Source of the DNA: Ramlibacter terrae
GTDB taxonomy: Bacteria; Pseudomonadota; Gammaproteobacteria; Burkholderiales; Burkholderiaceae_C
Assembly (NCBI GenBank): GCA_013127575.1
Contig: CP053418.1
Location: 3,472,001-3,536,000 of the forward strand
DNA length: 64,000 nt
Reading direction: 5' to 3'
Below are positions 1-64,000 of this stretch, piece after piece (within the stretch, counting starts at the first letter, position 1; every line of letters begins with the position of its first letter). The notes below the pieces were generated by a model. It was given only the letters and a program-made list of their open reading frames with translations, was not told where the DNA came from and did not search any database. A program made the position numbers and the translations under genes.

Positions 1-511
1 TGGCCTATGCGCAGCCCAGCTTCCCGCGCGGCCGGCCGCTGCTGGAGGCCGCGCGCGACCTCATGCACCGCATCCACGCGGACTTCGAATACGAGACGAC
101 CGCGACCGACGTCAACACGCCGGCGCTGGAAGCGCTGGAGCTGCGCAAGGGCGTGTGCCGGGACTGGCGCACGTGATGCTCGGCTGCCTGCGCTCGCTGG
201 GCCTGCCGGCGCGCTACGTCAGCGGCTACTTGTTGACGGTGCCGCCGCCCGGGCAGGCGCGCCTGGTCGGCAGCGATGCCTCGCATGCGTGGGTGTCCGT
301 GTACCTGCCCGGCGCGGACGACGCGCCCGGCGTGTGGACCGAGTTCGACCCCACCAACGACCGCGCGCCGGGCGAGGACTACGTGACCGCCCCGGGCCGC
401 GACTTCTCCGACGTCTCGCCGATGCGCGGCGTGATCCACGGCGGCGCCAGCCACCGGCTGCGGGTGGCGGTCACGGTGGCGCCGGCGGAAGCGATGACGA
501 ATGACGAATGA
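1..511 (+). CDS. Transglutaminase-like domain protein (5' end outside window)
   Basis: C-terminal part of a bacterial transglutaminase-like cysteine protease homologue. The frame opens at base 3 (AYAQPSFPRG) and carries the three family signatures: Cys in GVCRD, His in ASHAWV and Asp in FDPTND, the catalytic triad of the fold. The frame breaks near 164, where gactgg would read gacctgg (RDLAHVM) if one C of a CCTGG site were restored. The stop lies inside a palindromic repeat. A second homologue is at 37662-38544. Substrate unknown; family members of this type are often cytoplasmic, near circularly permuted ATP-grasp and alpha-E genes, but that context lies outside the window. Confidence 0.85.
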   Translation, partial: GLCAAQLPARPAAAGGRARPHAPHPRGLRIRDDRDRRQHAGAGSAGAAQGRVPGLAHVMLGCLRSLGLPARYVSGYLLTVPPPGQARLVGSDASHAWVSVYLPGADDAPGVWTEFDPTNDRAPGEDYVTAPGRDFSDVSPMRGVIHGGASHRLRVAVTVAPAEAMTNDE

Positions 512-602
512 CGAATGACCTCGGCTTCGCCTTCGATGACAGAATGACTGCGTCATCGGCGAAGCGTGTCATCGAAGCGCGCAGCGCCAGGTCATTCGTC
601 AT
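508..602. repeat. Palindromic intergenic repeat
   Basis: Two perfect 14-base inverted arms, ATGACGAATGACCT at 508-521 and AGGTCATTCGTCAT at 589-602, enclose a second pair (CTTCGATGACA at 531 and TGTCATCGAAG at 567). The left arm is preceded by tandem copies of ATGACGA. It lies between the transglutaminase stop and the RidA-like start and could fold as a long hairpin; it resembles dispersed REP-like elements. Confidence 0.6.
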
Positions 603-617
603 CGAGAGGAACACGGA

Positions 618-1068
618 ATGAGCGTCTACGACAAGCTGAAGCAACTCAACATCACGCTGCCGCCGGTGGCGACGCCCGCCGCGGCCTACGTGCCGTTCGT
701 GCGCACCGGCAACCTGGTGTTCCTGTCCGGCCACATCGCCAAGCGCGAAGGCAAGACTGGGTCGGCCAGCTCGGCACCAACATGAGCACCGAGGAAGGCA
801 AGGCCGCCGCCCGCGCGATCGCCATCGACCTCATGGGCACGCTGCACGCCGCGGTGGGCGACCTCAACCAGGTCAAGCGCATCGTCAAGCTGCTCGGGCT
901 GGTCAATTCAACGGGCACCTTCACCGAGCACCACCGGTGGTGAACGGCGCCAGCGAGCTGCTGGGCGAGGTGTTCGGCCCCGCCGGCGCGCACGCGCGCA
1001 GTGCCTTCGGCGTGGCGCAGATCCCGACCGGCGCCTGCGTCGAGATCGAGCTGATCGCGGAGGTCTGA
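618..1068 (+). CDS. RidA/YjgF-family protein
   Basis: Member of the RidA (YjgF/YER057c/UK114) family, whose best-known members hydrolyse reactive enamine/imine intermediates made by PLP enzymes. About 150 residues, beginning MSVYDKLKQL. Family features are the hydrophobic core LVFLSGHIA and the C-terminal stretch VNSTGTFTEHH...NGASELLGEVFG. This long form resembles the YjgH-like subgroup. The frame is broken twice: at 757 (actggg for acctggg) and at 935 (caccggtgg for caccaggtgg). Both are CCWGG sites, and restoring one base each gives an uninterrupted protein ending IELIAEV. It converges with the stress-protein gene downstream. Confidence 0.85.
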
Positions 1069-1069
1069 G

Positions 1070-1909
1070 CGCCGCGCGCCGGTCGCCACCGGCAGCACCA
1101 GCACGTCCGCGCGGGCGCCGGCCAGCACGGCGCGTGACGCTCCCGAGGAAGAAGTCCGCCAGCAACCCGCGCCTGCGCTTGCCGATGGCGACCAGCTCCG
1201 CGCGCAGCGCCTGCTCGCGCGACAGCACCAGCCACCCGGGCGGTCCATGACCGATGGCCGGCACGGCGCCCTGCGTGCCGGCGCCGGAGAAGGCGATCAC
1301 TTCCTCCAGCGCCGCGCGCGCCTGCCGCGCCGCGGTCTGGCGCAGGCCGCGCACCACCGTCTCGGGCACGTCGGACGCGCGCATGGTGAGCCCTTCGCGC
1401 GCGCCGAGCGCATGCAGCACTTCCATGCGCGGGCCGCGCGAGAACAGCGCGGCGCCGGCGACCACGTCGCCCGCGGCGGGGCCGAGGTCCACCGCCACGA
1501 GCACGCGCCGGTAGGCCCGCCGGGCGGTGCGCTGGACCACCAGCACCGGCACCCGGCACAAGCGGATCAGCTGTTCGGCCTGCGTGCCCAGCACCCATTC
1601 GCGCAGCGGGTTGCCGCGGCGCGCGCCGATCACCAGCAGCCGCGCCGCGCGGGCCGCGGCCACGGCTTCGCGGAGCGTGCGGCCCTGCGTGACCTGAACG
1701 GCGACGTCGATGCCGATGCGGTCGCGGATCTCGGCGGCCAGGCGGCCCAGCGCCGCGTGCGCGGCGGCCAGGCCGGCGGCGGCGGGCTGCGCGTGCAGCA
1801 GCCGCAGCGGCACGCCGTGGTCGCGCGCCACCAGCGCGGCGCGCCAGGCGGCGTTGGTCCCGGAAGGCGAGAGGTCGCTGAGCGCGAGGACGGGTCGGAT
1901 GGCCTGCAT
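1070..1909 (-). CDS. Universal stress protein, tandem UspA domains
   Basis: About 280 residues with two UspA domains. The first begins MQAIRPVLALSDLS and contains the nucleotide-loop-like LLVIGARRGNP; the second begins RRVLVAVDLGP and ends FFLGSVT...ADVLVLPVATG. The start has an AAAGGAG ribosome site 6 bases upstream. The frame changes near 1131-1138, just before the last beta strand; the fix needs two added bases or one removed and is not at an evident CCWGG site. No stop follows in the restored frame before the RidA-like gene on the other strand, so the exact C-terminus cannot be placed. It lies 20 bases downstream of the Rnk-like gene, probably co-transcribed. Confidence 0.75.
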
Positions 1910-1929
1910 GGTCTGCTCCTTTCGCGTGG

Positions 1930-2343
1930 TCAGGTGGTGTAGTCGCCGCTGGCTTCCGGCTGGAACAGCACCGACACGATGCGCGCCGCGCCGCTGCCGC
2001 CGCCGGGCGTGGTCCAGCGCGCCACCGGCCGGACCGCAGGCCGAGCAGCGCCACGCCGACCGGCGACAGCACGGAGACGAAGCCCCGGGCCGGTTCCGCG
2101 TCGGCCGGGTAGCAGAGGGTCAACTTGTACGGCTCGCCGCCCGCCGGGTCCTCCAGCAGCGCCACGGGTGTACATGGTCACGACGGTGGGCGGCACGTCG
2201 GGCGAGGCAACGAGGTCGCTGCACTCCAGCAGCTGCTGCAGGACTTCGGCACCCGGCAACGGGGCGCCGCGGGTGATGAGCCGGACCAGGCGGACGTGGT
2301 CGATCTGGGTGAGCGTGCGCTCGACGGGGGCGATGACTTCCAT
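1930..2343 (-). CDS. rnk: Nucleoside diphosphate kinase regulator, Rnk/GreA C-terminal-like
   Basis: Small protein related to Rnk and the C-terminal FKBP-like domain of Gre factors, which binds RNA polymerase. Begins MEVIAPVERTLT after an AAGGAG site and contains PPTVVTMYT, VALLEDP, KLTLCYPADA and VSVLSPVGVALLG, the order expected for the Rnk C-terminal domain. Two frame breaks: near 2165, where two bases are missing before VALLEDP, and at 2028 (ggccggtgg for ggccaggtgg, a CCAGG site). The following gene encodes a stress protein, consistent with a stress operon. The exact family member is uncertain, but the domain call is firm. Confidence 0.75.
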   Translation of the reverse strand: MEVIAPVERTLTQIDHVRLVRLITRGAPLPGAEVLQQLLECSDLVASPDVPPTVVTMYTRGAAGGPGGRRAVQVDPLLPGRRGTGPGLRLRAVAGRRGAARPAVRPVARWTTPGGGSGAARIVSVLFQPEASGDYTT

Positions 2344-2776
2344 GGGAACACTCCTTCGCAGGGACGAGTCCACGCCGCCGCGGCCGGGCGGTGGCGTGGA
2401 AGGCGCTGGAGGCGCCCGGCGATTCGGGGTGCGCTAAAGGGGAGGAAGGAGAATCGCCGGGCTCAGGAATGTGCTGCCGGCGTTCGCATGCACGCGCCGG
2501 CCGCGCGCAGGGCGCGGCGCAGGTGGGACGTGGGGCGAAGGAAGCTCATGGGCCGAGTCTAGGACGCATCGGGAGAAAGGCCAAGCCAATGGCCTTGCGG
2601 TCCTTGCCAGATTGGAAATGTTACCGGCGCTCGGACACGTTTGCCGCCGATAGGGCATTTGCGCCGATCCAACCAACAAAGTCACACAAGTTCCGACAAC
2701 CTCCCCGGCGGACTGGCTTTAGCTCAACCATGACTGTATCGTTTGTGACATTAAGTAACGTTCTAGGAATGGATCC
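2344..2776. other. Intergenic region upstream of the porin
   Basis: No convincing gene in these 433 bases. Open frames here have no family features. The last 110 bases (about 2660-2770) are clearly more AT-rich than the surroundings and contain TTGTGACATTAAG, so they probably carry the porin promoter, but I cannot fix a -35/-10 pair. A GTCACA at about 2682 and a TGTGAC at about 2735 form a widely spaced inverted pair of unknown meaning. Confidence 0.4.
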
Positions 2777-4011
2777 ATGAAAAAGGTGATGCGGCCGCTG
2801 ATCGCGGCTCTGATGGGAGCCGGGCTGCTCGCCGGCGCGGCGCACGCCCGGGGCATGCCGGAGGTGAAGTTCAGCGGCTTCGGCACGCTCGGCATCGCCA
2901 CCACCGATGAAGACAACGCCGACTTCTCCAGCACCGTGTTCCAGCCGAACGGCGTGGGCGGCACGCGCCGCTGGTCCTACGGGCCCGACAGCAAGCTCGG
3001 CGGTCAGGTCGACGCCGTCTTCAACGATCGCTGGTCCGCCGTGATCCGGTGGTCGCGCAGCACGGCTACAACAACCACTGGACGCCGCAACTCGAGTGGG
3101 CCAACGTGAAGTTCCGGCCACCCCGGAACTGAGCGTGCGCGTCGGCCGCATCGCGGCGCCGTCCTTCCTGATCTCGGACTCGCGCTTCGTCGGCTACGCG
3201 CAGCCCTGGATCCGCCCGCCGGTGGAGGTGTACGGCGTGCTGCCCATCACCAACAACGACGGCGTCGATGTCTCCGGCGGCGCCAGTTCGGCGCCGCGTC
3301 GAACACCGTGCATGCCTACTACGGCCGCGCCAAGGCGAAGATCGAGTCCGGAACCGCCACGGCCAAGCCCGCCGGGGCATCAACGACACCGTGCAGTTCG
3401 GCGACCTGACGCTGCGCGCCGGCTACACCTACAACGACGTCGACCTCGACCTGCCCAACATCAACAAGCTGCTGGCCGGCATCGCCGCTTTCGGCGCCAT
3501 TCCGGGCCCGGTGGGCGACCAGGCCCGCGCGCTGGCCAACCGCTACGCCACGCGCGGCACGGAAATGTCGGCGGTGTCGCTTGCCGCCAGCTACGACCCC
3601 GGCCGCTGGTTCGCCATGACCGAGGTGGTCTCGCTCCGCGCCGAAGGCATCCTCTCCGACAGCCGCTCCCGGTACGTCACAGGCGGCTACCGCTTCGGCA
3701 CCGTCACGCCCTACGTGACCTATGCCCGCACCCGCGCCACCGTCCCGGTCGAGCCCGGCGTCCCGGTGCCGGCGGCGGCGCCGCTGAACGCGGGCCTGAA
3801 CGCGGCGCTGAACAACCAGTTCAGCGGCACGCAATCGACCGTGACGACCGGCGTCCGCTGGGACTTCATGAAGAACGCGGCGCTGAAGGCGCAGTACGAC
3901 CACATCCGCACCGGCGCCAACTCCGCCGGCCGGCTGACGGACGTGCGGCCCGGCTTCGTGCGCGGCAGCAACGTCAACCTGTTCAGCGTGGCGCTGGACT
4001 TCGTCTTCTGA
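2777..4011 (+). CDS. Outer-membrane beta-barrel porin-like protein
   Basis: About 412 residues. A Sec signal peptide (MKKVMRPLIAALMGAGLLAG...AHA) is followed by alternating beta strands and a C-terminus ending VALDFVF, the terminal aromatic typical of BAM-assembled outer-membrane barrels. The N-terminal strand KFSGFGTLGI and the RVGRIAAPSFLISDSRFVGY segment suit a family of putative Comamonadaceae porins. Four CCWGG-type breaks occur at 3047, 3115, 3275 and 3372. Restoring the lost A or T gives VIQVVAQHGYNNHW, KFQATPELS, VSWRRQFGA and AKPAWGIND in one continuous protein. Followed by a small periplasmic binding protein and a chemoreceptor. Solute specificity unknown. Confidence 0.8.
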
Positions 4012-4021
4012 GGAGGCTGCC

Positions 4022-4418
4022 ATGCTCCAACGCACCCTCCTCGCCGCCCGCGCTCGCGCTCGGCCCGCTGGTGGCCTCGGCCGCGGACTGGTGATCGTCG
4101 GCCACCCGACGGCCGCCGCGATCTCGCGGGACCGGTCGCCGACCTGTTCTGGGCAAGACCCGGGGCCTGACGCCCGTCGACCTGCCCGAAGGCTCGCCGC
4201 TGTACGCCGAGTTCTACCGCAAGGCGACCGGCCGCGACATCGCGCAGGTGAAGGCCACACGGGCCCGCCTCGTGTTCAGCGGCAAGGCGCAGGCGCCGCG
4301 CCAGCTGCCCGACGCCGCCGCCGTGCGCAAGGCCGTGGCCGCCGACCCGAAGGCCGTCGGCTACATCGAGAAGACGGCCGTCGACAGCTCGGTGAAGGTC
4401 CTGCTGTCGCTCGACTAG
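4022..4418 (+). CDS. PstS-like small periplasmic binding protein
   Basis: Short (about 135 residues) secreted relative of phosphate-binding PstS domains. After repair it reads: signal peptide (MLQRTLLAALALALGPLVASA), then IVGHP...ISRDQVADLFLGKTRGLTPVDL and a C-terminal AVGYIEKTAVD. The LFLGK and GYIEK motifs are typical of this small family, often found beside porins and chemoreceptors. Frame breaks at about 4049, 4088, 4133 and 4150 all sit at restored CCTGG or CCAGG sites. The codon before ARLVFSGK is CGG where the family usually has Trp, perhaps another miscalled CCTGG. Ligand not established. Confidence 0.75.
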
Positions 4419-4428
4419 GAGCTGCCCC

Positions 4429-5965
4429 GTGAAGTTCAGGACCCGGATCTGGATGCTGCCGTTCAGCGCGGCGGTCGTGTTCGTGATCGGCGTGGCCGTC
4501 AGCTACGCCGTCGGCGCGCGCACGCTCGAGGCGCTCAACCGCCTGAGCCGCATCGACGGTCCTGCGTTGCAGCAGCTGCGGCTGGCGGAACAGGGCGTCG
4601 AGCAGTTCCGCCTGCTGCTGCAGTCCGCCGCCGTCGAGGGCGACGCGGACCGCCTCAAGGAAGTGCAGGCTTCGGTGGAGCGCACCCGCTCCGTGCTCGG
4701 CGCGCTCGCCGCGATCGAAGGCCAGGCGCCGCTCGCCAACAGCCTGCGCACCGCCGGGACGCCTACCAGTCCGCTGCCCGGGCGCGGCACAGGCGATGCT
4801 GAAGAAGGCCGACGCGGGCGACCTCGTGCAGCGCATGCAGGCGGCGCAGGGAACCCTCGACCGCGAATTGCGGGCCGCCGTCGATGCGGGCGTGGCGCGC
4901 ACCGGCGACCTGCAGGCGCAGGCGGTGCGCGGCGTGGGCGACGCGCTGTGGGTCACGCTGGTGATCGGCATCGTCGTGCTCGTGGTGCTGGGCCTGGCCT
5001 CGCGGCTGGTGATCGCTTCGGTGTGGCGCGACCTCGGCGAGGAGCCGCACACGCTGCACCAGCTCACCCGCCGGATCGCCGACGGCGACCTGCAGGTCGA
5101 AACACGCGCTTCCGGCGATGGCCGCTCCCTGCATGCGGCCATCGGCAGCATGGCGGGCCGGCTGCGCGACACGGTCGGCACCATTCGCGCGGCGAGCGAA
5201 TCCATCGCCACCGCATCGACGGAAATCGCCGCCGGCAACGCCGAACTGAGCGCGCGCACGGAGGCCTCGGCTTCCAACCTGCAGCACACCGCGTCCTCCA
5301 TCGCGCAGCTGACCGTCAGCGTGCGGCAGAGCGCCGAAGTCGCGGGCGAAGCGCGGCGCATCGCCGGCGCCGCCAGCGAAGCCGCCTCGCGCGGCGGCCG
5401 CATCGTGTCGCAGGTGGTGGCCAACATGGACGAGATCAGCCAGGCGTCGCGCCGCATCGCGGACATCATCGGCGTGATCGACGGCATCGCCTTCCAGACC
5501 AACATCCCGGCGCTGAACGCGGCGGTGGAAGCGGCGCGCGCAGGCGAACAGGGCCGCGGCTTCGCCGTGGTCGCCGCCGAGGTGCGCAACCTGGCGCACC
5601 GTTCCGCCACGGCGGCCCGCGAGATCAAGGAGCTGATCGGCACTTCCACCGGCAAGGTCGACGGCGGCTCGAAGCTGGTGCAGGAAGCCGGCCAGGCGAT
5701 GACCGAGATCGTGGCCGGCGTTCAGCGCGTCAACGCGATGATCGGCGAGATCAGCACCGCCGCCAGCGAGCAGTCGGCCAGCATCGGCGAAGTGCACCGC
5801 TCGGCCAACCACCTCGACGAGATGACCCAGCAGAACTCGGCGCTGGTGGAAGAAGCCGGCGCCGCCGCCGCCAGCATGCGGGAGCTGGCGGGGCAGCTGA
5901 TGAACGAGGTCCACGCCTTCCGCGTGGACACCGTCACTCGACCCGCGTTACCGTCAGCGGCCTGA
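4429..5965 (+). CDS. Methyl-accepting chemotaxis protein
   Basis: Transmembrane chemoreceptor of about 513 residues with a GTG start. Order: TM1 (about 8-30), a short four-helix-type periplasmic domain, TM2 (LWVTLVIGIVVLVVLGLA), HAMP and the coiled-coil signalling domain. The CheA/CheW-contacting hairpin is clear (GIAFQTNI..ALNAAVEAARAGEQGRGFAVVA). Two frame breaks at 4754 and 4779, each a lost T of CCTGG, join the N-terminal part to the rest. At 5506-5510 the nearly invariant Leu of the hairpin reads Pro (atcccgg for atcctgg), probably a miscalled base. Signals through CheA/CheY; the ligand is unknown, but the preceding binding protein is a candidate partner. Confidence 0.9.
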
Positions 5966-8262
5966 AGCCCAGGTCCGCCTGCTTGCCCTTGCGGCCGCGG
6001 GCGCCCCGGGCGTTGTTCAGCGAGCGGATCTCCAGCACCTCCTCGCGGTCCTTGTCGCCGCGGCCGAGCCCGGTGATGCGCACCGAGCGGGTGTAGGCGG
6101 CGGCGCCCGCGAGTTCTTCCTTCGGCTCCGAGGTCGATCAGCATCAGGCCGCGGCCGCCGTTGGCCATCGGCTTCAGTTCCTTCATCTCGAAGGTGAGGA
6201 TGCGCTTGCCGGAGGAAGCGCAGCACACGTGCGTGGCGAAGGTGCCGGCGCCCGGAACACCGATGAACGACGGCCGGCACACCGTCTCGCCGGCGCCGAG
6301 CGACACGAACGACTTGCCGCCCTTCTGCCGCGAGACCATGCTTTCGACCGCCGCCACGAAGCCGTAGCCCCCGAGTTGGACAGCAGCAGCCACACGTTGC
6401 CCGCCCCCGCGAAGTAGTGCACCAGCTGCGTCCCCGCCTCCAGTTCGATGAAGGTCGTGAGCGGCTGGCCGTCGCCGCGCGCGCCCGGCAGCAGCGACAC
6501 CGCCACCGAGTAGACGCGCCCGTTGCTGCCGAAAGCCAGCAGCGTGTCGACGGTGCGGCATTCGAAGGTGCCGTACAGCCCGTCGCCCGCCTTGAAGGCG
6601 AAGCTCGACGCGTCGTGGCCGTGGCCCCGGCGCGCGCGCACCCAGCCCTTCTGCGACACGACCACCGTGACCGGCTCGTCGATCACCTTCACTTCGGCCA
6701 CGGCCTTCTTCTCGGCCGGATGAGCGTGCGGCGCGCGTCGCCGAACTGCTTGGTGTCGCCCTCGATCTCCTTGATCATCAGGCGGCGCAGCGCCGCCGGC
6801 GAGCCGAGGATTTCCTCCAGCTTGCCCTGCTCGGAGCGCAGTTCCTTCAGCTCCTGCTCGATCTTGATGGCCTCCAGCCGCGCGAGCTGGCGCAGCCGGA
6901 TCTCGAGGATGTCCTCGGCCTGCCGCTCCGACAGGGTGAAGCGCGCCATCAGCGCCTGCTTCGGCTCCTCGGCCGCGCGGATGATGGCGATCACCTCGTC
7001 GATGTTCAGCAGCACCAGCTGCCGGCCTTCGAGGATGTGGATGCGGTCCATCACCTTGCCCAGGCGATGGCGCGAGCGCCGCTCGATCGTGCGCTGGCGG
7101 AACTCGATCCACTCGGTGAGCATCAGCCGAAGCGACTTCTGCACCGGCTTGCCGTCGAGTCCGACCATGGTCAGGTTGATCGGCGCGGACGTCTCCAGGC
7201 TGGTGTGCGCCAGCAGCGACGTGGTCAGTTCGGCCTGGTCGATGCGGCTCGTCTTGGGCTCGAACACCAGGCGCACCGGCGCGTCCTTGCTCGACTCGTC
7301 GCGCACCGTGTCCAGCACGGCCAGCACGGTCTGCTTCATCTGCACCTGTTCGGCGCTCAGCGCCTTCTTGCCGGCCTTGACCTTCGGGTTGGTCAGCTCC
7401 TCGATCTCTTCCAGCACGCGCTGGGTGCTGACGCCCGGCGGCAGCTCGGTCACCACCAGCTGCCACTGGCCGCGCGCCAGTTCCTCGATCTTCCAGCGCG
7501 CGCGCACCTTGAGCGATCCGCGGCCCGTGCGGTACGCCTCGGCGATGTCGTTCGCGCTGCTGATGATCTGGCCGCCGCCCGGATAGTCGGGGCCGGGCAG
7601 CAGCGCCAACAGGTCTTCGTCGGACAGCTTCGGGTTCTTCACCAGCGCCACGCAGGCCTCGGCCACCTCGCGCAGGTTGTGGCTGGGGATCTCGGTGGCC
7701 AGGCCGACGGCGATGCCGCTGGCGCCGTTGAGCAGCGCGAACGGCAGCCGCGCGGGCAGCACCACCGGCTCCTGCGTGCTGCCGTCGTAGTTGAGGACGA
7801 ACTCCACCGTGCCTTCGTCGATCTCGTCCATCAGCAGGTTGGCGATCTTCGACAGGCGCGCCTCGGTATAGCGCATCGCCGCCGCGCCGTCGCCGTCGCG
7901 GCTGCCGAAGTTGCCCGGCCGTCGATCAGCGGATAGCGCTGCGCGAAGTCCTGCGCCATGCGCACCAGCGCGTCGTACGCGGCCTGGTCGCCGTGCGGAT
8001 GGAAGCGGCCCAGCACGTCGCCGACCACGCGCGCGCTCTTGACGGGCTTGGGGCCGGTGCCGGTGCCGAAGCCCAGGCCCATGCGGTACATCGAATACAG
8101 GATGCGCCGCTGCACCGGCTTCTGGCCGTCGGCCACGTCGGGCAGCGCCCGGCCCTTCACCACGCTCAATGCGTATTCGAGGTAGGCGCGCTGCGCGTAG
8201 GTGGCGAGGTCCAGCCCGGTGTCGTCGCCGCCGTCGGCGAAGGTGATGAGGTCTTGCTCCAT
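5934..8262 (-). CDS. parC: DNA topoisomerase IV subunit A
   Basis: Breakage-reunion subunit of topoisomerase IV, which decatenates replicated chromosomes. About 776 residues, from [12 protein letters not shown] to VTRVE. The GyrA/ParC core is evident: [25 protein letters not shown], and MRYTEARLS with the catalytic Tyr. Breaks at 7918 (CCAGG), 6717 (CCAGG), 6370 (run of G) and 6130 (gacctcggag for gacctggag, one base added) interrupt it. Absence of the long gyrase-type C-terminal domain and the nearby parE favour ParC over GyrA. The last 32 bases overlap the convergent chemoreceptor gene. Confidence 0.93.
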
Positions 8263-8286
8263 GGATTCAGGGAAAGGGAAAGCGGA

Positions 8287-9433
8287 TCAGGTGGGGACGA
8301 GCAGTTCTTCGTTGCTCACGGTGACGATGCGGCGCTCGGAGCCGCCCTTGACTTCCTGGTCGAGGCGGGTCGCCAGCCGGTGCAGCAGCTGCTTGGGCGG
8401 GGTGTCGTCGACCGGGATCGAACACAGGACGATGCGAAAGCGCAGGAATTCCGACTTGACCGAGGGCAGCGGCTCCTTGAGCCCGGCCACGAGAATGCGG
8501 CTGGCGACGCTGGAAGCCGCTTCGCCGGCCGCCACGCCCGGCCAGCCAGCACGCCCATGCGCGTGTGCGTCAGGCGCGCGACCACGTCGCCGTCGCGCAG
8601 CAGCGCTTCGCGCACCCGCGCGGCCGCGGCGAGCACCGCGGACTCGGCCGCCTCCGGACCGAACTCGTGCGCCAGCGACGCCGGGTTCTCGATGTGGACC
8701 AGCATCAGCACGCTGGGGTGGCCGTAGCGGCGCGTGAGGTGGCGCGCCGCCTCGACGCGTTCGCTCAGCACCAGCGGGGTCGCGAGCCCGGTCAGCGGGT
8801 CGATGGTGTTGCGCGCCTTGACGCGGGCGCGGGTCTCGCCCCGGATGCGGCCGCGCCAGCCGGTGGCGAGGTAGACGCAGGCACTCCACGCCGTCAGCAG
8901 GCCGCCGACCAGCAGCGCCATGTCGAGGTCGTCGCTGATACCCGGCACGGCGATGCACGCGCCTGCCGCCAGCAACGCCAGCACGGCCGGGGCCAGCCAC
9001 CAGATCCGGGGCTGGCTCTGGCGCCGCGCGCGCCGGGATGAGGCCGACCACCAGCGCCCGGGCGAGCAGCGCCACGGCCGGGGAACACCGGGTGGAAGGC
9101 GGCGCCGACGGCGAGCACCGGCATCGCGACGGCACTGGTGCCGAGCAGCCAGCGGCGCGCGCGGCGCAGCGCGCCGGCGTGGCTCATGAGGTCGAGCAAC
9201 TGCAGCCCCGCCAGCGCCGGCACCAGCAGGAACACCGCGCCCGGCAGCACCATCGGCTGCCGCCCGATCAACGACTGCACCGTCAGCACCGACAGCAGCG
9301 TGGCCGCCGCATGCAGCAGCAGTGCGCGCTCGCGGTAGGCATTGGCCTTGATGACGCAGAAGAAGACGACCAGCACCTGCGCCCCGACGAAGGCGCCGAG
9401 CCACAGCGCACGGAGATCGATGGACCCGTTCAT
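8287..9433 (-). CDS. Membrane protein with degenerate GGDEF-like domain
   Basis: About 380 residues. The N-terminal half has some six hydrophobic segments (for example LWLGAFVGAQVLVVFF and IWWLAPAVLALLAAG). The C-terminal half starts with NTIDPLTGLATPLVLSERV, the typical entry into a diguanylate-cyclase domain, but the position of the GGDEF signature reads VARLTHTRMGVLA. Catalysis is therefore unlikely, and a sensory or c-di-GMP/GTP-binding role is possible. Frame breaks near 9078, about 9030 and at 8538; the last restores GVLAGLGVAAGEA with a CCTGG. It lies directly upstream of parC on the same strand. Confidence 0.7.
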
Positions 9434-9458
9434 CGGCGGCAGGTTGAAGGTACGCGCG

Positions 9459-10265
9459 TCATTCGGTGGCGGCGACGTCGCTGGACGGCGTGCCGGCCAG
9501 CCCGGGCGGCAGGTTGCCGCGGCCGACGGCGCCGCCGCGCGGCGCGGCGATCTCCATGCGGATGCGGCGCGGCGTGCCGGCCGGCCCATGGCCCATCGAG
9601 GGCGGTTTGAGCATGGTGTACAGCTGCATCACGGTGCGCACGTAGTTCTGCGTTTCGCGGTAGTTGGGCACGCGGTTGCCGGCGCGCTGCACGGCGCCTT
9701 CGCCGGCGTTGTACGCCGCCAGCGCCAGCTCGAGATTGCCCGGGAACATGCGGATCAGGTCGCGCAGGTAGCGCGTGCCGGCGCGGACGTTGGTGCGCGG
9801 GTCGGTCAGCTTCTTCTCCAGCGGCTGTTTCGCGTCGCCGTTGACGCCGTAGCGCTGCGCCGTCGCCGGCATCAGCTGCATCAGGCCGACCGCACCCTTG
9901 GGCGACACCGCCTGCGGATCGAAGCCCGACTCGGTGGCGATCAGCGCCTGCAGCAGTTCGAATTCGACCCCGTGCTCGCTCGATGCTTCGCGCAGGTGGT
10001 GCTTGACCTGCTTGAAGCTGGGCGAGATGTCGAAGAACGCCAGCAGCTTGCCCTGCGCCGTCGGCACGGCCACCGCGCGCGGCGTCTGCACGTCCTGGCG
10101 CGTGTCGAAGCTCTCGCCGCCGCGAAAGAACAGCTGGTAGCGCTCGTCCACCTTGTCGGAGGCGAAGTGCGCCACGCCCTTGTCGTCGACGTAGCCCCAG
10201 ATGTCGGCATGCGCCGCCACCGACGCGAACGCCAGCAGCGCCACCGCAACGAGCCGCCGGATCAT
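9459..10265 (-). CDS. Lytic transglycosylase (SLT domain) with DUF4124 N-terminus
   Basis: Periplasmic murein-degrading enzyme of 268 residues; no frame break. Signal peptide MIRRLVAVALLAFASVAAHA, then a DUF4124-type segment (DIWGYVDDKGVAHFAS), then the SLT goose-lysozyme-like domain with catalytic Glu in ALIATESGFDP and the motifs GLMQLMPATAQRYGV, NVRAGTRYL and ALAAYNAGEGAV. The C-terminal tail is Gly/Pro-rich. Its ATG overlaps the stop of the upstream acetyltransferase (ATGA). A gene of this type between parE and parC is usual in Comamonadaceae. Confidence 0.92.
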   Translation of the reverse strand: MIRRLVAVALLAFASVAAHADIWGYVDDKGVAHFASDKVDERYQLFFRGGESFDTRQDVQTPRAVAVPTAQGKLLAFFDISPSFKQVKHHLREASSEHGVEFELLQALIATESGFDPQAVSPKGAVGLMQLMPATAQRYGVNGDAKQPLEKKLTDPRTNVRAGTRYLRDLIRMFPGNLELALAAYNAGEGAVQRAGNRVPNYRETQNYVRTVMQLYTMLKPPSMGHGPAGTPRRIRMEIAAPRGGAVGRGNLPPGLAGTPSSDVAATE

Positions 10266-10809
10266 GCCCGCAGCTCCTGCGCCGCGGCCCGGCGCTGCGC
10301 GAATTCGGTGGCCAGCATCGACATCACGAACAGCGACTCGAAACCGCCCTCGACCTTGACCGATTCGCGCAGCTCGCCTTCGAGCACGAAGCCTTCGCTT
10401 TCGTACAGCGCCCGCGCGCCGGTGTTGCGCTTCTTGACGTCGAGCCAGAAGCGGTGCGCGCCGAGATCGTCGAACGCCACCTTCTTGGCGACGCGCAGTG
10501 CCGCGCGCCCATGGCCCTGCCCCTTGGACCGCACGACCATGCGCTTGAGTTCCAGCGACAGGTTCTGGCTGCGGCAGCCGATCAGGATCAGGAAGCCGGC
10601 GGCGTCGAGGTCGGGACCGGCTTCGACGATGAAGTGGCGGAAATCGGGGAAGCGGATCGCGGCCTCGTGCTGGGTGCGCTCCCACGGCGTGATGAACGGC
10701 AGGTTGGCCGGGTCGCGCTCGAGCGACAGCACGAACTCCGGTCGCTCTGCATCGTCGGACGCAGGCGCACGCGTGGAGCCGGGTGGGCGATGGAGCGCAG
10801 TTCGGCCAT
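10262..10809 (-). CDS. GNAT-family N-acetyltransferase
   Basis: About 182 residues, beginning MAELRSIAHPAPRVRLRPT. Contains FRHFIVEAG, FLILIGCRS, the acetyl-CoA loop VRSKGQGHGRAAL (Q/RxxGxG/A) and NTGARALYESEGF, the standard GNAT order. The start is 2 bases beyond the parE stop; the frame breaks at 10740 (gaccggag for gaccaggag, a CCAGG site), so the shorter start further in (MLSLERDP) is not needed. The stop overlaps the transglycosylase start. Substrate unknown. Confidence 0.85.
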
Positions 10810-10811
10810 GG

Positions 10812-12778
10812 TCAGACGTCGATCTCCACTTCGTCCCCGTGCAGCTCCATCAGCTCGCGCCGCGCCGCCGCCTCGCCCTTGCCCATCAGCTTGGTGATCA
10901 GGCTTTCGGTGCCGGCGAAGTCGAACTTGCCCAGCTGCACCGGCAGCAGCCGGCGCGTGTCGGGGTTCAGCGTGGTTTCCCAGAGCTGCTCGGCGCTCAT
11001 CTCGCCCAGACCCTTGAAGCGGCTGATGGTCCACTTGCCTCGCCCACGCCTTCCTTGCGCAGCTTGTCGAGGATGGCGGTGAGTTCGCCTTCGTCCAGCG
11101 CGTACATCTTGGACGCCGGCTTCTTGCCACGCGCCGGCGCGTCGACGCGGAACAGCGGCGGCCGCGCGATGTAGACGTTGCCGGAGTCGATCAGCTTGGG
11201 GAAGTGGCGGAAGAACAGCGTGAGCAGCAGCACCGGATGTGCGAGCCGTCGACGTCGGCGTCCGACAGGATGCAGATCTTGCCGTACCGCAGGCCGGTGA
11301 GGTCCGGCGTGTCGTTCGGCCCGTGCGGATCGACGCCGATCGCCACCGAGATGTCGTGGATCTCGTTGTTGGCGAACAGGCGGTCGCGCTCGACCTCCCG
11401 GTGTTGAGCACCTTGCCGCGCAGCGGCAGCACGGCCTGCGACTCCTTGTCGCGGCCCATCTTGGCGCTGCCGCCGGCGGAGTCGCCCTCGACCGGGGAAC
11501 AGCTCGTTGTGCGACAGGTCCTTGCTCTCGCAGTCGGTCAGCTTGCCGGGCAGCACGGCCACGCCGGAGCCCTTGCGCTTCTCGACCTTCTGGCCCGCCT
11601 TCTGCCGCGACTGCGCGGCGCGGATGGCGAGTTCGGCCAGCTTCTTGCCGTACTCGACGTGCTGGTTCAGCCAGAGTTCGAGCGCGGGGCGCACGAAGCT
11701 GGAGACGAGCCGCACGGCGTCGCGCGAATTCAGGCGTTCCTTGATCTGGCCCCGGAACTGCGGGTCGAGCACCTTGGCCGAGAGCACGTAGGAGGCGCGG
11801 GCGAACACGTCCTCGGGCAGCAGCTTCACGCCCTTGGGCTGCAGGTTGTGCAGCTCGATGAAGCTCTTGACCGCGTTGAACAGGCCGTCGCGCAGGCCGC
11901 TTTCGTGGGTGCCGCCGGCGGTGGTGGGGATCAGGTTGACGTAGCTCTCGCGCACCGGCTGGCCGTCTTCGGTGAAGGCCACGCACCGGGGAAGCGCCCT
12001 CGCCTTCCGCGAAGTTGTCGTTGCTGTCGGCGAAGCCCTCGCCCTCGAACAGCGGGATCACCGGGTCGCCGGTCAGCGTCTGCATCAGGTAGTCGCGCAG
12101 GCCGCCCTTGTACTGCCAGCTCTGCACGTCCTTCTTCTTCTCGTCGTGCAGCTGCACCGTCACGCCCGGCATCAGCACCGCCTTGCTGCGCAGCAGGTGG
12201 GCCATCTCCGCCATCGGGACCGCGGTGGTCTCGAAGTACTTCGCGTCGGGCCAGGCGCGCACGGTGGTGCCCTGCTTGCGGTCTTCGGGGCCGGCCTTGC
12301 GGACCTTCAGCGGCTCGATCACGTCGCCGCCGGCGAACACGATGCTGGCGACTGGCCTTCGCGGTAGGTGGTCACTTCCAGCCGCTTCGCCAGCGCGTTG
12401 GTGACGGACACGCCGACGCCGTGCAGGCCGCCGGAGAAGCTGTAGGCGCCGCCCTTGCCCTTGTCGAACTTGCCGCCGGCGTGCAGCCGCGTGTACACCA
12501 GCTCGATCACCGGCGCCTTCTCTTCGGGATGCAGGGCTGAACGGGATGCCGCGGCCGTCGTCCTCGATGCTCACCGAGCCGTCGGGGTGCATGAAGACGC
12601 GGATGCGCTTGCCGTGGCCGGCCAGCGCCTCGTCGGCGGCGTTGTCCAGCACCTCCTGCAGGACGTGCAGGGGGTTGTCGGTGCGGGTGTACATCCCCGG
12701 GCGCTGCTTGACGGGCTCGAGGCCCTTCAGCACGCGGATGGAACCTTCGGAATACTCGGTCGACGGTTTGGTGGCCAT
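10812..12778 (-). CDS. parE: DNA topoisomerase IV subunit B
   Basis: ATPase subunit of topoisomerase IV, about 655 residues. GHKL motifs are present: [38 protein letters not shown]. The TOPRIM motifs are [16 protein letters not shown] and [10 protein letters not shown], and the C-terminus reads [10 protein letters not shown]. Breaks: about 12536, 12353 (ccag for ccagg), 11987 and 11495 (both ccccgg for cctgg, one base added), 11400 (ccgg for cctgg), 11234 (ccgg for ccagg) and about 11040. Five of the seven are CCWGG sites. A TACAAT hexamer ends 10 bases before the ATG and there is no Shine-Dalgarno sequence, so the mRNA may be leaderless. Confidence 0.93.
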
Positions 12779-12788
12779 AGGGAGGCGG

Positions 12789-12794
12789 ATTGTA
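12789..12794 (-). promoter_or_regulatory. -10-like hexamer TACAAT, parE
   Basis: TACAAT on the minus strand, 10 bases upstream of the parE ATG. The implied transcription start is about 4 bases before the start codon, with no ribosome-binding site between. No clear -35. Confidence 0.45.
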
Positions 12795-12923
12795 GACCCG
12801 CCGCCGGACTTCACTGGATGGACATCCAGTTACAGCCGCATTCATGCGGCACGGGCATCAATGAAGCCCGAAGATATCAACGGGGTTGTCTCCCCCGCGA
12901 CAGCAACCCGGCATTCTTGTCGC

Positions 12924-12929
12924 TACAGT
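12924..12929 (+). promoter_or_regulatory. -10-like hexamer TACAGT, MFS gene
   Basis: TACAGT ends 7 bases before the MFS ATG, leaving no room for a Shine-Dalgarno sequence. One of a series of such arrangements in the window. Confidence 0.4.
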
Positions 12930-12936
12930 TCGCGCC

Positions 12937-14162
12937 ATGCATTCCGCCGCCGCCCCCAAGCTTTCCATGACGCAGGTGCTCGCCTGCGGTGCGTTGATCG
13001 TCACGCTGTCCATGGGCATCCGCCACGGCTTCGGCCTGTGGCTGCTGCCGATCAGCCAGGCGCATGGCTGGGAGCGCGGCACGTTCTCCTTCGCGCTGGC
13101 GATCCAGAACCTCTCGTGGGGCGTGTTCGGCATCTTCGCCGGCATGCTGGCCGACCGCTTCGGCGCCTTCAAGGTGCTGGTCGGGGGCTGCATCGCTTTC
13201 GCGCTGGGCCTGGTCGGCATGGCCCTGGCGAAAGATCCGCTGACGTTCACGTTGACCGCCGGCGTCCTGATCGGCGCGGCGCAGGCCGGCACCACCTACG
13301 CGGTCGTCTACGGCGTGATCGGCCGGCAGATCGATCCCGCCAAGCGCTCGTGGGCGATGGGCGTCGCGGCGGCCGCCGGCTCGTTCGGCCAGTTCCTGAT
13401 GGTGCCGGTGGAAGGCGCCCTGATCCGCAACTTCGGCTGGGACAATGCGCTGCTGGTGCTCTCCGCCATCGCCCTGCTGATCGCGCCGCTGGCCCCGGGC
13501 CTGCGGGAACCGGGCTTCGGCGGCGGCGCCGCGCCGCTCAAGCGCGAGCAGACGATCGTGCAGGCGCTGGGCGAAGCGTTCAAGTACCCGAGCTTCCAGT
13601 TGCTGATGGCGGGCTACTTCGTCTGCGGCTTCCGGTGGTGTTCATCGGCGTGCACATGCCCAGCTACCTCAAGGACAAGGGTCTGTCGCCGGAAGTGGCC
13701 AGCTACGCGCTGGGCCTGATCGGCCTGTTCAACGTGTTCGGCACCTACATCGCCGGCACGCTGGGCCAGAAGATCGAGCGCCGCAAGATCCTGGCCGGCA
13801 TCTACTTCGGCCGCTCCATTGCCATCACCCTGTTCCTGCTGGCGCCGCTGTCGCCGATGTCGGTCTACATCTTCTCGGCCGTCATCGGCATGCTGTGGCT
13901 CTCGACCGTGCCGCCGACCAACGCCACCATCGCCGGCATCTTCGGCGTGGCGCACCTGTCGATGCTGGGCGGCTTCGTGTTCTTCAGCCACCAGATCGGT
14001 TCCTTCCTCGGGGTCTGGCTGGGCGGGCTGCTGTACGACCGCACCGGCAGCTACGACATCGTCTGGTACCTGTCAATCGCGCTGGGCATCTTCGCCGCCA
14101 TCGTCAACCTCCCGGTGCGCGAAGCGCCGATCGCGCGCGGCCCGGCGCCGCAGGCGGCATGA
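12937..14162 (+). CDS. Major facilitator superfamily transporter (OFA-like)
   Basis: Inner-membrane secondary transporter of about 408 residues with 12 predicted helices. MFS features include MGIRHGFGLWLLPISQAHGW in the first repeat, GMLADRFGAFKVLVGG (the loop 2-3 motif) and GQKIERRKILAG in the second half. Overall it resembles the oxalate/formate-antiporter-type (OFA) group; the substrate cannot be read from sequence. One break at 13633 (ttccggtgg for ttccaggtgg, CCAGG) between FVCGF and VVFIGVHMPSY. The stop overlaps the next start as ATGA, so it leads a tight operon with a tiny membrane protein, an SDR and a methyltransferase. Confidence 0.88.
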
Positions 14163-14286
14163 CGGCGGGCAGGAAGCTCTGGCCTACGGCGTCGCGGTCG
14201 CGGTGCTGCTGGGCGTGTTCACGCTCTACACGCAGCCGCAGATGATGGTGGCGCTGGGCGACTTCGTCTGGGCCTGCTTCAATTGA
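14159..14286 (+). CDS. Tiny single-span membrane protein
   Basis: A 42-residue frame, starting MTAGRKLLAYGVAV and ending DFVWACFN, with one hydrophobic helix (LLAYGVAVAVLLGVF). It needs one restored C at 14180 (ctctgg for ctcctgg, a CCTGG site). Start and stop overlap the flanking genes (ATGA and TTGA), the usual sign of a translated gene in a coupled operon. Function unknown; it could assist the transporter. Confidence 0.55.
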
Positions 14287-15104
14287 ACGTCGTCGTCATC
14301 ACCGGCGGGTCCGACGGCATCGGCGCCGAGATGGCGCGCCAGCTCGCCGGCAGGCACGGAGCGCAGCTCGCCCTCGTGCTGGCCGGCCGCAGCCAGCAGA
14401 AGCTCGACGCCGTGGCCGCGCAATGCCGCACCCACGGGGCGCAGGTGCTCTGCGTCGCCATGGACGTGGCGCAGGAAGCGCAGTGCCGCTCGCTGGTCGA
14501 CCAGGCGCTGCAGCAGTTCGGCCGCATCGACACGCTGGTCAACAACGCCGGCATCTCGGCGCAGGCCTTGTTCGAGGAGGTCGGCGCCGACGACCTGCAC
14601 TGGTACGAAGACCTGATGCGGGTGAACCTGTGGGGCGCCGTGTGGTGCACCCATGCCGCCTTGCCGCACCTGAAGGCCAGCCGCGGACGCATCGTCGCGG
14701 TGTCGTCGCTGGCCGGCCTCGTCGGCGTGCCGGGCCGCACCGCGTACAGCGCCACCAAGTCGCCATGACCGGGTTCTTCGAAGCGCTGCGGGCCGAACTG
14801 AAGACGTCCGGCGTCAGCGTGACCACGGCCTACCCCGGCGTCGTGGCCACCGGCATCCGGTACCGCGGCTTCAATGCGCGCGGCGAGCCGGCCGGCTCCA
14901 GCGGCCTCAGGGAAGACGATGCGATGCCGGTGGAGGAATGCGCCCGCCTCATCATCGGCGGCATGGACGGCCGCACCCGCGAAGTGGTGATGACCGCCAA
15001 GGGCAAGGCGGGCCGCTTCCTGAAACTGCTGGCGCCCGGCGTCGTCGAGCGCCGGGCCCCTGGCCGCGCTGAAAGACGAGGTCAAGCCGCATGCACGGGA
15101 CTGA
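14283..15104 (+). CDS. Short-chain dehydrogenase/reductase
   Basis: NAD(P)-dependent oxidoreductase of about 273 residues with a TTG start overlapping the preceding stop. Rossmann signature TGGSDGIGAEMA (TGxxxGxG), NNAGIS, catalytic Ser in VAVSSLAGLVG and YSATK. Frame breaks at 14760 (between YSATK and MTGFFEALRAEL) and about 15055 (near VVERLALAALKDEV, one base too many across two adjacent CCTGG-like sites). Substrate unknown; closest in appearance to DltE/YqjQ-type SDRs. Confidence 0.85.
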
Positions 15105-15624
15105 AGCGCCCTCTGCCGGATCGCCCGCTGGAGCCACCTCGTGCCGCCCGGCGGCGCCGTGCTGGACGTGGCCTGCGGGCGTGGCCGCCACCTGCGCTGG
15201 TTCGCGCAGCGCGGGCACCCGGTGACCGGCGTGGACCGCGACGCGGACGCCCGGCGACCCTCGCCGGTGTCGGCGAGACGGTCTGGCCGACATCGAGAAC
15301 GGCCCCCGGCCCTTCGCCGGGCGCCGGTTCGCCGGCGTGGTGGTCACCAACTACCTCTGGCGCCCCTTGCTGCCCCGCATCGTCGAGGCGGTCGCCCCCG
15401 GCGGCGTGCTGCTGTACGAGACCTTCGCGCTGGGCAACGAAACGGTCGGCAAGCCCTCGCGCCCCGACTTCCTGCTGGCCCACGGGGAACTGCTGCAGGC
15501 CTGCGCGGGTCTGCACGTGGTGGCCTACGAAGACGGCTTTCAAGATGCGCCGCCGCGCTTCGCGCAGCGGATCGCCGCGGTGCGCGGTGCACCGGGGGCC
15601 GGTCCGGCGCGTTACCCGCTCTAG
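15091..15624 (+). CDS. Class I SAM-dependent methyltransferase
   Basis: About 178 residues. After repair it begins [18 protein letters not shown], with motif [16 protein letters not shown] and an acidic loop GVDRDADA, then [30 protein letters not shown]. Breaks at 15117, 15252 and 15283 are all lost bases of CCTGG. At 15306 the family Trp of GPWPF reads Arg (ccccgg for cctgg), a likely miscall in the same motif. The start lies inside the SDR 3' end, so translation is probably coupled. Substrate unknown. Confidence 0.82.
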
Positions 15625-15625
15625 C

Positions 15626-15631
15626 TACAAT
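15626..15631 (+). promoter_or_regulatory. -10-like hexamer TACAAT upstream of dapA
   Basis: TACAAT right after the methyltransferase stop, 25 bases before the dapA ATG. Spacing allows a short leader. No consensus -35 is visible 17 bases upstream. Confidence 0.4.
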
Positions 15632-15656
15632 CACCTATTCCCCGGAAACAGCGTCA

Positions 15657-16544
15657 ATGACACCGATTACTGGCAGCATCGTGGCCCCTGGTCACGCCGA
15701 TGCACGAAAACGGCAGCGTGGATTACCCCGCGCTGCGCAAGCTCGTGGACTGGCACATCGCCGAAGGCACCGACTGCATCGGCGTGGTCGGCACCACCGG
15801 CGAGTCGCCCACCGTCGACGTGGACGAGCACCGCGAGATCATCCGCGTCGCCGTCGAACAGTCGAACGGCCGCGTGCCCGTGATGGCCGGCTGCGGCGCC
15901 AACAGCACCGTCGAGGCGATCGCGCTCGCGAAGTACGCCCAGAAGGTCGGCGCCGACTGCCAGCTGCAGGTCGTTCCCTACTACAACAAGCCGACGCAGG
16001 AAGGCCAGTACCTGCACTTCAAGGCCATCGCCGAAGCCACCGGCGACCTGCCGATCGTGCTGTACAACGTCCCCGGCCGCACGGTGGCGGACATGCTGCA
16101 CGACACGGTGCTGCGCCCGGCCGAAGTGCCCGGCATCGTCGGCATCAAGGAAGCCACCGGCAACATCGAACGCGCCCAATGGCTGGTGCGCGACGTGCCC
16201 AAGGGCTTCTCCATCTATTCCGGCGACGACCCCACGGCCGTGGCGCTCATGCTGTGCGGCGGCCGGGCAACATCAGCGTCACCGCCAACGTGGCGCCGCG
16301 CCTGATGCACGAACTGTGCGTGGCGGCCGTGGCCGGCGACGCGAAGAAGGCGATGGACATCCAGCTGCGCCTGCTGCCGCTGCACAAGCACCTGTTCGTC
16401 GAAGCCAATCCGATTCCCGTGAAGTGGGCGATGGCCCGCATGGGCCTGATGGGAGGCGCGCTGCGCCTGCCGATGACGCCGCTGTCCAAAGGCAACGAAG
16501 CCGTGGTCGAAGGCGCCCTGCGCGCGTGCGGCCTGCTCGCCTGA
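15657..16544 (+). CDS. dapA: 4-hydroxy-tetrahydrodipicolinate synthase
   Basis: Condenses pyruvate with aspartate semialdehyde in the lysine/diaminopimelate pathway; cytoplasmic. About 295 residues with the family landmarks [43 protein letters not shown] (with the catalytic-triad Tyr) and GIKEATG with the Schiff-base Lys. One base is added at 15687 (gcccctgg for gccctgg) and one lost at 16264 (ggccggg for ggccaggg), both CCWGG sites. Followed by bamC, a common pairing in beta- and gammaproteobacteria. Confidence 0.95.
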
Positions 16545-16585
16545 GCACGGCGGCGCGCAAGAAAGAATCCGAGAGGGGTTAGCAA

Positions 16586-17663
16586 GTGAAGTCATTCGTG
16601 AAGTACGGCCTGCTGGTCGTCGTCGCCGCCTTGTCGGCCTGTTCGGTGCTGGAGAACGACAAGGTCGACTACAAGAGCGCCAGCAAGGGCATCTCGCTCG
16701 AAGTGCCGCCCGACCTGACGCAGCTGTCGCGCGATTCGCGCTACGTGGTGCCCGGCGGCGCCGTCACCGCCAGCACGTTCCAGCTCGGCCAGTCGGTGCC
16801 CGGCCTGCCCACCGCGGCGACCGCCGTCGGCGACGTGCGCGTGGAGCGCTCGGGCAACCAGCGCTGGCTCGTCGTCAACCGCCCGGCCGACCAGCTGTGG
16901 GGCCCGGTGCGCGATTTCTGGCAGGAGAGCGGCTTCCTGCTGGCCATGGACCAGCCCAACCCGGGCATCATGGAAACCGACTGGGCCGAGAACCGCGCCA
17001 AGATCCCGCAGGACTTCATCCGCAACACGCTGGGCCGGCTGATCGACTCGGTGTATTCGACGTCCGAGCGCGACCGCTTCCGCACGCGGCTGGAGCGCTC
17101 GCCCACCGGCGCCACCGAGATCTACATCAGCCACCGCGGCATGATCGAGGTCTACAGCAGCACGCAGAAGGACAGCACCGTCTGGCAGCCGCGCGCCACG
17201 GATCCGGAACTCGAAGCCGAATTCCTGCGCCGCCTGATGGTCAAGCTGGGCGTGCCGGCCGAACAGACCCGCGCCGCCACCGCGGCCGGCGCCAACACGC
17301 CGACCTCGCGCGTGGCCACCGTCAACAACCAGCCGGTCGTGCAGATCGACGAAGGCTTCGACCGCGCGGCGCCGCGTCGGCCTGGCGCTCGACCGCACCG
17401 GCTTCACCGTCGAAGACCGCGACCGCAGCCGTGGCACCTACTTCGTCCGCTACGTGGCGCCCAACGCCGACCGCAAGGACCCGGGCTTCTTCGGCCGCCT
17501 GCTCAATCGCGCCGCGCCGGTCGAGGCGCCGATCAAGTACCGCATCGCCGTCAAGAGCGAAGGCCAGTCCAGCACGGTGTCGGTGCTGACCGCCAACGGC
17601 ACGCCGGAAACCTCCGCCAACGCACAGCGCATCGTGCAGGTCATCGCCGACGACCTGAAGTAA
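16586..17663 (+). CDS. bamC: Outer membrane assembly lipoprotein BamC
   Basis: Lipoprotein accessory subunit of the BAM complex, about 359 residues. GTG start after a GAGAGGGG site; lipobox VVAALSAC, then the BamC N-terminal signature (EVPPDLTQLSRDSRY) and two helix-grip domains (RWLVVNRPADQLWGPVRDFWQ and LALDRTGFTVEDRDR). The frame breaks at 17367, where gcgcggcgcc would read gcgcctggcgcc (RAWRRVGL), two bases lost from a CCTGG. It follows dapA by 41 bases and abuts the next gene. Confidence 0.92.
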
Positions 17664-18441
17664 TTGATCCGCTTCAGAGAACCGGGCAGCGGCAGTTCGG
17701 GCAACGCCACGGTGGTGCAGGCCCGCGGCGGCGCGGGCATGGCCCACCTGCTGGTCGACTGCGGCCGGGCATCAAGGAGCTGGACAAGCGCCTGCGCGCG
17801 GCCGGCATGCTGGCCGACCGGTCGACGCCATCTTCATCACGCACGAACACGGCGACCACATCGGTTGCGCCCGCCAGCTCGCGCTGCGCGAGCGCATCCC
17901 GGTCTGGATGTCCGAGGGCACCTACGCGGCGCTCGGCTACCCGGATTTCGGGGGCATGCTGCGGATCGCGTTCGACGGCATGCCGATCGAGGTGGGCCCC
18001 ATGCAGGTCGAGCCCTTCACCGTGCCGCACGACGCCCGCGAACCGCTGCAGCTGACCTGCACCGACGGCGACATCCGCCTCGGCCTGCTGACCGACCTCG
18101 GCCACGCATCGGCGCACGTGATCCGCAAGCTCTCCGATTGCCACACGCTGGTGCTGGAGTGCAACCACGACGAGGCCATGCTCGCCGCGTCCTCGTATCC
18201 GCCCTTCCTGAAGCGCCGCGTCGGCGGGGCCTACGGGCACCTCGCCAACAGCGCCGCGGCCGCGCTGGCGCAGTCGCTGCTGGCGGCGGGCAAGCTGCGG
18301 CAGGTGATGGCCGCGCACCTGAGCGAGCAGAACAACCGGCCCGAGCTGGCGCAGCAGGCGCTGGCCGATGCGCTCGGCTGCATGCCGGCCGACATCCACG
18401 TGGCCGACCCGGCCCGCGGCGGCGACTGGCTCACCGCCTGA
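17664..18441 (+). CDS. MBL-fold metallo-hydrolase
   Basis: Metallo-beta-lactamase-fold protein of about 259 residues, YycJ-like. TTG start immediately after the bamC stop. N-terminus FREPGSGSSGNATVV, metal site THEHGDH (HxHxDH), then HDAREPLQ, LLTDLGHAS, ECNHDEAML and GHLANSAAA in the expected order. Breaks at 17765 and 17819 are a lost T of CCTGG and a lost A of CCAGG. Substrate unknown; such proteins may act on nucleic acids or phosphodiesters. Confidence 0.85.
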
Positions 18442-18453
18442 GCGCGGGCCGCT

Positions 18454-21219
18454 TCACGAGCGGCACTGGTTGACCGTGATCTCCACCGGCTTGCGCTTGC
18501 GGTCCCCACGCTGGGAACCTTGCGGCTGCGCGGGTAGTCCACCGACATTTCCGCCACTTCGCGCGTGGCCTGCCGCTGCGCGGATGACGGCGCAGGCGCG
18601 GGCGCCGCACCCCCGCTCGGTGGCCGCTGCGGCCCGGGCGGCGGAGCCGCCGGCGCCCCGGGCGCCCCGGGCGCCGGCGGGGCCGGCGGAGGCGGCTCGG
18701 GCGACGTGGGCGGTGCGGGCGGTGCGGGTGGCGTGGACGGTTGCGCCGGCGTGGCGGGCGTGGCCGGTTCCCCGGCATGCCGGGCTGCGGGGTGGGCGCG
18801 GGGGTCGGCTGGCTCGGGGTCGCCGGCTCCGCGGGCGGACCGGGCGGCGGCGGCGGCGGTGCGGGTTCGGTGGGCACGGCAGGCGGGGCCGGTGCCGCGG
18901 GCGCGTCCGTCGAAGGCGCGGGCGCCGGCGCCGGGGTCGGCGCGGGCGCCGGCGCCCCGGAGGCGGCGAAGGTCACGCCGTTGCCGTAGCTGGGCCCGAA
19001 GCCGGGGAAGTCCGGCGCCGCCACCTGCTCGAACCAGCCGGTGCGCGACTTCGCCGTGACCAGCGGGTAGCTGTCGACCGCCGTCGGCGTGTAGCCCAGC
19101 GCGGCCACTTCGAGGCCGCCGCCGAGGGTCGCGGCTTCCGTCACCTGCAGGCGGTCATGGCTGTTGCGGCCCGCCACCTCCATGCGCAGCACGCCGCCCG
19201 ACGGCTGCTGGAAGATACCGCGGACCTCGAGTGTGCCGATGGCCCCGGCGCCGCCGGGTTGCACCGTGCCGCGGTTGACGAAACTGCCGTCGTGCAACTC
19301 GATCCGGCCGCTGCCCTGCACGATGCCGCCGGCCTGGTTGAACAGCGTCCCTTTCCTCTCCGGTGCAGGTCGCCGCCCTGCTCCACGTCGATCACGCCGT
19401 CGTTGACCAGTTGCGTGTCGAACTTGATGGTTCCGCCGTTCGCCACGCGCAGCGTGCCCGTGTTCGCGGTGGGCGCCTTCACTTCGACGTCCTGGGTGAT
19501 GGTCGTGCTGCTCCCCGGGTAGGCGCCCTGCGCCTCCACCTTCACCTTGCCCGATGACCCGAAGCTGCCCGGGAACACCTGCGCGGCCGGCGCCCGCAGC
19601 AGCACCTCGCCGCCGCCGGTGGCGATGCCGTCGACGCGGATGTCCTGCCCGGCCGCCTTGGTCTGCAGTTCGATCCTGCCCTTGCCCTGCGTGCGCACCG
19701 GCATCCCGGCGAGGTCGATCCCGCCGCTGCCGGTGCCGTTCACCTCCATGCGGAGGTCGCGGTCCGGCCGGATCGTCAGCTCGTTGCCGCCGAACGCGCC
19801 GCTCACGGATCTTGCGGCTGGCACGGATCGTGATGTTGGCGTTGGTGCCTTCGATCTCGCTTTCGTACACGGTGAAGTTCGCGCCCAGCAGCGAGGACCC
19901 GACCTGCCCGAGGCCCAACAGGTCCTGAAGCGAGGTGGACGACAGCGTCGAATCGGAACCGTCGCCGCTGCCGGCGCGGATGGTCACGGTCTCGGGGTCG
20001 AGCAGCAGGTCGCCGGTGCGCCCGCCCGCCGCGCCCAGGTCGGCCTCGCCGCGGAAGATCAGCTGCCGCCGCCCCGACACTTCGGCGCGGCCGCCATTGC
20101 CGAGGGCGCCGGCGCCGCGTGCGCTGAGCGCGCCGCGGAACCGCGTGACGTCGTCGCTCCACACGACGACGGTGCCGCCGTGGCCCGACAGCGTCGCATC
20201 GGCGCGCAGCCGCACGCCCTCTTCCACGTCGACGCCGCGCGCGTTGGCGATGCGCGCGTCCCGGCCCTGCCAGCCGCCGCCGACGAGGATCTCGCCGCCG
20301 CCGCGCGCGTGGCGCACGTCGATGGACGCGGCCGCCTTGAGCACCAGCACGTCGGCCGAGACATGCACGGAGCCGCCGCGCTCCACGTTGGCCGCGCGGA
20401 TCGCGCCCGCCACTTCAGCGGAGCCGGTGGCATCGAGCACGACACGCCCGCCCGTGGCCGTGACGGCGTTGGCCTGGACCAGGCCGCTGTGGCGCAGCTG
20501 CCCCGCGAACATCGCCACCGAATCGCCGGCCAGCGTGCCGAGGTTCACCGCGCGATCCTGCGGCGCCTTCACCTGCAGGTGGATGCCTTCGATGCCGCGC
20601 CCGGTGATCTCCACCGGCGCCCGGCCGCCAGCACCACGTCGCCGTCGACGGCCCGCACCACCGCGTGGCGGCCCGCCTCCACCTGCGGACCGAGCAACAC
20701 GACGTCACCGCCGCGCGCGAGCACGTGCCCGTTCACCTGCAGCGCGCCCGCATCCGAGCCGTCGCCGAACCGCATCCGTCCCGCCACGGCATCGCCGCGC
20801 GACATCCCCAGCGTCGACGCGGTGAAGCCCGCGGTGTCGACCACGGCCCCCGGCGCGACGGCGATGCCGGCCGGATTCACCAGCACCAGCCGGCCGTTGG
20901 AGCCCAGCGTGCCGAGGATGGCGCTCGGGTCGCCGCCCGTCACGCGGTTGATGGAGGTGCTGCGCGCATCCGGTTGCGAGAAGAACACTGTCTGCCCCCG
21001 GGCACTGGAAGCTGCGCCAGTCGAGGGCCGAGTGCCGCGTGCCCGCGCGTTGCCGGTGCGGATGGTGGTGCGGCCCGCCTGCTGCTCGACCACGGCGCTG
21101 CCATGCCGCACCGTCAGGCCCGCTGGCTGCGCGCCGACCGTGGCGGTGAAACAAGCTGCCACTGCGGCGGCGGCGGAGCGCCGGGCGAACACCCGGGACG
21201 TGGAACTGCGACGTAACAT
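18454..21219 (-). CDS. Two-partner-secretion-type exoprotein with filamentous-haemagglutinin N-domain
   Basis: Large (about 920 residues) secreted protein. A signal peptide (MLRRSSTSRVFARRSAAAAV...) precedes a TPS/haemagglutination-activity domain with SQPDARSTSINRVTGG and the NPxGI-type motif LVNPAGIAV. A long Gly/Val-rich beta-helix-like region follows (repeated GGRVVLDATG, GGEILVGGG and GTLRVANGGTIKF). The last third is Pro/Ala-rich (about 18560-18960) and the tail ends RKPVEITVNQCRS. Frame breaks near 21030, 20632, 19806, 19366 (CCTGG), 18775 and 18505 (runs of G). No TpsB transporter gene lies in the window. Probably an adhesin or surface fibre; function not shown. Confidence 0.75.
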
Positions 21220-21368
21220 GGTTTTGCCTGGCGCAACGAGATGCTGCAGAGGCGAGTGTTGGCGCTGCCGTGGCGCGGCGGCCTGGCGAATTGCCGCGTT
21301 TGCATGTCGGACGCGGCTGACACGCGAATCGTGCTGCGTACTACTTCACGATCGGCACGCGCCCAAAG

Positions 21369-21394
21369 AAAAGGCCGCCCGAAGGCGGCCTTTT
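21369..21394 (-). terminator. Rho-independent terminator
   Basis: Perfect stem AAAAGGCCGCC / GGCGGCCTTTT around a four-base loop. On the minus strand it lies 17 bases beyond the lipoprotein stop, has a TTCG loop and runs into TTTTCTTT. It could also work on the plus strand. Confidence 0.85.
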
Positions 21395-21410
21395 CGCAAG
21401 CGTGGAACGC

Positions 21411-21766
21411 TTACTTGGCGGCGGAAGCGGCGCCCGTCGAACCCGTGGCGGCGCCAGTGGCGGCGCTGGGGGTGGCCGAACCGGCGCTGCCCGACGAGCC
21501 GGTGGAAGCGGAACCGCTGGTGCCGGTGCTGGAGGAGCCCGTGCTGCCGGCGGCGGTGCCGGCAGCGCCGGCGGCGGCGGAAGCGGCGCCGGCCGAAGCG
21601 TCGGCGGCGGAGCGGCGGCCGGGGCAGCAGCGGGGGCGGGAGCCGGCGCCGGGGTGGGCACGGCGGCGGGAGCGGGAGCCGGAGCCGGAGCCGGCGTCTC
21701 GGTCTTGCCGCAGGCGGCAAGCGCGGCGGCGGCGATCAGCGAGGCCAGAACGAGTGACTTCTTCAT
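21411..21766 (-). CDS. Low-complexity lipoprotein (Pro/Ala then Ser/Gly/Ala)
   Basis: About 118 residues. Clear lipoprotein signal MKKSLVLASLIAAAALAAC, then a PAPAPAP-type spacer, then, after a one-base break near 21618, an Ala/Gly/Ser/Thr repeat (GAAGTAAGSTGSSSTGTS...) ending TGAASAAK. Starting from the stop at 21411 and reading back gives the Ser/Gly-rich frame; continuing the N-terminal frame instead gives an Arg/Pro-rich tail that runs through the terminator, which is unlikely. Function unknown; the composition suggests a flexible surface or periplasmic linker. Confidence 0.6.
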
Positions 21767-21938
21767 TTCAGTTTCCTATTGGGTGTGGACAACGATTCCG
21801 GATAGTGTCCTGGCGGCCTTGTCTGCAGCCGCTAGAGACCGAGCGGAAACGGCAGGCACGCCCCTCTCCGACTCAGCCCGCCATTATAGGTGTGGCGTGA
21901 ATTTCTTGCGGATCGGGCCCCCGCGTGTGGACCCCGCG

Positions 21939-22447
21939 CTACAGGCCGAGCGTCGTGGCCGGGAAGGCCGGGGACGAGCGCGCGATCCATTCGTTGAGCC
22001 GTTCGCGCATGAGCAGGCGGCGCTCGGGCTCGCTGCCGCAGTAGCCGTTGCTGCGCTCCGGGTCGAGCCGGTCGAGCACCCAGCCGGGGCTCCAGATGCC
22101 GCTGGGCAGCTCGAGCGGATCGGCGGCCTGGCAACCCCACGCGGTGACGATGTGCGACCGGTGCCGCGCCACTGGACGAAGCGCGCGTGGTTGCGCACGA
22201 CGGTGTCGTAGTTCCGGGCCAGCAGGACCATCTTGCGGCCGCTCTTCGCCCAGCTGTTGAGCGACTCGGCGACGGCCCGCTCGCCCAGCGGCCAATCGGC
22301 GAAGTCGGCGTCGGTGAGGACGATCTCCTGCCAGCCCTCGCGGCCGGCACAGGCGAGCGCGTCGCGCACCAGGTCGCGGAAATCGGTGCGTCCTTCGAAA
22401 CGACGCGAGGGCAGCGCGTCGGGTTGCGGGCTTTCGGCTTCGCTCAT
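21939..22447 (-). CDS. Conserved hypothetical protein downstream of the RoxA-like gene
   Basis: About 170 residues; not assigned to a named family. Contains FRDLVRDALACAGREGWQEIVLTDADF, NSWAKSGRKMVLLARNYD, AWGCQAADPLELP and NGYCGSEPERRLLMRERL. One break at 22169 (accggtcg for acctggtcg, CCTGG). Its ATG overlaps the stop of the preceding cupin gene, so the two are probably translated together. Confidence 0.65.
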
Positions 22448-23574
22448 GGCGTGGCTCCTTCGTCGGCGTGCAGCCAGCCGGCTTCGCACCACGACAGCAA
22501 CAGCGAGCAGGCGGCTTCGCTGGCGCCGGCAAGTTCGCGCGGCGACAGCCGCCGCCGGTCCGCGAGCTTGCGCATCAGGGTGGCATCGCGGCCACCCGCG
22601 CGCCACGACTCCCCGTTGACGAACACGTGTCCGCCGTCATGCAGCATGCGCGTGCGCGGATCGAGCACCACGGCCTGCAGCGCTTGCGGCGCATCGGCGG
22701 GATCGAACCACACGCCCGGCTTCGGCTCGGTGAGGTATTCGCCGAGCACGCGGTCGAGCGCCTTCGGATCCTTCAGCGCCGCGGCCAGCGCGTCCTGCGC
22801 GAAATCCCGCAAGGCCGGCGGGATGGCGCCGGGCGCCGCAGTGGCGGGCTGCGAAGGATCGCGGTAGAGGCGTTCGTCGAGGTCGCCGGCTTCATCGGCC
22901 AGCCGCTGCAGCAGTTCGCGCGCGAGTTCGGCCCGCGCCGGCGCGCGGAAGCCGATCGAGTAGGTCTGGCACTCGCCAAGGGCCACGCCGTCGTGCGCGT
23001 AGCCGGGCGGCAGGTACAGCATGTCGCCCGCGTCCAGCACGTACTCCTCTTCCGCCTGGAAGTTGCGCAGGATCTTGAGCGGCACGCCCTCCTGCAGGGT
23101 GCGGTCGTCCTGCCGGCCGATGCGCCAGCGGCGCTGCCCCTGCGCCTGCAGCAGGAACACGTCGTAGCTGTCGAAGTGCGGGCCGACGCCGCCGCCGTCG
23201 CTGGCCCAACTGATCATCAGGTCGTCGAGCCGCGCGGCGGGGACGAAGGAGAAGCCGTGCAGCAGCTCGTGCACGCCGCGATGGTGGAGGTCGACGCCTT
23301 GCACCAGCAGCGTCCAGCGGGGCTGCTGCACCGGCGGCAGGGCACGCCGTCCGAACGGGCCGCGCTGCAGCTTCCAGCCGCGGCCTTCGCGCGCCACCAG
23401 CCGCGACTCGACGTCGTCGCGCGCCGCCGGGGCGAACAAGTCCTTGCGTGCGAGCAGCGGCTGGAAGCCCGCGATGGCGTTGCGCACCAGCAGGGGCTTC
23501 TTCTGCCAGTGGCGCTTCATGAAGCGTTCGGGCGAGAGGCCGCCGAGCAGGGCGAGGGGTGCGGTGGTGTCCAT
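22444..23574 (-). CDS. RoxA/YcfD-type JmjC cupin, ribosomal-protein hydroxylase
   Basis: Fe(II)/2-oxoglutarate-dependent oxygenase of 376 residues related to E. coli YcfD, which hydroxylates an arginine of ribosomal protein uL16. No frame break. N-terminus LGGLSPERFMKRHWQKKPLLVRNA is diagnostic of the group; the iron ligands are expected in GPHFDSYDVFLLQ (HxD) and a later His after YLPPGYAHDG. The C-terminal winged-helix-like region ends LLLSWCEAGWLHADEG. Start chosen at MDTTAPLALL, next to a divergent FKBP gene. Confidence 0.88.
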   Translation of the reverse strand: MDTTAPLALLGGLSPERFMKRHWQKKPLLVRNAIAGFQPLLARKDLFAPAARDDVESRLVAREGRGWKLQRGPFGRRALPPVQQPRWTLLVQGVDLHHRGVHELLHGFSFVPAARLDDLMISWASDGGGVGPHFDSYDVFLLQAQGQRRWRIGRQDDRTLQEGVPLKILRNFQAEEEYVLDAGDMLYLPPGYAHDGVALGECQTYSIGFRAPARAELARELLQRLADEAGDLDERLYRDPSQPATAAPGAIPPALRDFAQDALAAALKDPKALDRVLGEYLTEPKPGVWFDPADAPQALQAVVLDPRTRMLHDGGHVFVNGESWRAGGRDATLMRKLADRRRLSPRELAGASEAACSLLLSWCEAGWLHADEGATP

Positions 23575-23581
23575 GGAGTGC

Positions 23582-23587
23582 GACAAT
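23582..23587 (+). promoter_or_regulatory. -10-like hexamer GACAAT, FKBP gene
   Basis: GACAAT ends 6 bases before the FKBP ATG; the six bases between (TCTTTC) carry no ribosome-binding site. Candidate leaderless start. Confidence 0.4.
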
Positions 23588-23593
23588 TCTTTC

Positions 23594-24082
23594 ATGGAAA
23601 TCACAAGCACTTGCGTCGTCGCGCTGACGTGGACGCTGAAGGACACGCTGGGCGAAGAACTCGATCGGCTGGAGGAGCCCGTGGAGTTCGGTGGGCGGCC
23701 GCGACCTGCTGGGCAAGATCGAGGAAGCGCTGCAGGGCCACGAAGCGGGCGACAAGCTCGACCTGCACCGGAGCCCGAGGACGCCTTCGGCGACTACGAC
23801 GAAACGCGCGTGTTCCTCGAGCCGCGCGGCATCTTTCCGAAAGAGCTGGAAGAAGGCATGACCTACGAGCAGTTGCCCGAAGGCGCCACCAGCGAGGATC
23901 TGCCGGCGGATGCGCTGTTCACCGTGACGGAGATCTATCCCGAGCACGTGGTGCTCGACGCCAACCACCCGCTCGCCGGCATCGCGTTGCGGCTGCACCT
24001 GAAGGTGGAAGCGGTGCGCGAGGCCACCGAAGAAGAAGTGGGCGCGGGCACGCTGGGCGCGGGCTTCTTCCAGATCGGGTGA
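23594..24082 (+). CDS. FKBP-type peptidyl-prolyl isomerase, SlyD-like
   Basis: About 163 residues. Begins MEITSTCVVALTWTLKDTLGEELD; after repair it reads EPVEFLVGGRDLLGKIEEALQGHEAGDKLDLHLEPEDAFGDYDE, the SlyD/SlpA-type FKBP core with an inserted flap domain, followed by VVLDANHPLAG. No His-rich tail. Breaks at 23690 (two bases lost at ttcctgg) and 23769 (caccgg for cacctgg), both CCTGG sites. Likely a cytoplasmic prolyl isomerase and chaperone. Confidence 0.88.
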   Translation: MEITSTCVVALTWTLKDTLGEELDRLEEPVEFGGRPRPAGQDRGSAAGPRSGRQARPAPEPEDAFGDYDETRVFLEPRGIFPKELEEGMTYEQLPEGATSEDLPADALFTVTEIYPEHVVLDANHPLAGIALRLHLKVEAVREATEEEVGAGTLGAGFFQIG

Positions 24083-24097
24083 AGGATTTTGCGCACA

Positions 24098-24125
24098 AAA
24101 AAGCCGGGGCGTGCCCCGGCTTTTT
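24098..24125 (+). terminator. Bidirectional rho-independent terminator
   Basis: Stem AAAAAGCCGGGG / CCCCGGCTTTTT with a CGTG loop, between the convergent FKBP and glycine-zipper genes. The A and T runs let it serve both strands. Confidence 0.88.
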
Positions 24126-24139
24126 CATGCGCGCAAGGC

Positions 24140-24631
24140 TCACGCGCGGTGGATCACGCCGCCTTCGACGCGGACGCGGTCGCCGACGCGCAGGTCGCCG
24201 GTGGCCGGCACTTCGTACGTGCGCACCGAGCCCTGGTCCGTCTGCATCGTGATGCGGTAGCCGGGCGCGGTGGTCACGCCTTGCTGGTTGCGCTGGATGT
24301 TGCTGCCGACGGCAGCGCCCGCGACGCCGCCCAGCACGGTGGCTGCCGTGCGGCCCGATCCGCCGCCGATGGTGCTGCCCGGGAGCGCACCGGCCACGCC
24401 GCCGACCACGGCGCCGAGGACACCGCTGCTCTGCGGAGCGGCCGTGCCCACCGGGAGGTACTCGATGTTCAGGATGCGGCCGTATTCCATTCCGGCCACG
24501 GGGTACGACGTCGACGGAGCGGTGGTCGGGTAGGTCTGCGAGACCGGATACTGCGACGTGGCGCAGCCGGCCATCATGGCGGCGGCGACGAAGCCGGTGA
24601 CGAGGGCCGGGACCCGGATGTGATTGCGCAT
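24140..24631 (-). CDS. Glycine-zipper outer-membrane lipoprotein
   Basis: 163 residues; no frame break. ATG chosen at MRNHIRV because AAGGAG lies 8 bases upstream. Lipobox VAAAMMAGC, then a Tyr/Pro/Thr-rich linker, then a glycine-zipper segment (GVLGAVVGGVAGALPG...GGVAGAAVG) and a beta-rich C-terminus (YRITMQTDQGSVRTYEV). Resembles SlyB/PcpY-type lipoproteins thought to stabilise the envelope. Confidence 0.8.
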   Translation of the reverse strand: MRNHIRVPALVTGFVAAAMMAGCATSQYPVSQTYPTTAPSTSYPVAGMEYGRILNIEYLPVGTAAPQSSGVLGAVVGGVAGALPGSTIGGGSGRTAATVLGGVAGAAVGSNIQRNQQGVTTAPGYRITMQTDQGSVRTYEVPATGDLRVGDRVRVEGGVIHRA

Positions 24632-24764
24632 TGGAATTCTCCTTCGAGGTAACTGTGTGGCCCGATTGGAGCCCCCACAGCCGCCGGGGGACGCAGGCAA
24701 ATGCGCAGCTTCCTGTAGGAGCTTGTTCGACACCGCGTAGGCGATGCCGCACGGAAGTGAGCAG

Positions 24765-25211
24765 TCAGGCCTTGCCGGTGGAGCCGTAGCCGCCCGCGCC
24801 GCGCTGCGTCGCCGGGAACTCGTCGACGACGTTGAACTGCGCCTGCACCACCGGCACGATCACGAGCTGCGCCAGCCGCTCCATCGGCTGCAGCGTGAAG
24901 GCCGTGTCGCTGCGGTTCCACGCGCTCACCATCAGCTGGCCCCGGTAGTCGCTGTCGATCAGGCCGACCGGGTTGCCCAGCACGATGCCGTGCTTGTGGC
25001 CGAGACCCGAGCGCGGAAGGACCGGGGCCGCATAGCCGGGGTCCTTCAGCCAGACGGCGATGCCGGTGGGCACCAGCCGCCACGCGTTCGGCTCCAGCGT
25101 CAGCGGCTCGTCGATGCAGGCGCGCAGGTCGAGCCCCGCGCTGCCGGGCGTGGCATAGGCCGGGAGCTGGTCGACCATCCGCGGGTCGAGGATCTTGACG
25201 TCGATGTGCAT
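24765..25211 (-). CDS. dut: Deoxyuridine 5'-triphosphate nucleotidohydrolase
   Basis: Trimeric dUTPase of 148 residues, hydrolysing dUTP to dUMP and pyrophosphate. All five motifs are present: [48 protein letters not shown] and the C-terminal [10 protein letters not shown]. No frame break. It follows coaBC by 10 bases, the conserved coaBC-dut order. Confidence 0.96.
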
Positions 25212-25221
25212 GTTCCGGTTT

Positions 25222-26442
25222 TCAGTGCGATGCCGCCATCCGGGCGGCGATCTCGGCGACGAGCTGCCGCGCCAGCACCAGCTTCGAGGCGCGCGGCAGC
25301 TCGCGCACGCCCTGCGCGTCCACCAGCAGCAGCTGGTTGTCGTCCTGGCCGAAAGTCAGGGGACCGATGTTGCCGACCAGCAGCGGAATGCCCTTGCGTT
25401 CGCGCTTGGCCTTGGCGTGCGCCACGAGGTCGTGGCTTTCGGCCGCGAAGCCGACGCAGAACAGCGCGCCGTTGCGTGCGCGCTCGCCTTGCGCCACGGT
25501 AGCGAGGATGTCGGGGTTCTCGGCAAAGGCGACGGTGGGCGCCGCGCCGCTGCCGTCCTTCTTGATCTTCTGGTCGGCCTCGGCCACGGGACGCCAGTCG
25601 GCGACCGCGGCCGTGGCGACGAACACGTCGGCGTCGGGCACGGCGGCCTGCGTCGCCGCGAGCATCTCGCGGGCCGACTTCACGTTCACGCGCGCCACGC
25701 CGCGGGGCGTGGCCAGGCTGACGGGGCCGGCGACCAGCGTCACCTGCGCGCCGGCTTCGCGCGCTGCCCGGGCGATGGCGAAACCCATCTTGCCCGAGGA
25801 ATGGTTGGTGATGCCGCGGATCGGGTCGAGCGCCTCGAAGGTCGGCCCCGCCGTGACCACGACGCGGCGCCCCGCCAGCACCTTGCGCTGGAAGAACGCG
25901 ATCACGTCTTCCAGCATCTCCTGCGGCTCCAGCATGCGGCCGTCGCCGGTTTCGCCGCAAGCCTGCGGGCCGCTGCCCACGCCCAGCAGCGTGGCGCCGT
26001 CGGCGGCGAGCTGCGCCATGTTGCGCTGGGTGGCGGGGTGCGCCCACATCTCGCGGTTCATGGCGGGCGCCACCAGCAGCGGCACCTTCTCCATCGGACG
26101 TGCCAGGCACATCAGGCTGAGCAGTTCGTCGGCCCGGCCCTGCACCAGCTTCGCCATGAAGTCGGCGCTGCACGGCGCCAGCAGGATCGCATCGGCCTGC
26201 CGCGACAGGTTGATGTGCGGCATGTTGTTCGGCTCGCGCGTGTCCCACTGCGAGCCGTAGACGGTCCGTCCGGACAAGGCCTGCATGGTGACGGCGGTGA
26301 TGAACTGTTCGGCCGCCGCGGTCATGACGACCTGCACCGTGCAGCCCTCCTTGACGAGGGCCCGGCACAGCTCCGCCGCCTTGTAGCAAGCGATGCCGCC
26401 CGTGAGCCCGAGGACGATGTGCTTGCCGGCCGGGTCGTTCAT
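25222..26442 (-). CDS. coaBC: Bifunctional phosphopantothenoylcysteine decarboxylase/phosphopantothenate-cysteine ligase
   Basis: Coenzyme A synthesis, 406 residues, intact. The N-terminal CoaC flavoprotein has [16 protein letters not shown], catalytic His in NMPHINLSR, and [20 protein letters not shown] is the substrate-binding flap. The C-terminal CoaB part begins [27 protein letters not shown] with [14 protein letters not shown]. Start at [10 protein letters not shown]; a TACACT hexamer ends 7 bases upstream and no Shine-Dalgarno sequence is present. Confidence 0.96.
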
Positions 26443-26449
26443 GGGCGGG

Positions 26450-26455
26450 AGTGTA
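26450..26455 (-). promoter_or_regulatory. -10-like hexamer TACACT, coaBC
   Basis: TACACT on the minus strand ends 7 bases before the coaBC ATG. Candidate leaderless start, divergent from the pyrG promoter. Confidence 0.4.
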
Positions 26456-26478
26456 GCGAGCCTCCGCACCCTCCCCCG

Positions 26479-29063
<2,585 letters not shown>

Positions 29064-29082
29064 CGGCACCCCGGGAGACCCC

Positions 29083-30711
<1,629 letters not shown>

Positions 30712-30721
30712 TCCCCAGCCC

Positions 30722-30997
30722 GTGTCCAGCCGCGCCGTCGCCGTCCTGCTGATCCTCCTGCTGGCCGTGGTGCAGGGCCAGCTCTGGTTCGGCCGCGGCA
30801 GCGTCCGCGAGGTGCAGGCGATGCAGCGCAAGCTCGACGAGCAGAAGGCGCACAACGCCATCGCGCAGCAGGCCAACGAGCGCCTCGGCGCCGAAGTGCG
30901 CGATCTGCAGGAAGGGCTGGAGACGGTGGAGGAGAAGGCGCGCTCGGAACTCGGCATGGTCAAGCCGAACGAAGTGCTCGTCCAGATAGCCAAATGA
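30722..30997 (+). CDS. ftsB: Cell division protein FtsB
   Basis: 91 residues with a GTG start 10 bases after eno. Single N-terminal transmembrane helix (VAVLLILLLAVVQGQLWFG), then a periplasmic coiled coil (REVQAMQRKLDEQ...NERLGAEVRDLQEG) and the conserved ARSELGMVKPNE. Part of the FtsQBL divisome complex. The eno-ftsB pairing is conserved in proteobacteria. Confidence 0.93.
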   Translation: MSSRAVAVLLILLLAVVQGQLWFGRGSVREVQAMQRKLDEQKAHNAIAQQANERLGAEVRDLQEGLETVEEKARSELGMVKPNEVLVQIAK

Positions 30998-31026
30998 CGC
31001 CGCGCAAGCGCGGAGGAAAGCGGCGT

Positions 31027-31046
31027 ATCCCCGCGCAGGCGGGGAT
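31027..31046. repeat. Small palindrome, dispersed-repeat type
   Basis: ATCCCCGC GCAG GCGGGGAT, an 8-base stem. The 100 bases after ftsB are rich in related C- and G-tract motifs (for example a GCGTAGGCGGG at about 31096), like REP elements often seen in Comamonadaceae intergenes. It could also act as a weak terminator, but there is no T run. Confidence 0.5.
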
Positions 31047-31128
31047 CCAGCCACGGCCTCCGGGAAGCCACGGATTCCCGCCAAAGCCTGTCCTCGCGTA
31101 GGCGGGGGCGGGAATGACAATCTCTTTC

Positions 31129-31728
31129 ATGTTCGCCGAAGCCTTCCAGCTCTGGGGCTCCCCCGTCACCTGGCTCGAACTCGTCGCGGTGGCGCTCTCG
31201 CTGGCCATGGTCGGCTGCAACATCCGGGAGATCCACTGGGGGTGGCCGCTGGCCATCGCCAGTTCGCTGCTGTACTGCGCGCTCTTCTGGCGCAGCAAGC
31301 TGTACGGCGACGCCAGCCTGCAGGTCTTCTTCGTTGTGGTCGCGTCCCGGGGCTGGTTCCAGTGGCTGCGCGGACGCCGGGCCGATGGTTCCCAGTTGCA
31401 CGTGGCGCGCCTGTCCCCGCGCGGATTGGCGGCCATGCTCGCCGCCTGCGCGGTGCTGTGGCCGGCCACCGGGCTGTTCCTGCTGAAGTTCACCGACAGC
31501 GACGTGCCGTGGTGGGACGCTTTCCCGACGTCGGTCAGCCTGGTCGGCCAGTACCTGCTCGGCCGCAAGTACGTGGAGAACTGGGGCCTCTGGATCGCCG
31601 TCAATGCGGTGAGCGTGGCGCTGTTCGCCTTCAAGGCCCTGTGGCTGACGGCGGGGCTCTACCTTCTGTTCATCGCGCTCAGCGTGGCCGGATGGCGGGT
31701 CTGGCAGGCGCGGGTGCAGCCGGCATGA
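31129..31728 (+). CDS. pnuC: Nicotinamide riboside transporter PnuC
   Basis: Integral membrane facilitator of about 199 residues, intact. PnuC features include WLELVAVALSLAMVGCNIREIHWGWPL, FFVVVASRGWFQWLRG, the WWDAFPTSVSLVGQYLLGRKYVENWGLWI stretch and YLLFIALSVAGW. An upstream in-frame ATG (31114) would add five residues; I prefer MFAEAFQLW because the earlier one lies at the edge of the repeat. The stop overlaps the kinase start (ATGA). Together they import nicotinamide riboside and trap it by phosphorylation. Confidence 0.9.
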   Translation: MFAEAFQLWGSPVTWLELVAVALSLAMVGCNIREIHWGWPLAIASSLLYCALFWRSKLYGDASLQVFFVVVASRGWFQWLRGRRADGSQLHVARLSPRGLAAMLAACAVLWPATGLFLLKFTDSDVPWWDAFPTSVSLVGQYLLGRKYVENWGLWIAVNAVSVALFAFKALWLTAGLYLLFIALSVAGWRVWQARVQPA

Positions 31729-32362
31729 GCGCGCGCAAGGTCGCCCTGCTCGGCGCCGAGAGCACCGGCAAGACGCAGCTGTCGCAGGACCTCGCCGGCC
31801 ACTTGCGCGCCCGGGGCCTGCGCGTGGCAGTCGTGGCCGAGGTATTGCGCGAATGGTGCGCGCGCGAGGGCCGCACGCCGCGGCCCGAGGAGCAGATGCC
31901 GATCGCGCAGGAGCAGGAGCGGCGCGTCGACGCCGCCGCGGCGCGGCACGACATCGTCATCGCCGACACCACGGCGCTGATGGTCGCCATCTACAGCGCG
32001 ATGCTGTTCGACGACGGCGACCTCTACCTGTTCGCCCTCGAGCGCCAGCGCGGCTACGACGCCACGCTCGTCACCGGCCTCGACCTGCCCCGGGTCGCCG
32101 ACGGACTGCAGCGCGACGGCCCGCACGTGCGCGAGCCGGTCGACCGGCTCGTGCGTGACGGGCTTGCGCGCGCCGGCGTGAACTACCGGTGGTGTACGGA
32201 ACCGGTCCTGCCCGTCTCGCCGGCGCGCTCGATGCCCTCGCGCGGCTCGGCGTCGCCGGCGCGGAGACCGCCCGCGCCGGGGAAGCAGCCGACCCGGACC
32301 GGAACTGCGAGAAGTGCAGCGATCCGGAATGCGAACACCGGCTGTTCAGCCGGCTGAAGTAA
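31725..32362 (+). CDS. NadR-like AAA ATPase, probable ribosylnicotinamide kinase
   Basis: About 213 residues. Walker A in LLGAESTGKTQLSQDLA, VVAEVLREWCAREGRTPRPEEQ, and DIVIADTTALMVAIYSAML, as in the kinase domain of NadR. No nucleotidyltransferase domain. The C-terminus has a Cys pair CEKCSDPECEH that could bind metal. Break at 32187 (taccggtgg for taccaggtgg, CCAGG). At 32090 LPR replaces the expected LPW (ccccgg for ccctgg). Coupled to pnuC, so probably phosphorylates imported nicotinamide riboside. The 3' end overlaps the convergent regulator by 17 bases. Confidence 0.82.
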
Positions 32363-33306
32363 GCCGCGCGGGCTCCGCCGCCAATTCGTCGCGCCAGGCA
32401 CGGAGCGTCGGGCCGATGTCGCCCACGTCGCGGATGGCCTGCACGCCCGCCACGCCGCCACGCGCCAGCGCGGGCGAGCTGCCCCCGGCCCAGATCGCGA
32501 CGTGCTGCGGCAGGCTGCCGCGCAACTGCTCGAGTGCGCGCAGCACGTACGGGCCGCATGGACGCACTGAAGCTCAGGCCGACGATGTCGGCCCCGAACG
32601 CATGGGCGGCGGCGACCAGCTGCGCCACCGGAACCCGCAGGCCGAGCGACGTGCAGGCGCAGCCCTCCAGCCCGAACATGACCTGCGCCATGAGGAGGCC
32701 GAGGCCGTGGCCCTCCTCCGGCAGCGTGGCCAGCAACACCCGCGGCCGCGCGCCCGCCGGCGGGCGCTGCGCGGCCAGCGCGCCGCGCAGCAGTTGCTGC
32801 ACCGCCTCGGTGTAGAGGTGCTCCTCGTAGATCTGCAGGTCGCCGTGCGACCAGCAGGTGCCCACCAGCGCGTTCAGCTCCGGCAACCGGTGCGTGATGA
32901 ATCCACGCAGGCCGAGGCTGCGTACCGATTCCTCGAGATGCCGCACCAACCCCGCCACATCGTGACTTCGCAAGGCGCGCAGCACCGGATCGTCCGGCGC
33001 GGTGGCGAAGCCCCGCGCGCCGGTGGCGTGCCCGGTCGCGCCCGCCGGTCCGCCCAATGCGCCCAGCTGGGCCGGTGTCAGCGCGAGCAGCCGCCCGGGC
33101 CGGTGGCCGCGGGCGATCAGCGCCGCGATGGCCCGCAGCCGGTCGACCTGCTCGCCGGGATAGACCCGCTCGCCGCGCGCGTCCCGGTCCGGCGTCGGGA
33201 AGCCGTAGCGGCGCTCCCAGATGCGCAGGGTGGCGCGCGCGATGCCGGTTTCCTGCTCCACCGCGGCGATGGGCAGGCCGGCGGTGGCGTCGGCGGTTGG
33301 TGACAT
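32346..33306 (-). CDS. MerR-family regulator with B12-binding domain
   Basis: About 320 residues. N-terminal MerR winged helix: GLPIAAVEQETGIARATLRIWERRYGFPTPDR, and VYPGEQVDRLRAIAALIARGH. The middle and C-terminal parts match the helical-bundle and Rossmann-like cobalamin domains of CarH/LitR: LATLPEEGHGLGLLMAQV includes ExHxxG, the His-on B12 signature, followed by ADIVGLSFSAS and VAIWAGGSSPAL. One frame change near 32564 (one base too many, or two missing). May be a light- or redox-sensitive repressor; targets unknown. A GACAAT hexamer ends 6 bases before the ATG. Confidence 0.82.
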
Positions 33307-33312
33307 GCACCC

Positions 33313-33318
33313 ATTGTC
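33313..33318 (-). promoter_or_regulatory. -10-like hexamer GACAAT, MerR/B12 regulator
   Basis: GACAAT ends 6 bases upstream of the regulator ATG; the intervening GGGTGC is not a usable ribosome site. Candidate leaderless start. Confidence 0.4.
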
Positions 33319-33449
33319 ATTCAATGTGCGCATGGTTTTCGCCAAGCATTGCGCAGGTTCCGCATCCGCGTGCGCCGGCGTCATGCGCAACTTTCGTTTT
33401 CAACTTCACAATCACGCGACCCGGTCGTCGCCCTCCCCCAAGGACTCCC

Positions 33450-34278
33450 ATGCCGATCCCTTCCCTGCGCCTCCTGACCTGTGCGGCGGCGGCCGCGCTG
33501 GCCTGCCTCGCCGGCATCCCGCCCGCGGCCGCGGCCGAACCCGAAGTGCTCGCCCACCCCCCGGGTGGTGCCGCCGCCCGGCAACCAGCCGGGCGCGTAC
33601 TTCACCAACGGCCGACGGCGACGTGCGCGACGCGCCCTTCGTGCTGCGCTTCGGCCTGTCGATGCGCGGCGGCTGGTGCCGGCCGGCAAGACCGCCGACC
33701 GCGCGGGCCACCACCACCTGCTGGTCAACCAGCCGCTGCCGCTGGACTTCAAGAAGCCGCTGCCCTTCACCGAGAAGTACATCCACTTCGGCAAGGGCCA
33801 GATGGAGCACGTGGTCGACCTGCCGCCCGGCACCTACACGCTCAACCTGCTGCTGGCCGACCGGGGACACATCCCGTACTTCGTCTACAGCAAGCCGGTG
33901 CGCGTGACCATCAAGTCGCAGCGCAAGGTGGCGGCGGCCGAACTGACCGGCGCGCCCCGCGTGGAGATCCTGCAGCCCGCCAACGCCGCCAGCGTGCGGG
34001 CGCCGGTGCGCGTGCAGTTCCATGCGGTGGGCCACAACGTCTCGCACGCGGGGGCCCGGGCGGCCGACACCGGGCACTTCCGGCTGTCGGTGCTGCAGGC
34101 GGGCAAGCCGCCGCAGGTGCTGGCGTTCCGCGGCGGCCAGACCGAGGTGTGGCTGAACCCGCCCAAGGGCGACTACCAGCTCAAGCTGGACCTGGTGAGC
34201 AACCAGGACCCGGCGCGCGTGCTGGCGACCACGCCGGTGCAGGCGCTCGCCATCACCGGCACCGCGCCCCCGCTGTAA
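33450..34278 (+). CDS. DUF4399 periplasmic protein
   Basis: About 277 residues. Signal peptide (IPSLRLLTCAAAAALACLAGIPPAAA), then two DUF4399-like copies. The first includes FTNLADGDVRDAPFVLRFGLSM, GHHHLLVNQPLPLDF and HFGKGQMEHVVDLPPGTYTL; the second, shorter, includes RVEILQPANAASVRAPVRVQF and GHFRLSVLQ. The His triplet suggests metal binding. Breaks near 33562 (run of C), 33607 (two bases lost at a CCTGG) and 33670 (ggctgg for ggcctgg). Function unknown. Confidence 0.75.
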
Positions 34279-34281
34279 GCG

Positions 34282-35247
34282 CTACTGGACCGTCGAACTG
34301 CCCGGCGGCTGGTCGCCGGCCGCCATGAAGATCTGCGCCGCGTCGACCGGGTCGAACTTGTAGTGCTGCCCGCAGAAGTCGCACGACACGTCGATCGCGC
34401 CGCGCTCGGCCAGGATGCTGTCCGCCTCCTCCTGCCCCAGGCCGCGGATCATGCCGGCCACGCGCTCGCGGCTGCAGGTGCACGCGAAGCGCGGCGTCTG
34501 CACGTCGAAGCGCAGCAGCTTCTCCTGCCAGAACAGGCGCCGCAGCACCGTCTCGACGTCGAGCTCCAGCAGCTCGGTGCCGGTCAGGCTCGCCGCCAGC
34601 GTGGCGATGCGATTGAAGTGCTCCATCTGCTCGGCGGGATCGAGCCGCTTGCCGCCCGCGAGGTTGCCCTCGCCCTCAATCGGCAGGCGCTGGATCAGCA
34701 GGCCGGCGGCGACCTTCATGTCGGCGGCGAGCACGATGCGCGTATCGAGCTGCTCGGACTGCCGCATGTAGTGCTCCAGCACGTCCGACAGCCGCCCCTG
34801 CGAAGCGCCCGACGCGGTGTTGAGCGGCACCACGCCCTGGTAGGGCTGCTGCCCCGGCACGCGGTCCTTGGGGTCGAGCGTGATCGCGCAGCGGCCGCGG
34901 CCGTTGACGTTGACCAGGTCCTGCAGGTGCGCGTCCGGCTCGACGTCGCCGATCACCTTGGCGGTGACGCGCACGCCCAGGTCGTGCTGCACCTCGGCGA
35001 CGGCGACCTTCACGGGGCCTTCGCCGAAGATCTGCATCACCAGCGAGCCGTTGAACTTGATGTTGGACTGCATCAGCACGCCGGCGGCGGCCATTTCGCC
35101 GAGCATCTCGGCCACGGGCCACGGCCGGGGAGCGGCGGCGTCGTCGCTGCGGCGGCGCGAAAGGATTTCGGTCCAGGCGTCGGTCAGGCGCACGATCATG
35201 CCGCGCACCGGCAGGCCGTCGAACAGGAACTTGTGCAGTTCGGACAT
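34282..35247 (-). CDS. hslO: Redox-regulated chaperone Hsp33
   Basis: 321 residues, intact. Holdase activated by oxidation of a zinc-binding Cys cluster: here CTC (in FACTCSRERV) and CDFC (in VSCDFCGQHY), the CxC...CxxC pattern. N-terminal core: HKFLFDGLPVRGMIVRLTDAW, GEMAAAGVLMQSNIKFNGSLVMQ. Its ATG overlaps the stop of the gamma carbonic anhydrase by one base (TGATG), so the genes are coupled. Confidence 0.95.
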   Translation of the reverse strand: MSELHKFLFDGLPVRGMIVRLTDAWTEILSRRRSDDAAAPRPWPVAEMLGEMAAAGVLMQSNIKFNGSLVMQIFGEGPVKVAVAEVQHDLGVRVTAKVIGDVEPDAHLQDLVNVNGRGRCAITLDPKDRVPGQQPYQGVVPLNTASGASQGRLSDVLEHYMRQSEQLDTRIVLAADMKVAAGLLIQRLPIEGEGNLAGGKRLDPAEQMEHFNRIATLAASLTGTELLELDVETVLRRLFWQEKLLRFDVQTPRFACTCSRERVAGMIRGLGQEEADSILAERGAIDVSCDFCGQHYKFDPVDAAQIFMAAGDQPPGSSTVQ

Positions 35248-35773
35248 CAGGCGATCTTCTTCAGGCCGCGGCCATGCCGCAGCGCGTTGTCGACGTAGTG
35301 CTGGGCGAGCACCGAGAATTTGGCGATGGCCTCGGCATCCAGCGTGCGGATCGCCTTGGCCGGCGCGCCGACGATCAGCGAGTTGTCCGGGAACTCCTTG
35401 CCTTCGGTGACGACGGCGCCGGCGCCGATGACGCAGTTCCTGCCGATCTTCGCGCCATTGAGCACCACGGCCGGATGCCGACCAGCGTGCCGTCGCCGAT
35501 CGTGCAGCCGTGCAGCATCACCTGGTGGCCGATGGTCACGTTCTCACCGACGGTCAGCGGCATGCCGTAGTCGGCGTGCAGCACCGAGAGATCCTGCACG
35601 TTGCTGCGCTTGCCGATGCGGATCACCTCGCCGCAGTCGCCGCGCACGACGGCGCCGTACCAGACGCTCGCGTGGTCGCCCAGCTGCACTTCGCCGATCA
35701 CCTGGGCGCTGTCGGCCACCCAGGCGCCTTCACCGAGTTGGGGGGCCAGGCCGTCGAGTTCGTAGATCGCCAT
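35247..35773 (-). CDS. Gamma-class carbonic anhydrase-like protein (YrdA type)
   Basis: About 175 residues of left-handed beta-helix: ADSAQVIGEVQLGDHASVWYGAVVRGD, RIGKRSNVQDLSVLHAD, VTIGHQVMLHGCTIGDGTLVGI. His residues fit the trimeric metal site of the gamma-CA/PaaY/YrdA group. Break at 35473 (atccggcc for atccaggcc), restoring GIQAVVLNGAKIG. Activity varies across this group, so catalysis is not assured. Divergent from the DUF455 gene, with overlapping -10-like elements. Confidence 0.88.
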
Positions 35774-35794
35774 CGTCTGCTTTTGGGGGAAAAC

Positions 35795-35800
35795 TAGAAT
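35795..35800 (+). promoter_or_regulatory. -10-like hexamer TAGAAT, DUF455 gene
   Basis: TAGAAT ends 7 bases before the DUF455 ATG, without a Shine-Dalgarno sequence. It overlaps by two bases the minus-strand TACAAT for the divergent gene. Confidence 0.45.
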
Positions 35801-35804
35801 TGTA
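35799..35804 (-). promoter_or_regulatory. -10-like hexamer TACAAT, gamma carbonic anhydrase gene
   Basis: TACAAT on the minus strand, 25 bases before the ATG at 35773, sharing bases 35799-35800 with the plus-strand TAGAAT. Suggests one symmetric bidirectional promoter. Confidence 0.45.
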
Positions 35805-35807
35805 GGG

Positions 35808-36597
35808 ATGGAGCTTCGCCAGCGGGCTCTGCAGGCCCTTTGCAGCGCCGACCCCGCCGAGAAGGTCGCGCTGGCCACGGCGTTAGGCGCCGAAGCCCGG
35901 CAGTTGTCCATGTCCGCCCTCGCGCCGCCGCCGCCGGCCGGCCTGCCCGGCCGTCCGGCGCGGCCGGAACTCGTCCACCCGGCCCGCGTGCCGCGCCGCT
36001 CGCCCGCCAAGCCGGAAGGGCTGGCGGCGCTGCTGCACGCCATCGCGCACATCGAATTCAACGCCATCAACCTGGCGCTCGACGCCGCCTGGCGCTTCGA
36101 GGGCATGCCCGACGAATTCCCACGGACTGGGTGCGCGTGGCCGCCGAAGAGGCGTACCACTTCAGCCTGCTTGCCGCGCAGCTGCACGACTGGGCCATGC
36201 CTACGGCGACTTCCAGGCGCACGACGGCTTGTGGGGGATGTGCAGCAAGACCGCCGGCGACGTCGTCGCACGCATGGCGCTCGTGCCGCGCACGCTGGAA
36301 GCGCGCGGGCTCGACGCCACGCCGCAGATCCAGCAGAAGCTGCGCCAGGCCGGCAGCCCGCAGGCACTGCGCTCGGTGGAAATCCTGGACATCATCCTGC
36401 GCGACGAGGTCGGCCACGTGGCGATCGGCAACCACTGGTACCGCTGGCTGTGCCTGCGCGAAGGGCTCGACCCGGTGGCGCACTACCCGGTGCTGGTGGA
36501 GCGCTACCAGGCGCCGAAGCTCTACCCGCCGTTCAACGAGGAGGCGCGGCTGCGCGCCGGCTTCAGCGCCGAGGAGCTGGCGCGGCTGCGGGCTTAG
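35808..36597 (+). CDS. DUF455 ferritin-like protein
   Basis: About 263 residues. Family landmarks: QRALQALCSADPAEKVALA, then the di-iron-type helices HAIAHIEFNAINLALDAAWRF, AAEEAYHFSLLAAQL and LDIILRDEVGHVAIGNHWYRW, supplying Glu and His ligands (EFN, EEAYH, EVGH). Breaks near 36121 (run of C) and 36199 (run of G), giving PTDWVRVAAEE and DWGHAYGDFQAH. Related to tRNA-hydroxylase/ferritin-like folds; function unknown. The 3' end overlaps the convergent protease gene. Confidence 0.85.
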
Positions 36598-37318
36598 CGT
36601 CTTCGGTCAGCGTGCGCAGGATGTCGGCGTACCAGGCCGAATTGAGCCCCAGCGACTCGTCGACGCCCTCCTCGCGCGTGCGCATGTCGATGCGCGCCGC
36701 GTGGATGCCGAGCAGCTTCCGGGGCAGCTTCGGGTCGCCGCCCGCATCGCGCATCACCACCGGCGCGCCGCTGGTGCCGCGGTGGGTGCGCGCATCGGTC
36801 AGGAAGTAGCCCTTCTCCCGGAAACGCACGCCGAAAGCGGATGCCACCGCCGCTTGTCGCGCCACCGGCAGGTTGTGCACCGTGTCGTAGAAGCCGAGCG
36901 GGAAACCCACCACCAGCAGCGGCGTTCCGATGCCGATTTCGTCCAGCGGCCCCTGCAGGTGGTCGAGGGTGAAGGCGCGCACCACCACCGACTTCGGCAG
37001 CGCGGCACGGTCGAGTTCGATCGCCGCCACGTCGACGTCGCCGCCCGAATCCTCCGCCTGCCGCCAGCGCCCCTTGCCGTCGGCGTAGAGGGGAACGGAG
37101 ACGACGGCGAAGCGCGTCAGGTCGACCGCGTCGGTGTGCACGGCGAGGTCGATGCGGTCGGGGTGGTGCCCGTTCGGCGGATCGATCAGCACGTGCCGGT
37201 TGGTCACGAAGAACAGCCGCGCACCGCGTTCGAACAGGAAGCCGCTGGCCGCCGTGAGCAGCCGCTCGCCGTTGAAGGTGCTGACCCGCGTGCAGGCGAG
37301 CAGCAGGGGCTCGATCAT
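36563..37318 (-). CDS. Trypsin-like serine peptidase
   Basis: 251 residues, intact. Serine-protease fold: catalytic His in FFVTNRHVLID, Asp in GGDVDVAAIEL, Ser in HRGTSGAPVV. No signal peptide and no PDZ domain, so cytoplasmic by appearance, although the group is poorly studied. Start at MIEPLLLACTR, preceded by GGGAGAAAG. The tail (about 20 residues) is Ala/Pro-rich. Confidence 0.78.
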   Translation of the reverse strand: MIEPLLLACTRVSTFNGERLLTAASGFLFERGARLFFVTNRHVLIDPPNGHHPDRIDLAVHTDAVDLTRFAVVSVPLYADGKGRWRQAEDSGGDVDVAAIELDRAALPKSVVVRAFTLDHLQGPLDEIGIGTPLLVVGFPLGFYDTVHNLPVARQAAVASAFGVRFREKGYFLTDARTHRGTSGAPVVMRDAGGDPKLPRKLLGIHAARIDMRTREEGVDESLGLNSAWYADILRTLTEDAKPAAAPAPRR

Positions 37319-37489
37319 GGCTTTCTCCCTTGGCGCTGCGGCCATCTTCGCACGTCGGGCGCGGGGCCGGGCGCGGGCGCGGGCGAGTACACTGGCCGCA
37401 AGCCCCTGGCTCGATGCAGTTCCACCAGACTTCCCAGAGGGTGCACATCCGAAGGCTTCCTTTTTCCAGAGATTCGACAGGAGTGCCGC

Positions 37490-37665
37490 ATGCCCGCCAA
37501 ACCCAATTACGGCTTCGAAAAACGCCAGCGCGAGCTGGAGAAGAAGCGAAGAAGGCCGAGAAGGCAGAGCAGAAGCGGATCGCTCCCAACGGCCCGCAGA
37601 CCGACGAACCGGCCGACGGACAGACCCAGCAGGCTGAAGCCGGCGGGGAGCCCGCCCGCGGCTAG
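37490..37665 (+). CDS. Small Lys/Glu-rich hypothetical protein
   Basis: About 58 residues: MPAKPNYGFEKRQRELEKK, then a Lys/Ala/Glu run and an acidic Gln-rich tail ending GGEPARG. An ACAGGAG site precedes the ATG. One break near 37545 (one G lost). Highly charged, no membrane segment. Similar small genes occur in relatives; function unknown. Confidence 0.55.
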
Positions 37666-38544
37666 AGTCCCGCGTCGGTCGAGAGCGCGTCGCGCGTGCG
37701 GTAAGGCTCGCGCAGCACGCCGTCCCGGCCGGCCACCGCCACGATGTGCAGCCGCTGGCCCGTCGACATGACGTTGCCGAACATCGAGGCGAAGGCGCAG
37801 TCCGCGGCATCGCGCCCGGACGTCAGCCGCACGAACCCCATCGGGATCGCGGTCCCCGACGGATCGAACATGTACCAGCGCCCTCCCGGGAAGCACTCCA
37901 CGTAGGCATGGAAATCCGGCGGCCCGAGGATCGGGTCGGCGCCGAAGTCCAGTCCGGTGGTGAAGCGCGCGGGAATGTTCACCGCCCGGCACAGGGCGAT
38001 CATCAGGTGGGCGAAATCACGGCACACCCCCGGCGCTGCTGCAGCGTCTGCGTGGCGCTGGTGGTGCCGCAGGAACTCCCCGAGACGAAAGCCACCTGCG
38101 ACTGCACCCAGTCGCAGATCGCCTGCGCGCGGCCGTAGCCTTGCCACAAGCCGCCGAACTGCTGCATGGCGAACGCGTTGAGCACGTCCGACTCGCAGTA
38201 GCGGCTCGGATAGAGGAAGGGAAGCACGTAGCCCGGCAGGTTCGCGATCCAGGTCTCCGGGATGGTGCCGGGTTCATCGACCTGGTGCGTCACGTCCAAA
38301 GTGGCCTGGTAGCGCACCGTCAGCGGGCCCGGCATGGCGCGCAGCCGCAGGAAGCGGCCGCTGCTGGCGGGATCGGTGAATTCCTGCAGCGGCACCGGCT
38401 GCGTGATGCCGAGGCTTTCCTCGACGATGTGCTGCTGGCGCGTGCGCGCGGCCTGCACGTTGAAGATGAAGTCCGCGGGCGCGTCGTTCACTGGTAAGAA
38501 AGCTCCACCTCGTAGCGCAGGCGCACGGGAATGGTGGAGCTCAT
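37662..38544 (-). CDS. Transglutaminase-like domain protein
   Basis: About 294 residues. After repair it starts MSSTIPVRLRYEVELSYQVNDAPADFIFNVQ. This N-terminal beta domain is typical of the family. The catalytic core has Cys in GVCRDFAHLMIALCRA, His in PDFHAYVECF and Asp in WYMFDPSGTA. Breaks at 38492 (taccagtg for taccaggtg, which hides the true start) and 38030 (gccgggggtg for gccagggggtg), both CCAGG sites. Overlaps the small convergent gene by 4 bases. Substrate unknown. Confidence 0.83.
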
Positions 38545-38573
38545 GGCGGTTCCTGTCGGCAACGTCCCCGGCT

Positions 38574-38819
38574 TCAAGCGGCCGCCGTGGTGCGCGGCGA
38601 CACGCCGATCCACTGCAGGCCTTCGGACAGCGCGTATTCGACGGCCGCGATGCGGTCGCGGAACAGGCGCGTCAGGCGCACCACGCGGTCGGTGGTGGCG
38701 CTGCCGGAGCCGGAGCGGATGGAGACGGAGCAGGCGAACCAGCCGTCGTCGAGGGGCCGCGTGAGCGGGGAGATGAGGTACTTGCCCACCTTCAGGGTCT
38801 GTTCTTGTACGTTGTTCAT
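38574..38819 (-). CDS. Conserved small hypothetical protein
   Basis: 81 residues, intact: MNNVQEQTLKVGKYLISPL, then a beta-rich core (ACSVSIRSGSGSATTDRVVRL) and a C-terminal helix (AVEYALSEGLQWIG). Resembles short proteins found in Comamonadaceae. No catalytic motif visible. Lies 29 bases upstream of the transglutaminase start on the same strand. Confidence 0.65.
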   Translation of the reverse strand: MNNVQEQTLKVGKYLISPLTRPLDDGWFACSVSIRSGSGSATTDRVVRLTRLFRDRIAAVEYALSEGLQWIGVSPRTTAAA

Positions 38820-38932
38820 TTGTCTATCGTTTGTAATGCAAACGCCGGGCCACCCGCGTCGTGCGCAGGCGGTTCCCGGCGTCGGACGACAGCGCTTTGC
38901 GCGCCGCCGTCAGGGGTTCGTCAGTGCGGCGG

Positions 38933-39196
38933 TCAGCGCGGGCGGTAGGCCGGGCGCGGCGTCATCGGCCGGCGGTCCGGCAGGTGGCGGAACATGATGC
39001 GGCCCTTGTTCAGGTCGTACGGCGACAGTTCCAGCGTGACGTCGTCGCCCGCGATGATGCGGATGCGGTTCTTGCGCATCTTGCCGCCGCTGTACGCGAT
39101 CAGTTCGTGGCCGTTGTCCAGCACCACGCGGTAGCGCGAGTCGGGCAGCACTTCGGCCACCTTGCCGCGCATCTCGATCAGTTCTTCTTTAGCCAA
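38933..39196 (-). CDS. infA: Translation initiation factor IF-1
   Basis: 87-residue OB-fold IF-1: [44 protein letters not shown] and [15 protein letters not shown]. The tail [13 protein letters not shown] is longer than the 72-residue E. coli type, as in the second IF-1 paralogue of many betaproteobacteria. TTG start chosen because it gives the conserved MAKEEL N-terminus and AAAGGA lies 5 bases upstream; an in-frame ATG at 39253 would add 19 non-conserved residues. The leader holds a possible attenuator. Confidence 0.9.
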
Positions 39197-39275
39197 GGCA
39201 TTCCTTTCAAGGGGGCCCGCCGGCGCTCGCGCATTCGCCGGGAAACGGGCCATCGCATGCCATGGTCGGAAAAGA

Positions 39276-39328
39276 ACCCGGCAAGGGAGGGAGGGAAAAA
39301 ACGTTGCCGGGTCTTGCGGGAACCCGGC
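39276..39328 (-). promoter_or_regulatory. Attenuator-like leader structure upstream of infA
   Basis: In minus-strand RNA order: A GCCGGGU (39328-39322), B ACCCGGCAA (39312-39304), C UUGCCGGGU (39284-39276), then UCUUUU. A pairs with B (7 bases) or B pairs with C (9 bases), not both. The B:C hairpin followed by the U tract looks like an intrinsic terminator; A:B would prevent it. Its loop contains UUUUUU and CCCUCCCUCCC. Alternatively it is simply the terminator of the Bug receptor gene upstream. Confidence 0.5.
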
Positions 39329-39405
39329 TGCAGGCCTGAAAGGGCTGGCCCCGCGCGGAGGGCCAAGGTCTGCGTATGGAGGCCCGCTTGCGCAGGCAGC
39401 CCTCT

Positions 39406-39411
39406 ATTGTA
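39406..39411 (-). promoter_or_regulatory. -10-like hexamer TACAAT upstream of infA
   Basis: TACAAT on the minus strand, 29 bases after the Bug receptor stop. Transcription from here would give infA a leader of about 200 bases, including the alternative hairpins. Confidence 0.45.
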
Positions 39412-39439
39412 ACCGGACAGGCGCTTTCGCGCTGGCGGC

Positions 39440-40407
39440 TCAATCGGCCTTGATGCCGACGGCGCGGATGATGCGCTGGTTGGCGTCGGACTCGGCGGCG
39501 ATCTGCCGCGCGAACGCGGCCGGCGTGCCGCCGGTGGGCACGTTGTCGGTGGCCACCAGGCGGTTGCGGATGTCGGCCGTCTGCAGCGCCGCGTTGATCT
39601 CGCCATTGAGCCGGTCGACCAGCCGCGCCGGCAGTCCGCCCGGCGCGAACACCCCGAACTGCGACGACAGGTTGGCCGCCGGGTAGCCGAGCTCCGCCAG
39701 CGTCGGCACGTTGGGCAGCGACTCCGGGCGCTTCGCCGCGCCGACCGCCAGCGGCCGCAGCCGGCCCGAGCGCACGTGGTCCGTCAGGGTCGGCCCGGCG
39801 TTGGTCGAGAGGATCTCGAACTGGCCACTGAGCGCGTCGGCGAGCTGCTGGCCGCCGCCCTTGTACGGCACGTGCGTGATCTCGACCTTGGCCGCGGCCT
39901 GCAATTGCTCCAGCATCAGGTGGCCGAGCGAGGCCGGGCCGGACGTCGCCCAGCGCACCGAGCCGGGCTTGTCCTTGGCGGCGCCGAGCAGGTCGCGGAA
40001 ATCGCGCGCGCTGCTCGCCGGCGTGGCCAGCAGCAGCACCGGCGAGTACATCACGCTGGCCACCGGCGTCAGGTCGCGCGCGGGGTCGTACGGCACTTTC
40101 CCCGGTGCGGGCTGAGCACGAGCGGGCTCAGCGCGGAGAAGCCGAGCACGTGGCCGTCCGGCGCCGCCTTGGCGACGGCGTCGACGCCGATCGTGCCGCT
40201 GGCGCCGGCCTTGTTCTCGACCACGAAGGGCTGGCCCAACTGGGCGGCCAGGCGTTCGCCCAGTGCACGGGCGATGGCGTCGGCGACGCCGCCGGCCGGA
40301 TAGGGAACGACGATGCGCACGGGGCGCGTGGGATAGAGCTGCGCGAAGGCGGGCAGCGAGAAGGCTGCGGCCGCGGACAGCAGCGCGCGGCGGGAGAGGG
40401 AGGTCAT
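39440..40407 (-). CDS. Bug/TctC-family periplasmic solute receptor (1)
   Basis: About 322 residues. Secreted binding protein of tripartite tricarboxylate transport type: leader TSLSRRALLSAAAAFSLPAFA, then YPTRPVRIVVPYPAGG, VVENKAGASGTIG, LLLATPASSARDF, ITHVPYKGGGQQLADALSG and FGVFAPGGLPA. One break at 40102 (caccgggg for cacctgggg, CCTGG). No TctA/TctB genes are near, as is common for the expanded Bug families of Burkholderiales. Ligand unknown. Confidence 0.88.
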
Positions 40408-40417
40408 GCGGTGGTCT

Positions 40418-41375
40418 TCAATCGAGTTGCAGCTTGCGCTCGCGGATCAGCCTGGCCCACTTTTCGTTGTCGGCCTTGACGAAGGCGGCGAACTCCGCCG
40501 GGCCCAGCGGGTGCACTTCGGAACCCGAGGCGCTGAACTTGGCCTTCAGGTCCGGCTGCGCGAGCACCTTGGCCAGTTCGGCCGCGAGGCGGTCGACCAC
40601 GTCCCCGGGCATGCCGGCGGGGCCGACGAGGCCCCGGAAGCCGACCGATTCCATGCCCGCCAGGCCGAGCTCGCGCACGGTCGGCACGTCGGGCAGTTGC
40701 GGGTCGCGCTTCGGCCCCGTGACGGCCAGCGCCTTGAGCTTGCCGCCCTTCACTTGCGGCAGCAGCACCGAGCCCGCGTCCACCAGCAACTGGGTCTGGC
40801 CGCCGATCAGGTCCTGCACCGCCGGGGCGCTGCCCTTGTAGGGCACGTGCGTCATGTCCAGGCCCGTGGCCTGGTTCATCAGTTCGCCATTGAGGTGCGT
40901 GGAGGTGCCGTTGCCGCCGGAGGCATAGTTCACCTTTCCCGCGTTGGCCTTGGCCCGGGCGACGAACTCGCGCAGGTCCTTGGCGGGATGGTCCGGGCGC
41001 GTGACGGCGATGTAGCTGCCCTGGCTGACTGGCCGATGTACGTGAACTGCCTGACCGGGTCGTACGGCAGCTTCGCCTGCAGGTACGGCGCGATCGCGAA
41101 CGGGCCGGTGTTGGCCAGCAGCAGCGTGTAGCCGTCGGGCGCGGCGCGCGTGAGCTCGCCGGCGGCCAGCATGCCGCTGGCGCCCGGCTTGTACTCCATG
41201 ATGATGTTGGCCTTGAGCGCATCCTGCAGCGGCTGCTGGATGCTGCGCGCGGTGAAGTCGACGCCGCCCCCGGCGGGTAGCCGACGATCAGGCGGATGGG
41301 CTTGGAGGGATAGGCCTGCGCGAGGGCCAGGCCGGCGGCGCCGGCCAGCGCCAGCAGTGCGAGGATTTTCTTCAA
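40418..41375 (-). CDS. Bug/TctC-family periplasmic solute receptor (2)
   Basis: About 320 residues, TTG start with GGAG five bases upstream. Signal peptide KKILALLALAGAAGLALAQA, then YPSKPIRLIVGYPPGGGVD, MEYKPGASGMLAAGELTRA, MTHVPYKGSAPAVQDLIGG. Breaks at about 41277 (run of G) and 41031 (ggccagtc for ggccaggtc, CCAGG). Adjacent to receptor 1 with an 11-base gap, probably one transcription unit. Ligand unknown. Confidence 0.87.
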
Positions 41376-41404
41376 GGGGGCTCCGGATTGCGGGAGCGAT
41401 TATC

Positions 41405-42285
41405 TCAGCCGCGCGGGTGGTGGTGCGCGTGGAGAACCTTCAAGCGCTCGCGCGCCACGTGGGTATAGATCGTGGTCGTGGAAATGTCGGCATGCCCGAG
41501 CAGCATCTGCACCGCGCGCAGGTCGGCGCCATGGTTCAGCAGGTGCGTGGCAAAGGCATGCCGCAGCGTGTGCGGGGACAGCGGCGCGAGGATGCCGGCG
41601 TTGCGCGCGTGCTTCTTCACCAGCTGCCAGAACATGGCGCGCGTCATGGCGTGGCCGCGGGCGGTGACGAACAGGTCATCGGTCTGCTGGCCGCCCAGGA
41701 TCGCGCCGCGGGCTTCCGCCGGGTAACGCACGATCCAGTCGCGGGCCACCTCGCCGAAGGGCACCAGCCGCTCCTTGCTGCCCTTGCCCATCACGCGCAG
41801 CACGCCTTCGTTCATGCCGACCGGAAGGTCTTGAGCGTGACCAGCTCGGTCACGCGCAGGCCGCTGGCATACAGCAGTTCCAGCATCGTGCGGTCGCGCA
41901 GGCCGAGCGGGACGTCGACGTCGGGCGCGCCCGGGAGCAGGTCGACCTGCGCTTCGGTCAGCGTCTTGGGCACGCGCAAAGCCTGTTTGGCGGATTGCAG
42001 CCGCAGCGTCGGATCGGCATCGAGCAGGCGTTCGCGCAACGCCCAGCGAAAGTAGCGCTTGAACACCGTCAGCCGGCGGTTCGACGACGTGGCCTTGCTG
42101 CCGGCGTGGCGCGCGGCGAAGTAGGCATGCAGGTCGGTCTCGGTGGTCGCCAGCAGCTTGCCGCCCTGCTGCTCGAGCCACTGCGTGTAGAGCGTGAGGT
42201 CGCGCCGGTACGCCGCGAGCGTGTTGCGCGAGAGCCCGTCCTCGAGCCAGAGGGCGTCGATGAAGGCGTCGATCTCTTGCGTCAT
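41405..42285 (-). CDS. xerD: Site-specific tyrosine recombinase XerD
   Basis: About 293 residues. Resolves chromosome dimers with XerC at dif. N-terminal SAM-like domain IDAFIDALWLEDGLSRNTLAAYRRDL; catalytic Arg in LYASGLRVTELV, the box HTLRHAFATHLLNHGADLR, and the nucleophile Tyr in ISTTTIYTHVARERL. One break at 41822 (ttccggtc for ttccaggtc, CCAGG), restoring KTFQVGMNEGVLRVMGKGSKERLVP. Lies between Bug receptor genes on the same strand. Confidence 0.93.
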
Positions 42286-42304
42286 GCGTGCCGGGAAATC
42301 GGAA

Positions 42305-42416
42305 ACCGGACACAGAGGACGCGAAGATGACGCAGAGGACGCAAAAAGAGAACTTCAATTGAATTCCTTCTGCGTCCTCTGCGTATCCTCTGCGTCCTCT
42401 GCGTCCTCTGCGTCCG
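42305..42416. repeat. Inverted and tandem GCGTCCTCTGCG repeat
   Basis: Three copies of GCGTCCTCTGCG (42372, 42392 and 42401, the last two overlapping) face the reverse complement CGCAGAGGACGC at 42331, with a related CACAGAGGACGC at 42311. The centre is the palindrome TTCAATTGAA (42354-42363). The element can form a long imperfect hairpin between xerD and Bug receptor 3. The same CGCAGAGG core appears in the repeat at 44462-44585. Confidence 0.7.
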
Positions 42417-42442
42417 GCTGTTTGGGGCGCAGGGCGCGACGA

Positions 42443-43413
42443 TCAGTCCAACTTCAGCTTCGCCGAATCGACCACCTTCTTGTACACCTCGTACTCCGCC
42501 TTGATCTGCGCGGCGAACTGGTCGGGCGTGTTGCCGATGATGATCGAGCCGGTGTCCTCGATGCGCTTGCGCACCGCCGGTTCCTGCAGCGACTTGACGG
42601 TGGCGGCGTGCACCTTGTCGACCACTTCCTTCGGCAGGCCCTTGGGGCCGAGGATGCCGTAGTAGGCCATCCGGTTCACCGGCTCCAGCCCCACTTCCTT
42701 GAAGGTCGGCACGTTCGGCAGTTCCTTCAGGCGCTGGGGCGCGGCCACCACGATCGGCACCAGCCGGCCGTCCTTGATGAAGGGCAGCGCGGAGGGCAGG
42801 TTGTCGAAGATCATCGGGACTGGCCGGCCACCGTGTCGTTCAGCGCCGGGCCGGCGCCGCGGTACGGGATGTGCGTGACGAAGGTGCCCGACAGGTTCTT
42901 GTACAGCTCCATCTGCAGGTGGCCGATGCCGCCGGTGCCGGACGACGAGTACGAGTACTTGCCGGGATTGCGCTTGAGCTCGGCCACGAAGGACTTGTAG
43001 TCCTTGGCGGGGAAGCTCGGGTGCACCGCGATGATGTTGGGCGTCGCGGCGATGTTGATGATCGGCGTGAAGTCCGTGACCGGGTTGTAGGGGATCTTGG
43101 CGTTGATCGCCGGGTTGGCCGCCGTGGTCGACACGGTGGCCACGCCCAGCAGGTAGCCGTCCGGCGCGGCGCGCACGGTTTCCGTCGCGCCGATCACGCC
43201 GCCGCCGCCGGCCTTGTTCTCGACGATCACGCTCTGGCCCGGGTTCTTGCCGAGCGGCTCGGAGATCACGCGGGCGATGATGTCGGTGGTGCCGCCGGGC
43301 GCGAAGGGCACCTGCAGTTTCACGACCTTGTTCGGATAGCCCTGCGCGAAGGCGGGCGCGGCCAGCACGGCCAGCAGCCCGGTGGTCGCTGCGATCCGGG
43401 AACGGCGCTTCAT
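42443..43413 (-). CDS. Bug/TctC-family periplasmic solute receptor (3)
   Basis: About 323 residues. Signal peptide [24 protein letters not shown], then [54 protein letters not shown] and [15 protein letters not shown]. One break at 42821 (ggccagtc for ggccaggtc, CCAGG). Similar in layout to receptors 1 and 2 but clearly diverged. Ligand unknown. Confidence 0.88.
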
Positions 43414-43528
43414 TCGAATCTCCTTGTACAAATGGAAGGCAAAACCCGAGCATCGTAGTGCAAGTGGCGCGCACGGGGGTTGCGGGTTCCACATAGGGGT
43501 TGACCCGGGGCGATGCAAGCGGCTGGGC

Positions 43529-43534
43529 TATCCT
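43529..43534 (+). promoter_or_regulatory. -10-like hexamer TATCCT, AEC carrier
   Basis: TATCCT ends 6 bases before the GTG start. No ribosome-binding site; candidate leaderless start, weaker match than the others. Confidence 0.3.
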
Positions 43535-43540
43535 CGCCCG

Positions 43541-44446
43541 GTGAATTTTGCCGAGCTGCTGCTTCCCGATTTCTCCCTGATCCTCTGTGGTTACCTGGTG
43601 TGCCGCTTCACGGCGCTCAACCGCACCGTGTGGGAACAGGTCGAGACCCTCGTCTACTTCTTCCTGTTCCCGGTGCTGCTGTTCCAGTCCATCGTGCGCA
43701 CGCCGCTCGACCGGGCGCCACCGGCAGCCTGATCGCCGCCGGACTGCTGCTCGGCATCGCGGGGATCGCCCTCGCCTACAGCCTGCCCCTGGTGGCCCGG
43801 CCTGCGCGGACGCATCGACCTGCGCGACCACGCCGCGAGCGCGCAGGTGGCCTTCCGCTTCAACTCCTTCATCGGGCTGGCGCTGGCCGAGCGCCTCGCC
43901 GGCGCGCACGGCCTGCTGCTGATCGCGGTGCTGATCGGCGTGTGCGTGCCGGTGTTCAACGTCGGCGCGGTCTGGCCGATGGCGCGGCACTCGCAGACTG
44001 GGCTGCTGCGCGCGCTGGTGCGCAATCCGCTGATCATCGCCACCGCCGTGGGCCTGTCTGCCAACCTGCTCGGGCTGCGGCCGCCGGCGTGGCTCGATCC
44101 ATCGCTCAACCGCATCGGCGCAGCTTCGCTGGCGCTGGGGCTGATGGCGGCCGGGGCCGGCATGCAGTTCGGCAGCCTGGCGCGCGCCAAGGGCCTGGCG
44201 GTGGGCGTGCTGGCCATTCGCCACCTGCTGTTGCCGCTGGTGGCGGCGGGACTGGTGTTCCTGTTCCGCACGGACGCCGCGCAGGCCGCCGTGCTGCTGG
44301 CGTTCTCGGCGCTGCCGACCGCATCGAGCTGCTACGTGCTGGCGACGCGCATGGGCTACGACGGCGGGCTGGTCGCCGGGCTGGTGACGCTGTCTACGCT
44401 GCTGGGACTGGCGAGCCTGCCGTTTGCTTTGGGGGTGCTGCGGTAA
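43541..44446 (+). CDS. AEC-family (auxin efflux carrier-like) transporter
   Basis: About 302 residues, GTG start, around ten transmembrane helices. NFAELLLPDFSLILCGYLVCR, WEQVETLVYFFLFPVLLFQSI, VAFRFNSFIGLALAERL, RNPLIIATAVGLSANLLGL, LPTASSCYVLATRMG. These match the permease family that exports malonate and other carboxylates in some bacteria. Breaks at 43712 (gaccggg for gacctggg) and near 43800 (two missing or one extra). Substrate unknown. Confidence 0.85.
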
Positions 44447-44461
44447 GGGCGGGGTGAAATG

Positions 44462-44585
44462 CCTTTGAACGCAGAGGGCGCGGAGGGGACGCAGAAAACG
44501 CAGAAGAAAACCATGAAGAAGAATTTCTTGCACGGAAGTCCTTCTGCGCTTTCTGCGCATCCTCCGCGCCCTCTGCGTTCAAAGG
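44462..44585. repeat. Long inverted repeat with perfect 25-base arms
   Basis: The arms at 44462-44486 and 44561-44585 are perfect reverse complements of 25 bases (starting CCTTTGAACGCAGAGGGCGC), and inner CGCAGAA/TTCTGCG motifs extend the pairing. The element fills the gap between the convergent AEC carrier and queG, and the queG stop codon (44579-44581) lies in the right arm. It shares its core with the repeat at 42305-42416. Confidence 0.85.
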
Positions 44586-45676
44586 TTCGCGACTTCAGGA
44601 CTCCCCAGCGCCCGGGCGACGTGCTCGCGCACCAACGCGCTCGGGTGCTCCGCCCTCGCCGGAGCGCGGCCCGCACATCGGGATCGTCGCCGGCCCGCAA
44701 TGCGTTCCCCAACGCCACCGCGATGTTGCGCAGCCAGCGCTCATGGCCGATGCGGCGGATCGGGCTGCCTTCGGTGTAGCGCAGGAACTCGTCTTCGCTC
44801 CACGCGAACAGCGACACGAGCGGCTGGCCGACCGGGTGATCCCGCGGCGCGAAATCCGGCAGCGGCGAGCGCTGGGCGAACTTGTTCCACGGGCACGTGA
44901 GCTGGCAGTCGTCGCAGCCGTAGATGCGGTTCGCCATCAACGGACGCAGTTCGATGGGGATGGCGCACGGATGCTCGATCGTCAGGTAAGAAATGCAACG
45001 CCGCGCGTCGACGCGGTACGGCGCCACGATGGCGTTGGTGGGGCAGATGTCGATGCACGCGGTGCAGGTTCCGCAGTGGTCCGTGACCGGCTCCGTGGGC
45101 GGCAGCGCGAGGTCGACGTAGATCTCGCCCGGGAAGAACATCGAGCCGCCTTCGCGGTCCAGCACCAGCGTGTGCCGCCCGCGCCAGCCCCTGGCCGCTG
45201 CGGGCGGCAAGCTCCACCTCCAGCACCGGCGCCGAGTCGGTGAAGGCGCGATGGCCGAACGGGCCCACGGCTTCCGCGATGCGGTCGGCCAGTTTCTGCA
45301 GGCGGTTGCGCAGCACCTTGTGATAGTCCCGTCCGCGTGCGTAAAGCGAGACGATGCCTTCGCCCGGACGCCGCAGGCGGTCGAACTCGATTTGTTGCCA
45401 GCCTTCGGGCGTCGTTGCCGGCAGGTAGTCCATTCGTGCGGTAATCACGCTTGTCGTGCCCGGCACCAGTTCGGCGGGGCGCGCGCGGCGCACGCCGTGG
45501 CTTCGCATGTAGGCCATCTCGCCGTGAAATCCGTTGTCCAACCACGCGAGCAATCCGGGTTCGGCCGTCGAGAGGTCGACGCCCGCCACCCCGATTTGGG
45601 AAAATCCCAGCCCGTGGGCCCAGTCCCGGATTTGCGAAACCAGGAAAGGACCGTCGCTCTGACCGCCGTTGAACAT
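44579..45676 (-). CDS. queG: Epoxyqueuosine reductase
   Basis: Cobalamin- and iron-sulphur-dependent enzyme of the last queuosine step in tRNA. About 366 residues: GFSQIGVAGVDL, WLDNGFHGEMAYM, then two 4Fe-4S motifs, CGTCTACIDICPTNAI and CDDCQLTCPWN, and a C-terminal HEAT-like tail (PSALVREHVARAL). Breaks at 45189 (one G added after ccagg) and 44659 (ctccggcg for ctcctggcg). The stop lies in the long inverted repeat. TACAAT ends 9 bases before the ATG. Divergent from tsaE. Confidence 0.94.
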
Positions 45677-45685
45677 CACGCCCCG

Positions 45686-45691
45686 ATTGTA
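45686..45691 (-). promoter_or_regulatory. -10-like hexamer TACAAT, queG
   Basis: TACAAT ends 9 bases upstream of the queG ATG with no Shine-Dalgarno sequence between. Candidate leaderless start. Confidence 0.45.
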
Positions 45692-46155
45692 GGAACGCCC
45701 CCGCGCCAGCTCTCCTGGCGCGACGAAGACCACACGCGGGCGTTTGCCGAGAGGCTGGCCGCGCACCCCGCCATCGCCGACGCCTTCATCACGCTGCAGG
45801 GCGAACTCGGCGCCGGCAAGACCACGCTGGTGCGCCACCTGCTGCGGGCGCTGGGCGTGCAGGGCCGCATCAAGTCGCCGACCTACGCGGTGGTCGAGCC
45901 CTACGAAGTCGGCGGTCGCGCCATCTGGCACTTCGACTTCTACCGCTTCGACGATCCGCGCGAATGGGAAGACGCGGGCTTTCGCGACGTGTTCGCGGCG
46001 CCCGGCCTGAAGATCGCCGAGTGGCCCGACAAGGCCGCGAAGGTGCTGCCGCCGGCCGACCGGAAGTGCGGATCGAAGTGGCGGACGACGACAGCCGCCG
46101 CGTGACGCTGTCGCCGCACACGGCGCGCGGCGCGGAGCTGGCCGCATGCGCATGA
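45686..46155 (+). CDS. tsaE: tRNA threonylcarbamoyladenosine biosynthesis ATPase TsaE
   Basis: P-loop ATPase needed with TsaB and TsaD for t6A in tRNA. Core LSWRDEDHTRAFAERLA, Walker A LQGELGAGKTTLVRHLL, KSPTYAVVEPYEV, WHFDFYRFDDPREWEDAGF and KIAEWPDKA. One break at 46061 (gaccgg for gacctgg), restoring DLEVRIEVADD. The start is unresolved: the frame has no ATG or GTG upstream, only ATT (45686) or CTG (45659), so the given start is a placeholder. The stop overlaps amiC, the usual pairing. Confidence 0.88.
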
Positions 46156-47491
46156 ATCCGAAGCGGCGCAGCCTGCTGCAGGCCGGCAGCATCGTGCTGC
46201 TGCTGGGCGCGCACCAGATCGCGCGCGGCGCCACCATCGTCGCCGTCCGCCTGTGGCCCGCCCCCGACTACACGCGCCTGACCATCGAGTCCGACGGCCT
46301 GCTGGCCAGCAAGCAGGTGATCGCCACCGACCCGCCGCGGCTCGCGCTCGACATCGAAGGCACGGAGCTCGATCCCACGCTGCGCGAACTGGTGGCCAAG
46401 GTAAAGGCCGACGATCCGTACATCGCCGGCATCCGCGTGGGCCAGTTCGCGCCCAACATCGTGCGGCTGGTGGTGGACCTGAAGCAGATCGCGGTGCCGC
46501 AGGTGTTCAACCTCCGCCGGTGGCCGCGTACCAGCACCGCACGGTGGTCGACTTCTTCCCGCGCAAGGCGGCCGATCCGCTGGAGGAGCTGATCGCGCAG
46601 CGGCTGAAGGACAAGCCCCCGGTGGCGCCGCCGACCCCGGCGCACTCCACGCCCGACCCGCTCGAAGAACTGATCGCCCGCCAAGCGCAGCGCCCCGCGC
46701 CGGGCCGCCCCGCCGCGCCGCCGCCGCCCGCCGTGGCGCAGCGCCCGCCGGCGCCGCCGCCGCAGACGGAACGGCTGATCATCGTGGCACTCGACCCCGG
46801 CCACGGCGGCGAAGACCCCGGTGCGATCGGGCCCGGCGGCACGCGCGAGAAGGACGTCGTGCTGCAGATCGCGCACCTGCTGCGCGACCGCATCAACGCC
46901 ACCACCATCAACGGCAACCCGATGCGCGCTTTCCTCACGCGCGACGCCGACTTCTTCGTGCCGCTGCACGTGCGCGTGCAGAAGGCGCGGCGCGTGCAGG
47001 CCGACCTGTTCGTGAGCATCCACGCCGACGCCTTCATCACGCCGAGCGCGCGCGGCGCCAGCGTGTTCGCCCTGAGCCAGAGCGGCGCATCCAGCAGCGC
47101 CGCGCGCTGGCTCGCGGACAAGGAGAACCGCGCCGACCTCGTGGGTGGCATGAACATCCGCACGCAGGACGCGCACGTTGCGCGCGCGATGCTGGACATG
47201 AGCACCACCGCGCAGATCAACGACAGCCTGCGGCTCGGCGGCGCGCTGCTCGGCGAGATCGGCAACATGGCGCGCCTGCACAAGCCGCGCGTGGAGCAGG
47301 CCGGCTTCGCGGTGCTGAAGGCGCCCGACATCCCGAGCGTGCTGGTGGAGACGGCTTTCATCAGCAATCCCGAGGAAGAGGGCCGTTTGCGCAGCGCGGA
47401 ATACCAGCAGCAACTGGCCACCGCGCTGATGCGCGGCATCGAAGGCTACTTCGCGAAGAACCCGCCGCTGGCGCGCAACCGGCAGCTGTGA
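46146..47491 (+). CDS. amiC: N-acetylmuramoyl-L-alanine amidase
   Basis: Periplasmic amidase splitting septal murein. About 448 residues. A twin-Arg-like leader (PKRRSLLQAGSIVLLLGA) precedes an AMIN domain (VRLWPAPDYTRLTIESD, RIVGQFAPNIVRLVVDL-like), a Pro/Ala-rich linker, and the amidase_3 zinc domain with VALDPGHGGEDPGAIG, VSIHADAF and SVLVETAFISNPEEE. One break near 46514 (one base lost before PVAAYQHRTVVDFFP). The first ATG lies inside the tsaE 3' end; a second is 6 bases on. Confidence 0.93.
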
Positions 47492-47502
47492 TTTTTCTTG
47501 TC

Positions 47503-47558
47503 ATCCCGGGCTCGACCCGGGATCCATGACTGCACGGATTGCGGGTCGAGCCCGCAAT
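47503..47558. repeat. Pair of palindromes after amiC
   Basis: ATCCCGGG CTCGA CCCGGGAT (47503-47523) and ATTGCGGG TCGAG CCCGCAAT (47538-47558). The two stems have the same architecture and complementary loops, within a GTCAT...ATGAC frame. They look like one unit of a dispersed palindromic repeat and could also stop transcription after amiC. No T run. Confidence 0.6.
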
Positions 47559-47737
47559 GACAGAGCCGCGCCGTATCTCAGCCGCGCCTCCCCGCTTGCA
47601 CGCCCTCACGCGACGAGACGACAAAGCGAATCGCGCGGTTCCTACAGTTCGGTTTCGGCCGGCTGTCTACATTCGTCTTCACAGGTTGGCCGCGCCTCCA
47701 GCGGCTTTCGAAACATTCGATTTGGAAGGTCAATACC

Positions 47738-47944
47738 ATGAAGACGAAATTTCTTGCCTCTGTCGTGACCGTCGCTGCCCTGATGGGCACGGGTGGCTGC
47801 GCCACGATGGACCGCCAGACCGTCGGCACCGTCGGCGGCGCCGTGGCCGGTGGCGTGATCGGTTCCGCTGTCGGCGGCACCGCGGCCACCATCGGTGGCG
47901 CCGCGTTGGGCGGCTACATCGGCAACCAGGCCGCCAAGCGCTAA
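47738..47944 (+). CDS. Small glycine-zipper lipoprotein
   Basis: 68 residues, intact: lipoprotein signal MKTKFLASVVTVAALMGTGGC followed by GTVGGAVAGGVIGSAVGGTAATIGGAALGGYIGNQAAKR-type zipper repeats. GGAAGG lies about 9 bases upstream. An OsmB/YMGG-like envelope protein. The signal and zipper together make this a confident small gene. Confidence 0.8.
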   Translation: MKTKFLASVVTVAALMGTGGCATMDRQTVGTVGGAVAGGVIGSAVGGTAATIGGAALGGYIGNQAAKR

Positions 47945-47983
47945 TCCCGTTGCGGAGGCTCGCCCCGCAAGTGGCGTGACCTT

Positions 47984-48460
47984 CTAGATCGGATAGATCA
48001 GCGAGTTCAAGACCATCTCGCTGTCGTAGACGCAACGCCGGCTGGCCAGCTTCAGGCCAGCCGGCGTTCGTTCGAAGAGGTCGATGTAGCGGCCCACGTT
48101 GTAGACCTCGCTCGCGTCGCCCGGACGCGTGCGGAACACCGCGTAGTTCGCCTGTGCGCGAATGCGGTCCCCCTCCTGCCCCAGCACCTGCGCGCAGCCC
48201 ACCACGTGGCGCGTGTAGTACGGCCCGTGGTAGATCGTCTGCGTGATGCCGTAGACGCGGTCCTTCATCATCCCCTGGCTCTCCAGGTCGATCAGCGCCA
48301 GCGGCAGGTTGCGGTCGAAGTTCTCGCGCGCCTGCACGGTGTAGCGCGCGTCGGCCAGGAAGAAGCCCGGCCAGTCGTCGAAGCGGCGCTCGTCGAGCGC
48401 GGCGGCGTACGCGGCATTGAAGCCGTCGATCTCCAGTTGCAGCAGCAGCGCCTCGTTCAT
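47984..48460 (-). CDS. Aromatic-ring-hydroxylating dioxygenase, beta subunit
   Basis: 158 residues, intact, with the cystatin-like/NTF2 fold: NAAYAAALDERRFDDWPGFFLADARYTVQ, MMKDRVYGITQTIYHGPYYTRHVVG, GRYIDLFERTPAGLKLASRRCVYDSEM. Structural partner of the Rieske subunit encoded just upstream; the ATG overlaps its stop (ATGA). Confidence 0.9.
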   Translation of the reverse strand: MNEALLLQLEIDGFNAAYAAALDERRFDDWPGFFLADARYTVQARENFDRNLPLALIDLESQGMMKDRVYGITQTIYHGPYYTRHVVGCAQVLGQEGDRIRAQANYAVFRTRPGDASEVYNVGRYIDLFERTPAGLKLASRRCVYDSEMVLNSLIYPI

Positions 48461-49782
48461 ACGCCCATCACCTTGCGCCAGTAGGCGTACATGCTGCGGA
48501 TCAGCGTTTCCGTCACCATGTGCTCGGTGCCGCCGGTGCCGGTGCCGCCCAGCTCGCACAGCGTGCTGCCCTCCTCGCCCCACTGCGCGAAGCCTTCCCG
48601 GCTGAACTGGATGACTTCGCCGTCGTCGGCGCTCACGAAGCCCGCGGGACCGAAGAGGTTGGCCTGCCGCAGGCGGCGGCGCGTCATCTCCTCGCTGTCG
48701 TCGGCAAAGCCGAAGTGCGTCCAGACGAAGTCGAACTCGCCTTCGCCGCGCGGCACGATGTGGCGCGTCGACAGCGAGTTGACCTGCTGCTGGATGATCA
48801 GGCTCGGGAACAGCGTGATCATGGTGACCGACGGCATGATCTCCGTGCCGGGATTCGACGGATCCGGCACCTTCCACCACGGCTCCGGCACCACGTCGAG
48901 AATGCGGTCGTCGTGCAGCACCATGTCCTGCTTGAAGCTGGTCACGCCCTGCGTCACCGCCTTGTTCTCGCCGCCGTCGTTGCGGCGTGAAATCATCACC
49001 GCGTGGCGGCCGTGTTCGTCCATCACCATGCGGCTCTTCTGGTCGGCGCGCCAGAGCCCGAAAGTGACGAACCACGTGTGCAGCAGGCCCGGGTGGTACG
49101 GGTCCTTGATGTTCTCCATCATCAGCTTCCAGTTGCCCGGAATGCGCTGGCGGTTGTAGCCCAGCAGCGCGAGCTTGCGGCCGGCGAAGATGCGGTCCAG
49201 CCACGGCATGACGTTCGGTCCGAGGTAGTCCTCGAGCGGCTCCGCGGCGTCGCTGAACGTGGCGAACACCAGCCCGTGCAGCACCGCCACCCGCAGGCGC
49301 GTCAGGCCGTGCTGCTTCAGGTCGAAGCCTTCCGGCATGCCGCCGTTGACGCAGGGCTGTCCCTCGGCGTCGGTCGCCGCGACGCCGTCCTTGAAAGGCA
49401 GGCCGGCCAGCTCGCCATTGAGCTTGTATGTCCACTGGTGGTACGGGCAGACGAAGCTGCGGGCATTGCCGTGCGGCTGCTGGCAGAAGCGCACGCCGCG
49501 GTGGGCGCAGCGGTTCTCCACCACGCGGATGCCGTGGTCGGTGCCGCGGTCCTTGGGCGCCACGCGGTCGCGCACCAGGATCACCTGGCGCTCGCCAACC
49601 CAAGTCAGGCGGTAGTCGCCGACGTTCGGCACCTCCACCTCCAGGCCCACGTAGCACCAGTGCGGGCCGTAGAAGATCTTCTCCAGTTCGCGGCCGTAGA
49701 GCTGGGCGTCGGTGTAGGCCCAGAAGGGAACGCGGCTGGAGCCGGTGCCGTTCCAGCGGGACAGGGTTTCGGGCGCATTCAT
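48457..49782 (-). CDS. Rieske non-heme iron oxygenase, alpha subunit
   Basis: 441 residues, intact. Rieske [2Fe-2S] motif ENRCAHRGVRFC ... FVCPYHQWTY (CxH-17-CxxH), then the mononuclear iron site MENIKDPYHPGLLHTWF (D-H-H), with further ligands expected near the C-terminus. Overall layout resembles anthranilate/salicylate-type two-subunit dioxygenases. No ferredoxin, reductase, dehydrogenase or regulator gene is adjacent. Substrate not predictable; presumably an aromatic acid. Confidence 0.9.
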   Translation of the reverse strand: MNAPETLSRWNGTGSSRVPFWAYTDAQLYGRELEKIFYGPHWCYVGLEVEVPNVGDYRLTWVGERQVILVRDRVAPKDRGTDHGIRVVENRCAHRGVRFCQQPHGNARSFVCPYHQWTYKLNGELAGLPFKDGVAATDAEGQPCVNGGMPEGFDLKQHGLTRLRVAVLHGLVFATFSDAAEPLEDYLGPNVMPWLDRIFAGRKLALLGYNRQRIPGNWKLMMENIKDPYHPGLLHTWFVTFGLWRADQKSRMVMDEHGRHAVMISRRNDGGENKAVTQGVTSFKQDMVLHDDRILDVVPEPWWKVPDPSNPGTEIMPSVTMITLFPSLIIQQQVNSLSTRHIVPRGEGEFDFVWTHFGFADDSEEMTRRRLRQANLFGPAGFVSADDGEVIQFSREGFAQWGEEGSTLCELGGTGTGGTEHMVTETLIRSMYAYWRKVMGV

Positions 49783-49788
49783 CCCCCA

Positions 49789-49794
49789 AGTATC
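49789..49794 (-). promoter_or_regulatory. -10-like hexamer GATACT, Rieske oxygenase operon
   Basis: GATACT ends 6 bases before the alpha-subunit ATG. The TGGGGG between is a poor ribosome site. Candidate leaderless start. Confidence 0.35.
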
Positions 49795-49873
49795 GCGCGC
49801 GGCGGAGGCCCTTTCCTACAGCCGCGCCGCGCCTGCAGGGCTAGATTGGCGCTCTACCTCACAGGAGAACCCC

Positions 49874-50055
49874 ATGCCGACCGAAGAGCAGATGAAGGAC
49901 CGGGCCCAGCAGCAGCAAGGGCAGGAACAGGGCCAGAACGGGCAGAAGCAGGGCGGCCAGCAGCAGGGCCAGCCCAGCCCCGGCATCAGGGACAAGGACG
50001 CCGAGACCAGCAACAGCTACGGCCACACCCGCGACTCGGGGAGACCCCCAAGTAA
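49874..50055 (+). CDS. Small Gln/Gly-rich hydrophilic protein
   Basis: About 60 residues, MPTEEQMKDRAQQQQGQEQG..., with Gln and Gly dominating, then GIRDKDAETSNSYGHTRDSGETPK. An AGGAG site 6 bases before the ATG supports translation. One break at about 50041 (a run of five G read as four) that otherwise removes the stop. Probably disordered; function unknown. Confidence 0.6.
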
Positions 50056-50064
50056 AGCCGCGGT

Positions 50065-50715
50065 TCAGGCGCGCGCGGCGCCCTTGCGCCGCGCCTGCCC
50101 GGCGCCCGCCAGCACGATCACGCCCGGGACCAGGATGGCGCCCCAGATGATCTTGTCGAGGTTTTCCTTCACCCGGGGAATGCTCCCCGGGAAGAAGCCT
50201 GCCGTGACGATGCCCACGACCCAGATGCCGCCGCCGATCACGTTGTAGGCGGTGAACCTGACGCGGTTCATGTCGGCCACGCCGCCCACGAAAGGCACGA
50301 AGGTGCGCATGAAGGGGAAGAAGCGCGCCAGGATGATCGTGATGCCGCCGTACTTCTCGTAGAACGCGTGCGCCTGGTCGAACGCCGCCCGGTTGAACAG
50401 CCGCGACTGCTCCCACTGGAACACGCGCGGCCCGACCCAGCGCCCGATGGTGAAGTTGGTCTGGTCCCCCAGCACCGCGGCGACCCACAGCAGCCCGATC
50501 GCCAACGGATAGCTCATGAGCCCGACGCCGCACAGCGCGCCCACCACGAACAGCAGCGAATCGCCGGGCAGGAAAGGCATCACCACGACGCCCGTCTCCA
50601 CGAAGATGATCAGGAACAGCAGCGCATACACCCAGTTGCCGTAATTCGTCACGAAGGTGTGCAGGTGGACGTCGACGTGCAGGATGAAGTCGACGAGAAA
50701 GGTGACGAGTTCCAT
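50065..50715 (-). CDS. DedA-family membrane protein
   Basis: 216 residues with five or six transmembrane helices: YGNWVYALLFLIIFVETGVVVMPFLPGDSLLF, IGLLWVAAVLGDQTNFTIGRWVG, and the DedA/SNARE-associated core FYEKYGGITIILARFFPFMRTFVPFVGGV. These proteins recycle undecaprenyl phosphate or translocate phospholipids in some bacteria. At 50174 IPRVKEN replaces the family IPWVKEN (ccccgg for ccctgg), probably a miscall. GATAAT ends 6 bases upstream of the ATG. Confidence 0.9.
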   Translation of the reverse strand: MELVTFLVDFILHVDVHLHTFVTNYGNWVYALLFLIIFVETGVVVMPFLPGDSLLFVVGALCGVGLMSYPLAIGLLWVAAVLGDQTNFTIGRWVGPRVFQWEQSRLFNRAAFDQAHAFYEKYGGITIILARFFPFMRTFVPFVGGVADMNRVRFTAYNVIGGGIWVVGIVTAGFFPGSIPRVKENLDKIIWGAILVPGVIVLAGAGQARRKGAARA

Positions 50716-50721
50716 CGGGCG

Positions 50722-50727
50722 ATTATC
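50722..50727 (-). promoter_or_regulatory. -10-like hexamer GATAAT, DedA gene
   Basis: GATAAT on the minus strand ends 6 bases before the DedA ATG, in a 43-base gap shared with mutL. Candidate leaderless start. Confidence 0.45.
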
Positions 50728-50744
50728 CCTGCCGGGGTGCGGCC

Positions 50745-50750
50745 TAGAAT
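50745..50750 (+). promoter_or_regulatory. -10-like hexamer TAGAAT, mutL
   Basis: TAGAAT ends 8 bases before the mutL ATG with no Shine-Dalgarno sequence between (CGCGGCCC). Candidate leaderless start. Confidence 0.45.
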
Positions 50751-50758
50751 CGCGGCCC

Positions 50759-52552
50759 ATGAGTGCCGTGCTGTCGCCTTCGCCGCCCCGCCCCATCCGC
50801 GAGCTGCCGGATGAACTGGTGAGCCAGATCGCGGCGGGCGAGGTTGTCGAGCGGCCCGCCTCCGTGGTGCGCGAACTGGTCGACAACGCGCTCGACTCCG
50901 GCGCGACGCAGGTCACCGTGCGGCTGCTGGCCGGCGGCGTGCGGCTGGTTTGCATCGAGGACGACGGCTGCGGCATCGCCCGCGAAGAACTGCCGCTCGC
51001 GCTCAAGCGCCACGCCACCAGCAAGATCGGCTCGCTGGCCGACCTCGAAGCCGTGGCCACGATGGGATTCCGCGGCGAAGCGCTGGCCGCCATCGCTTCC
51101 GTTTCCGAACTCAGCCTGCTCTCCCGCCCGCAAGGCCAGGCCAGCGCCTTCCTGCTCGACGCCGGCAGCGGCGAGCTGCGGCCGGCCGCGCGATCGGTAG
51201 GCACGACGGTCGAAGTGAAGGAACTGTTCTTCAGCACCCCCGCGCGCCGCAAGTTTCTCAAGAGCGACGGCACCGAACTGGCGCATTGCGTCGAAGCGGT
51301 GCGCCGCCACGCACTGGCGCGGCCCGACGTCGGCTTCACCATCTGGCACGAAGGCAAGGTGTGCGAGCAGTGGCGCGCCGCCACGCCCGACCAACGCCTC
51401 GCCGACGTGCTGGGCGAGGACTTCTGGGCAACAGCGTGCGCGTCGACTTCCACGCCGGCCCGTTGCGCATCAGCGGCCGCGCCGGCATTCCCGACGCCGC
51501 GCGCTCGCGCGCCGACTGGCAGTTCGCGTACGTCAACGGCCGCTACGTGCGCGACAAGGTCATCACGCACGCCGCCCGCAGCGCCTACGAAGACCTGCTG
51601 CACGGGCATCGGCAGCCTGTGTACGCGCTCCACCTGCAGATCGACCCGTCGCGCGTGGACGTCAACGTGCACCCCACCAAGATCGAGGTGCGCTTCCGCG
51701 ACAGCCGCGAGGTGCACCAGGCGGTGCGGCATGCGGTGGAAGGCGCACTGTCCGCTCCGCGCGCCGGCACCGCCGCAGCGCCCGCAACCCTGCCGCTCCC
51801 GCCCATTCCGGCAGGGGCTGGGCTTCCGGACAGCGCCGGATGGCGCCAGCCCGCGATCCCGTTCGCGCCCGTGGTGGGCACGGTCGTTTCCGACCTCTCG
51901 GCCCTCTGGTCGGTTGCGCCCGCGCCGCAAGCCGCGCCCGCGGCTGCGCCCACCGAACTGCCGACGGGCGAATGGCCGCTCGGCAAGGCGATCGCACAGC
52001 TGCAGGGCATCTACATCCTCGCGGAGAACGCCCGGGCCTGGTGGTCGTCGACATGCACGCGGCGCACGAGCGCATCGTGTACGAGCGGCTCAAGACGCAG
52101 ATGGACGCGCAGGCGATCCGCAGCCAGCCGCTGCTGATCCCCGCCACCTTCGCCGCCACGCCCGAGGAGATCGCCACCGCCGAGGCGAACGAGGCCACGC
52201 TGCAGGCGCTCGGGCTCCGGTGACGCCCTTCTCGCCGCGCACGCTTGCGGTGCGCGCGGTGCCCACCGCGCTCGCGCAGGGCGACGCCGTGGAGCTGGCA
52301 CGCAGCGTGCTCGCCGAACTGGCGCAGCACGATGCCAGCAGCGTGGTGGAACGCGCCCGCAACGAGCTGCTGGCCACCATGGCCTGCCACGGCGCCGTCC
52401 GTGCCAACCGCAAGCTCACGCTGGAAGAAATGAACGCCCTGTTGCGCCAGATGGAGGAAACCGATCGCTCGGACCAGTGCAACCACGGCCGGCCCCCACG
52501 GCGCCAGCTGACGGTGCGCGAGCTCGACGCGCTGTTCCTGCGCGGCCGATGA
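50759..52552 (+). CDS. mutL: DNA mismatch repair protein MutL
   Basis: GHKL ATPase linking MutS to MutH-type or intrinsic incision. About 598 residues: IRELPDELVSQIAAGEVVERPASVV, ELVDNALDSGA, EDDGCGI, TMGFRGEALAAIASVS, GTTVEVKELFFSTPARRKFL. After a Pro/Ala-rich linker comes the dimerisation domain (VVVDMHAAHERIVYERLK, ACHGAVRANRKLT, CNHGRPPRRQL). Breaks at 51425 (ttctgg for ttcctgg), 52033 (gcccggg for gcccaggg) and 52218 (ctccgg for ctccagg). All are CCWGG sites. Confidence 0.95.
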   Translation: MSAVLSPSPPRPIRELPDELVSQIAAGEVVERPASVVRELVDNALDSGATQVTVRLLAGGVRLVCIEDDGCGIAREELPLALKRHATSKIGSLADLEAVATMGFRGEALAAIASVSELSLLSRPQGQASAFLLDAGSGELRPAARSVGTTVEVKELFFSTPARRKFLKSDGTELAHCVEAVRRHALARPDVGFTIWHEGKVCEQWRAATPDQRLADVLGEDFWATACASTSTPARCASAAAPAFPTPRARAPTGSSRTSTAATCATRSSRTPPAAPTKTCCTGIGSLCTRSTCRSTRRAWTSTCTPPRSRCASATAARCTRRCGMRWKAHCPLRAPAPPQRPQPCRSRPFRQGLGFRTAPDGASPRSRSRPWWARSFPTSRPSGRLRPRRKPRPRLRPPNCRRANGRSARRSHSCRASTSSRRTPGPGGRRHARGARAHRVRAAQDADGRAGDPQPAAADPRHLRRHARGDRHRRGERGHAAGARAPVTPFSPRTLAVRAVPTALAQGDAVELARSVLAELAQHDASSVVERARNELLATMACHGAVRANRKLTLEEMNALLRQMEETDRSDQCNHGRPPRRQLTVRELDALFLRGR

Positions 52553-52586
52553 ACTTTCCTGCGTCAGCCGTACTCAGTCACCGGTC

Positions 52587-53434
52587 ATGAAACGCCGACT
52601 GCTGTTCGCTGCCTCCGCCCCGGCGGGCCTCCTGTCCATGGGTTGCTCCAACCTCGACGAGCGGCAGCGCGAGTGGATCTTCCAGCCCAGCGACCGCAGC
52701 TGGGGCGGCACCGCCGAACTGGCGCAGGACATGCAGGAGGTCTGGATCCCGTTCCGCTCCGAAGTGACGCAGGCCGAAGCGCGGCTGCACGGCCTGTGGC
52801 TGGATGCCGAACACCTCCCCGAGTCGGCGCCCGTGCTGCTTTACCTGCACGGCGCCAAGTGGAACGTGAGCGGCTCGGCCCCGCGCATCCGCCGCATGCA
52901 GGACCTCGGCTTCTCGGTGCTGGCCATCGACTACCGCGGCTTCGGCAAGAGCACGCCGGGGCTGCCTTCGGAAGACATGGCGTACGAGGACGCGCGCGGC
53001 GGCGGGACTGGCTGGGCAAGCGCTACCCCGACCGGCCGCGCTACGTGTTCGGGCACTCGCTGGGTGGCGCCATCGCGATCGACCTCGCCTCGCGCGTCGG
53101 TGACGAGCAGGGCGTGATCGTCGAAGGCACCTTCACCTCCATCCCCGACGTTGCCAGCACCTTCAAGTGGGGCTGGCTGCCGGTGGGGCCGCTGATCACG
53201 CAGCGCTTCGACTCGGTGAAGAAGGTCGCCAAGGTGGGCTCGCCCCTGCTGGTGGTGCACGGCGCCAACGACCGCCTGATCCAGAGCGCGCTGGGCCGCC
53301 GGCTGTACGAGGCCGCCACCGGCCGCAAGCAGTTCCTCCCGGTCGAGGGCGGCTCGCACCACAGCACGATGTCGGTCGGCCTGAAGCAGTACCGCGAAGC
53401 GCTGGCCGACTTTTTCCGGCTTCAGAGGCCCTAG
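52587..53434 (+). CDS. Alpha/beta hydrolase, putative lipoprotein
   Basis: About 282 residues. Lipobox-like APAGLLSMGC after MKRRLLF. Hydrolase fold with LLYLHGAKWNVSG (oxyanion HG), VLAIDYRGFGKS, nucleophile elbow FGHSLGGAIAID, acid in VHGANDRLIQ and His in EGGSHHSTM. One frame change near 53005, between AYEDAR and DWLGKRYP. Related to BEM46/ABHD13-type serine hydrolases. Substrate unknown. The stop overlaps the convergent aroD. Confidence 0.83.
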
Positions 53435-54204
53435 CCCTGCGCGCGAGCCAACACGTCGAGCCCGGCGCGCACGTCCTCGATCGGCATCTGGCCCGGCGCT
53501 GAGGCCGCCGCGCCCACGGCGAACGTGAGCGCCGAACCGAAGGCGCCGCCGCACAGCCGGCTCACCGCGCCGAGCGGCCCCATCGCCATGCTGATCACCG
53601 GGATGTCCAGCGCGCGGCCGGCCTGCAGCGTGGCGCCCGAGGAGCACGTGCACGTCGTCCATCGACGCAGGCATCACCGCGAGCTTGGCGACGTCGGCGC
53701 CCAGCTCCTTCGCCTGCGCAAAACGCGCCGCCGGGGTTTCCGCTCTCGGCGTGCGCCGGAAGTCGTGGAACGACAGCACCAGCCCGATGCCCGCGCCGCC
53801 TGCGGCCGCGCGCACGCGCTGCAGGTCGCCCGGATCGTTGTCCATTTCGAAGTCGACCGGTCGGCCGCGCCCGCCGCGCACACCGCTTCGTAGAGCGCGA
53901 CCACCGCGGGCTCGTCCAGCGCGATCGGCTGGCCGCCTTCGCGCTGCGAGCGGCGCGTGAAAAGGATCGGGATCCCATCGACAGCGTCACGCAGCGCCGC
54001 CGCGGCAGCGAGCACCGCCGCCGTGTCGGCCAGCGCCGGAAGAAATCGACGCGCCATTCAACGAGGTCCGGCTGCTTGGCCGCGACCAGGGCGCGCCTCG
54101 GTCAGGAGGGCGGGCAGCGTCGCCGCGACGAGCGGCGCGCAGACGGCGGGCAGGCGTCCGCCGGCCGGGGGACGGCCTTTCACGGCAAGGGGGCGAAACG
54201 ACAT
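53431..54204 (-). CDS. aroD: Type I 3-dehydroquinate dehydratase
   Basis: Third step of the shikimate pathway, by a Schiff-base Lys. About 257 residues after repair: MSFRPLAVKGRPPAGGRLP, VCAPLVAATLPALL, DLVEWRVDFF, IPILFTRRSQREGG, VDFEMDNDPGD, VLSFHDFRRTP (catalytic His) and ELGADVAKLAVMP (Lys), then ISMAMGPLGAVSRLCGGAFGSALTF. Breaks near 54092 (one base added before ctgg), at 54039 (ccgg for cctgg), 53861 (ccgg for ccagg) and 53642 (cctcgg for cctgg). Type I is less usual than type II in Burkholderiales. Confidence 0.88.
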
Positions 54205-54261
54205 GGCGGCTCCAGCGCAAGGGCGCGGCCGCGATTGTACGAACGAAGGGAAAGGGCCCGG

Positions 54262-54495
54262 CTACTCGCCGTGCGTCGTGGACGCGCCGGCCTGCGGGTG
54301 CTGCGAAGCCTGCGACTGCTGCTGCGCCGAGGCGCCCGCGTCGGCCACGGCGCGCTGCGCTTCCGCGCGCCGGAAGCCGAGCTTGCGCAACTCGCGCTCC
54401 AGCAATTCCTTGCGCACCGACATCGGGAGGCTTTCCGAAGCCCACGAGCCCGACACGTGCTCGTCCGCGTCGAGAACCGTTCTGCTACTGCTCAT
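54262..54495 (-). CDS. Small hypothetical protein
   Basis: 77 residues: MSSSRTVLDADEHVSGSWAS, a helical basic middle (SVRKELLERELRKLGFRRAEAQ) and an Ala/Gln/Ser-rich tail. No recognised domain. The start is preceded by TTTCTTCTT, a poor ribosome site, so a frame error upstream cannot be excluded. It follows the response regulator on the same strand. Confidence 0.45.
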   Translation of the reverse strand: MSSSRTVLDADEHVSGSWASESLPMSVRKELLERELRKLGFRRAEAQRAVADAGASAQQQSQASQHPQAGASTTHGE

Positions 54496-54573
54496 AAGAA
54501 GAAATGTCGCATGTAAAGCTGCACGGCCGTGTAGGAAGTTCGCGAGGCTTGTGTCCGACACGTCCGACAGGTT

Positions 54574-54971
54574 TCAGGGGCCGGAGTTTTCCCGGCTCGC
54601 CAATGCGTCGCACCATGCGATGAAGGCCTCGGTCTCGCTCTTGTCGAAGACGGCGTCCGCGCCGAGCTCGAGGCAATGCTGCCGCACCCCGGGCTGGCAT
54701 AGCTGCTGAACACCACGATGCGGCCGCCGTTCGGGTCGGCCTTGCAGGCGCGCACCACGTTCATCCCCGCGCCTTGCTCGAGCACGAGGTCGACGATCGC
54801 CAGGTCCCATTGCCCCGCGTTGTCGTGCAGCCAGAGGCTGGCCTCCGCCTCCGTGCTTGCCACCGCGACCACCCGGAAACCCCCGATCGATGCGAACAGG
54901 TCGTGCAGCAATCCGCGCATGCGCTGGAGGTCTTCCACCGGGAACACCCTCAGTTCCAAAGCGTTCTCCAA
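54574..54971 (-). CDS. Single-domain response-regulator-like protein
   Basis: About 133 residues with a receiver fold: [21 protein letters not shown], a phospho-acceptor candidate in [29 protein letters not shown] and the Lys region [13 protein letters not shown]. Only the first of the usual acidic pair is clear (VEDLQ). TTG start. One break at 54697 (five G read as four). No output domain, so a CheY-like or phosphorelay role is possible. No kinase nearby. Confidence 0.7.
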
Positions 54972-55085
54972 TTTCTCGATGGAGCAAATTGTCGCGCGGC
55001 AGTGGCTTCGTTGCGTGTTACCGAATTCAAGTTGGCGCGCGTCCTACAGACGCGCAGCGCTCCCGGGAGAGGATGGCCCATCTGC

Positions 55086-55091
55086 TAACCT
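55086..55091 (+). promoter_or_regulatory. -10-like hexamer TAACCT with TGC extension, miaA
   Basis: TGCTAACCT, an extended -10 form, ends 7 bases before the miaA ATG. Candidate leaderless start, moderate match. Confidence 0.35.
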
Positions 55092-55098
55092 CGACGCG

Positions 55099-56029
55099 AT
55101 GTCCACGCGCGCCCTGCCCGCCACGCTGGCCCTGGCCGGGCCCACCGCCTCGGGCAAGACCGCCGCCGCCCGGCACTGGCCGAAGCGCTCGGCGCGGAGA
55201 TCGTCAGCGTCGATTCGGCGCTGGTGTACCGCGGCATGGACATCGGCACCGCCAAGCCCACGGCCGCCGAACGCGCCGCCGTCCCGCATCACCTGATCGA
55301 CATCCGAGACCCCGCGCAGGCGTACAGCGCCGCCGAGTTCGCCACCGACGCGCTGCGGCTGGCGCGCGAGATCCGGCGCGCGGCCGGCGGGTGCTGCTCG
55401 CGGGCGGCACCATGCTGTACTTCAAGGCCTTGTTCGACGGACTCGACGCGATGCCGCCGGCCGACCCGGAAATCCGCGCCGCCCTCGATGCGGAAGCGCG
55501 CGAGCACGGCTGGCCGGCGCTGCACGCGCAGCTCGCCCTTGCCGATCCGGCGACGGCGGCACGGCTCGCCCCCAACGACGCGCAGCGCATCCAGCGCGCG
55601 CTGGAGGTCTTTCGGACCACGGGCCGCCCGCTGGCCAGCTTCCACACCGGCGGAGCCTCGGGCTGGCAACCCGACCTGTTCCTGTCGCTCGAACCCACCG
55701 ACCGCGCCTGGCTGCACGATCGCATCGGGCGGCGCTTCGACGCGATGCTGGCGGGCGGCTTCCTCGACGAGGTGAAAGCGCTGCGCGCGCGCGGCGACCT
55801 GCACGCCGACGTGCCCAGCATGCGCTGCGTGGGCTACCGGCAGGCCCGGGAAGCGCTCGACACCGGCGAGCCGCTCGCCTCGCTGCGCGAGCGCGGCGTG
55901 GCCGCCACCCGCCAGCTCGCCAAGCGCCAGCTCACCTGGTTGCGCAGCATGCCGCAACGCACGGTGATCGCCTGCGACGCACCGGACGTGCAGGCGCAAT
56001 TGCGGCGGGCCGTGGGGCTGGCGGCATGA
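55099..56029 (+). CDS. miaA: tRNA dimethylallyltransferase
   Basis: Prenylates A37 of tRNAs reading UNN codons. About 310 residues: P-loop [99 protein letters not shown] and [14 protein letters not shown]. Breaks at 55170 (gcccgg for gccctgg) and about 55389. Its stop overlaps the ABC ATPase start. Often beside mutL in proteobacteria; here four genes separate them. Confidence 0.95.
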
Positions 56030-56680
56030 TGCTGGAGGTGCGCGACCTCGCCAAGCGCTATGGCGAGACGACGGTGTTCCGCGACGTGTCGCTCTCGGTC
56101 GCCGCCGGTGAGTTCGTGGCGATCGTCGGCGAGTCGGGCGTCGGCAAATCGACGCTGCTCAATTGCATGGCCGGCCGGACGACTGGGACACGGGCAGCAT
56201 CCACGTCGCCGGCACCGACTGGGCGCGCTGCGCGAAGATGCGCGCGCCATCCTGCGGCGCGAGAAGCTCGGCTTCGTGTTCCGGGCCTTCCACGTGCTCC
56301 CGCACCTCGACGTGGCCCAGAACGTCGGTTTGCCCTTGCTGCTGCTGCTGCAGCGGCCGGACCCGGCCCGCGTGGCCGCGATGCTCGACGCCGTGGGGCT
56401 GGCCGGACTCGGGGCGCGGCTGCCGCAGTCGCTCAGCGGCGGCCAGCTCCAGCGTGTAGCGATCGCCCGTGCGCTCGTGCACCGGCCCAGCCTGCTGCTG
56501 GCCGATGAGCCCACCGGCAACCTCGACCCGGCGACGGCCGGACGCATCATGGAGTTGCTGCGCGACCAGGCGCGCGAGACCGGCGCCGCGCTGGTGCTGG
56601 TGACGCATTCGGCGGCCGCGGCGGGGCGCGCAGACCGCGTTCTGCACCTGCGCAGCGACGGGATGGCCGAGAGCGCCTAG
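56026..56680 (+). CDS. ABC transporter ATP-binding protein
   Basis: About 218 residues of LolD/MacB type. Walker [16 protein letters not shown], signature [15 protein letters not shown], Walker [14 protein letters not shown], switch His LVTHS. The Q-loop reads [14 protein letters not shown] where Gln is expected (ttccgggcc for ttccaggcc at 56283), probably a miscall in CCAGG. Breaks at 56175 and 56219 restore LDDWDTGSI and TDLGALRED, both CCTGG. Likely partner is the FtsX-like permease at 58263, now separated by three genes. Confidence 0.9.
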
Positions 56681-56702
56681 AGCGCCTTGAGGTTCCTGTT
56701 TG

Positions 56703-57284
56703 CTAGGGCGCCTGCAACCCGAGCCGCTGCGCCAGCGCGGGCGCCGGCAGCGAACCTTCGATCGTCACCACTTCGCCGCTTTGTGCATGCCGCGCCACCA
56801 CGGTCGGTACGCTGGCGAAGCCGAGGCGCGTGAACAGCGCCGTGTTGCGCTTGACCGCCTCCTGTTGCGGCTCGGTGCCGCCGCGCGGGCCGATGCCGCC
56901 GCCCTTCTCGCGCAGCGAGGCTTCGTGCTGGTCCATCGCCGCGACGGGATCGGTCGCCGCCAGCAGCGCGGCGCCTTGCGTGGCGCTCTTCTCGCCGAGG
57001 ATCCCGACCGGGATCCAGACGAACCGCGACTGCGTCCTCAGCGGGCGGGCCGCGGTCCACAGCGCGGCGCAATGCGGGCACTGCGGATCGAAGAACACGT
57101 AGGCAGTGCGCGCGCTCATCGTCGCGCCCAGGCTGAAACCCTGCGCCTCGGCGGCGATCGCATCGATCGAAACGGGTGTGGAAGCGGCCGGCGCGGCGGA
57201 CGGCTCAGGTGCGTCCTTGCAGGCCGACAACGCCAGCGACAACGCCGCCGCGGCAGCGGCGGGAAACAGCAGCCGGCGTCGCAT
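56703..57284 (-). CDS. DsbC/DsbG-type thioredoxin-fold lipoprotein
   Basis: 193 residues, intact. Lipoprotein signal (AAAAAALSLALSAC), then a thioredoxin fold with FFDPQCPHCAALW (CPHC active site) and the cis-Pro loop FASVPTVVA. It lacks the DsbC dimerisation domain. A periplasmic thiol-disulphide exchange role is likely. Start overlaps the upstream hypothetical gene (TGATG). Confidence 0.83.
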   Translation of the reverse strand: MRRRLLFPAAAAAALSLALSACKDAPEPSAAPAASTPVSIDAIAAEAQGFSLGATMSARTAYVFFDPQCPHCAALWTAARPLRTQSRFVWIPVGILGEKSATQGAALLAATDPVAAMDQHEASLREKGGGIGPRGGTEPQQEAVKRNTALFTRLGFASVPTVVARHAQSGEVVTIEGSLPAPALAQRLGLQAP

Positions 57285-57550
57285 CAGCCGCCCACTTCCG
57301 CCTTGACCTGCTCGAGCATCTCGACCACTTCCTCCGGGTCTTCGGCGGCTTGCGCCACCTTGCGCTCCAGCACCTCGTTCTGCGCGATCGCCCGGGCCAC
57401 GTCCTCGCTGCGCTCGTGCGGCGGCAGGTTGCGGTCCAGCGCGCCGTGGGTGAGTCCGAGTTCGGCGCTGGCGACTTCGAGTTCGCGCTGCACTTCGTCG
57501 GTCTTGGCGCTGACCTGGTCGAGCTGGGTGGCGGGGCTGTTCGTACGCAT
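57284..57550 (-). CDS. Small acidic helical hypothetical protein
   Basis: 88 residues, intact: MRTNSPATQLDQVSAKTDEV, then Glu-rich amphipathic helices (QRELEVASAELG, EDVARAIAQNEVLERKV, PEEVVEMLEQVKAEVGG). Probably coiled coil. No recognised family. Coupled to the DsbG-like gene. Confidence 0.6.
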   Translation of the reverse strand: MRTNSPATQLDQVSAKTDEVQRELEVASAELGLTHGALDRNLPPHERSEDVARAIAQNEVLERKVAQAAEDPEEVVEMLEQVKAEVGG

Positions 57551-57741
57551 GGGAGCTTTCTCGGATTGCGATGCCTAAGCATAGCCATTGGCGGCCGGCT
57601 CAACGGTCAGGCGACGCCGTCAAGCCGACGCCGAATCGACCGGATCGCGGTCGGCGCGGTGCCACTGCACGTGACGCCGTTCTCCTACAAGTGGTGACAG
57701 TGCCGCTGACCCATCATGGAAGCCCCACAAGGAGAACGACC

Positions 57742-58223
57742 ATGGCGACCCGCAAAGAGAAAGACGCATGCGACATGCTCGACGCCGAGCACCGCGCGGT
57801 GAAGAAGATGTTCAAGGAGTACGAGGAGCTGATGGAATCCCGCTCCCGCAGCGCGGCCCAGAAGAAGATGGACTGGCCCGCACGATCTGCAACGAGCTGA
57901 CGGTGCATGCGCAGATCGAGGAAGAAATCTTTTACCCGGCCCTGCGCGCCGTGATCAAGGACACCGACCTGCTGGCCGAAGCCGAGGTCGAGCATGCCTC
58001 CGCCAAGGACCTGATCGCGCAGATCCGGGCCATGGACGAGCCGGGCGAGATGTTCGACGCCAAGGTCACCGTGCTGGGCGAGTACATCGACCACCACGTG
58101 AAGGAAGAGCGCAACGAGATCTTCCCCAAGGCACGCTCGGCTCGCAAGCTCGACCTGGTCGCGATGCGCGAACAGCTGATGCAGCGGCGCGAAGAGCTGA
58201 TGGGCGAGACGGCCGAAGCCTGA
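57742..58223 (+). CDS. Hemerythrin-domain protein
   Basis: About 160 residues. Hemerythrin HHE pattern: MLDAEHRAVKKMFKEYEEL, ICNELTVHAQIEEEIFYPAL, AEVEHASAKDLIAQI and YIDHHVKEERNEIFPKA supply the expected His and Glu di-iron ligands. AAGGAGA lies 6 bases upstream. One break at 57873 (gactgg for gacctgg). Cytoplasmic; may bind oxygen or NO, or repair iron centres. Confidence 0.88.
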
Positions 58224-58250
58224 CCGCCGGGCGGGCACGCGGCCGCGCCG

Positions 58251-58256
58251 CACAAT
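58251..58256 (+). promoter_or_regulatory. -10-like hexamer CACAAT, FtsX-like permease
   Basis: CACAAT ends 6 bases before the permease ATG; the GGGCGC between is not a usable ribosome site. Candidate leaderless start. Confidence 0.35.
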
Positions 58257-58262
58257 GGGCGC

Positions 58263-60777
58263 ATGCTCGCGCTGCTCGCCACCTATTCCTGGCAGGAAGT
58301 GCGCCACCACGCGTGGCGCAGCGCCGCCGCCGTGCTGGCCGTCATGCTCGGCGTGGCGCTGGCTTTCTCCGTCCACCTGATCAACGCTTCCGCGCTGGAT
58401 GAATTCGCCGGCGCGGCACGCTCCGCCGGGGGCCAGCCCGACACGGAGCTGCGCGCCGCCCGGGGCGCGATGGACGAAGCGCTCTACCGGCGCGTCGCCA
58501 CCGACCCGCAGGTGGCATGGGCCAGTCCCGTTCTCGAACTTCAAACGCTCGCCGTCGCCTCCGACGGAACGCGCCGCACCGTGCGCGTTCTCGGCATCGA
58601 CGCGCTCGTCGCCCCCACCACCGGCACCGGAGCTGATGCCGGTGCCGGCCGAAGGCGCCGACCGGCTGGCGATGCTGGCGCCGTCGCAGGCTTTCCTCAA
58701 CGCGTCCGCGCGGGCCGCGCTGCCCGCGGTCGCCGTGCGCGTGCAGGTCGGCTTGGCCTTGCGCGAGCTGCGCGTGGCCGGCACCGTGGCCGCCGGCGGC
58801 GGACCGCTTCTGGTGATGGACATCGGCGCCGCGCAAGACCTCTTCGGCCGCGTCGGGCAGCTCTCGCGCATCGACGTGCGGCTGCGGCCCGGCGCCGACC
58901 GCGCGGCCTGGCTGCGCTCGCTGCAACTCCCGCCGCAGGTGCAGGCCGCCGAACCCGAAGCGGCCAACCAGCGCGTCGGCGAGCTGTCGCGCGCCTACCG
59001 CGTGAACCTCACCGTGCTGGCCCCGGTGGCCCTGTTCACCGGCGCCTTCCTCGTGTTCTCGGTGCTCGCGCTCAGCGTGGCACGGCGGGCGCAGCAGTTC
59101 GCCTTGCTGGGGGTGCTGGGGCTGACGGCGCGGCAGCGGCTGGGGCTGGTGCTTGCCGAATCCGCCGTGCTCGGCGTGATCGGCAGCACCGCCGGGATCG
59201 CATTGGGCACCGGGCTCGCGGCGGCCGCGCTGGCGTTGCTCGGGGGCGACCCGGGCGGCGGCTACTTCCCCGGCGTGCAGCCCCGCCTGCAATGGAGCAC
59301 GACGGCCGCCGTGGTGTATGGCGTGCTCGGCGTCGTCGCGGCGCTCGCGGGTGGCTGGCTGCCCGCGCGCAACGCGGCGCAACTGCCGCTCGCGCAGACG
59401 CTCAAGGGCTGGGCTCGGCGCTGCCGCGCGGACGCCGCCACCTCTGGAGCTGGGCCGCGCTGCTCGCGGCCGGCCTGCTGGCGATGCTGCCGCCCATCGC
59501 GGGCGTGCCGCTCGCGGCCTATCTCTCCGTCGGCTTGCTGCTGGTGGGCGGCATCGGCGTGCTGCCGGGCGCGGTGGGCCTGCTCTATGACCGCATCGCG
59601 CCGTGGGTGGCCCACCGGCTGCTGCCCCTGCTGGCGGTGGAGCGCGCCCGGCGCGTGCGCGAGAGCGCGGCGGTGGCGGTCAGCGGCGTCGTCGCCGCCC
59701 TCAGCCTCGCGGTAGCGTTGACGGTGATGGTCTCCAGCTTCCGCCAGTCGGTGGCGGACTGGCTCGACGTGCTGCTGCCGGCCGACCTGTACCTGCGCAC
59801 GGCCGGCAGCGCCGCCAGCGGCGACACGGCCTTCCTCACGCCGCAACTCGTCGCGGGCGTCGCAGCCCTGCCCCGCGTCGAGCGCGCCGCCACGCAGCGC
59901 GTGCGCAACCTGCAACTCGATCCGGCACGCCCCCAGTGACGCTGCTCGCGCGGCCCATTGGCAATGCCGCCCGCGTGCTGCCGCTGGTGGGCGATGCGGT
60001 GCCGGTGCCGCCGGGCCGCATCCCCGTGTACGTGAGCGAGGCGATGGTGGACCTGTATGGCGCGCGCCGCGGCGAGCCCTTGCCGCTGCTCGAGCCCGCC
60101 CTAGGCCCCGGCCCGTACTTCGTGGCCGGCGTGTGGCGCGACTACGTGCGGCAGACCGGCGCCGTGATCCTCGAGCAGCGCGACTACCAGCGCCTCACCG
60201 GCGACACGCGCGTCAATGACCTGCAGCTCTGGCTGGCGCCCGGGGCTTCGGCGCAGGAGGCGCAAGCCGCCGTCCGCAAACTGGTACGCGACACCACCGG
60301 CGATGCGAGCCTGGTGGAACTGGCCTCGGCCTCGGAAGTGCGCGGCGTGTCGCTGCGCATCTTCGACCGCAGCTTCGCCGTCACCTACTGGCTGCAGGCC
60401 GTGGCCATCGCGATCGGCCTGTTCGGCGTGGCGGCCAGCTTCAGCGCGCAGGTGCTGGCGCGGCGCAAGGAGTTCGGGCTGCTGGCGCACTGGGCCTCAC
60501 GCGGCGGCAGGTGCTTGCGGTCGTGGCGGGTGAAGGCGCGGCGTGGACCCTGATCGGCGCGCTGGCCGGCCTCGGCCTCGGGCTGGCGGTGGCGGTGGTG
60601 CTGGTGCACGTGGTCAACCCGCAAAGCTTCCACTGGACGATGGACCTGCTGGTGCCCTGGCTGCGGCTGCTGCTGCTGTGCGCCGCGGTGGTGGCTGCCG
60701 GCACCATCACTGCATGGCTCGCCGGACGCGCGGCCGCGGGTCGCGACGCGGTGCTCGCCGTGAAGGAAGACTGGTGA
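58263..60777 (+). CDS. ABC transporter permease, FtsX-like, two-repeat form
   Basis: About 838 residues with two FtsX/MacB-type repeats, each with an N-terminal anchor and three C-terminal helices. N-terminus TYSWQEVRHHAWRSAAAVLAVMLGVALAFSV; mid VLAPVALFTGAFLVFSVLALSVARR and GVLGLTARQRLGLVLAE; second half VRESAAVAVSGVVAALSLAVAL and a matching LGLTRRQVLAVVAGEG. Breaks near 58632, at 59414 (ggctgg), 59933 (cccagtg for cccaggtg) and 60491 (cactgg for cacctgg). Works with the ATPase at 56026 and the AttH-like protein that follows. Confidence 0.87.
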
Positions 60778-61825
60778 TCAGCCGCCGCCCCTTCCTGGCC
60801 GCCCTGCCCTGGCTGGCCGCCGCGCCCGGCGCCTTCGGCCTGCCCGAGCGGGCCTTGGCCTTTCCGGCCGACCATGGCGCGCATCCGGACCTGCGCACCG
60901 AGTGGTGGTACATCACCGGCCAGGCGCGCGCGGGCGGGCGCAGCTTCGGCTTCCGGGTGACCTTCTTCCGCTCGCGCGTGGACGCCACGCAAGGCATGCA
61001 ATCGCGCTTTGCCGCGAAGCAGTTGCTGTTCGCGCATGCCGCGCTCACCGACGTCGACGGCCGCAAGCTGTGGCACGACCAGCGCATCGCGCGCCGGGGC
61101 TTCGGCGTCGCGGAAGCGTCCACCACGGATGCGAACCTGCGCCTGCGCGACTGGTCGCTGGTGCGCGATGGCGCCCACTGGAACGCGCGCCTGCCGGCCG
61201 GCGACTTCGCGCTGGACCTGCGCTGCGAGCAGGTCCAGCCGGTGCTGCTGCAAGGCCGCGCGGGCCTGTCGCGCAAGGGCCCGGATGCGACCCGGGCGAG
61301 CTACTACTACAGCCTGCCGCAACTGGCGGTCGGCGGCCGCATCACCTTGCGCGGGCAGCGCTTCGAGGTCACGGGCAAGGCCTGGCTGGACCACGAGTGG
61401 AGCGAAGCGCTGATGCACCCGGAGGCGGTGGGCTGGGACTGGATCGGCATGAACCTGGACGACGGCAGCGCGCTCACCGCCTTCCAGCTGCGCGCCGGGG
61501 ATGGGCACGCGCTGTGGGACGGCGGTTCGTTCCGCAGCGCTGCCGGCGCGCTGTACGTGGCGGGCCGCGGCGAGACCGAGTTCCGGCCGCAGCGGCGCTG
61601 GACCAGCGCCCTGTCGAACGCGACTTACCCGGTGGAGTGGATCGTGAAGACGCCGGCGGACTTCTACACGGTGCGCGCCGTGCTCGACAACCGGGAACTG
61701 GACAGCCGCGCCTCGACCGGCGCGATCTACTGGGAGGGCCTCTCCGACCTCGTCGACAGCAACGGGCGCACGGTGGGCCGCGGGTACCGGAGATGACGGG
61801 CTACGCAGGGCGGCTGCGGCTTTGA
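60774..61825 (+). CDS. AttH/CrtC-like lipocalin-domain protein
   Basis: About 350 residues, GTG start overlapping the permease stop. Leader RRPFLAALPWLAAAPGAFGL. AttH/CrtC fold features: PDLRTEWWYITGQ near the start, FGFRVTFFRS, YYYSLPQLAVGG, GKAWLDHEWSEALM and GWDWIGMNLDDGSALTAFQ. One break at 61788 (taccgg for tacctgg). Commonly encoded with MacB/FtsX-type ABC transporters, so it probably binds a lipid or secondary product moved by this system. Hydratase activity is not implied. Confidence 0.88.
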
Positions 61826-61837
61826 AGCCGCGGCCGC

Positions 61838-62182
61838 CTAGACGCGGCGCACTTCCATGATGCCGCCGCCGGTGGCCGCGTCGTAGATCACCCGGTCGCG
61901 CAACGCGAGGTGCAGCAGGATCTTGCCTGCGTTCCACGCCACCAGCCGGTTGACGGCCACGCCGGCGAACACCAGGCCGAAGCCGGGCCACGTTGCCCCG
62001 CCCAACGCGAGGGCGAGGCCGGCGCCGATCATCGCCATCACGATCGGCAGCAGCCACAAGCGCTGCCGCACCCAGCCGCGGGCCAGCTTGGGATCGACGA
62101 TGACGCGAAAGCGGCCCTGCGGCAGGCCGGTGCGGAAGTCGTCGTGGCTGACGTACTCCGCCAGGTTTTCGTCGATGTTCAC
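61838..62182 (-). CDS. Small membrane protein downstream of the amidohydrolase
   Basis: 114 residues, intact. GTG start overlapping the amidohydrolase stop (GTGA). Soluble N-terminus VNIDENLAEYVSHDDFRTGLPQG, two hydrophobic helices (LLPIVMAMIGAGLALALGG and GFGLVFAGVAVNRLVAW), and a short C-terminus RDRVIYDAATGGGIMEVRRV. No recognised family. Confidence 0.65.
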   Translation of the reverse strand: MNIDENLAEYVSHDDFRTGLPQGRFRVIVDPKLARGWVRQRLWLLPIVMAMIGAGLALALGGATWPGFGLVFAGVAVNRLVAWNAGKILLHLALRDRVIYDAATGGGIMEVRRV

Positions 62183-63673
62183 TTTCCCGCTTCCAGGCTC
62201 GCCGGGTCCAGCCGGCGCCCGCCGATCCACACCGCGCGCACCGTGTCGTACGCCTCGACCGATTCGAGCGGCGAACGTGCGAGCAGCAGCAGGTTGGCGC
62301 GCTTGCCCGCCTCGACGGTGCCCACGCGGTCGGCGAGGCCGAAGGCCTTGGCGTTGTTCAGCGTCGCGGCCTCGAGCACCTGCCGCAGGCTCACGCCGGC
62401 CGCCACCAGCCGCTTCATCTCCGGGTAGCCGTTGAATCCCGGCAGGTTGCCCGGCGTGGGGCCCGACGGCGTGTCGGTGCCGAACAGGAAGCGTGCGCCC
62501 TTGCCCGCGAGATAGCGCGTGGACTCCGTGCCGCGCGCGAGCACGGCGTCGAACACCACGCGCATGCGCTCGTCGGGGGCGCCTCCCGACAAGTCCTCCT
62601 TGAACCAGCGTCCGGCCGGCGAGCGGTACCACTCGAGCAGACCCGCGGGCACGACGCGCCGCACGCCGGGCTTGTCGAAATAGCCGGGGTCGTACAGCAC
62701 GCGCAAGCCACCGAGCACCTGCAGGGTCGGCATGTAGCCGATCTTGCGCGCCGCTACCGGTCGAGCACCTCACGCGCCGAATCGGGCAAGGCGGTGGCCC
62801 CCGGCGCGCCGTTCCAGTCCACAGCCCGTGCACGAAGATGTCGGCGCCGCCATCGACGCCGAAGCGCTGCGCCTCGATCGACGTGGCGTGCAGCAGCACC
62901 GGCAGCCTGGCGCCATGGGCGGACCGGACGATGTCGGCGAACAGCTCGGGGCTGGGCACGGGCAGGTTGGTGTCGCGCCCGAAACCGCGTTCGAAGAAGG
63001 TCTTGATGCAGATCGCGCCCGCGCCCGTCGCCCGCGCCACCGACGCCTGCGGGGTGCGGGCGGCCGCGTCGGCACCGGACAGCTTGGGGTCGAGCACCGC
63101 GTTGGGGAAGACGAGGTCGCGCACGCGCGACGGCGCGTAGTGCGTGGGGTAGCCATCGCGCAGCGGCAGCGCGCCGCAGTGGTGGACGTCGGGATGCGCG
63201 GGCGCGTTGGCGAAAGCATCGATCACCGCACGGTTCTCGCCGATCAGGTCGATGACCGTGGTGTAGCCGTAGCGCAGGAACGATCGCGGTGCCTGCGCGC
63301 GGTAGTCGCGCGCCAGCAGCGGATGCCGGAACTCCATGTCGTGCGAGAAGCCGGGGATGCCGCCGAGGTGCACATGGCTGTCGATGAGGCCGGGCATGAG
63401 GACGAGGCCCGTGGCGTCGAACACCGGTGCGTTGCGCGGCGCGCCCACGGGCAGCGCGGGCACGACAGAGGTGATGCGCTCGCCTTCGACCAGCACGTCG
63501 AGCTTCTGCCCGTCGTCCGAGCGTTCGGGCGAGATCACGGTGGCGCCGACGATCCACAGCCTCGCATCGTCGGCGATGGCGGCGTGGGCCGTCACCAGCG
63601 CCCACGCAGCGACCGCGGCGCGCAACGAGGTCTGGATCGAAAAGGCGCGCTGGCGGACGGTGGCGGGTTGCAT
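62179..63673 (-). CDS. Amidohydrolase-superfamily protein, secreted
   Basis: About 498 residues. N-terminal signal region (SLRAAVAAWALVTAHAAIA). Metal sites: LMPGLIDSHVHLGG (HxH), carboxylated-Lys candidate in AGAICIKTFFERG, VLLHATSIEA, DIFVHGLW and FGTDTPSGPTPGNLPG. Imidazolonepropionase/prolidase-like type, ending SLEAGK. Breaks at 62817 (gactgg for gacctgg) and 62757 (gaccggtag for gaccaggtag), the latter creating a false stop. Coupled to the membrane protein downstream. Substrate unknown. Confidence 0.87.
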
Positions 63674-63767
63674 GTCGGCTCCATGCGGGCATGGGGCTGT
63701 CCGCGTCGATGGCATCTTAGGCATGTGCGCGCTTCCTCGCCAGTGCTCACCGCGTGGAGCGCAGCGG

Positions 63768-64000
63768 CTACTTGCGCAACTGGGTGGCCTTGGCCGAAAT
63801 GCACTCGCCGGTGGCGCCGTCGGCCACGCAGACGTAGGCGTCCCCCTTGGCCAGCCGGCCGTGGATGACGTACTCCTTGCCGGCGACGGGGTGGAACTCC
63901 ACTGCGCCCTCCACGGCCAGAAATCGCCCGCCACGCGAAGCGCGAGCCCGGATGGGTGCGGCACTGACGTGGGTTCCGACGATCCGCAGGCGCACCGGGC
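63768..64000 (-). CDS. Hypothetical protein (5' end outside window)
   Basis: C-terminal 77 residues or so of a protein whose start may lie beyond the window. A GTG at 63995 is possible but the frame stays open to the edge. Beta-rich: RLRIVGTHVSA, EGAVEFHPVAGKEYVIHGRL and GDAYVCVADGATGECI. No recognised domain. Confidence 0.5.
   Translation of the reverse strand, partial: PVRLRIVGTHVSAAPIRARASRGGRFLAVEGAVEFHPVAGKEYVIHGRLAKGDAYVCVADGATGECISAKATQLRK

Follow-up and report, generated by a model that had tools for sequence, protein, structure and literature searches.

Known errors at methylated motifs and the genome analysed

Systematic nanopore error at a methylated motif is a known kind of artefact that has already been described. 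In a 2019 study of K. pneumoniae (PMC6591954), about 70% of consensus errors fell in Dcm motifs when the then current ONT callers were used with default models. For agrobacterial ONT assemblies, PMC12710330 places most SNP errors near likely methylated motifs and describes fewer of them with methylation-aware callers. The present case differs from the former in that the organism is a betaproteobacterium outside the Enterobacteriaceae and the enzyme lies within a restriction-modification cassette, and from the latter, in which motifs such as GANTC and CTGCAG were found with newer callers, in that the motif is CCWGG.

The DNA analysed here, a stretch of 64,000 nt referred to below as the window, belongs to the published type-strain genome of Ramlibacter terrae H242T (=KACC 21667, JCM 33922; CP053418), a soil bacterium. 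According to PMC9705899, the strain was sequenced by MinION and assembled with Unicycler, and the genome has a CheckM completeness of 95.6%; the completeness obtained here was 63.7%. Of the 5,653 genes reported in that paper, only 2,807 are protein-coding. Conclusions on missing genes, numbers of pseudogenes or protein trees that are based on this record are therefore unreliable.

The initial annotation had ascribed the many broken genes of the window to consensus error at methylated CCWGG sites in a nanopore assembly. Our results support this interpretation on the basis of motif enrichment, a methyltransferase gene, the sequencing platform, depletion of the motif in other stretches of the genome and a clean sister strain. 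The many broken genes are almost certainly sequencing mistakes rather than mutations, and a large share of the gene damage that the record shows is therefore probably not real.

Frame-changing differences in the window

Window-specific differences were called against up to ten genomes of the same genus, with 37,850 bases (37.9 kb) aligned, and 77 clusters of frame-changing differences were detected. Counted by a rule shared with the relatives, the window contained 78 such events in 37.8 kb (2.06/kb), compared with 106 in 200.6 kb (0.53/kb) for the eight relatives used for this rate. The excess was approximately 58 over the aligned part, or roughly 100 when scaled to 64 kb, so that the 'about 80' gene-breaking errors estimated initially is a fair figure.

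Seventeen of these breaks had been named, and two of them (3047 and 38492) lay outside the alignable stretches. All 15 others had a window-specific frame-changing difference no more than 12 bases away, and CCWGG was found nearby in at least one relative for 14 of them, the exception being 51425. Examples are the differences at 11494–11495 and 13633, with CCWGG nearby in eight of eight and seven of eight relatives, respectively, at 17367 (seven of eight), at 23689–23690 (seven of ten) and at 42819–42821 (six of seven), together with a pair at 27666–27677 (ten of ten). The three sites thought to be intact (262, 713 and 868) all read CCTGG or CCAGG.

Core genes were among those affected. The gene for topoisomerase IV/gyrase subunit A is represented by an open piece on the reverse strand (6689–7873; PF00521). 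On the forward strand, a CTP synthase frame continues into the beginning of a gene of the DAHP-synthetase family (26529–28490; PF06418, part of PF00117, and PF00793), and this joining of two products in one open frame is a sign of frame breaks; a 639-aa frame of a relative matched 26511–28206 across two window frames. Likewise, a 427-aa frame of a relative matched the enolase gene (29426–30708, forward strand) in two window frames, and a 610-aa frame matched 50759–52549 of mutL (50657–52549, forward strand; PF08676 and ATPase pieces) in three. The gene for a 440-aa Rieske/ring-hydroxylating oxygenase (48457–49779, reverse strand) was matched in a single frame and served for placement in the genus. 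By tblastn, with the best-scoring frames from six relatives, 30 of 46 matched genes changed frame, a count that is approximate because antisense frames can enter such a table in high-GC DNA.

Enrichment and spectrum of errors at CCWGG

CCWGG lay within 14 columns of 51 of the 77 clusters in at least one relative, compared with 36% of random positions, and within the same distance of 35 of the 77 in at least half of the relatives. In a local test, 41 of 63 single-base events were compatible with CCWGG where about 11 were expected; even among the 22 incompatible events, eight had the motif in one third or more of the relatives. The initial observation is confirmed, but the claim that repair of nearly every break restores CCWGG was too strong.

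When CCWGG was compared with other pentamers, as the initial annotation had proposed, it was the most enriched of up to 512 classes for indels, which touched 23 of its 116 conserved sites (p 4e-23; background rate 1%). For single-base losses, p was lowest for CCWGG (37 of 50 losses, with 10.6 expected), but high scores were also obtained for further pentamers sharing CCGG or CGG, and CCGAG/CTCGG had a larger raw count (39, 15.5 expected); for this reason, the argument rests on the relatives-based tests. Single-base gains were few (13), with GGCCC/GGGCC and GCCCC/GGGGC as the top classes and CCWGG fifth (four seen, 0.7 expected). The added bases reported initially were real at their four named sites, but by itself this class is weak support for the motif, given that rank.

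The centres of conserved CCWGG sites were in error at 48 of 150 positions in the window (29 mismatches and 19 gaps), compared with seven of 945 (six mismatches and one gap) in nine relatives pooled (Fisher p 2e-37). In control pentamers, one base off CCWGG at the first or last position, 17 of 564 centres in the window were mismatched and none was gapped. Of the 29 centre substitutions, 28 were A>G or T>C. Substitutions at CCWGG had been overlooked at first, as only indels were listed, and their W>S spectrum is reported here from the present data alone.

We also looked for a second error motif outside CCWGG neighbourhoods, where four gaps in 9,473 columns gave no convincing gap excess for any pentamer. 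Among up to 512 classes, a few had mismatch excesses in the same regions, namely ACCGG/CCGGT (p 5e-6) and GAGCC/GGCTC (p 5e-5), and these may be leftovers or natural divergence.

A Dcm-like methyltransferase within a restriction-modification cassette

The EcoRII/Dcm-type methyltransferase that the initial annotation had anticipated was found as the one PF00145 match in the genome (280.7 bits, cut-off 22), and it also matched the dcm superfamily TIGR00675 (319.3, cut-off 100.65). Its score of 418.9 bits was below the 710-bit cut-off of the Dcm subfamily (NF007772 PRK10458), and for this reason we call it Dcm-like rather than Dcm. The enzyme resembles the EcoRII/Dcm C5-methyltransferases that occur with Vsr: its closest structures in sequence are the Dcm-type 3lx6/3me5, and a Vsr gene is adjacent. 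It aligned with the Dcm-type structures in one continuous stretch that included the variable region, as compared with two pieces around this region for HhaI. From this similarity, its specificity is predicted to be of the CCWGG type, in agreement with the error motif. With 365 aa, it is shorter than Dcm, for which the subfamily profile spans 472 positions, and the system differs from EcoRII/Dcm systems in its partner nuclease, which belongs by Pfam to the MvaI/BcnI family.

The genes for Vsr and the MvaI_BcnI nuclease adjoin the methyltransferase gene, with Vsr between the other two. Besides MvaI, which cleaves CCWGG, the MvaI/BcnI family includes nucleases of other specificities, such as BcnI (CCSGG). 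The nuclease matched PF15515 with 128.1 bits (cut-off 25), and its frame contains, as judged by eye, a PD followed after four residues by E-x-K, that is, a PD-(D/E)XK arrangement with the spacing given for BcnI in a review.

The family of this nuclease raises the alternative that an MvaI-type enzyme methylates CCWGG as N4-methylcytosine rather than 5-methylcytosine. The classical partner methylases of MvaI/BcnI nucleases do make m4C, while Vsr accompanies C5 methylation. We consider this very unlikely here, as the methyltransferase that accompanies this nuclease is of the C5 type, with the Vsr gene between the two, and a search of the genome for PF01555 (N6_N4_Mtase) gave no match.

CCWGG density and possible real loss of the motif

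The window contained 135 CCWGG sites (2.11/kb), and 20 other stretches of the same genome, of 20 kb each, had 1.86/kb, compared with 3.1–7.5/kb (pooled 5.73/kb) in nine relatives. Such depletion might also arise from real loss of CCWGG, either by mutation driven by 5-methylcytosine or by avoidance of the restriction enzyme. The cassette itself lacks CCWGG (5.9 expected), and the lowest density among the nine relatives (3.14/kb) was that of G016, whose methyltransferase is 63% identical. Deamination of 5-methylcytosine, however, turns the inner C into T and does not produce W>S changes or deletions; a lone C>T change at the inner C was observed at none of the sites in the 116-site table. Avoidance makes no frameshifts, and the excess of changes inside CCWGG in the window was at the first and second codon positions (26 of 213, compared with 22 of 1,290 in the seven relatives used for this analysis), not the third. 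Furthermore, in G007 and G016, which have similar methyltransferases, all 106 CCWGG centres and 103 of the 105, respectively, were unchanged. Real loss may account for a minor share of the depletion, but as the explanation of the breaks we judge it highly improbable.

Sister-strain control

The inferred unpolished nanopore assembly is supported by PMC9705899, which reports MinION sequencing and, in its main text, mentions neither Illumina nor polishing. The same paper describes R. montanisoli B156 (G014), with the same platform and assembler as H242T. A search of B156 for PF00145 gave no match, and the two strains thus form a good natural control, in which the methyltransferase is present or absent while paper, platform and assembler are equal. 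All 122 CCWGG centres of B156 were unchanged.

General nanopore error from homopolymers or coverage, independent of methylation, has some evidence in its favour. Frame-changing events were also raised in B156 (29 in 32.2 kb, 0.90/kb, compared with 0.53/kb in the relatives); the share of lost bases beside runs of at least three was 27% for the window and 26% for B156, compared with a background of 15%; and 17 of the 22 CCWGG-incompatible single-base events had a run of at least three within eight bases, compared with about 37% at random. Nevertheless, such error leaves the motif unexplained: B156 had no indels in 97 conserved CCWGG sites, and runs of at least four held only 4.9% of the lost bases of the window, close to the 3.1% background. 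General error is probably responsible for some of the breaks that are not at CCWGG; that it accounts for the whole pattern is scarcely plausible.

Genome decay with real indels and many pseudogenes would agree with differences present in the deposited sequence and with the approximate count of frame-switching genes, but it is practically untenable, since the breaks cluster at one five-base motif and fall in core genes (CTP synthase, enolase and mutL), decay has no reason to spare the outer-base-changed control pentamers, and the genome is not reduced (5,277,406 bp, or 5.28 Mb, compared with 3.3–6.1 Mb in 18 relatives of the genus).

Proposed origin of the errors

We therefore favour, with high confidence, nanopore consensus error at CCWGG sites methylated by the Dcm-like enzyme, the methylation and the signal mechanism being the inferred steps. 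H242T most likely methylates CCWGG across its genome, through its Type II restriction-modification cassette, which comprises the M.EcoRII/Dcm-like C5-methyltransferase, the Vsr mismatch endonuclease and the MvaI/BcnI-family nuclease. If native (unamplified) DNA was loaded on the MinION, 5-methylcytosine in the pore would alter the signal of the k-mers over CCWGG. A caller trained without 5-methylcytosine would then drop or miscall the same bases in most reads, and the error would be kept in the consensus. In the assembly, the central W is lost or called S, giving CCGG or CCSGG, and other bases of the motif are affected too.

Other nanopore-only genomes can be screened for this artefact at little cost, by asking whether one short palindrome is depleted and a gene for a matching methyltransferase is present. 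It is conceivable, but unlikely, that the error map is also a methylation map, in which correctly read CCWGG sites were un- or half-methylated in the cell and record the context preference of the enzyme. At the correctly read sites, flanking G was over-represented and flanking C under-represented.

Frame-changing differences and their position at CCWGG

Pieces of 300 bases from the window were each aligned with as many as ten syntenic relatives, and the 189 of 320 pieces with at least three relatives each (37,850 bases) were used, the remaining pieces being left out. On these aligned bases, we identified 77 window-specific clusters with a net length that was not a multiple of three, comprising one base lost (50), one gained (13), two lost (5) and others (9). 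Recounted under the rule common to the relatives, the window contained 78 frame-changing events in 37.8 kb (2.06 per kb), compared with 106 in 200.6 kb (0.53 per kb) for eight relatives other than Ramlibacter montanisoli B156, a background equivalent to about 20 events per 37.8 kb. When frames of the relatives were used as tblastn queries, approximately 30 of 46 matched genes carried a frame change within the window. The initial annotation had named 17 break coordinates, of which 15 were alignable and all 15 were confirmed; its statement that nearly every break lies at CCWGG was too broad, since 22 of 63 single-base events failed a local CCWGG compatibility test.

The proposed enrichment of indels at this motif was borne out, CCWGG being the top pentamer (P=4e-23 against a 1% background) among those with at least 60% conservation across relatives, with its order unchanged at other thresholds. 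The runners-up were ACCTG, GCCTG, CACCT, TCCAG and CCCAG, most of which overlap with CCWGG. Among 116 conserved CCWGG sites in the window, 23 were intact, 70 substituted and 23 touched by indels.

The central base is the cleanest measure of the error. At this position, 102 sites were correct, 29 mismatched and 19 missing in the window (n=150), against 938, 6 and 1, respectively, in nine relatives pooled (n=945; Fisher P=2e-37). The control pentamers of the window gave the following correct, mismatched and missing centres: CCWGG with the first or last base changed, 547, 17 and 0; GCWGC, 239, 7 and 0; CGWCG, 161, 2 and 0; GGWCC, 42, 0 and 0; and CCSGG, 35, 4 and 0. By these controls, in which single changes covered the first, central and last bases, the outer bases and the central W are needed for the error. 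Where at least 90% of relatives agreed on a column, the excess peaked at W (mismatch, 23 vs 0.6%; gap, 15 vs 0%), was smaller at the base next to W and slight at the first base, and was not evident beyond the motif. Outside CCWGG neighbourhoods, a mismatch excess was observed at ACCGG/CCGGT (7/18) and GAGCC/GGCTC (6/17), with up to 512 classes tested.

Substitutions within CCWGG

Only frame breaks were listed in the initial annotation, but substitutions outnumbered gaps at the CCWGG centre in the window (29 vs 19), and 28 of these 29 were A>G or T>C. Folded onto one strand, the 116 sites included CCGGG (20), CC-GG (14), CGAGG (13), CCACG (10), GCAGG (8) and intact sites (23). In the same kind of table, nine relatives pooled were intact at 509 of 740 sites, and part of the outer-base changes is therefore natural divergence. 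Codon-level avoidance of CCWGG, as a source of the changes, would give the opposite of the observed pattern: first and second codon positions inside CCWGG were changed at 26/213 in the window vs 22/1,290 in seven relatives, while third positions (29/151) showed no excess (relatives, 3–25%), pieces without a clear third-position signal being excluded.

Methyltransferase cassette and relatives as controls

A genome search for a C5-methyltransferase, as suggested by the initial annotation, gave a single match (PF00145), although a badly broken second gene could escape in a damaged assembly; the methyltransferase family PF01555 gave no match. The gene (C1:7094-8188) encodes 365 aa, and its best PDB matches were the Dcm-type 3lx6 and 3me5, aligned in one continuous stretch, whereas HhaI aligned in two pieces. 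The protein scored above the dcm superfamily cut-off and below the strict Dcm subfamily cut-off, and is therefore named Dcm-like. A gene for a Vsr mismatch endonuclease lies downstream on the same strand, between the methyltransferase gene and a convergent gene for an MvaI/BcnI-family nuclease (PF15515); the restriction-modification cassette thus pairs the Dcm-like C5-methyltransferase and Vsr with this nuclease. All three frames are open. The cassette (positions 5312-8188 of the first 20 kb of the contig, outside the window) contains no CCWGG against 5.9 expected. Of 60 same-genus genomes searched, including this one, the nuclease family was detected in two, this genome and the relative G007.

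Similar methyltransferases were detected in G007, which also has the nuclease, and in a second relative, G016; CCWGG centres were unchanged at 106/106 and 103/105, respectively, suggesting that a similar methyltransferase alone would not alter the real sequence. B156 is a natural control, with paper, platform and assembler in common with R. terrae H242T. No PF00145 match was found in its genome, and 122 of 122 CCWGG centres were unchanged. Its 29 frame-changing events in 32.2 kb (0.90 per kb vs 0.53 per kb pooled in the eight other relatives) were not at CCWGG and had no clear motif (loci L004-L007); they probably represent general nanopore error in its assembly.

Source of the error

The genome is one contig of 5,277,406 bases, of which the window spans 3,472,001-3,536,000; its completeness is 63.7%, compared with at least 90% in 14 of 18 same-genus relatives. 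A window protein had Ramlibacter, a Comamonadaceae genus, as its best named matches among the best 80 of 587. H242T (CP053418, 5,277,406 bp) was isolated from soil and, like B156 (larger contig, 4,459,501 bp), was assembled from MinION reads with Unicycler 0.4.7 (PMC9705899); neither 'Illumina' nor 'polish' appears in the main text of that paper. The same source reports 5,653 genes, 2,807 of them protein-coding, for H242T, and 4,741 and 3,639, respectively, for B156.

The best reading is that CCWGG would carry 5-methylcytosine, misread by a caller without training on it. The artefact is of a known kind. In Klebsiella pneumoniae, approximately 70% of consensus errors were in Dcm motifs with then-current ONT callers and default models (PMC6591954); errors near other likely methylated motifs were fewer with methylation-aware callers (PMC12710330); and cytosine methylation at CCWGG in Escherichia coli is detectable in ONT data (PMC8495745). 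A limited literature search, including portions of PMC9705899, found no earlier notice of the artefact for the R. terrae genome.

Genome-wide extent

CCWGG density was 2.11 per kb in the window and 1.86 per kb in 20 other 20-kb stretches across the genome (1.1–2.75 per kb each), against 3.1–7.5 per kb in nine relatives (pooled, 5.73 per kb). CCSGG was conversely raised, at 6.70 per kb in the window and 5.68 per kb in the other stretches vs 3.9–5.5 per kb in relatives. Judged by the lowest relative, the pooled relatives or the highest relative, 41, 68 or 75% of CCWGG sites would be missing; scaled very roughly to the genome, this would amount to about 7,000 sites by the lowest relative and 20,000 by the pooled value. 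At 881 surviving CCWGG sites (window and other stretches), compared with 3,357 in relatives, flanking G was 1.38-fold and flanking C 0.50-fold as frequent. Either the caller or the enzyme could account for this preference, and we favour the caller. Among the nine relatives, CCWGG was sparsest in G016 (L024-L027; 3.14 per kb, observed/expected 0.84), whose genome encodes a similar methyltransferase; this low density may represent real avoidance.
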